From Oscillospiraceae bacterium (GTDB taxonomy: Bacteria; Bacillota; Clostridia; Oscillospirales; Oscillospiraceae): DNA of 55,908 bases. The notes beneath the pieces are model-generated. The model was given only the letters and a program-made list of their open reading frames with translations. It was not told the DNA's origin and did not search any database. Shown piece by piece: positions 1 through 55,908 of the stretch. Position numbers and translations under genes: made by a program. Where the stretch lies: the NCBI GenBank assembly GCA_017465625.1, contig JAFTVV010000036.1, positions 1 to 55,908 of the forward strand, given 5' to 3'. The first letter of the stretch is position 1, and each line of letters opens with the position of its first letter.

Positions 1-592
1 ACAGGGGACGGTTCTCTGTCTTGACGAAAATTAAGAAGACAGTGGGACAAAGGGACGGTTCTAATATCTCCTCGTCCCCTTTTCGTATCCCCCCTGGAAT
101 TGCCTGAAATCGGCAATTCTTTTCCCCCTTTAGGCAAGGGGGGCTTTTCCTAATACGAGGGGACGGTTCTGTCGTCTCCTCAGCTTCGTTGAAAAGTGCG
201 TCAACCCATCGATAGAATCCGTAGGGGAGGCTATCAGCCTCCCGCAGGCGGATGATATGTACAGTGTAGTAACATGGTATACAAGTAGTGCAATGACATG
301 GTATCCACTTTTGTAGTACAATAAAGGTATCTAAAAACGCGGAGGACAAGGGGACGGTTCTAATATCTCCTCGTCCCCTTGTCGTATCCCCCCTGGAATT
401 GCCTGAAATCGGCAATTCCTTCCCCCCTTTAGGCAAGGGGGGCTTTTTCGTTTGCCTAAAATCGGCAATTCCTTCCCCCCTTTAGGCAAGGGGGGCATAT
501 TCCTAAGATGGCGATTTCGTCCCTTTTAGGCAAGGGGGGCATGTTTCTAAGATTGGCGATTTCGTCCCTTTTATGCAAGGGGCATATCCTTT
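1..592. repeat. Gene-free repeat region with decaying hairpin modules
   Basis: No credible gene lies here. A module of about 96 bp occurs at 52-147 and again, nearly identical, at 351-446. Each copy has three parts: an inverted repeat (arms 346-356 and 372-382 in copy 2, 11 bp, perfect), a GGAATTGCC/GGCAATTCC hairpin (about 395-419) and a C-rich/G-rich hairpin around TTTAGGC. Partial, progressively degraded copies of the last two parts follow at about 450-506, 508-541 and 553-592. Between the full copies, 180-340 is unique apart from two ACATGGTAT repeats near 270 and 293. The layout fits REP/MITE-like intergenic repeats, but no flanking target duplications were identified. Confidence 0.75.
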
Positions 593-630
593 GGGCGAAG
601 AACGGATGTTCTTCGCCCTTTGATTTTGTG
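593..630 (+). terminator. Rho-independent terminator-like hairpin
   Basis: A perfect 10-bp stem (593-602 with 609-618, GGGCGAAGAA paired with TTCTTCGCCC) and a six-base loop are followed by a T-rich run (TTTGATTTTG). It sits between the repeat region and the promoter of the ymdB operon. It would stop + strand transcription entering from upstream or insulate the operon. Confidence 0.55.
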
Positions 631-631
631 C

Positions 632-660
632 TTGCAAGTAGGGCGCAGGTGGTATATACT
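632..660 (+). promoter_or_regulatory. Candidate sigma-A promoter of the ymdB operon
   Basis: TTGCAA at 632-637 (4/6 of consensus) and TATACT at 655-660 (5/6) are separated by 17 bp. This predicts a start near 667 and a leader of about 23 nt before the ATG at 690. A further TATAAT lies at 663-668 without a matching -35, so the exact start is uncertain. Confidence 0.4.
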
Positions 661-689
661 ATTATAATAATGGAAAATGGGGTGGGTAT

Positions 690-1466
690 ATGGATTTTAA
701 GATTTTGGCTGTCGGTGACGTGGTGGGCACACCCGGTGTAGACCGCATCTGCCGCAGTTTGCGGCAGTTAAAAAAGCGCACCGGTGCGGATTTTGTCACT
801 GTTTGCGGTGAAAACGCCAGCGGTGTCGGTATGACCCCCCGACAGGGCGAAGACCTGCTGGACGCCGGCGCAGACGTGATCACCATGGGCAATCACACCT
901 TCAGCAAACGGGAAATTGTGGACTATATGGATGAACAGCCCCGTATCCTGCGTCCTGCCAACTATGCCCCCCAAACCCCGGGGCGAGGCTATGGCATCTA
1001 TGAAACCGCCTGTGGTCCGGTGGCAGTCATCGACCTGATTGGTCGCTGTAATATGGATTTTGCGCCGGATAATCCCTTTTTGATGATCGACAAAATTCTC
1101 AAAGATATACCCACCAAGCTGATTTTTGTGGAGTTTCACGCAGAGGCCACCTCTGAGAAGCTGGCTATGGGCTATATGCTGGACGGTCGCATCAGCGCTC
1201 TGTGGGGCACCCACACCCACGTGCCTACCAGCGATGCGCAGGTACTCCCGAAAGGCACAGGCTACGTTACGGATTTGGGAATGACCGGCCCCAAAAATGC
1301 CGTTTTGGGCGTACAGCCCAAGCAGTCCATTGCCAAATTCCGTGGGGATTTGACCAGCCGCTACCAATGGGCAGACGGCCCTACCAAGCTGGAAGCGGTG
1401 CTGTTTACCATTGATACCAACACCGGACTTTGCCGCAAGGCAGAAAGAGTGGATTTATATGATTAA
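690..1466 (+). CDS. ymdB: YmdB-family metallophosphoesterase (cyclic-nucleotide phosphodiesterase type)
   Basis: This 258-residue protein matches the full length of the YmdB/TIGR00282 family of dinuclear-metal phosphoesterases, whose Bacillus member hydrolyses 2',3'-cyclic nucleotides and influences biofilm and motility decisions. The metal-binding motifs are visible in order: GDVVG (about residue 9), GENASG (about 40), GNHTF (about 68), FHAEATSEK (about 150) and GTHTHVPTSD (about 173). There is no signal peptide or membrane segment, so it is cytoplasmic. The ATG at 690 follows a purine-rich GGGGTGGG. Its last codons overlap the next start by 8 bp, which suggests translational coupling with the yhaO-type nuclease gene. 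Confidence 0.9.
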   Translation: MDFKILAVGDVVGTPGVDRICRSLRQLKKRTGADFVTVCGENASGVGMTPRQGEDLLDAGADVITMGNHTFSKREIVDYMDEQPRILRPANYAPQTPGRGYGIYETACGPVAVIDLIGRCNMDFAPDNPFLMIDKILKDIPTKLIFVEFHAEATSEKLAMGYMLDGRISALWGTHTHVPTSDAQVLPKGTGYVTDLGMTGPKNAVLGVQPKQSIAKFRGDLTSRYQWADGPTKLEAVLFTIDTNTGLCRKAERVDLYD

Positions 1467-2532
1467 GATTTTGCACAGTGCCGACTGGCATCTGGATGCC
1501 CCAATGCGTGGGCACAGTGAAAGTGAATCTGCCTATCTGCGGCAGGAGCTTTCCAAGCTTCCTCAAAAAATATGCAAGCTGTGTTCGCAGGAGCAGTGCG
1601 ATTTACTGCTCCTGTCCGGTGACCTGTTCGACGGCAAAGCAACCCCTGTCACCGTCAAGGCCGTACAGCGGGCACTGGAAGAAGTCCGCATTCCTGTGCT
1701 GATTGCCCCCGGCAATCACGACTGCGTAACACCGGACAGTCCTTATGCCCAACCCGGTTGGCCGGAAAATGTACATATTTTCAAAGAGGCAAAAATGCAG
1801 AGCATTGCTTTTCCTGCATTGGATCTGCGTGTTCACGGAGCAGGCTACGAAGCAATGGACTGCCCTGCCCTGCTCAAGGGCTTCCACGCCGACGGTGGAG
1901 AAACGTGGCAAATCGGTGTGCTCCACGGTGAAATGGAGGGCAGCAATACCCCCTACTGTCCCATCTCCCGGGAACAGCTGCGCAACAGCAATCTGCATTA
2001 TTTGGCTTTGGGGCATATCCACAAGGGCGGCAGTCTGCGCACCGGCAACAGCTTGTGCGCCTGGCCCGGCTGTCCGATGGGTCGAGGCTTTGACGAATTA
2101 GGTGCAAAGGGTGTCATTCTGGTGACCCTGGACGAAACGGTGCAGGCCGCCTTTATACCCATCGACACCCCCCGTTTTTACGATGAAGAAGTGGTCGTTG
2201 GTGAGAGTGCCCACAGCGCCCTTGCAAACATTCTGCCTGCATTGGAATCTCAGGATTTTTATCGGGTAACCTTTACAGGCTACTGCACACCCATTGAATT
2301 AGACAGTCTTTACAGTGCCTTTTCCCACATTCCCCATCTGACCCTCCGGGACAACACCTTGCCGGAGCAGGATTTGTGGGGCACTGCAGATGAAGACAGC
2401 TTAGAGGGTGTGTTCTTCTCTATGCTTCAGCAAGCATCCCGGGACGAAAATCCTGTAAAGCAGGAACGAGCCAAACTGGCGGCACGTATTGCACGTCAGA
2501 TATTGGACGGTCAGGAGGTGAAGCTGCCGTGA
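1459..2532 (+). CDS. yhaO: YhaO-type DNA repair exonuclease, SbcD-like phosphoesterase subunit
   Basis: This 357-residue calcineurin-like phosphoesterase resembles the nuclease half of SbcD/Mre11-type complexes, specifically the YhaO group paired with YhaN. Visible metal motifs are HSADWHLDAP at the N-terminus, GDLFDG, PGNHDCV and ALGHIHKGG. A frame extends upstream to 1411, but the ATG at 1459 starts the family-typical MIKILHSADWH sequence and overlaps the ymdB stop by 8 bp, so I chose it. The C-terminal ~130 residues form the capping/accessory region. The stop overlaps the GTG of the next gene by four bases, typical of subunits made in fixed ratio. Confidence 0.9.
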   Translation: MIKILHSADWHLDAPMRGHSESESAYLRQELSKLPQKICKLCSQEQCDLLLLSGDLFDGKATPVTVKAVQRALEEVRIPVLIAPGNHDCVTPDSPYAQPGWPENVHIFKEAKMQSIAFPALDLRVHGAGYEAMDCPALLKGFHADGGETWQIGVLHGEMEGSNTPYCPISREQLRNSNLHYLALGHIHKGGSLRTGNSLCAWPGCPMGRGFDELGAKGVILVTLDETVQAAFIPIDTPRFYDEEVVVGESAHSALANILPALESQDFYRVTFTGYCTPIELDSLYSAFSHIPHLTLRDNTLPEQDLWGTADEDSLEGVFFSMLQQASRDENPVKQERAKLAARIARQILDGQEVKLP

Positions 2533-4688
2533 AAATCTACTCTATGACCGCCACTTTTGGCAAATTACAGCACGAAACACTGCGCTTTGAAGATGGACTA
2601 AACATTATTGAAGCACCCAATGAATGGGGCAAAAGCACCTGGTGCGCCTTCATCACCGCAATGCTCTACGGCATCGACACCCGTCAGCGTGCCGGTGGCG
2701 CGGTGCTGGCCGGCAAGGAACGTTTCGCCCCCTGGTCCGGTGCCGCTATGTCCGGCACAATGGAAATCCACTGGAACGGAAAAGACATCACCATTGAACG
2801 CTCCGGCAAACCCCGTATCCCCTTCGGTGAATTTAAAGCATACGAGACCCACAGTGGTCTGCCTGTACCGGAGCTTACCGCTGCCAACTGCGGTCAACAG
2901 CTTTTGGGTGTGGAGCGCAGTGTATTTACCCGTGCCGGTTTTATCCGTCTGCAGGATATGCCGGTCACTCAGGATGACTCTCTGCGCCGCCGACTCAACA
3001 GTCTGGTAACCACCGGTGACGAAAGCTGTGCCGCCGATACCCTGGGCAAACAGCTTCGGGATTTGAAAAACAAATGCCGCTTCAATCGGTCCGGTCTGCT
3101 CCCTCAGGCGGAACAGGAACAGGCACTTTTACAGGAAAAACTGGACCGTTTACAGGCGCTTCAGCAGTGCATTGCGCAGCAGCGGATTTTGCAAAAGAAT
3201 CTGGAACGGCAGATTCGGGATTTGGAAAATCACGCCGCGGCTCTGCGTTACGAAAACGCCCAACAGGGACACCTCAAAATTGAAGAAGCAAAGGCCCAGT
3301 GCCAGCAGCTTGCGGCACAGCTTCAGCAGTTGCAGGATACCTGCGATCAGCTGCCAACAAAAGCTGCCGCAATGGATGCGCTAAACGAGCTGGAAGCTTT
3401 GCAAAGCAAGCAAATCGCATTAAATGCCCGTCTGTCTGCCGTCACCGCACCTCCTGCACAGCCGGAAGTGCCGGTGCTGTTTACAGGGCTGTCCCCGGCA
3501 CAGGCTTTGGAAAATGCCCAAAGCGATACAAACCGCTACAACGCCCTGATGAGTGCAAAAAAAGAAAAGACCGGCTGGATTGTATTTGCCTTACTTGCCG
3601 TCATTGCCCTTTTAGGGGTTGCGGTGGGTATGGCTCTGCTCCATCCGGTGCCCGTGTGGCTGTGGATTGGCTGTGGCGCACTGGTGGCAGTCGGCTTGAT
3701 CTATGGTCTGGTTTCTACCTCTGCCGGTGCAAAGAAAAAGCAAGAAGCCTTGCAGGAAATTGCATCCAAATATCCGGCACTGACGGTTGATCACTGGATT
3801 GCATATGCCCAGCAGTATGCACAGCAGGTACAGACTTATCAACAGGAATTGGCACAGTACGAACAGCACTGCGGCACCCTGACCGCAGAAAAAGCAGCAT
3901 TGCAAAACGCTATGACCCAGCTTTGCGGTGACAGAACACCGGAAGCGCATAAAGCGTACTTCTCCCACATTTTACAGCAGCACAACGACTGCGAAGCACA
4001 AAAGCAGGCATTGGAACAGGCTGAGCGGCATTATGACGGTCTTTGTGCCGTGGTATCTACACCTGCCCCTGCGGCAATGCCGGACAGTCTGACCCTTTCT
4101 CAGGAAGAGACCGACCGCACACTGGATTCTGCACATTTCGAGCTGAAGCAATCTCAGCTGAAAATGGGACAGTGCCTTGGTCAGGCAGAAAGCTTCGGTA
4201 CAGAACAGTCCATCAAGGCACGGTTGGAGCAGGTAAATCTTCGCATTGCCCGACTGGAGGAGTACTTCAAAGCACTGGAACTGGCACAGGAGGCACTGTA
4301 TCAGGCCTCTTCCGCACTGCAACGCAAATTTGCTCCCCGGATCAGCAAGCAGGCGCAAGAGTATTTTGCCTTCCTCACCGACAACCGGTACGAAAAACTG
4401 ACCATCAGCGACGACTTTTCCCTGTTTACTGCCGCCCGTGAGGAGGATGTGACCCACGGCGTACAGTGGCGTTCCGACGGCACTGCCGATCAGCTTTATT
4501 TCGCACTGCGGCTGGCAGTTGCTCAGGCACTGACCCCGGATGCGCCCTTGGTGCTGGATGATGCCTTCGTGCGCTTCGATGATGCGCGCCTTGCAAAGGC
4601 TCTGGAACTGCTGAAAAAGGAATCTGACGGCAAGCAGGTTCTGGTATTTTCCTGTCAGTCCAGAGAAAAGCGCATCTTGTCAAAATGA
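2529..4688 (+). CDS. yhaN: YhaN-type AAA ATPase, SbcC/Rad50-like
   Basis: This 719-residue protein is the ATPase partner of YhaO. Its N-terminus has the Rad50-like Walker A variant PNEWGKST (about residues 31-38). Glutamine-rich coiled coils fill roughly 185-285 and 415-600. A C-terminal Walker B, LVLDDAFVRFDD, lies near residues 675-690, followed by the VLVFSCQSRE segment typical of SbcC C-termini. Two hydrophobic segments at about 349-397 interrupt the coiled coil, as in other Firmicutes YhaN proteins, and suggest membrane association. The start is GTG, overlapping the yhaO stop. The pair is expected to process DNA ends or recombination intermediates. Confidence 0.88.
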   Translation: MKIYSMTATFGKLQHETLRFEDGLNIIEAPNEWGKSTWCAFITAMLYGIDTRQRAGGAVLAGKERFAPWSGAAMSGTMEIHWNGKDITIERSGKPRIPFGEFKAYETHSGLPVPELTAANCGQQLLGVERSVFTRAGFIRLQDMPVTQDDSLRRRLNSLVTTGDESCAADTLGKQLRDLKNKCRFNRSGLLPQAEQEQALLQEKLDRLQALQQCIAQQRILQKNLERQIRDLENHAAALRYENAQQGHLKIEEAKAQCQQLAAQLQQLQDTCDQLPTKAAAMDALNELEALQSKQIALNARLSAVTAPPAQPEVPVLFTGLSPAQALENAQSDTNRYNALMSAKKEKTGWIVFALLAVIALLGVAVGMALLHPVPVWLWIGCGALVAVGLIYGLVSTSAGAKKKQEALQEIASKYPALTVDHWIAYAQQYAQQVQTYQQELAQYEQHCGTLTAEKAALQNAMTQLCGDRTPEAHKAYFSHILQQHNDCEAQKQALEQAERHYDGLCAVVSTPAPAAMPDSLTLSQEETDRTLDSAHFELKQSQLKMGQCLGQAESFGTEQSIKARLEQVNLRIARLEEYFKALELAQEALYQASSALQRKFAPRISKQAQEYFAFLTDNRYEKLTISDDFSLFTAAREEDVTHGVQWRSDGTADQLYFALRLAVAQALTPDAPLVLDDAFVRFDDARLAKALELLKKESDGKQVLVFSCQSREKRILSK

Positions 4689-4739
4689 TCTGAAATAAAC
4701 ACTGTGATTCCCCATAAAATGGATTAAAGGAGTGATTTT

Positions 4740-5417
4740 ATGGAATTGAGAGAAATTACTTATTGGGCTGTTGCGTTACGCATTCTGACCGCTGTGATTT
4801 TAGGCGGTGCAATGGGTTGGGAGCGCGGTCTGAAGAACCGTGCCGCAGGCCTGCGCACCTATATGCTGGTTTGCGTAGGCTCTTGCCTGATTATGCTGAC
4901 CAATCAGTACATTTTCCAAACAAACGGTCACGCAGGCGACCCGGTACGTATGGGCGCACAGGTGGTTAGCGGCATCGGCTTTTTAGGTGCAGGCACCATC
5001 ATCGTCACCCGTCGTCATCAAATCAAGGGCCTGACCACTGCCGCCGGTCTGTGGGCCTCGGCAGGTGTGGGTTTAGCCATTGGCATCGGCTTTTACGAAG
5101 CCGCCGTTGTTGGCGTAGCTGCCGTTTTGGTGATTATGACCATTATGCAGAAGATGGACAGCAAAATGCATCGCAGTGCCAAATCCCTGGATATCTATTT
5201 TGAGCTGTCCGCAGACAGCTCCTTGGGAGATTTTTTGCGGCAGATCCGCCAGCAGGGCATTGAAATCTGCGACCTGCAAAAAGAAATCGGTGCAGACGTG
5301 GAAAGCGGCACCCGTGCCTATACCGCCAACATCGAGCTGCAGCGCCGTGTACCCCTTGCAGACATTTTAAAACTGCTTTTAACGATGGAAGGCGTTTCCT
5401 ACGTAGAAGTAATCTGA
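4740..5417 (+). CDS. mgtC: MgtC/SapB family membrane protein
   Basis: This 225-residue protein has the MgtC signature: a first helix, then GWERGLKNRAAGLRTYMLVCVGS (about residues 27-50), VVSGIGFLGAGTI (about 78-90) and KGLTTAAGLWASAGVGLA. There are four or five helices in the first ~135 residues. The last ~80 residues form a soluble ACT-like domain (DIYFELSADSSLGDFLRQI onward). MgtC proteins modulate magnesium or phosphate homeostasis and ATP synthase activity in other bacteria; the role here is unknown. A good AAAGGAGTG ribosome site precedes the ATG. It lies 51 bp after yhaN with no terminator visible, so it is probably in the same operon. Confidence 0.88.
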   Translation: MELREITYWAVALRILTAVILGGAMGWERGLKNRAAGLRTYMLVCVGSCLIMLTNQYIFQTNGHAGDPVRMGAQVVSGIGFLGAGTIIVTRRHQIKGLTTAAGLWASAGVGLAIGIGFYEAAVVGVAAVLVIMTIMQKMDSKMHRSAKSLDIYFELSADSSLGDFLRQIRQQGIEICDLQKEIGADVESGTRAYTANIELQRRVPLADILKLLLTMEGVSYVEVI

Positions 5418-5479
5418 TTTGACGGATCGGGTCTGTAGTTTTACACGCCCCCTTTTACTATATGAAGGAGTAATTTGCT

Positions 5480-6838
5480 ATGAATATTATTATTGCAGGT
5501 GGCGGCAAGGTTGGTCAAACACTGGCCCATCAGCTCTCTGCCGAAGGACACAACCTGACAATGATTGACAGCAACAATCACGTTTTGGAACATTCTGTGG
5601 AGCAGTATGACGCCATGGCGGTTTCCGGCAACTGCGCCTCTAAAGAGGTGCTGCTGAACGCCTCCGTAAGCGAGGCGGATTTGCTGATTGCCGTGACCGC
5701 TATGGACGAAGTGAATCTGCTGTGCTGTATGACCGCCCACGGCCTGAACCCCAATCTGCACACCATCGCCCGTATCCGCACCCCGGAATACGCCGACCAA
5801 ATTATGACCATGCGGGAGGTTTTCCCTCTTTCTATGACGGTCAATCCTGAAAAACAGGCCGCCAAGGAAATTGAGCGACTGCTGAAATTCCCCGGTTTCC
5901 TCCGCCGTGAGTCCTTTGCCAAGGGTCGTGCGGAAATTGTGGAGCTGCGTATAGACGCCAGCAGCAAGCTCTGTAATTTACCCCTGAGTGAAATGGGCAA
6001 TGTCATCAAATGCCGGGTGCTGGTATGCGCTGTTTTGCGTGCCGGTAACGCCGTCGCCCCCAGCGGCAACTTCGTTCTTCAGGAAGGGGATCGCATTTTT
6101 GTCACTGCCCCGACCTCCAATCTGGAAGTTCTGCTTAAAAACCTTGGCATTGTGCCGAAAAAAGCAAAGAAAATCCTCATTTGCGGTGGCGGCCGGGTCA
6201 GCTATTACCTGACCAGTCTTTTAGCCGACGACAACATCTCCGTGTATCTGATGGAAAAGGATCGGCAGCAGTGCGTGCGCCTGGCAAAGGAATTGCCCAA
6301 TGCCACCATCATTTACGGCGACTGCAGCTCCCACACCCTCTTGGAGGATCAGGGCATCGAAAATATGGACAGCGTCATCACCCTTACCGGCACAGACGAG
6401 ACCAATATGATCATCTCCCTGTATGCCGGCAGCCGCGGTGTGAACCAAATCATCACCAAGCTCAGCCGTGCTGAAAACAGCGCGCTGGCAGACAGTATGG
6501 CGCTGGGCAGTACCGTTACCCCCAGAGAACTGTGCTGTAATAACATTGTGCAGTATGTCCGTGCAATGCAAAACCAAACCGGTGCGGCCATTTCCGTGCA
6601 TACCATCGCTGACGGACAGGTGGAGGCTGTGGAATTTTTGGTAGACGAAACCACCAAGCACTGCAGCAAGCCGCTGAAGGACATTAAACTCAAACCCAAT
6701 GTGCTGATTGCCAGCATCACCCACGGTGCAAACACCCAAGTACCCAACGGTTTATCGGAATTTATGCCCGGTGATACCATTGTGGTTGTTACCAGTGGAC
6801 GGGGCGTTCTGCACAACGTCAACGATATTTTCGCCTGA
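5480..6838 (+). CDS. trkA: Trk potassium uptake regulatory subunit TrkA
   Basis: This 452-residue cytoplasmic protein has the TrkA layout of two tandem RCK units. Rossmann nucleotide-binding motifs are visible at IIIAGGGKVGQTLA (residues 3-16) and ILICGGGRVSYYL (about 232). Each is followed by an RCK_C domain, ending near residues 220 and 450 with the PGDTIVVVTSG element. TrkA binds NAD(H)/ATP and gates the TrkH channel. An AAGGAG site lies 8 bp before the ATG. The gene ends 8 bp before trkH, forming the usual trkAH pair. Confidence 0.94.
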   Translation: MNIIIAGGGKVGQTLAHQLSAEGHNLTMIDSNNHVLEHSVEQYDAMAVSGNCASKEVLLNASVSEADLLIAVTAMDEVNLLCCMTAHGLNPNLHTIARIRTPEYADQIMTMREVFPLSMTVNPEKQAAKEIERLLKFPGFLRRESFAKGRAEIVELRIDASSKLCNLPLSEMGNVIKCRVLVCAVLRAGNAVAPSGNFVLQEGDRIFVTAPTSNLEVLLKNLGIVPKKAKKILICGGGRVSYYLTSLLADDNISVYLMEKDRQQCVRLAKELPNATIIYGDCSSHTLLEDQGIENMDSVITLTGTDETNMIISLYAGSRGVNQIITKLSRAENSALADSMALGSTVTPRELCCNNIVQYVRAMQNQTGAAISVHTIADGQVEAVEFLVDETTKHCSKPLKDIKLKPNVLIASITHGANTQVPNGLSEFMPGDTIVVVTSGRGVLHNVNDIFA

Positions 6839-6846
6839 GGTTTCTT

Positions 6847-8301
6847 ATGAACTATAAAATGACCGGGCGATTTATCGCCCAACTGACTGCCATCGAAGGG
6901 GTCTTTATGATCCCGGCGCTGCTGATCAGCCTGTTTTCAAAGGAAAATGCCGCCATTCAAGGCTTTTTATATGCCTTGGTGATTATCCTCGCCTTCTCGG
7001 GGCTTTTGTACCTGCTCTGCCGAAAGGCCAAGCGGCGCTTCGGTCCCCGTGACGGTCTGGTCTGTGTGGGTGTCAGCTGGATTATGATGAGTATATTGGG
7101 CTCACTGCCCTTTGTATTCTCCGGCTATATTCCCCGATTTGTGGACGCCCTTTTCGAGACCGTATCCGGCTTTACAACCACCGGTGCATCCATTCTTTCC
7201 GATGTAGAGGCGCTTCCTAAAGGACTTTTATATTGGCGCAGCTTTACCCACTGGGTAGGTGGTATGGGTGTTCTGGTGTTTCTGCTGGCCATCTCCACCG
7301 GCGGTGAGCGAGGAAAAGGCTTTACCATGCACCTAATGCGGGCAGAAAGCCCCGGTCCGGATGTAGGCAAGCTGGTGCCCAAAATGAAGCAGACTGCCAT
7401 TATCCTCTACGGCATCTATATGGCGCTGACCGTTTTGAATTTCCTGTTCCTGCTGTTTGGCGGTATGAATCTTTTCGACGCAGTTTGTACTGCCTTCGGC
7501 ACTGCCGGTACAGGCGGCTTCGGCATCAAAAACGATTCTATGGGTAGTTACAGCTCCTATATTCAGTGGGTAACCACCGTATTTATGTTCCTGTTCGGCA
7601 TCAACTTCAGCTGTTTCTATCTTCTGCTTTTAAAGCAGATTCGGGGCGTATTCCGGGACGAAGAGCTCCGGCTGTATTTTGGGATTGCCTTTGTATCCGT
7701 GGTGCTGATTGCATTTAATATTTACGATCTGTACGGCTCTGTGAGCGAAACCCTGAAGCACAGCGCTTTTCAGGTGTCCTCCGTCATGACCACCACCGGC
7801 TTCTCTACCACCGATTTTGACCAATGGCCAAGCTTTTCCAAGGGCATTTTACTGATGCTGATGGTGGTCGGTGCCTGTGCAGGCTCTACCGGCGGCGGCA
7901 TCAAGGTCGCCCGTGTACTGTTGCTTTTCAAGAGTCTGCGTCGAAACATTCGCCAAATTCTCAATCCCCGCAAGGTGATGGTGGTGCGCAATAACGGCCG
8001 TCCCGTGGAGGAAAAGGTGCTGGATAACACCAACGCCTACCTCTCTGCTTACGTCATTATCATTGTACTGAGCTTTTTGATTCTGTCATTGGACAACTTC
8101 TCCACCGGCACCAACATTTCCGCAGTGCTGGCCTGCTTCAACAACATCGGTCCCGGATTGGAAGCAGTCGGTCCGATGGCAAATTTCGGTGCGTACAGCG
8201 TGTCCTCCAAGCTGGTGCTGATTGTGGATATGCTGGCAGGCCGTTTGGAGATCTTCCCCATTCTGGTCCTGCTCTCCCGCAACACCTGGAAGGGTAAATA
8301 A
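6847..8301 (+). CDS. trkH: Trk potassium uptake channel subunit TrkH
   Basis: This 484-residue integral membrane protein shows several selectivity-filter and helix signatures of the TrkH/KtrB superfamily: ETVSGFTTTGASIL (about residues 107-120), TAFGTAGTGGFG, SSVMTTTGFSTTDF and the final FNNIGPGL. WRSFTHWVGGMGVLVFLLA is also typical. It would import potassium together with TrkA. A GAGG ribosome site overlaps the end of the spacer from trkA. It is the last gene of the + strand housekeeping operon and is followed directly by a terminator. Confidence 0.94.
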   Translation: MNYKMTGRFIAQLTAIEGVFMIPALLISLFSKENAAIQGFLYALVIILAFSGLLYLLCRKAKRRFGPRDGLVCVGVSWIMMSILGSLPFVFSGYIPRFVDALFETVSGFTTTGASILSDVEALPKGLLYWRSFTHWVGGMGVLVFLLAISTGGERGKGFTMHLMRAESPGPDVGKLVPKMKQTAIILYGIYMALTVLNFLFLLFGGMNLFDAVCTAFGTAGTGGFGIKNDSMGSYSSYIQWVTTVFMFLFGINFSCFYLLLLKQIRGVFRDEELRLYFGIAFVSVVLIAFNIYDLYGSVSETLKHSAFQVSSVMTTTGFSTTDFDQWPSFSKGILLMLMVVGACAGSTGGGIKVARVLLLFKSLRRNIRQILNPRKVMVVRNNGRPVEEKVLDNTNAYLSAYVIIIVLSFLILSLDNFSTGTNISAVLACFNNIGPGLEAVGPMANFGAYSVSSKLVLIVDMLAGRLEIFPILVLLSRNTWKGK

Positions 8302-8310
8302 TCCATACAA

Positions 8311-8352
8311 AAAGGGCTTTGGGTCTGTGTTCAACAAACCCAAAGCCCTTTT
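8311..8352. terminator. Bidirectional terminator between trkH and the glycan operon
   Basis: A 14-bp stem, AAAGGGCTTTGGGT paired with ACCCAAAGCCCTTT, encloses a loop of about 13 bases. A-rich sequence precedes it and TTTTAATTTT follows, so it can stop transcripts from both strands. It separates the convergent trkH and GH36 genes. Confidence 0.85.
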
Positions 8353-8369
8353 AATTTTAATGTCGTCCG

Positions 8370-10394
8370 TCAAATGGTGATTTCCAAAAATACTGCACAG
8401 GGTGTTTCCGGGCAAAGAAGCCGGATACTGTCTTTGCAGACATTCAGCTGTACAACGGTTTTTGTCGGATACGCAATTACTGCATCGGAAACGCCTTCCG
8501 CAACAGGAATGACCATCTCTTTTTCACCGTTCAGATTCCAGACTGCCAGATAGATTTTGTTTTCGTTTTTCAAACCTGCACAGACTGTCTTCTCTCCAAA
8601 ATTGGTAAAGCCAAGGGGGAAGTACGGAGCAGCGGTTTTCTTCATTTCGGATAGGGTGTTGTAGTACGCAACACCTTCACGAATCAAATCCATCTGATGC
8701 TCGTTAAGGTAATCCAAATGGCTGGCAAGGTGCATTCTGCCCAGGAAGCTGTTGATCATATTGATGACAATGCGCTCATCGGATACATCTTCCCCCTTCG
8801 TGCAATCCGATGCCACCGGATAGCTCCATACTGCCGCCTGCTCCGGCAGAACGGCCGCGAGAATATTACCTGCAATGTAGGGATACAGCAAGTAGTCTGT
8901 CTGATCGGAGGTAGATACCAGGCTGTATGCAGAAAGGGTCTTGTAGTCCATACGCATACCGCCGGAGCTGCAACCCTCGAAAACCACATCAGGGTACTTG
9001 GCAATCATTTCACGCATCCAGTCTAGGAATGCATTTGCAGCTTCTTCCAAGCCTGCGCCGGGATTTTCAGCATTCAAGTCCGTACCGATGCCGCAGTCCT
9101 GATTGTAGTCGCACTTAATGTACTGTGCGCCGTAATCTTCTACCATGCGGCGAATGGTTTCGGTCATATATTCCCGAACCTTGGGATTGCGGTAGTCGAT
9201 GAAATGACGGTTCATCACCGCAAGACGCTTGCCGTGGCGCTGGAAGAAGCAGTCGTCATCATAGTGCTCCAGCATCTGCTGACACTGGATGCCGATGATC
9301 TCCGGCTCGATCCACAGACCGGGCTTCATACCCAGGCTGCGAATGTAATCCGTGGTCTTTTTGACCCCTTCCGGAAAACGGGCTTTACTTTCTTTCCAAT
9401 GACCCACATAGGGATAAACCTTGTCACCGGGTTCTTCGTTGTGCCAGCCACAGTCAATGACATAGTACTCTACGCCCGTTTTCGCAACAACGGGAGCGTA
9501 TTTGGCGGTGTTTTCTGCCGTGGGACTATCCCAGGACAGGTGCATATACTCGTTGAAAATGGTGGGAAGTTTTGCGTCTGCAGGACTGACACCTGCGATG
9601 TGACGACGGTACTTGGTCATATTGCCCACCACATCATTGAGGTCCTTACCAAAGGCTAATGCGGCATAGACAGAGGTATAGCTTTCACCCGGCCGCAAGG
9701 TCTTAAACCAGCCGCCAAAGGGGTAACTTGGACCGCCCAAATAGAGGTAGTACTTCCCTGCCGCATCCGACAGCTCATAATACCAGGAGCTGTTGCTCTC
9801 AATCTGGAACATCAGGAAGTTTCCGTTCTTCTTGTCTTCCACAATGCCCATAGGCAGCATTTCCTTGGTAGACCAGCTGCCGATATTACAGCCGCAAACA
9901 CGCTGCTGAGAATCGCTTTTGCCGCCGCACAGCCTTAATTCCCGAAAACTCCGGGTGCGGGGCTGGCACTCTGCGTGATGGCTTTGCAGAAAATCTGTAA
10001 AACACATCTCATCCGGCTCATTTTTGTCGCCCATACCGGATGCGCAAAAGGCAGATACTTCCTCCAAAACAATAGGGCGATCGGTGATGTTGGTCACCAC
10101 CGTATGTACCCGAATGGCATTGGTATCCTCATAGCCTTCAAAGACCGTTTCACACCGCACGTTGGGGCTTTCCTGTACCACAGTCAAGGTGTTGCCGGAG
10201 ATCGTATGGGTTTTATAAGTCAGCCGACCCGCTTCCGAGGAATGCACCATTTTCGCACCCATGTGGGTGTCCTTGTTTTCCCCGGCAACCTGCACTTCCA
10301 CGAAACCGCTGTCAAGCTGGGAAAAACATTCTACGCTTTGCAGTTTTATAGCATCCTCTGCCACGGAAAATGAAAGGTTTTTAAATTGCAACAT
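8370..10394 (-). CDS. GH36 alpha-galactosidase / alpha-N-acetylgalactosaminidase type
   Basis: This 674-residue protein has the GH36 layout: an N-terminal beta-supersandwich (1-~300), a TIM barrel (~300-590) and a C-terminal beta domain. Visible motifs are YVIDCGWHNE, GLWIEPEIIG, YIKCDYNQDCG with the nucleophile Asp, EGCSSGGMRMD with the second acid, and STSDQTDYLLYPY. The nucleophile motif reads KCDYN rather than the KWDMN of many characterised alpha-galactosidases, so GalNAc or another alpha-galactoside could be the substrate. No signal peptide is seen, so it is probably cytoplasmic and acts on imported oligosaccharides. AGAAGGGG precedes the ATG. It is the last gene of the glycan operon. 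Confidence 0.88.
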   Translation of the reverse strand: MLQFKNLSFSVAEDAIKLQSVECFSQLDSGFVEVQVAGENKDTHMGAKMVHSSEAGRLTYKTHTISGNTLTVVQESPNVRCETVFEGYEDTNAIRVHTVVTNITDRPIVLEEVSAFCASGMGDKNEPDEMCFTDFLQSHHAECQPRTRSFRELRLCGGKSDSQQRVCGCNIGSWSTKEMLPMGIVEDKKNGNFLMFQIESNSSWYYELSDAAGKYYLYLGGPSYPFGGWFKTLRPGESYTSVYAALAFGKDLNDVVGNMTKYRRHIAGVSPADAKLPTIFNEYMHLSWDSPTAENTAKYAPVVAKTGVEYYVIDCGWHNEEPGDKVYPYVGHWKESKARFPEGVKKTTDYIRSLGMKPGLWIEPEIIGIQCQQMLEHYDDDCFFQRHGKRLAVMNRHFIDYRNPKVREYMTETIRRMVEDYGAQYIKCDYNQDCGIGTDLNAENPGAGLEEAANAFLDWMREMIAKYPDVVFEGCSSGGMRMDYKTLSAYSLVSTSDQTDYLLYPYIAGNILAAVLPEQAAVWSYPVASDCTKGEDVSDERIVINMINSFLGRMHLASHLDYLNEHQMDLIREGVAYYNTLSEMKKTAAPYFPLGFTNFGEKTVCAGLKNENKIYLAVWNLNGEKEMVIPVAEGVSDAVIAYPTKTVVQLNVCKDSIRLLCPETPCAVFLEITI

Positions 10395-10450
10395 AAATGC
10401 TTTGCCCCTTCTTATGGTTTGTAATATATGGAATCATACCATAGATCCTG

Positions 10451-13400
10451 CTACGGTGCAAGGATCACTTCGCTGACCTGGGTCGGATCGATCTTTACCG
10501 TGATTTTGGCATCAGCAGAAGCGATCTCATTGGCAACCCGTACATTTTCGTAGGTGTAGCTGAAGGTATGGCTGCTGCCTCTGCTGTTTACAGCCACAAT
10601 ATCAAAGGTCACACCGGTATCTGTCAAAGTAACCGTCAGATCCATATAGCCGCCGCCATCGAAGAAATTACTGTAAATCATATACTCCGTTTTGTCGGGT
10701 CGGGGTGACAGCTCCGTATCCGAGCCATTATTGAGATGGAACCGAAGCTGATTACCCCGTAAATTCAAACCGTAGCTGCCGATGTACACCAGCAGCTTGC
10801 CGCTGCCAGTGGGTACGATTTCTGTATCCAACGGTATCCTGACGGTTTTTCCGTAGCCGACTGCCAGATCAGAGGTCACGGAGGTCATACCGCTATTGAG
10901 GGTAATGGTTTCCTTGCTGACCATATAATCGAAGAAATTCGGCACAGCATCTTCCGGTGTATCCGTGCCATCCTCCGGCAGCTCTTCGGGCTCCCCACTA
11001 AGGATCACTTCGCTGACCTGGGTCGGATCGATCTTTACCGTGATTTTGGCATCAGCAGAAGCGATCTCATTGGCAACCCGTCCGTTTTCGTAGGTGTAGC
11101 TGAAGGTATGGCTGCTTCCTCTGCTGTTTACAGCCACAATATCAAAGGTCACACCCGTATCTGTCAAGGTAACCGTCAGATCCATATAGCCGCCGTCATC
11201 GAAGAAATTATTGTAAATCTTATATGCCGTACTGTCGGGTCGGGGTTTAATCTCCGTATCAGAGCCATCATTGATATGGAACCGAAGGGAATTGCCCCGC
11301 ATATTCAGGCCATAGCTGCCGATGTACACCAGCAGCTTGCCGGTGCCAGTGGATACGATTTGCGTATCCAGCGGAATACGTACGGTTTTTCCGTAGCCAA
11401 CTGCCAGATCAGAGGTCACGGAGGTCATACCGCTATTAAGGGTGATGGTTTCCTTGCTGTTCATATAATCGAAGAAATTCGGCACAGCATCTTCCGGTGT
11501 ATCCGTGCCATCCTCCGGCAGCTCTTTAAGCTCCTCACCAAACATAATGGCACGGATGTTGAATATCTCATCTTCTGTAACACCGATAGAAAGCAGATAC
11601 TGCTCTGCCTTATCCGCAAGGGTTGCACCCTCATAGGTTTCCAGCAACGCACACATCGCGCCAAAGGCATATTTCGTCGTTTTAGAATTTCGTTCGCCAT
11701 ACATGGAGAAGCTTGTAAATTCGTAATCGCGGATCAAGTCAGCTTCGTCCATACCAAGGAGTGCCCCCAGCAAATAGGACACCGTTCCGGTACGGTCAGC
11801 ACCGCCGGTGCAGTGGTAGTAAACGGGATAGCTTTCAGGCCGTGCCAGAAGCTGGAAAGTCTTCTTGTAGGACTCTGCGTAATTGATCATTCCGGAATCA
11901 TATCCGCCCAGTGTGCAGTAGATCAATTCTGCATCGGGGATACAGCTTTCTGTAACGCCCAGTGCCTCGGTGGAATTTCGGAAATCAATTTCTGTGCGGA
12001 TGCCCATTTCTTCCGCCATCGTCGCAATGCCGGATGCGGTGATCTGGACGTCGGGATAGTCTGCGGAAGGACTGAGTGCGCCGCCACGATAGATCAGGCC
12101 TTGTTTGGTGGTCTTACCGGATGCGGTGACATAGCCGCCCATATCCCGCACATTGTATACGCCATCCACCGTCATCACACGGGGGCCCAGATCTGTGGTG
12201 GTAAAGGAAGTCTCCACTGCCGTAGAAGTACCATCTGCCATAACTTTTACATAATAAGTTTGCGCCTTGAGCAGGTTGTTCACTGCCACAGAGCAGTTTT
12301 CGGCAGGTACATTATAGGTTTTTGCATCGCTGTAATCTCTCTCGGTAGACAGCAGAACCGTATAACCGGTGGCTTGGCTATTGCTATTCCAGGAGATAAC
12401 CGTATCCTTGTTGGGATTCACAGAGCCACAGGTATAATCGGACACATTGGGGTCTTCTGCCTCCAGGTATGCCTTTGCAAAATCTGCATAGGGGTACACG
12501 GAGGAGACACGCACAGCAGGTACATCGGATGCATCCTTTTTGATGCCCCAGGTATGATACACTTTTTCGTTCGTTCCGTCGTGATATTTCACAGCAACCG
12601 TCAAGATATCCTCCTCAAAGGAAAGTTCTGCCCAGGATGCTGCTTTAGAACCTTCTGCATACGCATACCGCGCATCATTTGTTACATAGGGCACCCGTGT
12701 TTGACTGCCGGCAGGACCGTTCATCAAATAAATAACACCGCTGGGATTAACAGAATATTCCACACCATCGATATTTTCAATGACTTCGGATTGGACGATC
12801 CCGTTGCCATCAAGCGGATTTGTTTTGGAAATAACGTGATCGTGTCCCTGTAATACAATATCCACACCGTATTGGGCAAACAGTCCCCGTAACTGCCCCT
12901 GCAAGGCAAGTGCAATGGCATTGTTTGCGCTGTTCGCGCCCCACTTTCCGGCGGAATACATCGGATTGTGAAGTGCTACCACTGTCCACTTGCAGGTGTT
13001 TGTTTTCAGTTCATTTACCAGCCAATTATACTGCTCAGCTTTGAGCTTGTTCTGCGTCAAATCATTGGTGTTGAGCATAATAAATTTCACATCGCCGTAA
13101 ATGAAGCTGTAGAAATAGCCCAGATTGGTGGAAGCCTGTGTGGGGATGGCGTTATGAAAGTGCTTAAAGGTTTCCGCAACGCCTCTTGTGTTATAGGTCG
13201 TCTCGTGATTGCCGGAGATCGCCATTACAGGAATACGGGAAAGATACGCAAAGTTATCATCCAGCATCTCGGTCCACTCGTACTCGTACTTGGAATTCTG
13301 CACCACATCGCCCGTATGGAGTATGAAATCCGCACTGTCAGTCACTTGAGAAAGGACACGGTTAAAATATGTGGAGCCTTCTTGTGAATCACTGACGTGT

Positions 13401-16108
13401 ACAAATGTAAAGGAATCTGTTTGAGAATCTTTGGTAGTCAGTGTTGCATATTCTGTGCCGACCTTCATCTCCTTGTCATAGATGCGGTAGGTATAGCTGC
13501 TGTTTTTCTCTAACTGCACCTCCGCTTTGGAGATATAGTAATTCAAAACAACATCATTTTCGTTATAGGTTGTAGCGCTCACAGAAGAAACGGGATATTC
13601 CTTCCATTCTTCCGTACCTTCTTTTTTGACCTGCACCACCGTATTCAAAGGCTTTTCATTGGTGTTGAATGTAAATCCATACACGGATTCCTGGGGATCA
13701 TAAAGTGCAAGTGTCAAAGATGTGGGTTTATAAGCTGCTACGACGTAGTCTTCGGCTGCCAGATGGTAGGTATACATTGCCTGCAGTAAAGCCTTCAGCT
13801 CGCTGCCGGTATCGCTGCCGAACATTCTGACAATGTAGTGCATCGCACTGTAGCCAACCGTCAATGCACTTTCGCCGCAGGTAACGGTCACTTGGATGGG
13901 CTGATCCAGATCCTGGGGATTGATCCCGGCCACATCTACAAAATACAAGCCATCCTTGGCTTTGGCAGTCAACACTTCATTTCCTGCCGTGAAGGTGTAA
14001 TCCGCAATGTTTGCGCCGTCAGAGAGGACAAAGTAGTAGCGAACTGCGTGCTTGGAAGCAAACAGCATAGAGCTGCCGTAGTATTTCAGTCCATCCACTG
14101 CTCCGGTCAACGTCGGGGGCGCAATCTCAGCAGGCACGGCTGCCTGCTCGTACTCAATACCGGCATCTGCGTAGTCATCCGTATTGCATACGAAGTAGGA
14201 CTGCGCCTTTGCACCGTAGACAAGCATCGACCGAACGAGATTTTTCGTCGTCTCATCGAACTGATCATTACTCAGAATATAGCTTGCATACTGACGGACC
14301 GTGTATGTATTGGTTTCTTTTACCGAATCTCCAACGAGCAAGGTAAAGGTAACCGTTTCGGTCATCTGTGCAGCTGCCAGCTCCACAGAGAATATATAGT
14401 TTCCGGTTTCGTGATCCAGCGTTTCCGGATAGAGCAGGACGGTTTCGTCTGCAACGGATACTTGTACACAGGTGCTGGTAACTTCACTTTCATTAACCGA
14501 TACAGCGAAGTTCATATCCAGATTGTCGCCAAGGGTCATACTCCACCCTTTCAGAACCGTAGGCCGCACCGTATCCACTGCACCGCTAAGGTGTGTGTAG
14601 AAGGTGAAGTCTTCCCGGAGGAAATAATTACCCAGCGCCAGTCCTGCCGGTAAGGTTACCGAATGCTCGTCCTTGCTCGCCTCTAAAGTGAAGATCAGCT
14701 TACCGCCGCCTTGTCCCATTGCGGCATTGGACTGGAACCAGACCTTGGCGCCGCCTTCCGTTAACGGCGCAACCCAGCCAGCAACCGCTCCCAGCTCAAA
14801 AGCCGAATCAGCGGTGTTTAAGATAATATACCAGTCACTGTTATTGCTGCGGTATACACCTGATGCAACCCCGGTGATGGAAAACGCATAAGAATCCGGC
14901 TCCATCGTCGGAGGCTCTGTAGGCTCTGTGGGATCTGTAGGTGCTGTCGTCGGAGGTTCTGTGGGATCTGTGCCCTCCGGTGTTTTACCCTCTGTTATAT
15001 GGCCTTCCCCATCGGTGCAGAACACAAAATCCTGAGCCAAGGTGTAGCCACCCAGCTCCAAACCGGCAGGCAGCCGGATCGTGTGTGCATTTTTATCTAC
15101 AGAAAGACTGAATTCCAATTGGCCTGGATTATCCGTGGTGATCTGGAACCAGCCGCCCACAGCCGCACCATCGGAAGTAACGCCCAAATTTCTCAGGGAT
15201 GCCACCGCATCCAGGCAAAAATCGGGGCGATCGGTTTGCAAAATGACATACCAATCGCTGCCGCGGAAGTTATAGGCACTGATACCCGTGATCCGGAGTG
15301 CGGATTCATCCTCCACAGGAGGCTCTTCCACTTCCTCTACCGTCACACTGCCGTCTGCGTGGGTACAGAACACAAAATCCTTAGCCAAGGTGTAGCCGCC
15401 CAGCTCCAAACCGGCAGGCAAAACCACTGTATGTTCACTTTTATCAATGTCAACATCAAATGCCAACTGGCCGGGATTATCCGTGTTGATCTGAAACCAG
15501 CCGCCCACAGCCGCACCATCGGAAGTAACGCCCAAATTTCTCAGGGATGCCACCGCATCCAGGCGCAAAGCAGGCTGATTTGTTTGTAAAATGAGATACC
15601 AGTCGCTGTTGGCACTGCGATAATTATATGCCACAATGCCCGTAATTTGGAATGCGTATTCATCTTCCACCGGAGGCTCTGCCGCTTTGCCCACGGTGAC
15701 ACTGCCATCGGCATGGGTGCAGAATACAAAGTCTTCCTTCAGTGTATATGCACCTAATACCGTTCCGGCAGACAGGGTTACGGTGTGCTCCGCTTTGTCC
15801 GCTGCCAGTGTAAAGGAAACCTTACCGGCATCCACGCCCATCGCACTGTTGCTTTGGAACCAAATCTGGGATGTGGTGCTGTCCATAGGTGCCTTTAATC
15901 CGGATACACCGGTCAAGGCAAAATCAGCCTGATCTACATCTAAAATAATATACCAGTCGTTGCCGCGGAAGTTATAAGCACTGATACCCGTGACGGATAC
16001 TTCCTGTGTGGCTGCAAGGGCACCAAAGGGAACCATGCTCAAAAGCAGGAACGCCACCAGCACAAGGCATATATGCGTCCGTATGGTTTTCTTGTTTAAA
16101 AATTTCAT
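10451..16108 (-). CDS. Giant secreted protein: DWYIIL repeats, calcineurin-like phosphatase, FN3, tyrosine phosphatase
   Basis: This 1885-residue protein has a signal peptide (1-~33, ending GALAATQ). Four copies of the ~100-residue DWYIIL domain follow (about 36-140, 152-260, 268-375, 405-510), with a Thr/Pro linker before the fourth. Residues ~515-790 resemble the separate 316-residue protein of this operon. Next come a purple-acid-phosphatase-like metallophosphatase (~890-1095: HVSDSQ, HTGDVV, SGNHETT, LHNPMYS, QGHDHV) and an FN3 domain (~1230-1303). A Y_phosphatase3 domain follows (~1312-1520: VYNVRDMGGY and the intact P-loop HCTGGADRTG near 1431). The protein ends with two near-identical 180-residue modules. 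No anchor, LPXTG or dockerin is seen. A good ribosome site AAGGAGG precedes the ATG. Its substrate is unknown; dephosphorylation of a glycan is an inference. Confidence 0.85.
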   Translation of the reverse strand: MKFLNKKTIRTHICLVLVAFLLLSMVPFGALAATQEVSVTGISAYNFRGNDWYIILDVDQADFALTGVSGLKAPMDSTTSQIWFQSNSAMGVDAGKVSFTLAADKAEHTVTLSAGTVLGAYTLKEDFVFCTHADGSVTVGKAAEPPVEDEYAFQITGIVAYNYRSANSDWYLILQTNQPALRLDAVASLRNLGVTSDGAAVGGWFQINTDNPGQLAFDVDIDKSEHTVVLPAGLELGGYTLAKDFVFCTHADGSVTVEEVEEPPVEDESALRITGISAYNFRGSDWYVILQTDRPDFCLDAVASLRNLGVTSDGAAVGGWFQITTDNPGQLEFSLSVDKNAHTIRLPAGLELGGYTLAQDFVFCTDGEGHITEGKTPEGTDPTEPPTTAPTDPTEPTEPPTMEPDSYAFSITGVASGVYRSNNSDWYIILNTADSAFELGAVAGWVAPLTEGGAKVWFQSNAAMGQGGGKLIFTLEASKDEHSVTLPAGLALGNYFLREDFTFYTHLSGAVDTVRPTVLKGWSMTLGDNLDMNFAVSVNESEVTSTCVQVSVADETVLLYPETLDHETGNYIFSVELAAAQMTETVTFTLLVGDSVKETNTYTVRQYASYILSNDQFDETTKNLVRSMLVYGAKAQSYFVCNTDDYADAGIEYEQAAVPAEIAPPTLTGAVDGLKYYGSSMLFASKHAVRYYFVLSDGANIADYTFTAGNEVLTAKAKDGLYFVDVAGINPQDLDQPIQVTVTCGESALTVGYSAMHYIVRMFGSDTGSELKALLQAMYTYHLAAEDYVVAAYKPTSLTLALYDPQESVYGFTFNTNEKPLNTVVQVKKEGTEEWKEYPVSSVSATTYNENDVVLNYYISKAEVQLEKNSSYTYRIYDKEMKVGTEYATLTTKDSQTDSFTFVHVSDSQEGSTYFNRVLSQVTDSADFILHTGDVVQNSKYEYEWTEMLDDNFAYLSRIPVMAISGNHETTYNTRGVAETFKHFHNAIPTQASTNLGYFYSFIYGDVKFIMLNTNDLTQNKLKAEQYNWLVNELKTNTCKWTVVALHNPMYSAGKWGANSANNAIALALQGQLRGLFAQYGVDIVLQGHDHVISKTNPLDGNGIVQSEVIENIDGVEYSVNPSGVIYLMNGPAGSQTRVPYVTNDARYAYAEGSKAASWAELSFEEDILTVAVKYHDGTNEKVYHTWGIKKDASDVPAVRVSSVYPYADFAKAYLEAEDPNVSDYTCGSVNPNKDTVISWNSNSQATGYTVLLSTERDYSDAKTYNVPAENCSVAVNNLLKAQTYYVKVMADGTSTAVETSFTTTDLGPRVMTVDGVYNVRDMGGYVTASGKTTKQGLIYRGGALSPSADYPDVQITASGIATMAEEMGIRTEIDFRNSTEALGVTESCIPDAELIYCTLGGYDSGMINYAESYKKTFQLLARPESYPVYYHCTGGADRTGTVSYLLGALLGMDEADLIRDYEFTSFSMYGERNSKTTKYAFGAMCALLETYEGATLADKAEQYLLSIGVTEDEIFNIRAIMFGEELKELPEDGTDTPEDAVPNFFDYMNSKETITLNSGMTSVTSDLAVGYGKTVRIPLDTQIVSTGTGKLLVYIGSYGLNMRGNSLRFHINDGSDTEIKPRPDSTAYKIYNNFFDDGGYMDLTVTLTDTGVTFDIVAVNSRGSSHTFSYTYENGRVANEIASADAKITVKIDPTQVSEVILSGEPEELPEDGTDTPEDAVPNFFDYMVSKETITLNSGMTSVTSDLAVGYGKTVRIPLDTEIVPTGSGKLLVYIGSYGLNLRGNQLRFHLNNGSDTELSPRPDKTEYMIYSNFFDGGGYMDLTVTLTDTGVTFDIVAVNSRGSSHTFSYTYENVRVANEIASADAKITVKIDPTQVSEVILAP
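10461..11540 (-). repeat. Two 540-bp tandem direct repeats encoding the C-terminal modules
   Basis: Bases 10461-11000 and 11001-11540 are aligned copies with an exact 540-bp period and only scattered substitutions. They encode two 180-residue modules that begin in the ELPEDGTDTPEDAVPNFFDYM segment and end in PTQVSEVIL. The near identity points to recent duplication or gene conversion. The module looks like a beta-sandwich (LLVYIGSYGLN, LRFHIN, GYMDLTVTLTDTGVTFDIVAV), but I do not recognise the family. Confidence 0.92.
14570..16005 (-). repeat. Four DWYIIL domain repeats of the phosphatase giant
   Basis: Four copies with cores near 15960, 15605, 15260 and 14830. Copies 2 and 3 share long identical stretches (the VASLRNLGVTSDGAAVGGWF segment), so they are recent duplicates. 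Copy 4 follows a Thr/Pro-rich linker (about 14890-14985). Each copy follows the same order: ITGI-x-AYN-x-R, DWYIIL, WFQ, FTL-x-x-DK-x-EHTV, PAG-x-x-LG-x-Y-x-L, DFVF-x-THADGSV. Confidence 0.9.
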
Positions 16109-16164
16109 AATGTGTCCTCCTTGTAGTTACTGTGATCCGATCTTATCGGGCTTTTCACTGATTT

Positions 16165-16908
16165 TTAAATCTCTTTCAAAATAAAATCCCGTACGATGGT
16201 GCCCAACACATTCTCGCCCTGTTCGTTATCCGCGCTGACGTGGGCGCAATGTCTGCCGTGCATCAGCTTCAGCTCTGCTTTGCTCAAATCGTATCCGAAA
16301 TGATCCATGGTAGAGCGCACCAGCACCGTCTGCTCATAGCGATTCTCCATATCCTGATCCGCAACGATCAGAAGCATCGGGGGATACTCCTGATCTATGC
16401 CTACAAAATACAGCGGTGCAGTTTCATCGATGACCACTCTTCTGACATCCATTCCCTTTTCCCGCAGCACATTAAAATGGGCTGTAGGCTGACCGGAATC
16501 GTGTACATAGCCGCTAATATCCATCGGGTGAATCCCGTGCTTTTCCAGATACCGCTTATCAAAGCAGAGCATCATCGAAAGATAGCCGCCGGCGGAAGAG
16601 CCGCCCACAAAGATCTTGTCACAGCCGCCAAAGAGTTCTTTATTTTGGAACACCCAAGCTACTGCATCAGCACAATCCTCCACAAATTCTGGGAATTTTG
16701 CATCCGGGTAGAGCCGGTAGTTGATACTGACGGTGCTGATCCCCTGCTTCGCAAGCACCGCGGCAAAGTAATTGCCATCGTTCTTACTGCCGGCCTCAAT
16801 GCCGCCGCCGTGGATGTACAAAAACACCGCATTGATCTTTCCGTCCGGCAAATAAACATCCAGCAGCTGTCCCTGGCTGTTGTAAACAATATCCGCTTTC
16901 TTAATCAT
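16165..16908 (-). CDS. Alpha/beta hydrolase (esterase), probable carbohydrate deacylase
   Basis: This 247-residue alpha/beta-hydrolase has no signal peptide. Visible elements are an HGGG oxyanion-hole motif (LYIHGGGIEAGS, about residues 31-42), a nucleophile elbow GGSSAGG (about 107-113), a likely acid Asp in VADQD and a C-terminal His in MHGRHCAH. This fits the small HSL/acetyl-esterase-like group. In this operon it may remove acetyl groups from imported oligosaccharides, which is an inference. Its ATG overlaps the stop of the small membrane-protein gene by one base (TAATG), so the two are co-translated. Confidence 0.82.
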   Translation of the reverse strand: MIKKADIVYNSQGQLLDVYLPDGKINAVFLYIHGGGIEAGSKNDGNYFAAVLAKQGISTVSINYRLYPDAKFPEFVEDCADAVAWVFQNKELFGGCDKIFVGGSSAGGYLSMMLCFDKRYLEKHGIHPMDISGYVHDSGQPTAHFNVLREKGMDVRRVVIDETAPLYFVGIDQEYPPMLLIVADQDMENRYEQTVLVRSTMDHFGYDLSKAELKLMHGRHCAHVSADNEQGENVLGTIVRDFILKEI

Positions 16909-17210
16909 TACACTTCTCCTTTTTTGTCCAATGCTTTATTTCTGAAATAAAGCACAATATCCGTTCCGACCATCAGAAGGTTCAGTACATAGAAAAACAG
17001 CACATACCATTTTTCAGAAAACGCTGCCATATACACATCATTGATCAGCTTGGATGCAATACCTGCTATATAGCCGAAGAAGATCAGGCACAGAAAGGAA
17101 AGACTCTTTCCCTTAGCCGTGCGGGCTTTATAGGATTTCATCACATTCAGCGGCCAGGAAGCACCAAAGCTAACGACCATCACAATTTCCAATATTTCAG
17201 ACATAATCAT
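16908..17210 (-). CDS. Small PQ-loop / semiSWEET-like membrane protein
   Basis: This 100-residue protein has three predicted helices (about 5-18, 37-57, 65-88) and a basic C-terminus. The segment SWPLNVMKSYKARTAKGKSL after helix 1 resembles the PQ-loop repeat (P-x-x-x-K-x-x-K-x-x-T-x-K-G-x-S) of semiSWEET sugar transporters, which are half-size three-helix units that work as dimers. A PL replaces the canonical PQ, so the assignment is tentative. It sits between the Gfo/Idh/MocA and esterase genes, consistent with export or import of a small sugar or metabolite. GAGAG precedes the start. Confidence 0.55.
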   Translation of the reverse strand: MIMSEILEIVMVVSFGASWPLNVMKSYKARTAKGKSLSFLCLIFFGYIAGIASKLINDVYMAAFSEKWYVLFFYVLNLLMVGTDIVLYFRNKALDKKGEV

Positions 17211-17220
17211 TCACTCTCTT

Positions 17221-18390
17221 TCATTTTTCATAATAGTCTAACGGAACAAAACAATGCTTCCGGGCAGATTCCTTTGCTTTCAGGCACATATAAGCACTCA
17301 GCAAGCCCTGCTCTAAAGGTGTTTTGGATTTTTCCGTTCCCTGCATCACGCCGATAAAGTTATCGGCAAGTTTTTTGTCACCGCCACCGTGATTGCCGGT
17401 GGTTTCCACCTTGTAACGTATTTCACCGGGCGTATAGTGTTTGCGCACGATGATTTCACTGGTATTCCAGTCAAACTCCAGTGTGCCGCCTTCACCGGCA
17501 AGGATTGCGCCACGCTTACCTGCGTGAGGATTACGGACAAAGAAGTTTTGGGTGTATACCACGTGCATACCGGTTTCATAGCGGACAATGACTGTGCCGC
17601 TGTCCTCGTTGCCGGTATCCTCTGCATAGCAGCAATAGTCGCCGTGGATATAGTCCCCGCGGCTCAAGGTCTGCTGGGGCCCTTCCGGACAGGTCAGCTT
17701 CTCCGGGCAATCTTCACACTTCAGGCCTGCAGGCTTATCGCCCTTCATCACCTGCTTGGAGGTCATTGCACACAGCTCTACAGGGCGAATCCCCAAAATG
17801 TGGTTAAGATAGTCCAAATCGTGGGTGGCTTTTTGCAGGAACAAACCGCCTGTTTCTCGTTCATCCCGATACCAGTTGTGGTAGTAGTCACCGCCGTATG
17901 TGGGATAATTAAACGCCGCAACGTGCTGGATGGGCCCGATCTCCAGCTGCTCCACCATTTTTTTGACTTCCTGAACCATGGCGGTAATGCGCAGCGGGAA
18001 AGAAACCACCACTTCACTGCCCCCATCTTCATAGGCCTTTTTCAGCAATTCCCAATCCTCTTGATTGGTTGCTACAGGTTTTTCCAAAAACAGGGGCAGT
18101 TTTTTCGCCAAAACCTTTGCAGCGTATTTTGTATGCAAAGAACATCTTGTTCCGATCATAACGCCATCAAGCTGTTCTTTGGATAGCATTTCGTCTGCAT
18201 CCGTATAAAACCGGGTATCTGTAAAATCAATATCCGCTTTTTCCAGTTCCTGTTTGATTTGCTCCGGATCTCTGACATCACAGATTGCACGCAACACGAC
18301 CGTTACGCCCTGATCATTTTTTTGGAGCAGCGGCAGTATCGCTCTGACCCGTAATCCACATCCGATTACACCGACATTTAGTAATCTCAT
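17221..18390 (-). CDS. Gfo/Idh/MocA-family NAD(P)-dependent oxidoreductase
   Basis: This 389-residue protein has an N-terminal Rossmann fold (NVGVIGCGLRVRAIL, about residues 4-18), the family EKPVATNQEDW motif near residue 95 and a C-terminal alpha/beta domain. A cysteine cluster CEDCPEKLTCPEG near residue 230 is found in a subset of the family and may bind metal. Substrate is unknown; members oxidise or epimerise sugars, and GH109 alpha-N-acetylgalactosaminidases use the same fold, so a glycosidase role cannot be excluded. The ATG at 18390 follows AGAGGGGGG and overlaps the upstream stop as ATGA; a longer frame to 18417 lacks such a site. Confidence 0.85.
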   Translation of the reverse strand: MRLLNVGVIGCGLRVRAILPLLQKNDQGVTVVLRAICDVRDPEQIKQELEKADIDFTDTRFYTDADEMLSKEQLDGVMIGTRCSLHTKYAAKVLAKKLPLFLEKPVATNQEDWELLKKAYEDGGSEVVVSFPLRITAMVQEVKKMVEQLEIGPIQHVAAFNYPTYGGDYYHNWYRDERETGGLFLQKATHDLDYLNHILGIRPVELCAMTSKQVMKGDKPAGLKCEDCPEKLTCPEGPQQTLSRGDYIHGDYCCYAEDTGNEDSGTVIVRYETGMHVVYTQNFFVRNPHAGKRGAILAGEGGTLEFDWNTSEIIVRKHYTPGEIRYKVETTGNHGGGDKKLADNFIGVMQGTEKSKTPLEQGLLSAYMCLKAKESARKHCFVPLDYYEK

Positions 18391-21275
18391 AACATTCCCC
18401 CCTCTTTGCTCGCGCACAGTTTTAAAAGCTCATAGCTGCTGCGATAGCCGGTTTTTTCATCCTTTACCCAGGCGTTGTTCAGCTCCCAAACATAGGGGCC
18501 AACAGCGTTGCGGCTGGATTTGTCGATATAGTGATGGGGACCCAGTAAATTGCGGTTACTGATGATATAATCCACTCTTATTTCATTTTCGCCGTCTTTT
18601 TTATAGGGACGAATATCCAAAACCCGATCAAACAACAGCTTGCCTGCATACTGTCCGTTCATATGGACATCCGCAGACTGGTAAGTACCGTTCAGGCGCA
18701 GGTGGGTCACATCTTCGTCAAAAGAGACCATCTGACTGACGGTCAGTCTTCCCCGGAAGAACGGGAATCCCTCGGTGACCGGTTCGGTTACTTTTTGGGG
18801 CACTTTTCCGATGTAAAAATCCTCTCCGAAGGTGTATTCACCGTCATCTGCGAAGGATTGATCGGAATACACGCCAAATTTACCGCTCAGGTACACCGCT
18901 TCCAGATCGGAATCATACACAATGCAGTTTTTCAGGCTCTCGGTAACATTTTCGCCAAAGAGCGCATAGTAAACCTGCTCGTTTTGATGCCAGCGGATTT
19001 TCACTGTATAATCATTTTCGCCCGGACGGATGAGGCTTGTCACATCTGCCTGCCAGGTATGATCTGTCGGTTCTCCCTTGGGTGTAACGGTCAATGGTGT
19101 TCCATTGAACCACTGCTCCCCAACAGAACAGGTTTCTGCCAGTAACGTGATCTGCTCCGGCACTTCCCGGACTGTAAAGTCATACTTTAAGTACAAATCG
19201 CCCTCGTAGCGTTCCCAAAGCAGCTTTTGGAACAAACCGCGGCAGGGATAGTGATGGGAATAATGCACACCGTCGATGGAATAGCGCACCATATCCAAGG
19301 TCAAATAATTATCCGGGAAGGACACATTTGCCTGATTCAAAGTAAACGACACTTCTTTGTATGTCGGCTTCGCTGTGAAGGGTTCTGTACTGGGAATCAG
19401 AAGCAAGGTCTCTCCTGCCTCCACCTTGACGGTCAGGGGCACCTGTGTTACAGACAGATCCTGCAGATCCAGCTTCATAAAGGAACGGATTTCCTCCCCC
19501 AGTCGAAAAGTCTGCGTATAAGCCTTTTCCCCATCAGCATTTTGCACCATCAGCAGATTGCCGCTGTCGCAAATACGGTAGCTGCAATACAGTCTGTGCT
19601 GACTGTTGTGGATCTTTACAGGCTGTGCAGCCACGATCTGGTCAAAGCTGCAGTTGGATTTGAGATAATCGTAGTTGTAGGGTTCTCCCTCCAGATAAGT
19701 GGGTGCGTCCCCTAAAATAAGCAGTTTTCCGCCGCCGGCCACATATTCACGGAGCAACTTTTCTGTGGAAGCATCCATTGTTAAAATATGAGGCAATACC
19801 AAATAATCATAGCTGCATTTTCCGCAGCCGATCTTCCCGTCTTTTACAAAGCCGTGTTTTGCAAGCAGTGTTTCATCAATAAAATGGTATGCCACGCAAT
19901 TGGCAGAGAACATCCTGCAATCCTGACGGAAAATTTCCTCCTGCTGACCAATACCAAATTCATTGCCCGGTCCCAAATCCCGCTTATAGTCAAAATAGCC
20001 GCTGCGGATGGGGTGCAGCAGTGCCACATTCACCGGTTCAGTACTGCAAGCAAGCAGCTTGCTCAGACGAGCTACATACAAATTAAATTCCGCAAAGGAT
20101 TCCTTAACCCAAGGATTCTTGGGAGAGTAGTGGGCAGGATGATCACGCTTGCAATGACCGTTTTCCACATAGGGAATCAGGTGATGGCACAGCAGATTGA
20201 CACCGTTTACATACTGGAAGCCCAAAATGCGGCGCAGATCCCGGGGCGTAACCTGATGGCCACAGCAGCCAAAGGTCTCTGTAATCACCTGCTGCTTGCC
20301 CAACTGACAGGCGGCACTGCCAACCTGCCGGGGAGAAAGCTCATGATCTGTATCCACACCCAGCCAGTCAATGCCCGGAATATGCTCATATTCATAAAAA
20401 GGCATCACACCGGCACAGCACATAATCTGATACCCCATGGAAGTTTCTTCCACATAGTGACCGGTCAGCTTGACATGGTTATTCTCACACCAGTCGTAAA
20501 CCTTTTTACTGAAATTATTCAGCAACAGCTGCTGCATCGCACTCCAATAGCGGTAACGGAAGGTGCGGTAGCCATTGGCTTCTACAAACAGAAGGCCGAT
20601 ATGGTCAAAAATATCCTGACCGTAGTGCTCCCGGAAGTAGTCCGCAACCATGGTTGTATAGGGTGTATGCCACCGCTGGTATTGGGGTTCATCGGTGAAA
20701 AATCCGGTGATTTTTTCAGAGAAATGCGCTCCAAAACGCTCCTTATAGGTTTCGTGGGTCAGCTTCAGGAATTTATCCGTCACCGCAGGATTCAAAACAT
20801 CTGCCGTAGATGCGGCCGAATGCACCGTAACGTTCAGATGGGTCTTTCCCTGCATCGGCACTTTCGTGCGCACCAATGCACCGTTATCGATGTAATAGCT
20901 GACTGTGGCCGTGGGATCAAAGCTTCCCACCCAATGGCTCAGGTAGCGATCCCGATCCTCGGCATTTTCCAAAAGCTTGCCGCCGGCAAAACCGCTTGGC
21001 CAACCGTTCTCGTCATAGACCCAAGCCTGCATATCCCCTGCTTCCTCTGCACAGGCCTCAATGCACTGCATCCATTCGTCAGAAAGGTACTGAGTCTTCA
21101 GGCCGCTACGGGCGTGCATAAAAAAGCCGCCATTATTGGTCTGACGCATCCAGCGAATCTGGCGTATCAGCTCTTGCTTTTCCAGCTTGCCGTTCCACGA
21201 CCAAAACGGAATCGGCTTATAATCATTTTCAACGGTTTCCAACCGCTTGATCAGTTCATTCACCTTTTGCAGCAT
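18387..21275 (-). CDS. GH106-like glycoside hydrolase (alpha-L-rhamnosidase type)
   Basis: This 962-residue protein resembles GH106/alpha-L-rhamnosidase-like enzymes. It opens with PIPFWSWNGKL (about residues 23-33), then GGFFMHARSGL, WVYDENGWPSGFAGG and ITGFFTDEPQYQRWH (about 195-210), which contains the candidate catalytic Glu. The TIM-barrel-like core runs to about 480 and beta-sandwich sugar-binding domains occupy the remainder. No signal peptide is seen. The ATG at 21275 has a GGAAG site; the in-frame ATG 30 bp upstream has none. The family is broad and rhamnose specificity is not proven. It is coupled to the oxidoreductase gene by a 4-bp overlap. Confidence 0.78.
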   Translation of the reverse strand: MLQKVNELIKRLETVENDYKPIPFWSWNGKLEKQELIRQIRWMRQTNNGGFFMHARSGLKTQYLSDEWMQCIEACAEEAGDMQAWVYDENGWPSGFAGGKLLENAEDRDRYLSHWVGSFDPTATVSYYIDNGALVRTKVPMQGKTHLNVTVHSAASTADVLNPAVTDKFLKLTHETYKERFGAHFSEKITGFFTDEPQYQRWHTPYTTMVADYFREHYGQDIFDHIGLLFVEANGYRTFRYRYWSAMQQLLLNNFSKKVYDWCENNHVKLTGHYVEETSMGYQIMCCAGVMPFYEYEHIPGIDWLGVDTDHELSPRQVGSAACQLGKQQVITETFGCCGHQVTPRDLRRILGFQYVNGVNLLCHHLIPYVENGHCKRDHPAHYSPKNPWVKESFAEFNLYVARLSKLLACSTEPVNVALLHPIRSGYFDYKRDLGPGNEFGIGQQEEIFRQDCRMFSANCVAYHFIDETLLAKHGFVKDGKIGCGKCSYDYLVLPHILTMDASTEKLLREYVAGGGKLLILGDAPTYLEGEPYNYDYLKSNCSFDQIVAAQPVKIHNSQHRLYCSYRICDSGNLLMVQNADGEKAYTQTFRLGEEIRSFMKLDLQDLSVTQVPLTVKVEAGETLLLIPSTEPFTAKPTYKEVSFTLNQANVSFPDNYLTLDMVRYSIDGVHYSHHYPCRGLFQKLLWERYEGDLYLKYDFTVREVPEQITLLAETCSVGEQWFNGTPLTVTPKGEPTDHTWQADVTSLIRPGENDYTVKIRWHQNEQVYYALFGENVTESLKNCIVYDSDLEAVYLSGKFGVYSDQSFADDGEYTFGEDFYIGKVPQKVTEPVTEGFPFFRGRLTVSQMVSFDEDVTHLRLNGTYQSADVHMNGQYAGKLLFDRVLDIRPYKKDGENEIRVDYIISNRNLLGPHHYIDKSSRNAVGPYVWELNNAWVKDEKTGYRSSYELLKLCASKEGGML

Positions 21276-21314
21276 GGCTTTTACTTCCTTTTTCTGATGC
21301 TGCATACAGCAGCA

Positions 21315-22541
21315 TTATTTTGTAGTAATCTTTGCTACACGAATAACCAAATTTCTTCCGTAGCAGAAAGGCTCTGTATGTACGCAAACCCGATTGCCGG
21401 TCTGCTCAAAGGTCAGGGGCTCACCGTTATCCATCCAGGTAATTTCGGCAATTTCCCGATCCAAAGAGAACACATCTGTATAATCTGCACCTTGCACCAA
21501 CGCCACGTTGATATCTGCCACCATGGGCAGATCACAGCAGAACAGGTAGTATACATCATCCTTTTGCAGAACGAAATCACATTCTTTATTCTCTACCGTA
21601 ATGCCCGACGGACGGGGTTCATAGATGGCCTCGGCAAAGATTTTTGCCCACTGCCCCATCAGATCCAGCATTGCCCGATCGATCAGGCGAATCGTGCCAT
21701 CCCCTGTGGGTCCTACGTTCATCAGCAAATTCGAGCCGTAGCGGCGGCAAATTGCCAGATCCCGAATCATATCCGCAGGTGCTTTGTAGTTTAGATCCTC
21801 TTTTGTATAGCCCCAGTGGTCATTAAATACCTGACACATCTCACTGGCAATATACTTGGGTGCGCCTTCCATATTCATCGGCTGCGGCTTGCCCCGTTCA
21901 AAGGTGACGCTGTCCAGCTCCGGATGTCCTAATGCACCTTGTGCAGAAAGGCCTGTGTTGTTGATAATCATTGCATTGGGCTGATAAGACCGGATCATTC
22001 CGTACAAGGCATCCTCTTCCCAATCGTCATCGGGTCTGTCCCACATACCGTCAAACCAGATGCCGCCAATGGTGCCGTAGTTGGTGCACAGCAGCTTTAC
22101 GCTCTCTCTGAGGTAGACCAAATACTTTTTGAAATCTGTTTTATAGGAAGGCTCGTGCCAGTCCAGCAGTGTATGATAGAAAAACGGAATCAGTCCATAT
22201 TGCCGGCAGGCATCCACATATTCCCGTACCAGATCTCTGCCGCAGATATGGGGCGCATCGTATTGATTCAGACCACAGGTGTCAAACAAAGAAAAGCCGT
22301 CGTGATGCCGTGTGGTCAGGGTGATGTACTTACATCCTGCGGATGCGGCTGCCTCTGCCAGCTCCTGTGCCCAGTTTTCCTTGGGGCAGAATGCACTTAC
22401 ATAGCCTTCATAGGTTTCATCGCTGATTTTCAGGCAGCTCTTTGCCCACTCACCGTGGCCGAATACCGAATATGGGCCAAAGTGGACAAACATACCAAAG
22501 CCCAATTTTTCAAATTCTTTAATGTAGGTATTGATGATCAT
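21315..22541 (-). CDS. GH29 alpha-L-fucosidase
   Basis: This 408-residue enzyme has GH29 features: FGMFVHFGPYSVFGHGEW at the N-terminus (about 14-31), TTRHHDGFSLFDT (about 80-92), and IWFDGMWDRPDDDW (about 173-186) with the nucleophile Asp in WFDG. LLMNVGPTGDG is the typical end of the barrel. A short C-terminal beta domain follows. No signal peptide is seen, suggesting intracellular action on imported fucosylated oligosaccharides. The ATG at 22541 has an AAGGAG site; upstream in-frame codons overlap the GH20 gene in another frame and are not used. Confidence 0.92.
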   Translation of the reverse strand: MIINTYIKEFEKLGFGMFVHFGPYSVFGHGEWAKSCLKISDETYEGYVSAFCPKENWAQELAEAAASAGCKYITLTTRHHDGFSLFDTCGLNQYDAPHICGRDLVREYVDACRQYGLIPFFYHTLLDWHEPSYKTDFKKYLVYLRESVKLLCTNYGTIGGIWFDGMWDRPDDDWEEDALYGMIRSYQPNAMIINNTGLSAQGALGHPELDSVTFERGKPQPMNMEGAPKYIASEMCQVFNDHWGYTKEDLNYKAPADMIRDLAICRRYGSNLLMNVGPTGDGTIRLIDRAMLDLMGQWAKIFAEAIYEPRPSGITVENKECDFVLQKDDVYYLFCCDLPMVADINVALVQGADYTDVFSLDREIAEITWMDNGEPLTFEQTGNRVCVHTEPFCYGRNLVIRVAKITTK

Positions 22542-22575
22542 AAATATTGTCTCCTTATGTGACCGATGATGATAC

Positions 22576-24168
22576 TTAATAAGCATTAGAATTGGCAGAA
22601 ATGGTTTGCAAATAGGAATTGAAGTTCTCTGCCTTGCCTTCCATTCCGTAATGGCCGGGCAGCATTGGCGCCTCCAGTTCTTCGATCCGGTCCTGCGTGC
22701 CCTCCAGATATTCCCGGAGCATCCGGGCACAGTTTTCGTTTCGCAGCATCAGTGCGCCAAAGCGCATTTCCTGCAATTCAAAACCGATCGATTTATTCTC
22801 CCGATACCACAGGGTGCGAAACGCCTCATATACATCACGGGTCTCCTGCGCCATTGGGGGGAATTCTTCTTCCAACAGTTTTGCCAGTGTTTCTTTGTCC
22901 TGCGTCTGATAAGCCTTCCGCAAACGCAGACCTAAATCGCATTTTCTGGTTAAAAGGGTTAAAAGCTTCGCCTGAAAATCAAACAGGTAATCATATTCCC
23001 TGCCGTTTATGGAAGATTGCACCGTCTTGGTTGCCGCCGCATAGCGTGCCTTTAATGCATCGTGTACGGTATAATCGAAAAGTCCCAGGAGTGGGTCGTT
23101 AAACAGCAGATATTTGCTGGGATTGTGGAGATGGCTTTCCTCCTCCGCCGTAATGTTGGCAAGCTCCAGATTCATAAACTCTTCAAAGCGATAGCCAAAC
23201 AAATTTTGGAATTTTTCAGCAATATCCTGCCGGTCAAAATTCCCGTTTGCCATTTGCGCCGCCGCAAACAGACCGGAAAGTCCTGCAAAATAGGAGCAAT
23301 CCTTGCCATCGTCGCCCCACATGGTTACAAGTACGGTTTCAATGCCGTTTTCCCGTACACTGTGCATTGCGGCATCCGCCGCATCCAGACTCAGCCGCAG
23401 ATTGGGGGCATAGCCGGTACAAGTCCACACCGCTCCGGCATAGGCGGTTTTATTATTCAGAAACTGCTTGTGTGCAGTAATGTTTTCATCGTAATGTTTT
23501 TGTTCCTTTTCCCGATAAGCCCAGTAAACCAGTTCTACGCCCTCAGGAACTTGCCGCAAAATCTCAGGCGGCAATTTTTTGTCTTCAGAAGCCAGATGGA
23601 AGAACATATCACTCCACATCATAGGCTGTAAACCGTATTGATCGGTAAGCGTTTTTACGCGATTTAAATGCTCCACAAAAATCTGCAGACGGTCACGGTA
23701 GCCGTTTTTCTGCAAATATCTGCCTGTGCCCAAATAAAAAGCTTCATCCATTCCAATATGAATCCGTTTCGTGGTGAAGCATTTGGAAATGGTGGAGAGC
23801 ATATTGTCGATGAGCCGATAATTGCGCTCGTCCCCTACCAGCAGCACATCCTGGCTGTCCATATGGCTCCAGTATTCCTCCCAACGGGGAATGTGCCCCA
23901 AATGGGCAAGCACCTGAATACAGGGAATCAATTCGATACCGATCGACAGACAGTAAGCATCCATTTCCTTTATTTCGGCAATGGTATACCGACCGCGCAT
24001 ATAACCGAAGTAGGGCTCATTTTCCACTTCGTAGGTATCTTCAGTGTAAAGCATCATGGCATTATAGCCCATTTTTTTGATGAGTAAGGCAAATTCCTTT
24101 ACCTTTTCCGGCTTCATCACGCCGTTTCGTGAGCAGTCGATCATCACTGCTAATGTTTTAGGAGTCAT
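22576..24168 (-). CDS. GH20-type beta-N-acetylhexosaminidase
   Basis: This 530-residue protein has a GH20-like TIM barrel beginning directly at the N-terminus (LAVMIDCSRNGVMKPEKV), without the usual N-terminal GH20b domain. The catalytic Asp-Glu pair is visible in RIHIGMDEAFYLGTG (about residue 175), followed by PMMWSDMFF (about 223) and YWAYREKE. The C-terminal ~200 residues are helical. There is no signal peptide. It should remove terminal GlcNAc or GalNAc from imported oligosaccharides by substrate-assisted catalysis. AAGGAG precedes the ATG. A strong hairpin lies in its upstream spacer. Confidence 0.85.
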   Translation of the reverse strand: MTPKTLAVMIDCSRNGVMKPEKVKEFALLIKKMGYNAMMLYTEDTYEVENEPYFGYMRGRYTIAEIKEMDAYCLSIGIELIPCIQVLAHLGHIPRWEEYWSHMDSQDVLLVGDERNYRLIDNMLSTISKCFTTKRIHIGMDEAFYLGTGRYLQKNGYRDRLQIFVEHLNRVKTLTDQYGLQPMMWSDMFFHLASEDKKLPPEILRQVPEGVELVYWAYREKEQKHYDENITAHKQFLNNKTAYAGAVWTCTGYAPNLRLSLDAADAAMHSVRENGIETVLVTMWGDDGKDCSYFAGLSGLFAAAQMANGNFDRQDIAEKFQNLFGYRFEEFMNLELANITAEEESHLHNPSKYLLFNDPLLGLFDYTVHDALKARYAAATKTVQSSINGREYDYLFDFQAKLLTLLTRKCDLGLRLRKAYQTQDKETLAKLLEEEFPPMAQETRDVYEAFRTLWYRENKSIGFELQEMRFGALMLRNENCARMLREYLEGTQDRIEELEAPMLPGHYGMEGKAENFNSYLQTISANSNAY

Positions 24169-24190
24169 TTTTTACTCTCCTTTTGCCTTA

Positions 24191-24220
24191 TACCGGGCAG
24201 GGTTTTCACCCTGCCCGGTA
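24191..24220 (-). other. Intra-operon hairpin between giant and GH20 genes
   Basis: A perfect 12-bp G+C-rich stem (24191-24202 with 24209-24220, TACCGGGCAGGG paired with its complement) encloses a six-base loop. On the transcribed strand no U-run follows, so it is unlikely to be a complete terminator. It may protect the 3' end of the giant's message or attenuate downstream expression. Confidence 0.8.
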
Positions 24221-24229
24221 CAGATTAAA

Positions 24230-27200
24230 TTATGCTACGGGAATGACAACGGCGCCCTCGCCGCTGGGCAGGGTTACGCTGCACTGACCGTTTTGGAGCT
24301 GATAGACAGAAGCTACGCCGTCCAAATAAACGATGACACAGGTGTAACCGGTATCAAAGGTCATAGAAACGGTATCGCTTGCCTTTTGGTTGGGATGGCT
24401 CATATTGACCAGCACGAACATATCGTTAAACCGGCCGTCATCCTTGCTGAAGTAGCCTGCAGTGGTATCTGCAGATGCGGAAATGCTTGCAAGTGCAGAG
24501 TGCTCTGCCAGCTGAGCAGCTGTCCACAGGCCGCCCATATCCGTACCGCCAACATTGCCGGTTCCGGTGTAGAAGCTGCCGCCTGCAGCGATGGCTGCGG
24601 TCTTCTCATAAGAGAAGTTGGCGATCAGGTTTTCCAGCTGACGCACCTCTGCGTTGGCAGACTGTACCCAATAGTACATATTCTGCTTCACCGGGTTCAT
24701 ATTGCTGTCCCACATCACACAGGCATCGGTGTAGGTTTCACCGCTGTGTGCCTGATTTGCGGGTTCCCAATAAGTATAGTAGTTGATGTAGCTGTAGCCG
24801 TGTGCCAAAGCAGTGTAGGCCTGCATAGAGATGGCCTGTGCACCCCAGCTGGCATCAAATGCCTGGAATTCCTTCCAAGTCTTGTTGCTCCAGAAGCCGC
24901 CATAGCTCTTACGAACCATACCATCGGAACGCAGCGCAGCTGCGAAGGTGGCGTTGCCGCCCTTGCTCTCGATGATATCGGCAAACAGCGCATAGTTCCG
25001 CTGCCAGTTGGCGCTCATCTTCTCGGTGTAGTTGATGGTAGAGGAAGCGAATCTGGTGCTTGCTTCAGTATACAACCCGTAGTTGTCAAATGCAAGAACC
25101 ATATTTTCGTGATTCCATACGGTTGCATTGACATTGCTTACAAACTGATCTACATAAGCCAGATATTCTGCTTCAGAGCAGGGATCGGAGCTGTCGCTGC
25201 CGGGAACGACGGTCTTCTTGGAAGCGCTCATACCCAGCATGGAGAAGTACAGGGTGTAGCCCTTCTCCAGCAGGCCAAGGCAGGAAACCTCACCGCTGAT
25301 CTGCTGGTTGCTGGTGTTCCATGCGGTGACCGTCACGGTCTGCTCTGCATCGGCAGCCAGGAAGCTGAACCAGGGAGCGTAGAAGCTCATGTGGTTATAG
25401 TAAGGCTCATCGCGGAGCAGGTAACCTGCAAAGCAGTTATACTCTGCGCCCACCTGCACACCATTCACCACAGGTACGTAATTGATCAAAGCATCGATAT
25501 TGTTTTTAGCGATAGCAGCATACTGCTCAACGTTATTGCGGTCACCGTTGTTCATATTGGTGCCATCCAGCAAGCCGTTGATGAAGCCATCGGTAACCAG
25601 AACCTTGATGTCCTCGTTGGTCAGGCCGTGATTGATGCAGTATTCTGCCGCCAGATCCAATGCGCTGAAGGCATCGTTTTCACTGTACCGCTTGCCGCCG
25701 TATACCCAGTCCTCTGCCATCCAGATGTTGAAGCCTGCATTAAAGTAGTCTTCCACATCGGCATAGACTGCATCGTGGGTTCTCTTTACGGTCTTATCAG
25801 TCACAGTGCCGTTAGACTCAGTGTAACGGAATGTACCCGCAGAAGGACCGTAGTAAGCACCGATATCCATCTTGTCCTGTGTATCCACCAGCTCCTGCTC
25901 CAGCTTTGCAGCTGCAAACAGACCGCCGGGAACGGTAACAACGCCGTCACCGAATACAACACCGTCTTCTGCGGTAAAGCGCAGACCTTCGATGGTCAGG
26001 GCGCTCACCTGCACATTGCCACCGGTGTAAGCGATGACGTAATCGCCGTTTTCATTGTTGGAAACGCTGATGGTGTAGCTGCGGTTGCCAATCAGGTTGG
26101 CATCAGCATCCAGTACCATAACACCGTTTACATACTCTGCCTTAACGGCTGTGTTCAGCCAGTTGCTTTCAGCAACTTCGTTCACTGTTACAGCAACCGC
26201 ATCGGTGCAGACATAGTTCTGACCGATATCCGCATACTCCACCAGCACGCCTGCGCAGGCATAGTAGGTCTTATTGTAGTCAGCTGCCGGGATGTTTGTC
26301 AATGCAATGTTATAAGACACAGTGCCATCCGCACCAACAATTTCCTTGAAGGGATTTTCGTCGGTGTGGTAAGGATTGCCGATCTTCCACTGTGCATTGG
26401 CAACTGTCAGGTTTTCCAAAGTTTCGGAAATCAGCAGTACCTTGGGGATATATTCTGTCTGACCCAGTGCGGCTACAAAACGCAGACCGGAATCTGCCAT
26501 ATCTGCACCGTGACGGATCTCGGTATGAACAGCCAGATCCAGGGTCTTCAGAGTGATATCCAGCACATTGCCTTCTGCAACGCTGATTTTGCCGATAGAA
26601 GCATACAGTGCATCGTTGGATTCATAACCCAGCAGAATCTTGCCGTCGGCAACAGCTGCCTTCAGCTCCTGCTCAACCAGCAAAATGCTGTCGGTATGCC
26701 AAGCCACACTGCGGCTCATCATGATCTGTCCGTTTTCATCCTTCACGGTCAGACTTACCATGGGATAGACCGGCTCATCTACTGTGGGGTCTTCCAGGTC
26801 CACAGAGCCGTCTGCGTGAGTATAGAAGGTAAATTCTTCGTTCAGCTTATAGTCGCCCAGTACAGTACCGGCAGGAATCACAATAATATGCTCATTCAGA
26901 TCGGCATCCAAAGTGAACTCCAAAGTGCCGGTGGTGGCCTGGAACCAACCGGAAGCGGTTTCGCCGTCAACAGTTGCATTCAGTGCAATCGCAGAGGACA
27001 GAGAGAATGCAGCATTGTCTACATTCAGAACAATGTACCAGTCACTGCCACGGAAGTTATAGGCACTGATGCCGGTGATGTTGATATAAGGCGTGGTATT
27101 GACATTGCTGTCGGCGTGGGTATAGAATACGAACTCATTTTCCAGAGTGAACTTACCCAGCTGTGTACCGGCAGGAATGACGACCTTATGCTCTGCCTTG

Positions 27201-29668
27201 TCGGTTTCCAAAGTGAATTCCAAAGAGCCGGTGGTGGGCTGAATCCAACCGGAAGCAGCTGCACCGTCAATCGTTGCATCCAGTTTCAATGCAGAGGGCA
27301 GAGAGAATGCAGCATTGTCCACATTCAAAATGATATACCAGTCATTGCCGCGGAAGTTATAGCCGCCAATGCCGGTGATGTTGATTGCAGGTGCCTCGTT
27401 GTCTGCGTAGCCGTTGCTGTGGGTATAGAATGCAAAGTCATTTTCCAGTACATAGTCACCCAGAACGGTACCGGCAGGAATCACAACATCATGCTCTGCC
27501 TTGTCGGTCTCCAGGGTGAATTCCAAAGTGCCGGTGCTCTTCTGGAACCAACCGGAAGCAGCTGCACCGTCAACAGTTGCATTCAGTGCAATCACAGAGG
27601 GCAGAGAGAATGCAGCATTGTCTACAGACAGAATGATGTACCAGTCACTGCCGCGGAAGTTATAGCCGGTGATACCGGTGATGTTCACATACTTAACGGG
27701 TTTGATATTATCCGCATAACCGTTTGCGTGGGTGTAGAACACATACTCGTTTTCCAGTACATAGTCGCCCAGAACGGTGCCGGCAGGAATGATGATCTCG
27801 TGGTCTGCCTTGTCGGTACCCAGAGAGAATTCCAAAGTACCGGTGGTCTTCTGAATCCAGCCGGTGGTCGCTGCGCCATCCACAGTAATGCCGGAAGTAG
27901 CCAGAGATGCCACATCGGCCATAGCAAAGGCGCTATTATCCACGTTCAGGACAATATACCAGTCAGCGTTGGCTTCCCGGTAGTTATAGGCATTGATGCC
28001 GGTGATGTTCACATACTTGACAGGCTTGGTGTTATCCACCTGACCGTTTGCGTGGGTATAGAACACAAAATCGTTTTCCAAAGTGTACTTGCCCAAAACC
28101 GTGCCGGCAGGAATGATAACCTCGTGTTCCGCCTTATCGGTTGCCAGCGTAAATTCCAAAGTGCCGGTTTTCGGCTGGAACCAACCGGATGCCGCTACAC
28201 CGTCCACAGTGGCATTCAGCTTCACAGCGGAGGACAGAGAGAATGCAGCATTGTCCACATTCAGGATGATATACCAGTCACTGCCACGGAAGTTGTAGCC
28301 GCCAATGCCGGTGACATTGATCACGGGTGCCTTGGTATTGACGGAACCGTCTGCATGAGTGTAGAACACATAGTCGCTGTTCAGCTTGAAATTGCCCAGC
28401 TGCGTTCCGGCAGGAATAACCACCTTATGCTCCGCCTTATCGGTTGCCAAGGTGAACTCCAAGGTACCGGTGGTAGCCTGGAACCAACCACCGGCGGCAG
28501 CTGCGCCATCAACGGTAACACCTGCATTTGCCACAGATGCCACATTGGTTAACGCAAAATCGGGATCACTGGTTTCCAAAATGATATACCAGTCACTGCC
28601 ACGGAAATTGTAGCCCTTGATGCCGGTAATGCTAAAAGGCGCAATATTATCCGCACGGCCGGTATCGTGGGTATAGAACACATAATCCTTTGCCAGCACA
28701 TAGTTGCCCAGCTGCATACCTGCAGGGAGCACCACCTTGTGCTCTGCCTTGTCGGTTGCCAATGTGAATGCCAGTGTGCCGGTCCCAATCTGGAACCAAC
28801 CACCGGCGGCAGCTGCGCCATCGACGGTTGTGCCGGAAGCGGCCACGGACGCCACAGCAGTCAGATTGAATTTACTATTATTGGTCTGCAGGATGATGTA
28901 CCAGTCACCACTGGCGCGGAAATTGTAGGCATTGATGCCGGTGATCTCAAATGCAGCAGGGCCTACAGCGCCGTCTGCATAGGTGCACAGTACATAATCC
29001 TCTGCCAGAGCATAGTTGCCCCACACAGTACCCTGGGGAATGACCACTCTGTGATCCGCCTTATCGGTTGCCAGGGTGAATGCGACCTTGCCGGCATTGT
29101 TGGCAGTTGCCTGGAACCAACCGCCTGCCGCAGCGCCATCAATGGTAGCACCCGCTGCACTCAGGGATGTTGCCGAAGGCAGAGAAAGTGCGCTCTGATT
29201 GGTATCCAGAATGATATACCAGTCACTGCCACGGAAGTTGTAGGCACTGATGCCGGTGACATTGACGCCAGCCTTGACGCTGCCGTCAGCCTGCGTGAAG
29301 AACACAAAGTCTTCCTTCAGGGTGAAACCGTTCAGCACCATACCGGCCGGAAAGACCACCTTGTGGTTTGCCTTGTCGGTTGCTAATGTGAATTCCAAAG
29401 TGCCGGTTTTCGGCTGGAACCAACCACCGGCGGCAGCTGCGCCATCGAGGGTTGCGCCGGAAGTGGCCACAGATGATGCGGCACTCAGGGAGAAATCGGC
29501 ATTATCGGTAGTCAGAATGATGTACCAGTCATTGCCGCGGAAGTTGTAGGCATTGATGCCGGTAATGGTAAACTCATTAGATGCCGCAGATGCTTTTACT
29601 GCAGGCACGATGGAGAAAATCAGGCAAAGGGACAGAAGGAACGCAAATACTCTTTTAACTTGTTTCAT
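24230..29668 (-). CDS. Giant secreted protein: nine DWYIIL repeats plus glycosidase-like C-terminus
   Basis: This 1812-residue protein has a signal peptide (1-~29, ending KASAASN). Nine consecutive DWYIIL domains of about 103 residues follow (residues ~32-960). A region of about 200 residues, containing HTEIRHGADMADSGLRFVAAL and NIPAADYNKTYYACAGVLVEY, leads into a C-terminal domain (~1255-1812) that resembles a TIM-barrel glycosidase. Candidate acids are in GYLLRDEPYYNH (about 1415) and VLAFDNYGLYTEA (about 1527); aromatic YINYYTYWEP lies near 1635. I do not recognise the GH family. No anchor, LPXTG, SLH or dockerin is visible. GGGGAGGAT precedes the ATG. It probably acts or binds outside the cell. 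Confidence 0.82.
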   Translation of the reverse strand: MKQVKRVFAFLLSLCLIFSIVPAVKASAASNEFTITGINAYNFRGNDWYIILTTDNADFSLSAASSVATSGATLDGAAAAGGWFQPKTGTLEFTLATDKANHKVVFPAGMVLNGFTLKEDFVFFTQADGSVKAGVNVTGISAYNFRGSDWYIILDTNQSALSLPSATSLSAAGATIDGAAAGGWFQATANNAGKVAFTLATDKADHRVVIPQGTVWGNYALAEDYVLCTYADGAVGPAAFEITGINAYNFRASGDWYIILQTNNSKFNLTAVASVAASGTTVDGAAAAGGWFQIGTGTLAFTLATDKAEHKVVLPAGMQLGNYVLAKDYVFYTHDTGRADNIAPFSITGIKGYNFRGSDWYIILETSDPDFALTNVASVANAGVTVDGAAAAGGWFQATTGTLEFTLATDKAEHKVVIPAGTQLGNFKLNSDYVFYTHADGSVNTKAPVINVTGIGGYNFRGSDWYIILNVDNAAFSLSSAVKLNATVDGVAASGWFQPKTGTLEFTLATDKAEHEVIIPAGTVLGKYTLENDFVFYTHANGQVDNTKPVKYVNITGINAYNYREANADWYIVLNVDNSAFAMADVASLATSGITVDGAATTGWIQKTTGTLEFSLGTDKADHEIIIPAGTVLGDYVLENEYVFYTHANGYADNIKPVKYVNITGITGYNFRGSDWYIILSVDNAAFSLPSVIALNATVDGAAASGWFQKSTGTLEFTLETDKAEHDVVIPAGTVLGDYVLENDFAFYTHSNGYADNEAPAINITGIGGYNFRGNDWYIILNVDNAAFSLPSALKLDATIDGAAASGWIQPTTGSLEFTLETDKAEHKVVIPAGTQLGKFTLENEFVFYTHADSNVNTTPYINITGISAYNFRGSDWYIVLNVDNAAFSLSSAIALNATVDGETASGWFQATTGTLEFTLDADLNEHIIVIPAGTVLGDYKLNEEFTFYTHADGSVDLEDPTVDEPVYPMVSLTVKDENGQIMMSRSVAWHTDSILLVEQELKAAVADGKILLGYESNDALYASIGKISVAEGNVLDITLKTLDLAVHTEIRHGADMADSGLRFVAALGQTEYIPKVLLISETLENLTVANAQWKIGNPYHTDENPFKEIVGADGTVSYNIALTNIPAADYNKTYYACAGVLVEYADIGQNYVCTDAVAVTVNEVAESNWLNTAVKAEYVNGVMVLDADANLIGNRSYTISVSNNENGDYVIAYTGGNVQVSALTIEGLRFTAEDGVVFGDGVVTVPGGLFAAAKLEQELVDTQDKMDIGAYYGPSAGTFRYTESNGTVTDKTVKRTHDAVYADVEDYFNAGFNIWMAEDWVYGGKRYSENDAFSALDLAAEYCINHGLTNEDIKVLVTDGFINGLLDGTNMNNGDRNNVEQYAAIAKNNIDALINYVPVVNGVQVGAEYNCFAGYLLRDEPYYNHMSFYAPWFSFLAADAEQTVTVTAWNTSNQQISGEVSCLGLLEKGYTLYFSMLGMSASKKTVVPGSDSSDPCSEAEYLAYVDQFVSNVNATVWNHENMVLAFDNYGLYTEASTRFASSTINYTEKMSANWQRNYALFADIIESKGGNATFAAALRSDGMVRKSYGGFWSNKTWKEFQAFDASWGAQAISMQAYTALAHGYSYINYYTYWEPANQAHSGETYTDACVMWDSNMNPVKQNMYYWVQSANAEVRQLENLIANFSYEKTAAIAAGGSFYTGTGNVGGTDMGGLWTAAQLAEHSALASISASADTTAGYFSKDDGRFNDMFVLVNMSHPNQKASDTVSMTFDTGYTCVIVYLDGVASVYQLQNGQCSVTLPSGEGAVVIPVA
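26784..29580 (-). repeat. Nine tandem ~310-bp DWYIIL domain repeats
   Basis: Repeat cores encoding NFRGSDWYII lie near 29530, 29222, 28910, 28590, 28278, 27960, 27642, 27340 and 27040. Units 5 and 7-9 are close at DNA level and share the AAFSL and VDG-x-x-ASGW-[FI]-Q patterns. Units 1-4 and 6 carry an extra short insertion before VDG. The gradient of similarity indicates expansion by unequal recombination. Confidence 0.93.
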
Positions 29669-29687
29669 CGTTCATATCCTCCCCTTC

Positions 29688-30638
29688 TTATTGTGCGCTG
29701 ACAAGGTTATCCTTGTCGTTGCCGTAAGGATCTGCCAAATAGTCCAGTGCAGTCAGATGATACTGATACAGCTCACCGATCAGCGCCTTCAATTCGGCAT
29801 TCTCTGTCTTGCCGTACATACGGCTGATGTATTGCATGGGGCTGTAGGTGACAGTCAGTGCGTCGTTGACAGTCAGGGTAATGTTTGTCGCATAATCCTG
29901 AGGATTGATGTCGGGCACTTCTACATAGTAAAGACCGTTCTTGTAAACAGGCTCTTCACCGATGCTGAAATTGTAGTCGGCAATGTTTCCGCTTACAGCA
30001 AAGTAGAAACGAACAGCAATCCGGGTCTCAAACACCAAAGAAGCACCGTAGAAGGAAATGCCGCTGACAGAGCCGGATACCATATTGGCAGCACCGACTT
30101 CGGGAATTTCTGCTGTGGCGGTCTTTTCGTAGCCGGCATTAGCAAGATTTTCGATATTGTAATCAAAATACTCCTGTGTTGCCGCACCGTAGTTCAAGGT
30201 CGCAACCATCATATCGTTGGCTGCCAGCTTATCCCACTGTTTGCTGTCAAACAGCTTTTCCGCATAAGCACGAACAGAGGTGCTTGTCTGATAGGTCTTG
30301 CCGGAATCGCTCAGTGTTGCCTCAATGGTTTTGGTCATCTGAGCAGGTGCAATGGTGCAGGGGAAAGAATAGAGGTTGCCCTCTACGTGCTGTGCCTGTG
30401 CTACAGAAACCGTCTTGGTCTGCGCGCCAATGCCAAAGGTCATTTCTGCACCTTGGGTATCTGTCACTTCAGCATAGAAGTTGACAACCAGCTCGCTGCC
30501 CAGCGAAACAGATGTGCCCTTCATGGGACTTGCAGTTTCTGCAAATGCCCAGATGCCCAGCGCACCAACCGACAGCAGCAATACCAGCGCCAGTGAGACG
30601 ATACGCAGGATGCTTTTTTTGCTTGTTGCTTGTTGCAT
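29688..30638 (-). CDS. Secreted protein of unknown function, shared with the phosphatase giant
   Basis: This 316-residue protein has a basic N-terminus and hydrophobic stretch (about 9-31) ending WAFAETAS, a likely signal peptide. The rest (about 40-305) matches residues ~515-790 of the phosphatase giant over its length. Shared landmarks include SLGSELVVNFYAEV versus TLGDNLDMNFAVSV, INPQDY versus INPQDL, YSPMQYISRMYG versus YSAMHYIVRMFG, and ELKALIGELYQYHL versus ELKALLQAMYTYHL. It appears to be a two-part beta-rich module with a helical end. No catalytic motif was recognised. AAGGAGG precedes the ATG; it sits 19 bp upstream of the nine-repeat giant. Confidence 0.8.
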   Translation of the reverse strand: MQQATSKKSILRIVSLALVLLLSVGALGIWAFAETASPMKGTSVSLGSELVVNFYAEVTDTQGAEMTFGIGAQTKTVSVAQAQHVEGNLYSFPCTIAPAQMTKTIEATLSDSGKTYQTSTSVRAYAEKLFDSKQWDKLAANDMMVATLNYGAATQEYFDYNIENLANAGYEKTATAEIPEVGAANMVSGSVSGISFYGASLVFETRIAVRFYFAVSGNIADYNFSIGEEPVYKNGLYYVEVPDINPQDYATNITLTVNDALTVTYSPMQYISRMYGKTENAELKALIGELYQYHLTALDYLADPYGNDKDNLVSAQ

Positions 30639-30663
30639 TTTGTTTCCTCCTTATATTTTAAAT

Positions 30664-30680
30664 AACGGCACCTTGCCGTT
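30664..30680 (-). other. Short intra-operon hairpin
   Basis: AACGGCA and TGCCGTT (7-bp perfect stem, three-base loop) lie between the beta-sandwich lipoprotein gene and the 316-residue secreted protein gene. On the transcribed strand it is followed by a weak A/T run, so it could be a weak terminator or a processing site. Confidence 0.5.
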
Positions 30681-30696
30681 TAGATTACAAGGAAAA

Positions 30697-31446
30697 TTAC
30701 TTCTGAATATACGCGCGAACATTATCAATATAGAATTGCTGGGGATTTTCGTGCAGCTCTCCACGGTCAAAGGTGATGTGGAAGCCGCCAACTGCTTCCA
30801 GTGCATCCGCACCGTATTTCATATACCGCTTACCGCTGTCGTCATAAGCAACCTGCTTGAATTCCTCTGCGGGAATTTTCAGGTTGTTCCACTGCTGCGG
30901 CTGTAAAATGACGGAATACACAATGTTGTAGGGATTGTTGGGATGGGTGGCATACCGATCCTCCATCGTGTTGTTGGCATCAATGGACGGATTCACGTAA
31001 AACCGGATCTCCACCTCATAATCCTGACAGTTGTATACATCCAATGCCAGATATTCCATATTGGAAAAATCTGTGGTGTAGTTGAAAAATCCCGTGGTTG
31101 TGGAAATACGCAGATTGGGACGGCGCTTCAGCCAGGAGCTTTCGTTTCCGGAGATGGTAATGTGGGCGGATGTTTCGCCATTGGTCACCATATCCGGCTG
31201 TTCCTGCCGGGATACCAATTCCATCGTGCCGAAATCTGCAAACAATCCCAGCTGGGAAGCCTCATAATAGTTTTCAAAATCGGCAAGCAGATAATAGGTT
31301 TGACCGTTTTCGTCTGTTTCCACCACATTGCTGCGCTGCTCTTCCTCCGGCTGGGTGGCAGTCGGTGTTTCCGACTGCGCACCTTTACAAGCAACCAGTG
31401 TGAACAGGCACAACATTGCAAACAGAAGGCAAAGTATTTTCTTCAT
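30697..31446 (-). CDS. Lipoprotein with carbohydrate-binding-like beta-sandwich
   Basis: This 249-residue protein has a lipoprotein signal peptide with lipobox LVAC (Cys about residue 20) and a charged spacer. A single beta-rich domain follows (LLADFENYYEASQL through the final FYIDNVRAYIQK). The pattern of strands ending in Q-F-Y-I-D-N-V-R is common in CBM-like jelly rolls, and a similar domain appears at the C-terminus of the DUF4091 protein encoded just upstream. Its start lies one base after that gene's stop (TGATATG). It may help present glycan at the cell surface; ligand unknown. Confidence 0.72.
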   Translation of the reverse strand: MKKILCLLFAMLCLFTLVACKGAQSETPTATQPEEEQRSNVVETDENGQTYYLLADFENYYEASQLGLFADFGTMELVSRQEQPDMVTNGETSAHITISGNESSWLKRRPNLRISTTTGFFNYTTDFSNMEYLALDVYNCQDYEVEIRFYVNPSIDANNTMEDRYATHPNNPYNIVYSVILQPQQWNNLKIPAEEFKQVAYDDSGKRYMKYGADALEAVGGFHITFDRGELHENPQQFYIDNVRAYIQK

Positions 31447-31447
31447 A

Positions 31448-33910
31448 TCACTGTGCCTCCTTTACCGTTACAAGGCTATCCACAAATACTGTAACTGCAG
31501 TACCTCTTTGGAAGTTGAAGTCGATCTCTTCAATGCTGTCCACATCTTCAAGCTCTGCCGATGTGGGCATTGTCAGCTCTATCAGCGTCCACTGACCGGG
31601 CTGCAATTCATAAGAAGCCATACTCACGTCCTTGCCGGCATAGTAGGTAACAGACATCAAGGTCATTTCCTCTGCCGGATTGTACACATACAGCTTGACC
31701 GTCTTAACATCCTTCCAGCTGCCGCCAATGAGCTCAGAGTCTTTGGTCAGTGCGAAGAACGGCAATGCATCTTCTCCATTGGGATTCATCTCGATCTTCA
31801 TAGAGCCGCTGCCCTCTTGTGCCATTTCATCGCTGTAGCTGCCGGAGTTTTTACCGAAGCAGCTGATCCAACCGCTGTAATCCTCCGACGGATTCTCAAA
31901 GCTCTGTACCTGACCCAACTGACCGTCAATCAAAACACGGGTCACAGTACGTGTGTTCTCGCCATTTTGAATCTGGAACGTAAAATCCTTCTGCTTTGTC
32001 AGATCCAGACAGAAGCGGTAAACGCCCTGCTCATCCGGAGTCTGCACCTGGCCATCCACCAGAATCTTTGCGTTCTGCGGTGCTTTGAAAGCGATATTTG
32101 CTTCCGAAACACCGATATCGGTTTCTACATAATAGACCTCGTTGCCGGCCTGGAGATTCAAAATCATCTCAAAAAGCTCGGTGCGGACCTGCTCAAAGGC
32201 AGATACATCCCGGTTGGGAATCAAACCGGTGGAATAGATGCGTCGGAACATGGGCTCCAGAACCGTCATGGCATCCAGCCCCTGTGCCGCATACAAATCA
32301 CGGACAACGTTCAAAAGCTGATAGTCTTCAGACATATCCCGATATGCCACCATACGCAGCGACGGACAAGGACCGTCAATGCCATACTTGGCGCCGGGAT
32401 AGGTCAGCTTTCCGTCACCGGCACTGGGTTCACCGGTGTGCATATCTACCCATGCATCCTCCACAGGCTCACCCCAGATCTGCCAGATATAGCAGGAGGT
32501 TGCCCACATCAGATAGGTGGGTGTATCCAGCTCATAGCACATCCAACCCAAAACACGGGTGGAAAGAGGCAGATCATCGGTATGGGCGTTGGGGAACGGA
32601 TAAGTGGGACTCCAGCAGGTGTACATCCATACATCCACGTAATCCCGACTCTCACGGATTGCCTCGGCATAACCCGGTGTTGCAAAGGCGTGAAGCACCG
32701 GACAAACCGTCAGATTATCCAGTCCGTAGTTTTTTACATCCTCGATATCGTAAGCACCGGGAATGACATCCGGAATATTGACCAGCACCGGAGAGATTAC
32801 ATTGATATAGTAGTCATAGTCCAGTGTGCCGACATACTCCTCACGCAGCTCTGTATCGCAATCAAAAAGCATCTGGAAATACAAGTCAATGGTCTGCTTT
32901 GCATCCAAAAACTGCTTTTCGGATGCAGGCTCATCCACATCGGTGTAGAAATAGGCATAAGCCTTATCCAGATAATTGACACCATCCTCCACCGATGCGT
33001 GCACCAGTGCACGGAGATACTCCTTCAGCAGCGGCAGGTTCACATTGGTCTGCACGCCCTCATAGCCGGAGCCGGTGGGTTCATAATATAGGGCATAGGC
33101 TGTAAAGCCGTCTTTATGGTAATACTCCCGAATCAGCTCTACGTATCTTTCGATTCCGCCGTTTCCTTCAAAGGGCACCTTACAGCTCATATTGTACTTG
33201 AGCATCAGGTCCACATATTTTGTCATAATCTCATCGGACGAATCCAACTCTGCGGATGCCAGATGATCTCTGTCAAACCAGGAGAAAGCGGTGCGCAGCT
33301 CCTCTACCCCGGTCAGGTCAATGTCGTGTACCGTGACCTGAATGGGCATATTGTACTGCTTTTCATCAGCGGTTACGGTTACAGTGCCGTTATAGACACC
33401 TGCCGCCGTACCGGCTGTGGTTGTGATGTCCAGCAGGACCACCTGATTGTGACCTGCTTCGATGCTCGTCTCTTTGTACGCCACAGCGGTTTCCATCGGC
33501 AGCATGGGATCCGGCACATAATCGCCGGCATAAGCAGGATTGCCCGGACGGCTGGTGGTTACAGATGCCTGATAAAGCACATCCCAAACTTCCACATTTT
33601 CCGCCGGAATCACCGCACTGCCGCAAATCAGATCGGAAACCGTCACGTCATAGCAGTCGATCTTTTTATTGGCATACATCATCAGCTGTACGGCTTCTGT
33701 TTCGTTTCGCGCCATCTGTACTTTTAATACAGATTTTCCCGGGGCTGTTTTCGCCGCTGCGCCATCGTCAAAGCGCAGATATTTTACCCCGGAGGGTTCT
33801 GACCAGAGCACCAGATCGCCCGAACCGGAACGACCTGCACCTGCGCAGCCACACAGTCCAAACAGCAGACTCAGGGTCAGTATCCACGCAAGAATCGTTT
33901 TTGCTTTCAT
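31448..33910 (-). CDS. DUF4091 / GH123-like lipoprotein glycosidase
   Basis: This 820-residue lipoprotein has lipobox GLCGC at about residues 18-22. The N-terminal beta domain has the DUF4091-type MARNETEAVQLMMYA (about 47-61) and an Ig-like GVYNGTVTVTAD segment. The central TIM-barrel-like domain (about 205-560) contains YAYFYTDVDEP (about 312-322), whose DE pair corresponds to the catalytic dyad expected in GH123-type beta-N-acetylgalactosaminidases. The C-terminal ~170 residues form a jelly-roll similar to the next encoded lipoprotein. It is expected to be cell-surface tethered. GGAGGTG precedes the ATG. Activity on GalNAc is inferred from family only. Confidence 0.78.
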   Translation of the reverse strand: MKAKTILAWILTLSLLFGLCGCAGAGRSGSGDLVLWSEPSGVKYLRFDDGAAAKTAPGKSVLKVQMARNETEAVQLMMYANKKIDCYDVTVSDLICGSAVIPAENVEVWDVLYQASVTTSRPGNPAYAGDYVPDPMLPMETAVAYKETSIEAGHNQVVLLDITTTAGTAAGVYNGTVTVTADEKQYNMPIQVTVHDIDLTGVEELRTAFSWFDRDHLASAELDSSDEIMTKYVDLMLKYNMSCKVPFEGNGGIERYVELIREYYHKDGFTAYALYYEPTGSGYEGVQTNVNLPLLKEYLRALVHASVEDGVNYLDKAYAYFYTDVDEPASEKQFLDAKQTIDLYFQMLFDCDTELREEYVGTLDYDYYINVISPVLVNIPDVIPGAYDIEDVKNYGLDNLTVCPVLHAFATPGYAEAIRESRDYVDVWMYTCWSPTYPFPNAHTDDLPLSTRVLGWMCYELDTPTYLMWATSCYIWQIWGEPVEDAWVDMHTGEPSAGDGKLTYPGAKYGIDGPCPSLRMVAYRDMSEDYQLLNVVRDLYAAQGLDAMTVLEPMFRRIYSTGLIPNRDVSAFEQVRTELFEMILNLQAGNEVYYVETDIGVSEANIAFKAPQNAKILVDGQVQTPDEQGVYRFCLDLTKQKDFTFQIQNGENTRTVTRVLIDGQLGQVQSFENPSEDYSGWISCFGKNSGSYSDEMAQEGSGSMKIEMNPNGEDALPFFALTKDSELIGGSWKDVKTVKLYVYNPAEEMTLMSVTYYAGKDVSMASYELQPGQWTLIELTMPTSAELEDVDSIEEIDFNFQRGTAVTVFVDSLVTVKEAQ

Positions 33911-33946
33911 CTCAACACCTCCATTTTATGATATTTCGGTGTGACA

Positions 33947-35593
33947 TCAGCTAATCTTGCTGATAATGCTATCCCACTTTGCGCCACTGTTTTCCTGCAG
34001 GAATTCATTGGTCAGCTCCTCTGCAGACTGGAATACACGGACAGGAGAAGTGATGTAGCTGTCCATTGTGCCTGCTGCACTGGACAGGGAGGTGCTTCTT
34101 GCACCGGCAAAGAAGAACAGCTCGTGGAACTTATAGTCGCCTACGAAAACGCCTTCCTTGGTTGCATCATAAATGGACTGCTCGGTAACACTCAGGTTCT
34201 GATATTCGTACTTGTAGGGTGCAAAGCCGCCAACACAGTGATCCTTCAGGGTCTGGATGCCCTCATTGGAAGCCATATAGACCAGGAACTTGTTGGCAAG
34301 TGCCTTGGCATCGGAGAATTCAGGTGCATAAACCATGTGCATATCAGCCTGAGAGCTGACGGTATTGCGTGCCTGCTTCACAAAAGCCACCTCGGCATCG
34401 GTCACGCCTGCAGGCAGGGTGTCCACCTTGCCGTCCACATAATCGATCACAGCAGAAAGGGTGGCATCATCGGAAATGTTGGGCAGTCTTGCTTCCTGAT
34501 CGGCACTGTAGCCGTTGACGCTGTCGATGATGGAGGAGATCACAGGGGTCTTCATCATCTTAATGACAGAGGCATCACCGGTTTCACCGCTGTTGTCCTT
34601 CAGCTCCTGCATCAGCCAGTCGCCGCAGGGGTAGAGTGCCAGCTTGTTCTTGGGATTTACAAAACGCTTCTGGTAGTCGTTCAGGTTGTTTGTGCCGATT
34701 TCTGCAGAGTTGGAAAGGACAAAGCCATTTTCCGGGGAAATCAGATCATAAGCAACCTTTAAAGATTCTAAACGACCCTGCTGCATATAAATCAGGGAGG
34801 ACAGCTGAGATTCTCTGCTGCGGTCCTTATCGTAGCCAACGCCCTCGTAGAACTTCAGCCAGTTCTCGAAGCCTTCATACTGTGCCCAGTTGGGAATAAA
34901 CAGGGTTCTGGTGTACTGGTCCAGTTCACCGGGTACCAGCATATAGCAACCGGCTTCCTTCAATCTCTCGCACAGTGCAATCAGCTCATCGGTGGTATTG
35001 GGCAGCTTCCAGTTGCCCTCGCCCAATGCTTCATTGATCACCGTTTCGTTGTAGTACAGACCCATTGCACCCTGCATATAGGGCAGGCCGTAATACACAT
35101 CATCTGCGGTATCTGCCGTATCCCGGCCTTCTGCCCGATAAGATGCCAGCATTGTATCGTGCAGTTTGTCTGCCACGGTAATGCCCTCACCGGGAATTTG
35201 AGTAGCCAGCACTTCGTTCAGAGGTCTCAGTGCCTGCTTGCCACCGTAGTAGCTGCTGTACTCCTGCACCAGACCGCCCATACCGGTGGCATAAATGTCA
35301 AAGTACAGGTCAATTTCACTCTTCTTGTAGTTTCTGACATCACCACGGATAATGTCGTTCTTGCTGATGGTGGTGATCTTCACTTCCACGCCGGGATTAG
35401 CCGCCTCAAAGCCCTCTTTCAGAGCTGTCAGCCACTGGAAACCGTAGCCCTTGTGCAGGCACATAATATCCAGTGTGGTGTTATCCTCTTCAATGTTGTT
35501 GGGATCAAAGGTTTCCTTTTCACCACAGGCTGCCATAGACAGCAGCAGCAACAATGCCATCATTAAGGATGCAATCTTTTTAATATTTTTCAT
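33947..35593 (-). CDS. ABC sugar transporter substrate-binding lipoprotein
   Basis: This 548-residue extracytoplasmic solute-binding protein has a lipobox SMAAC (Cys about residue 23). The fold of family 1 carbohydrate-binding proteins is suggested by DIMCLHKGYGFQWLTALKEGFEAANPGVEVKI, DVYYGLPYMQGAMGLYYNETVI (about 170-190) and ALYPCGDWLMQEL. It is longer than the usual 400-450 residues, which suggests an oligosaccharide ligand. It is encoded directly before (in coordinates) the two permeases, with a GGAGG site, and forms the import system of the locus. Confidence 0.9.
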   Translation of the reverse strand: MKNIKKIASLMMALLLLLSMAACGEKETFDPNNIEEDNTTLDIMCLHKGYGFQWLTALKEGFEAANPGVEVKITTISKNDIIRGDVRNYKKSEIDLYFDIYATGMGGLVQEYSSYYGGKQALRPLNEVLATQIPGEGITVADKLHDTMLASYRAEGRDTADTADDVYYGLPYMQGAMGLYYNETVINEALGEGNWKLPNTTDELIALCERLKEAGCYMLVPGELDQYTRTLFIPNWAQYEGFENWLKFYEGVGYDKDRSRESQLSSLIYMQQGRLESLKVAYDLISPENGFVLSNSAEIGTNNLNDYQKRFVNPKNKLALYPCGDWLMQELKDNSGETGDASVIKMMKTPVISSIIDSVNGYSADQEARLPNISDDATLSAVIDYVDGKVDTLPAGVTDAEVAFVKQARNTVSSQADMHMVYAPEFSDAKALANKFLVYMASNEGIQTLKDHCVGGFAPYKYEYQNLSVTEQSIYDATKEGVFVGDYKFHELFFFAGARSTSLSSAAGTMDSYITSPVRVFQSAEELTNEFLQENSGAKWDSIISKIS

Positions 35594-35612
35594 AAATAAT
35601 AACCTCCAAATC

Positions 35613-36536
35613 TTAGCCCTTCATACCACCGATGGAAATATTGTTCATAATCTGCTTGTTGAAGATCAAAAACAGAATTGCGACGGGGATGATCGATATC
35701 AGCATACCTGCGAAATAAGTAGGTGTGCTCAATCCCAACTGGAACATATTATCCTTGTACAGATAAAGAGCTGTGGACAGTGTGGGATAGGACGGCAGAT
35801 ACAGCAGCGGTACATCGTAGCTGTTCCACGCGGAAATAAACTGCATAACCGAAAGAGATACAATAATCGGTCGTGCCTGGGGCAGCATCACCCGGAAAAA
35901 TACGGTGAAAGGTCCGGCACCGTCAATCTGCGCCGCCTCCGCATATCCTGTCGGCAAATTCCGGAAGAATGCATACACAATCAAAAAGTACATACCGTGA
36001 CCGGCACCCTGACCAATCAAAAACAGCGGAGAGTCCAGTATGCCCAGATTATCCAGCAATTGATAGTTGGCGGCAGTCTGTCCGTACACCGGAATCATCA
36101 TCTGCAAAACCACGAAAACATACAAAAACTTACGGCCGGGGAAATGCAGCCGTGCCACAGCGTATGCAAAAAATACCGTGGAGATCATTTTGGTTGCAGT
36201 CATACCAAAGCTGAACCAGAAGGAGTTCAGGATCAGTGTGAAATAATTGGTCGTAACCAGCTCACCATCAATATAGGATTCAAACACAAACTTTTCCATT
36301 GCCTTTTTGTAGTTGGAAAAGTCAATTTTCATGGGGATAAAGCTGCTGGGATGATCCAAATACCAGTCTTCGTCCGCAATGGACACGCCAAAGCCCCACA
36401 GGATCATCAGCACGAACAAAAAGCCCCAAATCAGCGGAATCAAGCCGAGAACATTGAACAGCGCACCGTTCTTTTTGATTTCAGACAGGCGGTTGTATGC
36501 CTTGGAGTCTTTCCGGAAAAGATGTCGTTTTGCCAT
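35613..36536 (-). CDS. ABC sugar transporter permease, MalG type
   Basis: This 307-residue permease has six predicted helices and the cytoplasmic EAA loop YAEAAQIDGAGPFTVFFRVMLPQARP (about residues 195-220) that docks the ATPase. The long first periplasmic segment (about 55-100) is typical of MalG-like units. It starts one base after the stop of its partner (TGATATG). No ATP-binding subunit is encoded here; a shared MsmK/MsiK-type ATPase elsewhere is presumed. Confidence 0.93.
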   Translation of the reverse strand: MAKRHLFRKDSKAYNRLSEIKKNGALFNVLGLIPLIWGFLFVLMILWGFGVSIADEDWYLDHPSSFIPMKIDFSNYKKAMEKFVFESYIDGELVTTNYFTLILNSFWFSFGMTATKMISTVFFAYAVARLHFPGRKFLYVFVVLQMMIPVYGQTAANYQLLDNLGILDSPLFLIGQGAGHGMYFLIVYAFFRNLPTGYAEAAQIDGAGPFTVFFRVMLPQARPIIVSLSVMQFISAWNSYDVPLLYLPSYPTLSTALYLYKDNMFQLGLSTPTYFAGMLISIIPVAILFLIFNKQIMNNISIGGMKG

Positions 36537-36537
36537 A

Positions 36538-37458
36538 TCAATACTCGACCTCCTCTCCGAAGCGATTCATCAGCCAGCGACCAACCACAACCAGCGGAAT
36601 GGTGAACACCGTGAAGATCAGTCCCACTGCCGCTACGTTGCCGTATTCAGAGGTCAGCCCCTGCAAGACCATATTGTACATCCAGAATGCGATGGTATTT
36701 GTTCCGTTCGCACCGCCGGTCAATGCAAGCACCGAGCCGGTTGCACCGAAAATACCGATGACCTGCAAAGTAATCATGGTCACAAAGGTAGGCCAGATCA
36801 GAGGCAAAACCACCTTGCGGAATTCTGTGAAAGGACCGATGCCTTCCAGCTTTCCGACTTCGATCAGTTCCTTGGGAATACGGGACATAGAGCCCAGCCA
36901 GATCATCAGGTTTCCGCCAATGCCCACAAAGATATCAAAAATCATAATGTAGAGCATACCGTCAGTAAAACGAAGGGATGCCATATTTTCTTTGCCGGTG
37001 ATATCCTTGACCGCTTCCATCACCGGACCGGTGGAGGACATCAGGTTGGCATAAAGCAGTGCCAGCATAATGCCGCCCACCGCACCGGGCAAATACAATG
37101 TCACGCGGGAGAAGCTGTAACCAATGCTCTTGCGGTAAATCAGATAGGAGAAGAACATTGTCAACGGCACCAACGTCATACCCATTACAAAGAACGTCAG
37201 TGTGTTGCGAAATGCCAGTCCCATATTGTTGTTGCCTACATCGGAAAAGATGTGATCCCACGCCCAAACGAAGTTATCCCATCCTTTTTCCATTGTAAAC
37301 TGATTGGTAAAGGCCAGATCAAACGTTTCAATCTGCACGCCCAGCCAGAAGATCAGCAGATGCAAGACTGCGGGAGCGCACAATACAATAATGCACAGCC
37401 AATCCCAAAATCCGTTTCTGTATTTCCTTTTCTTCAAAGGATGATTATTTTGCTTCAT
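36538..37458 (-). CDS. ABC sugar transporter permease, MalF type
   Basis: This 306-residue integral membrane protein has about six helices and the EAA loop LIEVGKLEGIGPFTEFRKVVLPLIWP (about residues 205-230). The FWLGVQIETFDLAFTNQF stretch after helix 1 is typical of the first carbohydrate permease. It starts 3 bp after the stop of the anchored giant. Together with the adjacent permease and binding protein it imports oligosaccharides released outside. Confidence 0.93.
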   Translation of the reverse strand: MKQNNHPLKKRKYRNGFWDWLCIIVLCAPAVLHLLIFWLGVQIETFDLAFTNQFTMEKGWDNFVWAWDHIFSDVGNNNMGLAFRNTLTFFVMGMTLVPLTMFFSYLIYRKSIGYSFSRVTLYLPGAVGGIMLALLYANLMSSTGPVMEAVKDITGKENMASLRFTDGMLYIMIFDIFVGIGGNLMIWLGSMSRIPKELIEVGKLEGIGPFTEFRKVVLPLIWPTFVTMITLQVIGIFGATGSVLALTGGANGTNTIAFWMYNMVLQGLTSEYGNVAAVGLIFTVFTIPLVVVGRWLMNRFGEEVEY

Positions 37459-37461
37459 TTC

Positions 37462-40400
37462 TTATCTGCCTCTCTTTGCCCTTTTCTTCAGCAGGAACAC
37501 GCCTGCTACTGCCACCAGTGCGCAGGCACCGACAATACTGATCCAGAGCACCGTCGTATTCTTCTGCCCGGATTGACCGGTTGTTGCATCACTGCTCTGG
37601 CGAACCACGCATTGAATGGTCAGCTCCTGCACATCCATATACACCTGATCCAGTACCAGCTTGCCGTCTTGTGTTACGGACAATTTCTGATCACCGACCA
37701 AAATGTATTCCACATAATGGCCATCCGCAATTGTTACGGTCAGCTCCAATGTACCGCCAAAGGGCAGCTTACCATCTGCAGCATCCCCACCCAGGGTCAC
37801 TGTGCAGTTTGCGTTTTCCTGCACGGAAAGGGTGTAGCTGCGCTGTACAGCCTCTGCCTTGATCGCGATATCACTGCGCACACTTCTGATCGTGCCGGAC
37901 CAGATGCCGGTTTTGGGATTGAACCGCAGCAACGATGTGATATCCAAACCGTTTGCCATAACACGAGGCTCAAAGCCCTTTTGTGCTGTGACGGTCACAA
38001 GCAGATCATCACCGGCCAATACCTGCTGCTGATCTACTGCCATTTCTAATTCCGGTGCTTTCTCAACCGTCACCGTGTGCATGGTGGTGTCCTCTGCGAT
38101 CTCGTAAGCAAAGGAAATGTGGCTCTTCAGTTCTTTAATCGTATAGCAGTATGCACCATCTGTACCGATCTGCACATCTGCGGTCACATCCGTACCGTTG
38201 ACGGTAAATGCAGAAAGCTTCGTGCCGGGCTTCGTAAAGAAGCTGATCACACCGGCCTTGGGTGCAGAAGCGGCATCGCTGTAGCCCTCCAATGCAGCCG
38301 GGAAATACAGCTCCGCAATATGTTCACCCCAACGCTCATAGGTGCGCATCTGTGCTTTATTTGCATCAGAAGACACGTCGGTAATGGTGTAAATGTCCTT
38401 CAGGCTATACAGGAAGTAGCTTTCTTCCATATCTGTGCCGTTACAGCTGAAATGTCCGCCGTAATGGCCACGTTCTACGCTGTCGTACCAGGCAACAGTT
38501 TCCATTGTATCTGCGGTCTTGCCTGCCTTGATATACCAGCGGTCGTATTTATACAGACCGTTTTCGTAGCACTTGACAATGCCCAATTCCACACAGACGT
38601 TATTGCCGGGTGCAAAGTAGCTGCTTGCAAAGGAAGCAAGTCTTACCATCGCAGCAGGATGGCAGAAATGTACCTGATTGGGTGTGATCTGGAACAGCGC
38701 ACCGCTGTTGCCCCACAAGGTGCTGACGTCGCCCAAAATACCGATGGGTATTTGGTTGAACTGGTTCGGCAGCTGAATACGGAAGCGCACTGCAGAATTC
38801 ACTTCTGCCTGCCCTTGGGAATCCACCATTCCGCCCAGGCTCACGCCGTAATGCTTGCCTTGCACTTCAATGGCTGCTTTGCCGGAGGTATCAAACAAAT
38901 CAAAAATACGTACAGGCTCGTCCACTGTCAGTTTCTTAACTTCCAGTTCTACCCGCAGCTGATCCGTTTCCACAGGCGCATCCAGCTCATATACCAGTTT
39001 TCCGTCAGTGCTCTGGATGGGCTGCAGCAATGTTCCGTTCAGATACAGACCCTTCAGCGCAACCTTATTATTGTAATCGGATTGGTAAAGCACGCTGATC
39101 TTGGAGGGCTCACCGGAGACCACCTGACTGATGACCTCTACAAAGTTCTTTCCGTCTGCCGTTTCACCGTTGATCACGGTTTCTACAGGCAGTTTCACGG
39201 TCTTTTTCATTGTGGAAAGGGTTACCGGAGAATCCTGCGATGTCAGCAGCATCATATATTTGCCCACAGGACGGCCAAAGTCCGTATCCTCCCAGGAGGC
39301 AATCTCTTCACCGTTGATCAGCAGGTAGACGCGGCGGCAATAGTTTCCGACACGCTTGCCGTCTTTTTCAATGACCACATCCCGAACGCCCATCTCCACC
39401 GTGTATGTTCCGGCATACGGGAAGGGCTTGATCACCTCGTGATCATTGGTGCCGTGGGCAATGTAAGCGGTATCCCACTTGGGTCTGAGCCAGACCTGCC
39501 AGCCGGAACCGGCTTCATCCCAGAAGTTGTCCTGCTGCTGTTTTGCCAGCGCCAGCCGCACTTCGGTGGCATCACCGGAAAGGGTCATTTTCACCCGAAT
39601 AGCGGTGTTGGACGAATTGAGTGCTTCGCCCAGCAAAATGGTCTGACCGCCGGGAATGGTATCTGCCGCAAAACCGGTCAGATCATAATAATCATAAACC
39701 GTGGGGTTCAGCTCCCGCAGTGCAACGCCCTCGCTGGTCAAGGAGATCAGTTTGCCGTTCACCGCATCCTGAGAGTTGAGCACATAGAATTGCTTACCCA
39801 CTTTTCTGTTCAAGTCGGTATCTTTATAGGAAAGAACTTCTTGCCCGTCAATCTTCAGGAAGATTTTACGGCAATACAGCCCTTGATCCACACCGTCCAT
39901 ATATTCGTGCAGATCCACAGTACCGATCTCTACAATATGTTCGGTTTTTGTAAATTCATAGTGGCCGGTGACCTGCCAATCGGTCTCACCGTGGGCCAGG
40001 TACACCTGACTGTGTTTTGGGCGGAGCCAGACCTGCCAGCCTGCGCCATCCCACATGCCCTCTGTCTTGGAGAAGCCGAAATTAAACTCGGTGGCATCCG
40101 TATTGACAGAAATAATGGAGCGAAAAGCAACATTTGTGCTCTGCTTGGCATTGCCAATCAACTGCACACCAGGCTTGATGGCAAATTCAGAAAGACCCAG
40201 CTTCAGCTCGGAAACATCCTGAACAATGTAGTTTTGTTCACGCAAATCCCGCAGATATGTACCATTTTCCCAGTTGCCTGCTCCGTCATAGACAAAGCTC
40301 TGTTTCTGGAAGGTGACTGCGTGATCGCCATTGCCGAAGACACCGTCAATCGTGACCACGTCTCCCTTTTGAGGCGGGTAGCAGAATTGTGCCAGGGGCA

Positions 40401-42897
40401 CATAGTACAGGTTTTCCAGCCACTTGTTTACCGTCAGGCCGGTCAACTCACCGTTGACATACACGCCACCGGAAGCTGCACTAAAGTGCATATTTCCTGT
40501 ATGTTCATCGTAAGGCAGCTGATCGGCAGGAGTTACACCAAAGTACAGGCCCTGTGTGCCATCCCCTGTCATATTTCTGCTGTCATTGGTCACCTCTACC
40601 GTTTCCGTAGGCTCGGCAATGGGCACAGGAGCAGTTTGGCTGACGGTCAAGCCCTCTGTGTAGAAGGTCAGATCGTTTTTAACTGTATATGCACCGATGT
40701 GAGATCCCTTTTGCAAGGTCACGGTATAGTTTCCGGGACGGGTGATTCCGGTTGTTGCGTCAAGAATCAGCAATACCGCGCCTGCATCCCGTACAGCGTA
40801 TACATTTCTCCGTTCCCCGTTTATGTACATACCGTCCAGAGGCTCCCAGGGAATCACAAGCTCCCCTGCCGCATCGCAATCCAGCCATACCACATAACGG
40901 GCAAGGTTGTTTTCCGGAATGTACTGCCACAAGCCTTTCTGGAAGCGGAACTCCACCGGTGCTGCCGGAGGGGTTGTGCCCACTGTTCCATCGGCATAAG
41001 TATAAAATACAAAGTCTTCTTTCAGGGTATACGCACCAAACTTGGTGCCGGCAGGAATGGTCACCTTGTGCTCTGCCTTATTGGTTGCCAGTGTAAAGGC
41101 GAAGCTGCCGTTGGGCACGCTCAGCTGGCTGTTAATCTGGAACCATACCTGTGCGGTGGCATCGTCCACCGGCGCCTGGATGCCGCTGATGGAGGTCAGC
41201 TTAAAGTCTGCAATGTCCGTATTTAAAATAATGTACCAGTCGCTGTTATTGGGGCGGTACATACTCTCCCGGATGCCGGTAATGCTGACGGTTTTTGTTT
41301 CCGGCTCAACAGGTGCGGTGGTTTCCGGCTCGGTAGTCTCCGGCTCGGTAGTCTCCGGCTCGGTGGTTTCCGGCTCGGTGGCTTCGGTGGTTAATGTGCC
41401 ATCGGCGTGGGTATAGAACACAAAGTCCTTTTGCAGGGTGTATTCACCCAAGACTGTTCCGGCAGGAATGGTGACCGTATGTTCCGCTTTGTTGGTGGCC
41501 AGTGTGAGGGAGAAGCTGCCGTTGGGCACGCCAAGTTGGCTGTTGATCTGAAACCATACCTGTGCGGTGGTTTCGTCCACCGGTGCTTTCAGACCGCTGA
41601 TGGCGGTCAGCTTAAAGTCTGCAATGTCCGTATTTAAAATAATGTACCAGTCGTTATTATTGGGGCGGTACATGCTCTCCCGGATGCCGGTAATGCTGAC
41701 GGTTTTTGCTTCCGGCTGAACCGGTGCGGTGGTTTCCGGCACGGTGGTCTCCGGCTCGGTGGTTTCGGTGGTCAATGTGCCGTCTGCGTGGGTGTAGAAT
41801 ACGAAGTCCTTTTGCAGGGTATATTCACCCAAGGCTGTTCCGGCAGGAATGGTGACCGTATGCTCTGCTTTAGTAGCGGCCAGCGTAAAGGAGAAGCTGC
41901 CATTGGGCACACCCACCTGACTGTTGATCTGGAACCATACCTGTGCGGTGGTATTATCCACCGGTGCTTTCAGACCACTGATCGCAGTCAGCTTAAAATC
42001 CGCAATGTCGGTATTGACAATGATATACCAGTCGTTATTGTTGGTGCGGTACAAAGCCTCACGGATGCCTGTGATGTTCACAGTCTTTTCATCCGGTGCG
42101 GGGAGTTCCGGCTCGGTGGTCTCCGGCTCGGTGATTTCAGCCGTGATTGTGCCGTCTGCGTGCGTATGGAACACGAAACCTTCTTTCAAGGTCTTCTCGC
42201 CCAGAACCGTTCCGGCAGGAATGGTCACCGTATGCTCCGCTTTGGTGGCGGCCAGCGTCAGAGCAAAGCTGCCTTCAGAAATGCCCAGCTGGCTGTTGAT
42301 CTGGAACCACACCTGTGCAGTGGTATCGTCCACCGGTGCTTTCAGACCACTGATAGCGGTCAGCGCAAAGTCCTCAATGTTTGTATCTAAAATAATGTAC
42401 CAGTCGTTATTATTGGGACGGTATGCACCCAACTGAATGCCGGTAATCTGCAGGCCCTGAGGTACAAGCTCCAGCGTGCCATCGACGTGGGTCTTGATTA
42501 CAACATCTTCTTTTAAAATGTATCCGCCCAGTTCGGTGCCGGCAGGAATCGTTGCGGTATGTTCCCCTTTATCTGCCGCCAGCGTCAGGGAGAAGCTGCC
42601 CTTGGAAACGCTCAGCTGACTGTTGATCTGGAACCACACCTGTGCTTCGGTATCATCTACCTCCGCTTTCAGTCCGCTGATAGCAGTCAGCTCAAAATCC
42701 GGGATGTCGGTATCTAATATGATGTACCAGTCATTGTTGTTTGGGCGGTAGACACCCACCTGAATATCTGTAACGCTGAACTCTTGTGGTTCTACTGCTG
42801 CAGCGCCCATGGGAAAATGCCCCAACAGCATCAGAATCGCCAGCAAGAGGCATATTCCGCTGCGCATATTCCCTTGTTTTTTGTTTACACCCATCAT
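37462..42897 (-). CDS. Giant membrane-anchored surface protein: DWYIIL repeats, paired beta-sandwich modules, C-terminal TM
   Basis: This 1811-residue protein is first in the operon. A signal peptide (1-~34, ending GAAAVEPQ) precedes five clear DWYIIL domains (about 36-640), separated by Thr-Glu-Pro linkers, and a degenerate sixth (about 640-755). Two paralogous beta-sandwich modules centre near residues 950 and 1130, sharing GWQVWLRPK, AHG, YCR-[RK] and DTD-x-x-R-x-VGK. A looser third lies near 1340-1500. The C-terminus has repetitive beta domains, a helix (about 1783-1805) and a basic tail KKRAKRGR, so the protein is anchored in the membrane with its bulk outside. No LPXTG. AAGGAGG fits the ATG at 42897. 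It may be the scaffold or glycan receptor of the locus; that role is inferred. Confidence 0.82.
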   Translation of the reverse strand: MMGVNKKQGNMRSGICLLLAILMLLGHFPMGAAAVEPQEFSVTDIQVGVYRPNNNDWYIILDTDIPDFELTAISGLKAEVDDTEAQVWFQINSQLSVSKGSFSLTLAADKGEHTATIPAGTELGGYILKEDVVIKTHVDGTLELVPQGLQITGIQLGAYRPNNNDWYIILDTNIEDFALTAISGLKAPVDDTTAQVWFQINSQLGISEGSFALTLAATKAEHTVTIPAGTVLGEKTLKEGFVFHTHADGTITAEITEPETTEPELPAPDEKTVNITGIREALYRTNNNDWYIIVNTDIADFKLTAISGLKAPVDNTTAQVWFQINSQVGVPNGSFSFTLAATKAEHTVTIPAGTALGEYTLQKDFVFYTHADGTLTTETTEPETTVPETTAPVQPEAKTVSITGIRESMYRPNNNDWYIILNTDIADFKLTAISGLKAPVDETTAQVWFQINSQLGVPNGSFSLTLATNKAEHTVTIPAGTVLGEYTLQKDFVFYTHADGTLTTEATEPETTEPETTEPETTEPETTAPVEPETKTVSITGIRESMYRPNNSDWYIILNTDIADFKLTSISGIQAPVDDATAQVWFQINSQLSVPNGSFAFTLATNKAEHKVTIPAGTKFGAYTLKEDFVFYTYADGTVGTTPPAAPVEFRFQKGLWQYIPENNLARYVVWLDCDAAGELVIPWEPLDGMYINGERRNVYAVRDAGAVLLILDATTGITRPGNYTVTLQKGSHIGAYTVKNDLTFYTEGLTVSQTAPVPIAEPTETVEVTNDSRNMTGDGTQGLYFGVTPADQLPYDEHTGNMHFSAASGGVYVNGELTGLTVNKWLENLYYVPLAQFCYPPQKGDVVTIDGVFGNGDHAVTFQKQSFVYDGAGNWENGTYLRDLREQNYIVQDVSELKLGLSEFAIKPGVQLIGNAKQSTNVAFRSIISVNTDATEFNFGFSKTEGMWDGAGWQVWLRPKHSQVYLAHGETDWQVTGHYEFTKTEHIVEIGTVDLHEYMDGVDQGLYCRKIFLKIDGQEVLSYKDTDLNRKVGKQFYVLNSQDAVNGKLISLTSEGVALRELNPTVYDYYDLTGFAADTIPGGQTILLGEALNSSNTAIRVKMTLSGDATEVRLALAKQQQDNFWDEAGSGWQVWLRPKWDTAYIAHGTNDHEVIKPFPYAGTYTVEMGVRDVVIEKDGKRVGNYCRRVYLLINGEEIASWEDTDFGRPVGKYMMLLTSQDSPVTLSTMKKTVKLPVETVINGETADGKNFVEVISQVVSGEPSKISVLYQSDYNNKVALKGLYLNGTLLQPIQSTDGKLVYELDAPVETDQLRVELEVKKLTVDEPVRIFDLFDTSGKAAIEVQGKHYGVSLGGMVDSQGQAEVNSAVRFRIQLPNQFNQIPIGILGDVSTLWGNSGALFQITPNQVHFCHPAAMVRLASFASSYFAPGNNVCVELGIVKCYENGLYKYDRWYIKAGKTADTMETVAWYDSVERGHYGGHFSCNGTDMEESYFLYSLKDIYTITDVSSDANKAQMRTYERWGEHIAELYFPAALEGYSDAASAPKAGVISFFTKPGTKLSAFTVNGTDVTADVQIGTDGAYCYTIKELKSHISFAYEIAEDTTMHTVTVEKAPELEMAVDQQQVLAGDDLLVTVTAQKGFEPRVMANGLDITSLLRFNPKTGIWSGTIRSVRSDIAIKAEAVQRSYTLSVQENANCTVTLGGDAADGKLPFGGTLELTVTIADGHYVEYILVGDQKLSVTQDGKLVLDQVYMDVQELTIQCVVRQSSDATTGQSGQKNTTVLWISIVGACALVAVAGVFLLKKRAKRGR
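40970..42795 (-). repeat. Five DWYIIL domain repeats of the anchored giant
   Basis: Repeat cores encoding [NS]-DWYII-[LV] lie near 42730, 42400, 42030, 41655 and 41235. The copies share VWFQINSQ and GLKAPVDDTTAQ and lack the VDGAAA segment of the nine-repeat giant, so they form a separate subfamily. Linkers are Thr-Glu-Pro rich; at about 41324-41383 a 15-bp tandem repeat encodes successive TEPET units. Confidence 0.92.
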
Positions 42898-43362
42898 AAA
42901 CAAATCCTCCTTATAGGTGAAGTCGATATCCTAATCCCTTATACAGGCTTCTTATCTGTTTTACAATATACCAATATCACTGGATTTTGGCTTGCTTTTA
43001 TTTTTATAATTGTCGATTTTTTATATTCTTTTGGCGGTAAATTTTGGCGTGTTGTGCATTTTAGACAAAACGGAAATTGCGTTTTACTGCACTTCATACA
43101 AATACCTTTGCTCTTTTTCATCGTTTTGTGTGCCGTTATTTTACATTTTAAAATAAATAATCGCAATAAGTAAAATTTGTATTGATGCTTCTTTAATGCA
43201 ATAAATTTGAATTTATACCGATTATTGTAACATATTTTGGATTTTTTAGGGTTTTAATTTCCTTTTGCGTACAATTTATTTTTTACATATTAAAAATTTT
43301 CGACACCCTATTGACAAACCATTTTTCCATTATCTATAATATCTGCAAACAGGAGGTGCCCT
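42898..43362. promoter_or_regulatory. AT-rich control region between the glycan operon and its AraC regulator
   Basis: These 465 bp hold no gene. Three copies of TTTTGGC lie at 42985, 43029 and 43042; the last two, as TTTTGGCG, are 13 bp apart. AAAACG-N7-CGTTTT forms an inverted repeat at 43067-43085. On the - strand I see no good -35/-10 pair for the operon, which fits an activator-dependent promoter. The direct repeats are candidate AraC-type half-sites and the inverted repeat a candidate repressor site; neither is proven. Confidence 0.5.
43311..43340 (+). promoter_or_regulatory. Consensus sigma-A promoter of the AraC regulator
   Basis: TTGACA at 43311-43316 and TATAAT at 43335-43340 are perfect hexamers with an 18-bp spacer. 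The predicted start near 43347 leaves a 16-nt leader containing the AGGAGGTG ribosome site. Confidence 0.85.
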
Positions 43363-44256
43363 ATGGAAAACTTTAACGAAAAATTACGAACCAATTATTT
43401 CCATTACCAGCGAAGCATCCCCGGCACCGATTGCGCCTATCTCTACTCGTCTATTTCAGCACCGATGCACCGGCACGAGGATTTTTATGAATTTTCATTG
43501 GTAACCTACGGCAGTTTTATCAATCACCACAACGGTCATTCCCATACCATCCGGAAAAACTGCCTGCTGTATTTTCGCTGCCAGGAAAGCCACAGCATCA
43601 GCGCCGGCAACGAGCAAAGCACCCACTTTTCTTTTATTGTGAAAAAAGAGCGCTTTGAAGCATTGTGTCAGCAGTTTTTCCCCGGCTCTAACTTCTTCAG
43701 CAGTCACGCCTGCATTGAAAAACAACTGACGGAGCTGCAGGGTGAATACCTGGCAGACCTCTTTAAAGCGCTGTACATCTGCGCCCCCGGTGACGATCTG
43801 ACCGGCCGTATCGAAATGTTTTTATATAACGCCATGGCACTGGTGCAATCCAACACTGAAACGCAGCACAGCGAGCGTTCTACCGATCGGTATATCGACA
43901 AGTTGCTTACCAATCTGAATAATTATGCCTATGTGCCGCTGAAGGTCAGTCAGATTTACAAGGAATACCCTGTTGCCCAATCCACCCTGATCAACAGCTT
44001 CCGCAGACGGACCGGCTATACCATTATTCAGTATCTTGGCATTAAAAAAATGGAGTACGCCGCCCAATTGCTGCGTGACTCCGAAAACAACGTGACCGAT
44101 ATTGCCGCGGCCGTGGGCATCTCCTCCCTGAGCCACTTCATTCACAAATTCAAGGAGCATTTTGGCGTCTCTCCCAAGGAATACCAGCTGCTCCACGCGG
44201 TAGACACCGCTGCGGATTTATTTGCCAAAGCAAAAGACGATCTGCCTAATATGTAA
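43363..44256 (+). CDS. AraC-family transcriptional regulator of the glycan operon
   Basis: This 297-residue regulator has an N-terminal cupin-like ligand domain (about 15-110, beginning APMHRHEDFYEFSLV) and a C-terminal double helix-turn-helix (about 180-280). The last helix carries NVTDIAAAVGISSLSHFIHKFKEHFGVSPKEYQ, the AraC signature. AGGAGGTG precedes the ATG. It is transcribed divergently from the 34.5-kb glycan operon, so it probably activates that operon in response to a sugar. The strong consensus promoter suggests steady basal expression. Confidence 0.88.
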   Translation: MENFNEKLRTNYFHYQRSIPGTDCAYLYSSISAPMHRHEDFYEFSLVTYGSFINHHNGHSHTIRKNCLLYFRCQESHSISAGNEQSTHFSFIVKKERFEALCQQFFPGSNFFSSHACIEKQLTELQGEYLADLFKALYICAPGDDLTGRIEMFLYNAMALVQSNTETQHSERSTDRYIDKLLTNLNNYAYVPLKVSQIYKEYPVAQSTLINSFRRRTGYTIIQYLGIKKMEYAAQLLRDSENNVTDIAAAVGISSLSHFIHKFKEHFGVSPKEYQLLHAVDTAADLFAKAKDDLPNM

Positions 44257-44258
44257 AA

Positions 44259-44304
44259 AAGCAATCCCATCTAAGCCATTCCGGCTCAGATGGGATTATT
44301 GCTT
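44259..44304. terminator. Bidirectional terminator between the AraC gene and kdgK
   Basis: AAGCAATCCCATCT pairs with AGATGGGA and TTGCTT across a small bulge, with an inner AGCC/GGCT stem. An A-run lies on the left side and a T-rich end on the right. It serves the convergent ends of the araC-type gene and the galacturonate operon. Confidence 0.75.
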
Positions 44305-44324
44305 CTGTTCATTGGAAGCTCAAA

Positions 44325-45347
44325 TTATCTCTGCACTCTGCCGGAGCCGTCGCCGCCTGCCAGCTTTTCCACCTCAGAAATGGACACGCGGTTGTAGTCT
44401 CCTTCTACGGAATGCTTCAGCGCAGATGCCGCTACAGCAAATTCGATTGCCTGCTGGGTATTCTTACCGGAAAGCAGGGCGTAGATCAAGCCTCCGCCAA
44501 AGGAATCGCCGCCGCCAACACGGTCAACGATATGCAGGTGGTAGGACTTGGAAAAGCAGTAGTTTTCACCGTCGTACAGCATACCTGCCCAGTCATTATC
44601 GCTGGCGGAAATGGAGGTGCGCAGAGTGATGGCAACCTTCTCAAAACCGAACTTGTCCATTAGCTGCTTGGCCACAGACTTGTAGCCCTCGTGGTTCAGC
44701 TTACCGCCGTAAATATCGGTGTTTTCTGCTTCGATGCCGAATACATCCTTGGCATCCTCCTCATTGGAGATGCACACATCCACATATTTGCACAGTTCCG
44801 TCATAGCCTCCCGTGCCTCTGCACGGGTCCACAGCTTGCCCCGATAGTTGAGGTCACAAGAGATCTTGACGCCGTGAGCCTTAGCAGCAACACAAGCCTG
44901 CTTGCAGATTTCTACCATATTACCGCCCAATGCGGGAGTAATGCCGGTGAAGTGGAACCAGTCAGCACCTTCAAAAATGCTGTCCCAGTCGAAATCTTCA
45001 GGCTTTGCTTCTGCGATTGCAGAGTGCGCCCGGTCATAGATGCAGACAGAACCGCGCTGAGATGCGCCTTTTTCCAGGAAGTAAATGCCCACACGATCAC
45101 CGCCACGGACAATCTTAGAGGTATCCACACCAAAGTAGCGCAGGGAATCCACCGCAGCCTGACCAATGGCGTGCTTGGGCAGCTTGGTCACATAGCCGCT
45201 CTCAAGGCCGTAATTGGCAAGAGAAACCGCAACATTGGCTTCACCACCGCCGAAGGTAGCCTGCATCTGGTCGTTCTGAAAGAAACGGTAGTAACCGTTA
45301 GGCGCAAGGCGGAGCATCAGCTCACCGAATGTAACAACTTTTGCCAT
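44325..45347 (-). CDS. kdgK: 2-dehydro-3-deoxygluconokinase (KDG kinase)
   Basis: This 340-residue PfkB-family sugar kinase starts MAKVVTFGELMLRL and has FGGGEANVAVSLANYG (about residues 32-47), the N-terminal PfkB signature. The C-terminal signature VDRVGGGDSFGGGLIYALLSG (about 275-295) contains the catalytic Asp. It phosphorylates 2-keto-3-deoxygluconate to KDPG. It ends the operon 3 bp after the aldolase gene and uses a GGAGGG site inside that gene's end. Confidence 0.92.
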   Translation of the reverse strand: MAKVVTFGELMLRLAPNGYYRFFQNDQMQATFGGGEANVAVSLANYGLESGYVTKLPKHAIGQAAVDSLRYFGVDTSKIVRGGDRVGIYFLEKGASQRGSVCIYDRAHSAIAEAKPEDFDWDSIFEGADWFHFTGITPALGGNMVEICKQACVAAKAHGVKISCDLNYRGKLWTRAEAREAMTELCKYVDVCISNEEDAKDVFGIEAENTDIYGGKLNHEGYKSVAKQLMDKFGFEKVAITLRTSISASDNDWAGMLYDGENYCFSKSYHLHIVDRVGGGDSFGGGLIYALLSGKNTQQAIEFAVAASALKHSVEGDYNRVSISEVEKLAGGDGSGRVQR

Positions 45348-45350
45348 TTC

Positions 45351-45902
45351 TTAACCCTCCATCTTTTCCAGTGCTTCCTTGACAAAGAAGCTGCCGCCAA
45401 TGGCTTCTACCTTGTCAAATGCCAAAAACTCGTCGATATTGCTTCGATCCACACCGCCGGTAGGAATAAACTTAACCTGAGGAAACGGTGCCGAAAGAGC
45501 CTTCAGTGCCTTCAGACCGCCATAAATGTTAGCCGGAAAGAACTTTACTGTGGTGATTCCCAGCTCCAAAGCCTGCATAATCTCGGTGGGTGTCACGCAG
45601 CCGGGATAATAAGGGATATTGTTTTCCTTACAGACCTCAGCAACGCCAACGGACAGACCGGGAGACACAATAAACTGTGCGCCTGCTTCCAGTGCATCAC
45701 GGCACTGCTGGGCATTGATGACTGTACCCGCACCAATACTCATTTCAGGATAGTTCTTGCAAGCATATGCAATCGCTTCGGCAGCACAGGCTGTACGGAA
45801 AGTAATCTCCGCACAGTTGATACCGTTAGCCTTCAACGCATTCAGAATCTTATCCGTTTCGGAAAGTTCCTTAATAACTACAACAGGGACAAATTTTTCC
45901 AT
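45351..45902 (-). CDS. eda: KDPG aldolase
   Basis: This 183-residue class I aldolase splits 2-keto-3-deoxy-6-phosphogluconate into pyruvate and glyceraldehyde 3-phosphate. Visible motifs are AEITFRT (about 31-37), the GAGTV motif, TVKFFPAN with the Schiff-base Lys (about 119-126) and FIPTGGVD. It is about 20-30 residues shorter than many KDPG aldolases, mainly at the termini, with all active-site motifs kept. An AGAGGT site precedes the ATG; it is 17 bp after uxaA. Confidence 0.93.
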   Translation of the reverse strand: MEKFVPVVVIKELSETDKILNALKANGINCAEITFRTACAAEAIAYACKNYPEMSIGAGTVINAQQCRDALEAGAQFIVSPGLSVGVAEVCKENNIPYYPGCVTPTEIMQALELGITTVKFFPANIYGGLKALKALSAPFPQVKFIPTGGVDRSNIDEFLAFDKVEAIGGSFFVKEALEKMEG

Positions 45903-45919
45903 AATATTACCTCTTTGCT

Positions 45920-47392
45920 TTATAAAACCACTCCATCTTTAAAGATGGAGATTTCCCGGAAGCCTTTTTGTTCGGTTTTGGTCTGCTTGCCAGATGCAAT
46001 TTCCAGCACAAAGTCCATAAGCTGCGCACCGTTTTCATCAATGGTCTGCGCGCCGTCTGCCACCACACCGGCATTAAAATCCATCCACATAGATTTCTTC
46101 TGTGCAAGGGGTGTATTGGTGGCAATTTTTACCGTCGGAGCAGGCGCACCAAAGGGTGTGCCGCGACCGGTCGTAAACAAAATAATGTGCGCACCGGCAG
46201 CCGTCAATGCTGTGGAAGATACCAAGTCATTACCGGGGCCATAGAGCATATTTAAACCCTGTGTCTGCACTTGTTCACCGTAGCCGATCACATCCACAAT
46301 GGGCGCTTTGCCGCCCTTTTGCACACAGCCGCAGGACTTTTCTTCCAATGTGGTAATGCCGCCCGCTTTATTGCCGGGGCTGGGATTTTCGTACACCACT
46401 TCATTATGGCGCAGGAAATAGTCCTTAAAGCCGTTGATCATATTCACAGCTTTTTGGAATACGGTTTCGTCTACACAGCGGTTCATTAAGAAGCCCTCTG
46501 CGCCGAACATCTCCGGTACTTCGGTGAGAACCGTACTGCCGCCCATAGCTACCAGCAGATCGGAAAATCTGCCAACTACTGGGTTTGCGGTAATGCCGGA
46601 GAGTCCGTCAGAACCGCCGCACTTCATACCGATGACCAGCTTGGATGCAGGCAATGTCTGTCTTTCAAATTGGGATGCGTAGGCCGCACATTCTTTTAAG
46701 ATTGCTCTGCCTGCCGCCATTTCGTCCTCTACCTGCTGACAGGTGAGAAAACGGATACGCTCAGCATCGTATTCTCCCAGTTCTTCGATAAACTGTTCTT
46801 TTGTCAGATTTTCACAACCTAAACTCAGCACCAGTACTGCACCGGCATTGGGGTGCTTGGCAAGGGATGCCAGCAGCTTTCTTGTCTGGGCGTGGTCTGC
46901 ACCGGTTTGGGAACAGCCAAAGGGATGTGTGAAAGCATATAAGCCGTCAATACTGCCCTTTACCAAATCCTGATTTTCCTTTACCAAGGCCTTGGCTACA
47001 TCGTTGACACACCCCACAGTGGGAATGATCCAGATTTCATTACGGACAGCGGCTTTGCCATCTTTGCGCAAATAACCTTGAAAGGTTTTGCTTTCCAATG
47101 GGGATAACTCACAGCTTTCAGGTGTATATGTATATTCTTCCTGACCGGACAGATTGGTTTTCATATTATGGCTATGTACCCACTGCCCGGGCTGGATGTC
47201 TTCCGTTGCGTGACCGATGGAAAAGCCGTATTTCATCACCTGACTGCCTTGCGGCATTGCCTTGATTGCCATTTTGTGTCCTTGCGGAATATCAGACTGT
47301 GCCATCACACCGCAATATTCTGCACCGGCAGGAATGGGTTGCAAAGCGACTGCCACCGTATCGTCAGGATGAATTTGAATGCAACTATTCAT
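45920..47392 (-). CDS. uxaA: Altronate dehydratase
   Basis: This 490-residue protein is full length for UxaA, with an N-terminal SAF-like domain (about 1-90) joined to the large GD/altronate dehydratase domain. Family segments include GYLRKDGKAAVRNEIWIIPTVGCVN (about 104-128), HPFGCSQTG, LSLGCENLT, KCGGSDGLSGITANP and GRGTPFGAPAPTVKIATN. It converts D-altronate to 2-keto-3-deoxygluconate. It lies 11 bp after uxaC and has an AAGAGG ribosome site. Confidence 0.95.
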   Translation of the reverse strand: MNSCIQIHPDDTVAVALQPIPAGAEYCGVMAQSDIPQGHKMAIKAMPQGSQVMKYGFSIGHATEDIQPGQWVHSHNMKTNLSGQEEYTYTPESCELSPLESKTFQGYLRKDGKAAVRNEIWIIPTVGCVNDVAKALVKENQDLVKGSIDGLYAFTHPFGCSQTGADHAQTRKLLASLAKHPNAGAVLVLSLGCENLTKEQFIEELGEYDAERIRFLTCQQVEDEMAAGRAILKECAAYASQFERQTLPASKLVIGMKCGGSDGLSGITANPVVGRFSDLLVAMGGSTVLTEVPEMFGAEGFLMNRCVDETVFQKAVNMINGFKDYFLRHNEVVYENPSPGNKAGGITTLEEKSCGCVQKGGKAPIVDVIGYGEQVQTQGLNMLYGPGNDLVSSTALTAAGAHIILFTTGRGTPFGAPAPTVKIATNTPLAQKKSMWMDFNAGVVADGAQTIDENGAQLMDFVLEIASGKQTKTEQKGFREISIFKDGVVL

Positions 47393-47403
47393 GGCATTTC
47401 CTC

Positions 47404-48837
47404 TTACAGTTCAAAATAACGCTTGGCGTTTTTGTAGCAAACGCCCTCAACAATCTTCTTCAGGCTGCTGTCGATATTGGGATATTCGCCGTTTTCCACC
47501 CAATTACCGATCAGGTTGCACAGGATGCGGCGGAAATAATCGTGCCGGGGATAGCTCAGGAAGGAACGGGAATCCGTCAGCATACCGATAAAGTTCCCCA
47601 ACAGACTCAGGTTCGCCAAAGTCGTCATCTGCTCCTGCATACCGGTCTTGTTGTCATTGAACCACCAGGCAGAGCCGTGCTGCATCTTGCCGGGAACTGT
47701 GCTGTCCTGGAAGCATCCGATAATCGTACCCAGTTGGGCATTGTCCGCAGGATTCAGAGAATACAAAATGGTCTTGGGGCATACACCGGCTTCATCCAGT
47801 ACGGAAAGAAGCTGAGCAATGTTGCCGCCGCAAGTATTCTGAGAAATGGAATCCACACCGGTATCCGGCCCTTGCCACTTGTAAATGCGGTTATTGTTAT
47901 TCCGCAGGCAGGAATAGTGCAGCTGCATAGCAATATTCAGGCGGTGATACTCCTTGCCTAAATGGAGCAGCAAAACCGTCTGATAACCGTCAATTTCTTC
48001 GGTTGTCAGCTTTTCACCACGCAGTGCCTTTTGATATACGGCGTTGGCTTGCTCCAAAGTATAATTTTGGAACGGAATATAATCCAAACCGTGGTCGCTG
48101 GCTTTGCAGCCGTGGGCGTGGAAGAATTCCAGCCGGTTTGTAAGTGCTGCCAGCACATCTTCTACGGTAGCAAGCGCCTGCTTTCCCGCACTGACTGCCA
48201 GCTTTTGCATATAGGCTGCCCATCCGTCCTTATGGATATTGATTGCCTTATCCGGACGGAAAGAGGGGGCAACAATGGTATCAAAAGAGCTATCCGCGGC
48301 AATCTTTTCGTGCCAGTTCAGATCGTCAATGGGATCATCGGTTGTGCCGATAAATGCCACATTGGACTTTTTAATCAGTCCACGGGCAGTCATATCCGGA
48401 TCTTCCCGGAGCATCTTATTACAATGATTCCAAATTCTCTCTGCGCTCTCTACCGTCAGTGGCTCATAGATGCCAAAAAACTTTTGCAGCTCCATGTGAC
48501 ACCAGTGGTACATGGGATTGCCGATCGCCAACTCCAGAGATTCCACGAACTTCAGAAAACGATCAAAAGCGGGTTTATCTCCGGTGATGTAATCCTCGTC
48601 CACACCGTTGGAGCGCATCACACGCCACTTGTAGTGGTCACCGTAATAGCTGCCATCCGGCTGCTTACCGCCCAGCCACACCTGCACCAGATTGTCAAAT
48701 CGGCGATCCTCGTAAATTTCACGGGGATTCAGATGGCAATGGTAGTCCACCATCGGCAGGTTTTCTGCATAATCGTGGAATAAATGCTTGGCAGTTTCTG
48801 TTTCCAGTAGAAAATCTGCATCCATAAATGCTTTCAT
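47404..48837 (-). CDS. uxaC: Uronate isomerase (glucuronate/galacturonate isomerase)
   Basis: This 477-residue amidohydrolase-superfamily enzyme starts MKAFMDADFLL, with the metal-binding HxH in VDYHCHLNPREIYEDRRF (about 28-45). Other UxaC segments are WRVMRSNGV, LIKKSNVAFIGTTDDPIDDL, APSFRPDKA and LTDSRSFLSYPRHDYFRRILCN. It isomerises D-galacturonate to D-tagaturonate. The ATG at 48837 has an AAGGAGAG site; an in-frame start 21 bp upstream does not. Confidence 0.95.
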   Translation of the reverse strand: MKAFMDADFLLETETAKHLFHDYAENLPMVDYHCHLNPREIYEDRRFDNLVQVWLGGKQPDGSYYGDHYKWRVMRSNGVDEDYITGDKPAFDRFLKFVESLELAIGNPMYHWCHMELQKFFGIYEPLTVESAERIWNHCNKMLREDPDMTARGLIKKSNVAFIGTTDDPIDDLNWHEKIAADSSFDTIVAPSFRPDKAINIHKDGWAAYMQKLAVSAGKQALATVEDVLAALTNRLEFFHAHGCKASDHGLDYIPFQNYTLEQANAVYQKALRGEKLTTEEIDGYQTVLLLHLGKEYHRLNIAMQLHYSCLRNNNNRIYKWQGPDTGVDSISQNTCGGNIAQLLSVLDEAGVCPKTILYSLNPADNAQLGTIIGCFQDSTVPGKMQHGSAWWFNDNKTGMQEQMTTLANLSLLGNFIGMLTDSRSFLSYPRHDYFRRILCNLIGNWVENGEYPNIDSSLKKIVEGVCYKNAKRYFEL

Positions 48838-48848
48838 AGTATCTCTCC

Positions 48849-50342
48849 TTACAGGCAAGATGTGTAGGCTTTATGGGCCCCCTCTGCACGAATGGTAGTG
48901 AGGTTTGCAACAGTAGCTGCCTCAAAGCCGGGAATCTGCGTCAAATCCTGACCCCACATTTTCTCGTTGGTCATTACAGCGTGAACAAGATCTTCTACGC
49001 TGTCATTTCTGTGGTCGTAGTAGAACTCCAGCACCCAGCGGTCTTCGTTACAGGTGTAGGTATTGCCCTTTGCACGGCGGCAAACCAAGCCCTTATCGTT
49101 CAGCTCCTGAATATCGCTAGTGAAGAATGCAATATAAGCGGCAAAGCTCATTGTCAGGCAGGTAGGCAGTGTGCCGTTCTGCTCCACATACTCAATAAAG
49201 CTGGGGAAGTTTCTTGCAAGCCACTTAGAGGTGGAGTTCAGAGAAATACTGAGTATTTCGTGGTCGATAAAGGGATTGTTGAACCGGTCTGCAACCGCAG
49301 AGGCAAAGCTCTCCAAATCCTTTTTGTCGAGGGGCAATGTGGGGATAATCTCCTGGTGGAGCATCTTGTTCATATACCCCAAAATCACATCATCATGCAT
49401 ACAGTCACGTACAATATCGTAGCCTGCTAAGTATGCTCCCAGCACAGTGCCGGTATGTGCGCCGTTGAGAATCCGGACTTTCCGCTTTTTATAGGGGGTC
49501 ACATCCGGCACAACGACGCAGTTCACACCTGCCTTTTTGAAGGGCAGTTTTTCTTCCAGCCAAGCAGGTCCTTCGATGTTCCAAACACCAAACACTTCGC
49601 CTACATCGGTCAAGGGGTCAGCATAGCCGTTTTCTTCTTCCAGGCGAGCCACCTCTGCAGCATCCCGGATTCTGCCGGGTACGATTCTATCCACCAAAGT
49701 GGAGCAGAATGTACAGCTTTCATTGATATAGGCTCTGAAGCCATCCTCTAAACCCCACTGGTCAATGTACTGATTGACGCACTTTTGCAATTCCTTGCCG
49801 TTGTTGTCGATCAGCTCGCAGGAAAGGATTACTAAACCGCTTTTACCGGCCTGATAACGAGTATAAAGCACCTGAGTCAGCTTACCGGGGAAAGAGGAAC
49901 AGGGCTTGTCTGCAAACTGGCAGGCAGGATCATAGACAATACCGGCTTCTGTGGTATTGGATACCACATATTCCAGGTCATCGGATACTGCCAACTCCAT
50001 CATCTGTGCGTAGCCATCCTCGGTGTAGGGATTTAAGCAACGGGAAACGGAGGAAATGACACGCTTACGGTCTACCTTTTCTCCGTTTTCTGTGCCGCGA
50101 AGATACAGAGTGTACAAGCCTTCCTGCTTGTTAATCAGGTCTGTCAGACCTTGTGCAATAGGCTGAATCAGCACGCACTTGCCATTCCAACCAGCCTTTT
50201 CATTGCTGATGTCAAACCAGTAGTTTACAAAGGCACGCAAAAAATTGCCCTCACCAAACTGCATCACCTTTTCCGGCGCGTTTTCTAAAATATAGCCCTC
50301 ATATCCGGACTTTTTTAAAACTTCGTAATTTAATAGATTCAT
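48849..50342 (-). CDS. uxaB: Tagaturonate reductase (altronate oxidoreductase)
   Basis: This 497-residue member of the mannitol-dehydrogenase family has the NAD-binding region VMQFGEGNFLRAFVNYWFDISN (about 26-47) and the catalytic KxxxxNxxH motif in KVRILNGAHTGTVLGAYL (about 285-302). The C-terminal domain includes ILSISLNSTSKWLARNFPS. It reduces D-tagaturonate to D-altronate with NADH. Its ATG overlaps the stop of the serine hydrolase gene (ATGA), showing translational coupling. Confidence 0.94.
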   Translation of the reverse strand: MNLLNYEVLKKSGYEGYILENAPEKVMQFGEGNFLRAFVNYWFDISNEKAGWNGKCVLIQPIAQGLTDLINKQEGLYTLYLRGTENGEKVDRKRVISSVSRCLNPYTEDGYAQMMELAVSDDLEYVVSNTTEAGIVYDPACQFADKPCSSFPGKLTQVLYTRYQAGKSGLVILSCELIDNNGKELQKCVNQYIDQWGLEDGFRAYINESCTFCSTLVDRIVPGRIRDAAEVARLEEENGYADPLTDVGEVFGVWNIEGPAWLEEKLPFKKAGVNCVVVPDVTPYKKRKVRILNGAHTGTVLGAYLAGYDIVRDCMHDDVILGYMNKMLHQEIIPTLPLDKKDLESFASAVADRFNNPFIDHEILSISLNSTSKWLARNFPSFIEYVEQNGTLPTCLTMSFAAYIAFFTSDIQELNDKGLVCRRAKGNTYTCNEDRWVLEFYYDHRNDSVEDLVHAVMTNEKMWGQDLTQIPGFEAATVANLTTIRAEGAHKAYTSCL

Positions 50343-51850
50343 CGAGAAGCCTCCGGTTTCAGTTCGTTGCAGGATGCCACAAAAGCTCCCACATATTCTT
50401 CCAAAAAGTTTTCGGCTCTTTTCTTCATACGAACCGCTGCTTTTTCCTCTTTAAAAGAGAATGTCATCAGCATTGTTCCCAAATACTTATCAATAATTTG
50501 GACTTTCAGCAGCAGTTTCTGCGGCTCACGCCACGCAGCCGACACCGCACAATCGTACATAAAGCCATCGGTGGTTACTTGGCCTGCATAAATATTGGAG
50601 TATCCGTATTGTGGGAATTTGCAAAATACATTTTTCCCAAAACCAAAGGGAAGCACCTTATCCCCCTGCGCGTTGGTATAATGCAGTTCTCCCATTCCGG
50701 GTTTTGTAAAGCAAAATCTGAACTTTGTAATGCCGGTGGGATTTTCCTCACAAATATAGGTTCTCCCGTTCAGGGTATCTGCAAAACCGGAAATATCATT
50801 TCCTCTCAGGTGCATAAGTTCCAAAGTTTGCCCATATTCGTGCAATCGCGCAACTTGTTCAGCATCCTCCGGCAGCGGCTGATCTGCAAGCACGTCTACA
50901 ATCAAATCATAAAACGCACTCATCAGTGCGACTTGTGCGCCATGTTCGTATCCCTGATTGTCAGAGTTGATCACCATGATCAGATCTTTACCGGGAATAC
51001 ACACTGTCAACTGATTGCCCATACCGTTGAACCAGAAGCCATCGTGCAAGCACCAAAACTGATAACCGTAGCCTTGTGCCTCATAATCATCAAATCCACA
51101 CAAATCATTGTCCGCCTGCACAGTTGTGGCGGCTCGAAGATAGGCTTCGTTTAATATCTGCTCGCCATTCCATTTGCCATAATTCATCACAAATCGGCCA
51201 ATGGCTGCCATATCTCTTGCCGTGCAAAGCATGGCAGAATCGCCAAAGCTATCCTCGGTTCGGGTTTTCAGGATGGTTGCGGTAGAAAACGCACCCAGCT
51301 TTCGAAAAATCCGTTCATTCAGAAAATCGAACAAGGACATTCCGGACAATCTCTCAACCAGAACACTCAGCACCTGAGAACCGGGACTATCATACTCCCA
51401 AAGCATACCGCCGGGAATTTTGGACTCATTTTCGTGCATATAAAGGCGCACACGGTCCGGCTCTTCATGTGTCATCCACCAGGGCGTGTAGCCACAGGTT
51501 TGCATCGTCAGCAGGTCGCGAATGGTCAGATGGTACAAATACTCCGGCATTGTATCTGGACACTTATCCGGAAAATACTGACAAATTCTATCATTTAAAC
51601 AAAGCTTCTGATCCTGCTCCAAAAGACCGATTGCTAGGGATACAAAGCTCTTTGTCTGGGAATACATACGATGGAGGAAATCCCGATGGAACGGCTTCCA
51701 GTAGAATTCCGCAAATATGTTATTCCCACGCAGCAGCAGCAAGCTATGGGTGGCTAGACCTCTTTTGTTCAGAGTTTTAATGAATTTTTCCACTTGCCGG
51801 GAGGAAATTCCGGCTTGTTCCGGAGTAATGCTCGTAAACAGACCTTGCAT
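50339..51850 (-). CDS. Serine hydrolase of the beta-lactamase / penicillin-binding superfamily
   Basis: This 503-residue protein has the class C beta-lactamase-like fold. The nucleophile motif SxxK is visible in MYSQTKSFVSLA (about residues 62-73) and a Y-x-S box in YDSPGSQVLSVLVERLSG. The C-terminal ~200 residues are beta-rich and possibly substrate-binding. There is no signal peptide, so it is more likely a cytoplasmic esterase than a drug-resistance enzyme. In a galacturonate operon it could remove methyl or acetyl esters from imported oligogalacturonides; this is an inference. The ATG at 51850 has an AAGGAGG site. It lies 16 bp after the GH4 gene. Confidence 0.75.
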   Translation of the reverse strand: MQGLFTSITPEQAGISSRQVEKFIKTLNKRGLATHSLLLLRGNNIFAEFYWKPFHRDFLHRMYSQTKSFVSLAIGLLEQDQKLCLNDRICQYFPDKCPDTMPEYLYHLTIRDLLTMQTCGYTPWWMTHEEPDRVRLYMHENESKIPGGMLWEYDSPGSQVLSVLVERLSGMSLFDFLNERIFRKLGAFSTATILKTRTEDSFGDSAMLCTARDMAAIGRFVMNYGKWNGEQILNEAYLRAATTVQADNDLCGFDDYEAQGYGYQFWCLHDGFWFNGMGNQLTVCIPGKDLIMVINSDNQGYEHGAQVALMSAFYDLIVDVLADQPLPEDAEQVARLHEYGQTLELMHLRGNDISGFADTLNGRTYICEENPTGITKFRFCFTKPGMGELHYTNAQGDKVLPFGFGKNVFCKFPQYGYSNIYAGQVTTDGFMYDCAVSAAWREPQKLLLKVQIIDKYLGTMLMTFSFKEEKAAVRMKKRAENFLEEYVGAFVASCNELKPEASR

Positions 51851-51866
51851 GTTGCTTCCTCCTTGC

Positions 51867-53258
51867 TTAAATTTTATATCCAGGCAGATATTCCTTGGTG
51901 TTCGCCACCATAGTGTCAAACAGCTCTCTGGCTTCCTTCATAGGCAAGGGCATGTGAGCGTCACGCATAAATGCCTCAAAGGCCAATTCCAGATCCCGAT
52001 TAAGCGCAGCTTCCACGATCATCTCCTGCTCTGCCACAACGGGCGCAACAAGGGCATAGATGCTATCCGGCAGCGCACCGGCCATCACCGGCTGAACTGT
52101 ATTATTAGAGAAAACCGCATTGGTTTCCACAACGGCGCCCAAGGGCAAATTGGGAATTTGACCCTGGTTGGGCAGATTGACATTGGTGAGCATATCGCCC
52201 AAGCCTAAAATGGCGCACATTTGATTCACGCCTTCTTCACCGGAAGGCGAAATCTGCAAGGTTTCTTCTCCACTGAGCAGCTTGCGGCTGGTTTCCATTC
52301 TTTCTTCCAGGTTTTTGAACCGCCAGGATACCGGTGTCAGGCCGTAACCCCAGGATGTTACCTGCTCCGGATCACGCATATACCAGTTAATGGGAGTAAA
52401 TTCTGCCAGGTGTCTGTCACCTGCCGCCGCAATTACACCGGTACGGCGGAACAAATCCATCTTGACCATATCCATAGATTCAAACACCAAATCCCGAGGG
52501 CCAATAGAACGAATGTCTTCGATACCGCCAAGCTGCTGATTTTCCACAAACTCCCGGTACAGGGGCATAATATCCGCAGTACCATAGTACGCCTTATCCA
52601 GCCATGTAAAATGGTTGATACCCATCACATTGGTTGTGATGTCCTTGCGGGTAATTCCCTGAATGCCGGTTTGCTTTTCAATGACATAGCAAAGAAAATC
52701 CTGGGTAGAAAACACTTCGTGGCAGCAGCCAAACGCCTTGATCTGCGGGAACACACGATAGAGTGTACGGACACAGATGGTCATCGGATTGGTGTAATTG
52801 ATTACCCAAGCATCAGGGCAAACATCCCGAATGGCTTTAGCTATGGTCTCAAACATCGGAACGGTACGCAAAGCACGGATAATACCGCCAGGTCCAACTG
52901 TATCACCAACAGACTGATAAATGCCGTACTTTTCCGGTGTGTGGACATCGGATTCCATTTCCTTGAATGTGCCGGGCAAAATGGAAATCACAACAAAATC
53001 TGCTCCGGTCAATGCCTGCTCCAGGGTCTTTTCTGCCTTGTATTCCCACTTGCTCATTTCCGGATTTTGCTTATAGATCAGATTGCCTATGTAGGCATTG
53101 TTTTGGGCAGCCTCATAGTCGATATCGTAAAGACTTACTTCACCGGAAATACTTTTGGCCAGCGCCAGATCCTTCATCAGCGCCCACGCCCAGCCACGGG
53201 AACCACCACCGATATAGGCGATCTTAACGTTTTTTGTTTTATTTTCTCTACTTTGCAT
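51867..53258 (-). CDS. lplD: GH4 alpha-galacturonidase, NAD- and metal-dependent
   Basis: This 463-residue GH4 enzyme has an N-terminal Rossmann motif IAYIGGGSRGWAWALMKDL (about 13-31), NYTNPM (about 154-159), GCCHEVF (about 177-183) and VMGINHFTWL. The CHEV tetrapeptide is the active-site motif reported for GH4 alpha-galacturonidases of the LplD type, distinguishing them from CHSV alpha-galactosidases. It cleaves alpha-galacturonides by NAD-assisted oxidation-elimination and would feed free galacturonate to UxaC. GGAGGTG sits 8 bp before the ATG at 53258. It is the first gene of the operon. Confidence 0.88.
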   Translation of the reverse strand: MQSRENKTKNVKIAYIGGGSRGWAWALMKDLALAKSISGEVSLYDIDYEAAQNNAYIGNLIYKQNPEMSKWEYKAEKTLEQALTGADFVVISILPGTFKEMESDVHTPEKYGIYQSVGDTVGPGGIIRALRTVPMFETIAKAIRDVCPDAWVINYTNPMTICVRTLYRVFPQIKAFGCCHEVFSTQDFLCYVIEKQTGIQGITRKDITTNVMGINHFTWLDKAYYGTADIMPLYREFVENQQLGGIEDIRSIGPRDLVFESMDMVKMDLFRRTGVIAAAGDRHLAEFTPINWYMRDPEQVTSWGYGLTPVSWRFKNLEERMETSRKLLSGEETLQISPSGEEGVNQMCAILGLGDMLTNVNLPNQGQIPNLPLGAVVETNAVFSNNTVQPVMAGALPDSIYALVAPVVAEQEMIVEAALNRDLELAFEAFMRDAHMPLPMKEARELFDTMVANTKEYLPGYKI

Positions 53259-53297
53259 TGCAGGCACCTCCAATATTTACTCAAGATTTCTACTTTT

Positions 53298-53326
53298 AGT
53301 ATAAGATGTTAATTTATTGTTGACAA
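53298..53326 (-). promoter_or_regulatory. Sigma-A promoter of the galacturonate operon
   Basis: On the - strand TTGTCA (53326-53321) and TATACT (53303-53298) match consensus at 5/6 each with a 17-bp spacer. Start is predicted near 53291, leaving a leader of about 33 nt with the ribosome site GGAGGTG. Confidence 0.75.
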
Positions 53327-53333
53327 TATCAAT
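53316..53333. promoter_or_regulatory. Candidate operator at overlapping -35 boxes
   Basis: ATTGT-TG-ACAAT (53316-53327) is an inverted repeat and TTGA-N5-TCAA (53320-53332) is a second, overlapping one. They cover both divergent -35 hexamers. A regulator or polymerase bound here would necessarily affect both promoters. Confidence 0.4.
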
Positions 53334-53348
53334 ATTTTATGGAATAAT
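53320..53348 (+). promoter_or_regulatory. Sigma-A promoter of the second AraC regulator
   Basis: TTGACA at 53320-53325 (perfect) and AATAAT at 53343-53348 (5/6) are separated by 17 bp. The start near 53355 rules out upstream in-frame ATGs and supports the ATG at 53389. Confidence 0.8.
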
Positions 53349-53388
53349 GCTCGTAAATGCAAATATTTTAAGATTTCGTGGTGATGAA

Positions 53389-54204
53389 ATGAATAAGACA
53401 GAATTGTACCGGGAAAGCCGTTTTTTTAATTACACCCATACCCGCTCTGCCAATATGCCTGCTTTGCACTATCACGATCATTATGAAGTGTATTATTTAA
53501 TCAGCGGCTGCAGACGGTATTTGATCAATGATGAAATGATCGATATATATCCGGGTGAGTTGGTTTTGATCCCACCGATGACACTCCACCGAACGGTTAA
53601 TATCCCCAACGCTTTGGGTAGTGGCTACCACGCCCGGTATCTGCTCTCCCCCCACCGTGAAATGATACCGGATGTTTTTTTGCATCTATTTGACAAGCAT
53701 CATTACCGTTTTGACAACGGGACACAAACTGTTATTGGGGATATTTTTTCTGAAATAGCAGAAAACGCAGATCTTAGCGACCAATACAGCGCCCATTTAA
53801 ATCAAGCCAGTCTCATAAAGCTGCTGTGCGTGATAGGTCGCAATTCCAATCATACCAACAAGCATAACGAAAAAGACAAATACGCCGCTTTAATGGAGCA
53901 GGTAACTGACTATATCAAACTACATTGCAGCGAAGATATTACCCTGTATGAAACCGCTAAGTTTTTTGGCTACAGTATGGAATATTTTTCGCAGCTATTT
54001 AAAACCCAAATTGGTATTTGCTTCAACGATTATTTAAATCAAATGCGTATTTCCAACGCAAGCGCTTTGTTACTATCCACCAGCTTGTCCGTTTCGAAGA
54101 TCTGCAGTCAATGCGGGTTCCAAAATTGCAATTATTTTTCTGCCGTTTTCAAAAAGAAGCTCGGTATTACACCCACCGCCTTTCGAAAACAACAGAGCAA
54201 ATAG
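53389..54204 (+). CDS. AraC-family transcriptional regulator of the galacturonate operon
   Basis: This 271-residue regulator has an N-terminal cupin domain (LHYHDHYEVYYLISG, then YPGELVLIPPMTLHR, about residues 24-70) that would bind the sugar signal. The C-terminal double helix-turn-helix (about 170-268) includes ITLYETAKFFGYSMEYFSQLFKTQIG and SVSKICSQCGFQNCNYFSAVFKKKLGITPTAFR. Its promoter interlocks with that of the operon, so it likely controls both operon and itself. The ATG at 53389 was chosen from promoter position; the ribosome site GGTGAT is weak. Confidence 0.88.
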   Translation: MNKTELYRESRFFNYTHTRSANMPALHYHDHYEVYYLISGCRRYLINDEMIDIYPGELVLIPPMTLHRTVNIPNALGSGYHARYLLSPHREMIPDVFLHLFDKHHYRFDNGTQTVIGDIFSEIAENADLSDQYSAHLNQASLIKLLCVIGRNSNHTNKHNEKDKYAALMEQVTDYIKLHCSEDITLYETAKFFGYSMEYFSQLFKTQIGICFNDYLNQMRISNASALLLSTSLSVSKICSQCGFQNCNYFSAVFKKKLGITPTAFRKQQSK

Positions 54205-54307
54205 CCTTTCGATTGCAAGACAAAAAAAGGTAATTCAGAATAAACTGCTGCCAGAGTTATGAGCAAGACCCATGTTACATACAGTGGATATTTGAAGCCT
54301 AACAAAA

Positions 54308-54344
54308 CAATAACCCCTGAGGTTTTAAGCCTCAGGGGTTATTG
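54308..54344. terminator. Strong hairpin terminator between converging genes
   Basis: A perfect 15-bp stem (54308-54322 with 54330-54344, CAATAACCCCTGAGG and its complement) encloses a seven-base loop. On the - strand it is followed by TTTTGTTA, so it best serves the 313-residue gene, but it can also stop the AraC transcript. The rest of 54205-54435 holds no gene. Confidence 0.85.
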
Positions 54345-54435
54345 CTACTTTGATCGCAAATACATTCCTCATAATATGCAGGGTTTGTATCTGCGTGTTA
54401 TGTATTTGGGCGCATATTCTTCCCAGGGAAGATGT

Positions 54436-55377
54436 TTACGATTTTTTCAATTCATACAAATAATCATTGTAAGTGTAAAAATCGTTAGTTTGAGGCTGAT
54501 AATCTTCACACAAGCCACAATACTGTCTTGACCTTTTTTCTCGTTCTCCATCGTCCTCGGTATAGAAATACAAGTCGCTCTTTTGCGTAATCAAAACATC
54601 CTTAGTGCAAAATACTTTGTTTCTGTCATTGCCGACGGGACACAAATTACCATGCTTGCAGGTTAAGCAGCATTTCAGAAAAACACCTTCCGGTAACTGT
54701 CTTTGTAAATCTGCAAAAGCGTCAATCCATAAATAATCGCTGCCATGTCCCCAGTAATCTTTATCATCAAATGTACATCCAACATTAACGGTTAACTGTT
54801 GTTCAAGACTTTCCTTATCATATAACGGCTCTTCATCGTAGCCGACCCACAACTTCACTGCTACATCGCCATTTGGAGTCTGCAACACAGCATCATACCG
54901 ATATTGCCGATACAGTTCATACCACGCTTTTTCCTTGTATTCGTCCCAACAGACAATAACATGATCAAAATCGAATTCCATTGTGAAGTAGGGTTCAATA
55001 CCACAGCCACCAATAGAATAACCATGATCTTCTTTTTCAAAATAAAAAACTGTAATCTCGTTTTGCAATTCTTCTAAAATTCGATCAATTGCATCCTTTT
55101 CACGGAAAATCACTTGCGGACCAACCGGATACGATTTGCCATCTTCTCCCATTTCCCATACTCTACCCGGCTCATAAGTTGGTGAATGAAAGTTTTTAAA
55201 AGTGATCTGCGCAGAAGTAATTTCCAGATCATGGTCGGAGGTATTCTGAGGTGTATCCTTGTGGATATTCACCATCGAAGCAGAAACAACCAAGTCTGTC
55301 CCGTCATAACTGACAAAAGAAAATTTAGAATCGTGGAACTCAAATATACTGAGATCATTTTTAACACAAAACTTCAT
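54436..55377 (-). CDS. Hypothetical protein with C-terminal cysteine motifs
   Basis: This 313-residue protein is soluble and has no signal peptide. The N-terminal ~190 residues are rich in acidic and aromatic residues and predicted mostly beta. The C-terminal part holds CCLTCKHGNLCPVGND (about 228-243), FCTKD and QYCGLCEDYQ (about 288-297), a pattern suggesting metal binding. I do not recognise the family with confidence; it loosely resembles DUF6304-like proteins sometimes found beside toxin systems. AAAGGAGGGGG precedes the ATG. Its A+T-richer composition and position next to a recombinase suggest it may be cargo of a mobile element. Confidence 0.7.
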   Translation of the reverse strand: MKFCVKNDLSIFEFHDSKFSFVSYDGTDLVVSASMVNIHKDTPQNTSDHDLEITSAQITFKNFHSPTYEPGRVWEMGEDGKSYPVGPQVIFREKDAIDRILEELQNEITVFYFEKEDHGYSIGGCGIEPYFTMEFDFDHVIVCWDEYKEKAWYELYRQYRYDAVLQTPNGDVAVKLWVGYDEEPLYDKESLEQQLTVNVGCTFDDKDYWGHGSDYLWIDAFADLQRQLPEGVFLKCCLTCKHGNLCPVGNDRNKVFCTKDVLITQKSDLYFYTEDDGEREKRSRQYCGLCEDYQPQTNDFYTYNDYLYELKKS

Positions 55378-55456
55378 AAAACCCCCTCCTTTAGTAAAAT
55401 TTTATCACAAAACCGTATACATTTCAATCAGTAAAATGGAATAGTTCGTTGAAGTA

Positions 55457-55620
55457 GTGATATTCCGTCGTTGACGGAGTGATATTTTTACTTTGCAAAA
55501 GTTATATTGAAGCCTGCGGCTTGGATGAAATTAAACCCGTCCTTCTCCCGACAAAGTCGGATTTCATCACGAAGTGATTTCATCCCACGCAAGTGGGATT
55601 TATTCCGTCCGCCGGACGGA
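55457..55620. repeat. Array of six short hairpins
   Basis: Six perfect small hairpins with 3-4 base loops occur in 164 bp: CCGTC/GACGG (55465-55477, flanked by GTGATATT repeats), AAGCC/GGCTT (55510-55522), CCGAC/GTCGG (55548-55560), ATCAC/GTGAT (55566-55578), TCCCAC/GTGGGA (55583-55598) and TCCGTCC/GGACGGA (55604-55620). The last four are joined by short TTTCAT- or TTTATT-like linkers. No gene is credible on either strand apart from the recombinase end. It resembles a recombination or attachment region, or an intergenic repeat. Confidence 0.75.
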
Positions 55621-55908
55621 TTTAGCTGAGTCCCTTCCGGCGTACCAAAAAAGAGAGGGCGATCGCCCTCTCTTTTTTGGTACACCAGCACATTCTATAA
55701 TCGAACCGTTTACCTCTTTTAGGTTTACGGTTTTAGTTGCTTCCTTATAATTGAACGTTATGACCAGCTTGTCGTCGTAGAGATATACGGCGTTTACAAA
55801 TATGTCAATCAGTCTTTGTTTGTGTTCCTTCGCTTCTAAACGCATGGTCTGAATTTGATTCAACCATAATACTAAGCCCTCTTTTGTGATGGTGGGCTTC
55901 TTCATCTC
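55600..55908 (-). CDS. C-terminal fragment of a large serine recombinase, cut by the window edge
   Basis: The frame runs off the window; 102 codons remain. The segment ITKEGLVLWLNQIQTMR, RQRLIDIFVNAVYLYDDKLVITFNYK is characteristic of the far C-terminus of clostridial resolvase-type site-specific recombinases (integrases of mobilisable elements and phage). The natural end is normally near VNLKEVNGS; here the frame continues about 33 codons through a perfect palindrome and a hairpin to a TAA at 55600-55602, so the tail may not be native. Completeness upstream cannot be judged. Confidence 0.8.
   Translation of the reverse strand, partial: EMKKPTITKEGLVLWLNQIQTMRLEAKEHKQRLIDIFVNAVYLYDDKLVITFNYKEATKTVNLKEVNGSIIECAGVPKKRGRSPSLFWYAGRDSAKSVRRTE
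55642..55683. terminator. 42-bp perfect palindrome at the recombinase 3' end
   Basis: Bases 55642-55683 form a perfect 42-bp inverted repeat centred on GGCGATCGCC, with A6/T6 tracts in the arms. It can form a long stem with U-rich sides, so it may act as a bidirectional terminator. It lies inside the apparent recombinase reading frame. Confidence 0.8.

Follow-up and report, generated by a model that had tools for sequence, protein, structure and literature searches.

A tandem repeat of about 100 residues, referred to here by its DWYIIL motif, is carried by three giant exported proteins of an Oscillospiraceae bacterium and represents a candidate new small beta module, since its predicted structure is confident, no family can be assigned to it, and it has no significant fold neighbor in the PDB. 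The window analyzed is the whole 55,908-nucleotide stretch of DNA, and all positions refer to it. We propose, at about even chances, that the repeat is a lineage-specific small all-beta binding module and that its arrays are multivalent for one target, most likely the glycan that is degraded.

The repeat is present in 18 full tandem copies, nine in P0001, five in P0003, and four in P0005, plus one degenerate copy; alignment and a search of the own genome thereby confirm the count given in the preliminary description. The motif DWY[ILV][IV][LV] occurs nine, five, and four times in these proteins, each time within a unit of ∼95–103 residues. The span previously given for the repeat, 24230–42897, holds P0001 and P0003; the four-copy P0005 (10451–16108) lies outside it. 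The three open reading frames are all intact and are laid out as follows.

24230..29668, minus strand: P0001, 1812 aa; signal peptide, nine repeats (residues 33–956), then ∼845 aa
29276..29572, minus strand: P0001 repeat 1
28964..29266, minus strand: P0001 repeat 2
28655..28951, minus strand: P0001 repeat 3
28340..28636, minus strand: P0001 repeat 4 (copy used for the structure model)
28037..28321, minus strand: P0001 repeat 5
27716..28012, minus strand: P0001 repeat 6
27407..27688, minus strand: P0001 repeat 7
27101..27385, minus strand: P0001 repeat 8
26801..27085, minus strand: P0001 repeat 9
24233..25912, minus strand: P0001 C-terminal domain, ∼560 aa; enzyme-like by eye only (DEP, FDxYxL motifs)
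37462..42903, minus strand: P0003 scaffold, 1813 aa; signal peptide, five repeats, degenerate copy, three YDLTG domains
42475..42780, minus strand: P0003 repeat 1
42145..42453, minus strand: P0003 repeat 2
41776..42081, minus strand: P0003 repeat 3
41395..41700, minus strand: P0003 repeat 4
40981..41289, minus strand: P0003 repeat 5
40642..40956, minus strand: P0003 degenerate copy (residues 650–754)
38449..40167, minus strand: three divergent YDLTG domains of P0003 (residues 913–1057, 1069–1239, and 1333–1485)
10451..16108, minus strand: P0005, 1885 aa; signal peptide, four repeats, then further domains
15698..16000, minus strand: P0005 repeat 1
15344..15652, minus strand: P0005 repeat 2
14996..15298, minus strand: P0005 repeat 3
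14576..14884, minus strand: P0005 repeat 4

By eye and by hydropathy, the arrays directly follow the signal peptides. P0003 ends in a membrane helix (residues ∼1785–1803) followed by a basic tail. Neither P0001 nor P0005 has a C-terminal helix by hydropathy, and hence both are read as unanchored; LPxTG is found in none of the three. The earlier claim of a repeat common to secreted and membrane-anchored proteins thus holds, with P0003 anchored, P0001 and P0005 exported and unanchored, and all three encoded in a glycan locus. Linkers between copies measure 3–8 residues in P0001, 6–34 in P0003 (three of four rich in Thr, Glu, and Pro), and 15–37 in P0005. Beyond its repeats, P0005 contains a calcineurin-like phosphoesterase, a tyrosine-phosphatase-like domain, and two similar C-terminal domains. 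Searches with the last 845 residues of P0001 are negative in Pfam (E ≤ 0.1) and among PDB chains (E ≤ 10), as is a PDB search with its last 558 residues in a three-sequence profile.

When a single copy is used as the query against the own genome (G000; 1.70 Mb in 47 contigs, 80% complete), 18 matches are returned with E-values from 2e-16 to 4e-59, and nothing beyond these 18 appears at E ≤ 0.001; the repeat is therefore far beyond chance. A profile search of the genus gives matches in 4 of 136 genomes at E ≤ 0.001, of which three are real (G000, G339, and G371, with 18, 23, and 20 matches, partial copies included) and all lie in this one locus. The fourth, G414 (E 2.5e-4 over 51 residues), was read as an unrelated protein and set aside. 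In wider samples, which overlap one another and are non-exhaustive, the own genome is the only match in the family (1 of 300 at E ≤ 0.001, a sample that happened to draw neither G339 nor G371), the order (1 of 394 at E ≤ 0.01), and the class (1 of 391 at E ≤ 0.01). The phylum sample returns 3 of 299 at E ≤ 0.05, namely the own genome and two at E 0.03–0.04. One of these, G066 (E 0.04), proved on reading to be a giant protein with a chance match; the other, G1298, has E 0.033 over 26 residues with a stop inside the match. Scanning GTDB contigs with peptide patterns of one copy finds one locus, L017, from Oscillospiraceae bacterium RGIG3076 (goat rectum; genome G300), and we take G300 to be the same genome as G339 because the contig coordinates agree. 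One copy as the query finds nothing in plasmids or phages at E ≤ 1, and peptide patterns of one copy find nothing in viral contigs.

Within the window, pairwise identity among the 18 aligned copies averages 0.55 (range 0.36–0.89), with 12 invariant columns. The consensus written in the preliminary description is right for P0001, whereas P0003 copies deviate from it (YRPNNNDW, VWFQINSQ). Across the three species, R12, D15, W16, W51, Q53, G57, H70, and G77 are the same in every one of 54 full copies (18 from the window, 19 from G300, and 17 from G371; this set excludes one G300 repeat that contains an in-frame stop, copies truncated at contig ends, and a divergent copy scoring 42 bits). That divergent copy, the last of P0001 in G371, has lost R12, D15, W16, and Q53 in a MAFFT alignment, and the same alignment has it keeping W51, G57, H70, G77, and PAG; in this single case it looks as if a site was lost while the fold was retained. 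The degenerate P0003 copy has a counterpart in both other species and retains mainly the C-terminal half of the pattern. Comparison of the window copies with the best copy in each of the two other species (36 pairs) gives dN/dS of 0.07–0.41, with many pairs not reciprocal best and several dS values above 1, and shows that the copies are under purifying selection.

AlphaFold2, given P0001 repeat 4 with 23 sequences, predicts an all-beta domain with pLDDT 96.8 and pTM 0.87. This model agrees with the all-beta part of the earlier suggestion of a small beta-sandwich; the sandwich itself is plausible but unproved. Foldseek against the PDB yields 0 of 574 matches at E ≤ 0.001. The best by E-value is the carbohydrate-binding module CBM31 (2cov; E 0.2, TM 0.44), and CBM56 appears within the first 20 matches (best E 0.52), both subthreshold; the two families are beta-1,3-xylan and beta-1,3-glucan binding modules, respectively. 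Ig-like beta proteins score like the CBMs, and the best 50 of the 574 matches, where TMq is at most 0.47, also include dengue domain III and further Ig-like domains. BFVD likewise gives 0 of 271 at E ≤ 0.001, with TMq no higher than 0.51 among the best 50 of 271. The predicted fold is thus a new arrangement, or else a sandwich that has diverged beyond assignment.

Sequence searches agree with the earlier remark that no named family with this signature was known, and the first refuting result named there, a significant match to a characterized domain, is not seen. NCBIfam and PDB sequences give no significant match to the repeat (the PDB match to Potempin A has E 0.043, with per-domain E of 2–5), and with single copies the best Pfam E-value is 0.006, no model accounting for one copy. 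Three whole-protein Pfam scores are a caveat: P0003 scores 48.5 bits against AA9 (PF03443; gathering cut-off 27.8) and 29.3 bits against ToxT_N (cut-off 27), and P0001 scores 32.2 bits against Hyd_WA (cut-off 21). These scores sum many similar copies; their best stretches span 16–53 residues, and the best single-copy E-values are 0.006, 0.17, and 0.035, respectively. ToxT_N and Hyd_WA were rejected as sums of weak chance matches. AA9 was considered as the identity of the repeat and also rejected: at E ≤ 1 it is matched by 5 of the 18 copies, at best with 0.006, the best stretch in whole P0003 covers model positions 96–148 of 207, about one-quarter, and the PDB AA9-type chain 4b5q has E 1. The copper brace of AA9 LPMOs uses an N-terminal histidine; here, copies start with F, V, L, or I, and mature P0003 begins near VEPQEF by eye, with no such histidine. 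A pattern within ∼50 residues, VWFxI ... TIP ... GxYxL, is common to the repeat and AA9. A PHROGs head decoration match (best E 0.0015, 4 of 23 copies) was taken as chance. In Pfam, none of the three giant proteins has a cohesin or dockerin match at E ≤ 1, and neither domain is among the families listed for single copies. Among open-license papers, a full-text search for DWYIIL finds no paper, and general terms find no title or abstract start on the repeat. No family or fold is assignable within Pfam, NCBIfam, PHROGs, PDB sequences, or PDB folds.

The three proteins are encoded in a 16-gene run on the minus strand, read from 42903 to 8370 with mostly short gaps, a spacing from which one operon is inferred. 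The remaining genes of the run, and the regulator that diverges from it, are listed below.

35613..37458, minus strand: two ABC-transporter permeases, immediately following the scaffold gene
33947..35593, minus strand: solute-binding protein (SBP_bac_1), lipoprotein-like N terminus by eye
31448..33910, minus strand: GH123-like protein, lipoprotein-like N terminus by eye
30697..31446, minus strand: lipoprotein-like protein; resembles surface-glycan-binding proteins weakly, under the Pfam cut-off
29688..30638, minus strand: 316-aa protein, no Pfam match at E ≤ 0.01
22576..24168, minus strand: GH20 beta-hexosaminidase-like enzyme
21315..22730, minus strand: GH29 alpha-L-fucosidase-like enzyme
18387..21305, minus strand: 972-aa glycosidase-like protein; weak rhamnosidase (BT4145) match, 30.7 bits vs cut-off 1300
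17221..18417, minus strand: GFO/IDH/MocA oxidoreductase-like protein
16908..17210, minus strand: 100-aa protein, PQ-loop match below cut-off
16165..16908, minus strand: esterase-like alpha/beta hydrolase (BD-FAE)
8370..10394, minus strand: GH36-type melibiase-like enzyme, last gene of the run
43363..44256, plus strand: AraC-type regulator, divergent from the run; kept beside the scaffold gene in G339

The product of the gene at 31448–33910 passes the Pfam gathering scores of PF13320 (44.7 bits, cut-off 23.1) and PF22680 (29.9 bits, cut-off 27) and has no NCBIfam match at E ≤ 0.001; by the Pfam catalytic and N-terminal models, it is a putative member of the GH123/DUF4091 beta-GalNAcase family. 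The G339 counterpart of the 316-aa protein is 39.5% identical to part of P0005. A sigma-70-like promoter (12/12) precedes the AraC-type gene, and promoter-like sites in the stretch number 7, compared with 3.0 expected. As for the target glycan, the GH20, GH29, and GH123-like genes suggest structures that bear HexNAc and fucose. Plant material is a possible alternative, given that one protein weakly matches a rhamnosidase and that galacturonate genes lie at 44–53 kb, possibly in a separate operon.

In the two other species, 15 of the 16 genes of the run (G371) and 13 of 16 (G300) share its order, with protein identities of 64–96%. The GH29 and GFO/IDH/MocA genes were not found in the G300 locus, and the GH36-type gene was not seen in the stretches examined from G371 and G300. 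Copy numbers for the scaffold are 5 in the window, 9 in G300, and 4 in G371. P0001 has 9 in the window, at least 8 on two contig ends in G300, and 9 plus one divergent copy in G371; P0005 has 4 in the window, and its counterparts in the other species, split over contigs, have about 4. In a tree of the 54 copies, P0001 copies 1–4 and the P0005 copies mostly cluster with their positional counterparts. The later P0001 copies of the window separate from those of the other two species, those of G300 and G371 intermix, and three scaffold copies of G300 group in a clade by themselves (support 0.98). In the alignment of the 18 window copies, the scaffold copies constitute their own subtype.

A paralogous locus carries a different repeat. 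With the C-terminal part of P0003 as the query, 1 of 200 genomes of a family sample is returned, the own genome, through contig C19. The scaffold encoded there (1824 aa) has a C-terminal helix, and its gene is followed by two permeases with 51% and 47% identity to those of the window; further products resemble the GH123-like (37%), lipoprotein-like (35%), and GH20-like (32%) proteins. Upstream lies a gene for a 2251-aa exported protein, part of which is 35% identical to the GH123-like protein, at 26.3 bits in Pfam just under the cut-off of 27. The N-terminal repeats of this locus are a different domain of ∼175 residues (VYDIYDLTG), with eight in the C19 scaffold, five plus one weak in the secreted protein, and 11 in the paralogous scaffold of a second species. 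The DWYIIL profile finds nothing convincing in seven proteins of the paralogous locus (best whole-sequence E 0.0065, best domain 1.9 bits), and P0003 itself has its three divergent YDLTG domains below the DWYIIL array. Of the 136 genus genomes, the same 3 have both loci, which stand side by side on one G339 contig. In a tree of the 19 second-locus copies that pass a spacing filter (the profile found more), a clade with support 0.979 unites three enzyme copies with one scaffold copy; the inner nodes are mostly poorly supported. Each locus thus has one private repeat common to its anchored scaffold and its secreted protein or proteins, and duplication of the backbone, with exchange or new acquisition of the repeat, is the simplest reading. 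Absence of the DWYIIL repeat from further glycan loci, named in the preliminary description as a refuting result, is largely what we find. Because it is confined to three species of one genus and to one locus, and is missing from the paralogous one, it does not qualify as a module of glycan loci in general.

When the two loci are compared, a common ligand or a common partner becomes more likely than coincidence, and a glycan would be the obvious shared ligand in such a locus. In the mechanism that we propose, arrays of 4–9 copies would make the membrane-held scaffold P0003 and the secreted P0001 and P0005 multivalent for one target, so that released enzymes and the cell could meet on one polymer and the products could pass to the neighboring ABC transporter. 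The arrays would act by avidity, the shared target would be a carbohydrate, and R12, D15, W16, and Q53, with W51 and H70, may form or support the binding site. A common ligand of the anchored and the secreted proteins would account for the sharing of the repeat, its locus specificity, and its invariant aromatic and polar residues. The binding proposal is favored by the presence of repeats on both anchored P0003 and, by hydropathy, unanchored P0001 and P0005; by a run that holds GH20, GH29, GH36-type, and GH123-like genes, an esterase, a solute-binding protein, and two permeases; and by the paralogous locus, which deploys its own private repeat alike, including on a secreted protein with a GH123-like part. 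The conserved gene order, the eight invariant residues, the dN/dS values, and a confident all-beta model whose top Foldseek match by E-value is a subthreshold carbohydrate-binding module also speak for it. Against it, the Foldseek CBM matches are nonsignificant (TM about 0.35–0.45), some invariant residues may be structural, and the loss of four invariant residues is seen in one copy. As the repeat is absent from the paralogous locus and has no further convincing match in the other sampled genomes, no independent glycan-locus association backs the function. A carbohydrate-binding module is expected to be contiguous with a carbohydrate-active enzyme; the C-terminal domain of P0001 is glycosidase-like by motifs only, with no Pfam or PDB match and hence no assigned enzyme family, and in the paralogous locus the part 35% identical to the GH123-like protein is fused to the other repeat.

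The same distribution could arise if the repeats bound each other, with scaffold copies capturing the copies on secreted enzymes into a surface complex that needs no cohesin–dockerin pairs and the private repeat serving as an address for each locus. We consider this unlikely but tenable. A private repeat on anchored and secreted proteins in two loci that differ in repeat type and have a common backbone fits such a scheme, and the mixed enzyme and scaffold clade of the second locus would suit contact of like with like, in a tree whose inner nodes are mostly weak. A shared glycan ligand, however, accounts for the same pattern, and a self-associating module would also bind within one array. Moreover, the subtype formed by the first-locus scaffold copies has nothing comparable in the second locus, and complementary docking subtypes are therefore not general. 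A related and more far-reaching idea, to which we give a low probability, is that a private repeat is a locus address that retains the enzymes of its own locus through mutual association or a locus-specific glycan; the fold of the DWYIIL repeat would then be newly arisen, and the way in which surface enzyme complexes assemble by it, free of cohesin and dockerin, would be a new principle of recognition.

Two mechanical roles were also weighed. As a stalk or spacer comparable to Periscope Proteins, the array would set the reach of the C-terminal domains, and its copy number would shift by recombination; this, too, we find rather unlikely. The scaffold copy numbers of 5, 9, and 4, the short linkers of P0001 and the longer, partly Thr/Glu/Pro-rich ones of P0003, and the separate later P0001 copies of the window together with the G300 scaffold clade, as expected under within-gene expansion, are all compatible with a stalk. 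Such stalks usually have an N-terminal adhesin, yet the repeats here follow the signal peptide and two of the carriers are unanchored. The R, D, W, Q, and H that are invariant in all 54 copies exceed what a hydrophobic core needs, and a stalk leaves the sharing with unanchored proteins unexplained. It is more improbable still that the repeats fix unanchored proteins to the cell wall of their own cell or to its polysaccharide. P0001 and P0005 do lack a C-terminal anchor while belonging to a surface uptake gene set, but P0003 already has a membrane helix and would have no need of wall binding, and the own genome (80% complete) has no further protein with a detectable copy.

Cohesin–dockerin cellulosomes bring together a surface partner and the secreted enzymes of one pathway; unlike in those systems, a single repeat type is found on both partners here. 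The Ruminococcus bromii amylosome (Sas20, PMC9112005) is alike in joining a surface partner to the secreted enzymes of one pathway. CpGH31, a secreted glycosidase of a gut Gram-positive bacterium with three CBM32s (PMC5291390), is also alike, being a large multidomain protein with several small modules per glycan class in a host-glycan setting. The repeat differs in having no Pfam family, in reaching nine similar copies, and in being carried by an anchored partner as well. CBM31 and CBM56, all-beta modules of ∼90 residues, are its best Foldseek neighbor by E-value and one of the first 20, respectively, but E of 0.2–0.6, TM of about 0.35–0.45, and 8–13% identity do not support membership. Periscope Proteins, with SHIRT, Rib, and SasG repeats, are described as having tandem similar folded domains of variable copy number (PMC8201768). 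Our proteins agree in having tandem domains with 36–89% identity among the window copies and a copy number that varies between the species compared; they differ in that the repeats are N-terminal rather than below an adhesin, there is no LPXTG, two carriers are unanchored, and polar and aromatic residues of the repeat are invariant.

The DWYIIL repeat is a new orphan domain family in a known kind of system, the multimodular surface glycan-degrading proteins of Gram-positive gut bacteria. The two paralogous loci amount to a natural swap experiment, in which a similar transporter and enzyme backbone is combined with a different repeat, each common to anchored and secreted partners. Repeats that bind distinct glycans would indicate what each locus takes as its substrate; repeats that bind one another would represent an assembly principle.

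The giant exported protein P0005 (window 10451-16108, minus strand) is 1885 residues long and, after its DWYIIL repeats, carries a calcineurin-like phosphoesterase fused to a tyrosine-phosphatase-like domain, with two similar domains at the C terminus. Its versions in two related species, G300 and G371, both stop at the equivalent of residue 1704 of 1885, and the second of the two similar domains falls beyond their end. The G300 homologue (L039, start of contig C23) also contains an in-frame TAA within one repeat, close to the contig end, and may mean either that the copy is broken or that the assembly is wrong there.

A domain of ∼290 residues is common to P0005, a 316-aa protein for which Pfam gave nothing at E ≤ 0.01, and an exported protein of 2251 aa in which YDLTG repeats are fused with a part resembling GH123 and, at the C terminus, a lipoprotein-like domain. 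The last is encoded on contig C19 of the window's own genome, in a second glycan locus (L060, L061, L076) that has a giant scaffold of its own.

Location of the ∼290-residue domain
Window 29688-30638, minus strand: 316-aa protein
P0005: residues ∼512-804
C19 2251-aa protein: residues ∼898-1190

The window also holds, on one minus-strand stretch, catabolic genes of galacturonate type, a GH4 enzyme and a beta-lactamase-family protein. This last protein resembles the model for 3-succinylated cholic acid synthase, scoring 185 bits against a cut-off of 800.

Genes of this stretch
Within 44325-53273, minus strand: galacturonate-type set (PfkB kinase, KDPG aldolase, altronate dehydratase, UxaC, mannitol-dehydrogenase family)
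Within 44325-53273, minus strand: GH4 enzyme; beta-lactamase-family protein

Upstream of the AraC-type regulator, a perfect sigma-70 consensus, TTGACA-18-TATAAT, is present (43311-43340, plus strand).

The C-terminal ∼560 aa of P0001, the exported protein with nine DWYIIL repeats, gave no match in Pfam or PDB (window 24233-25912, minus strand). Some 150 residues of this domain share 31% identity with one of two 421-aa lipoprotein-like proteins that are neighbors on G371 contig C50 (L054). Because DEP and FDxYxL motifs, identified by eye, are common to the P0001 domain and the 421-aa proteins, their sequences suggest an unassigned glycosidase family.
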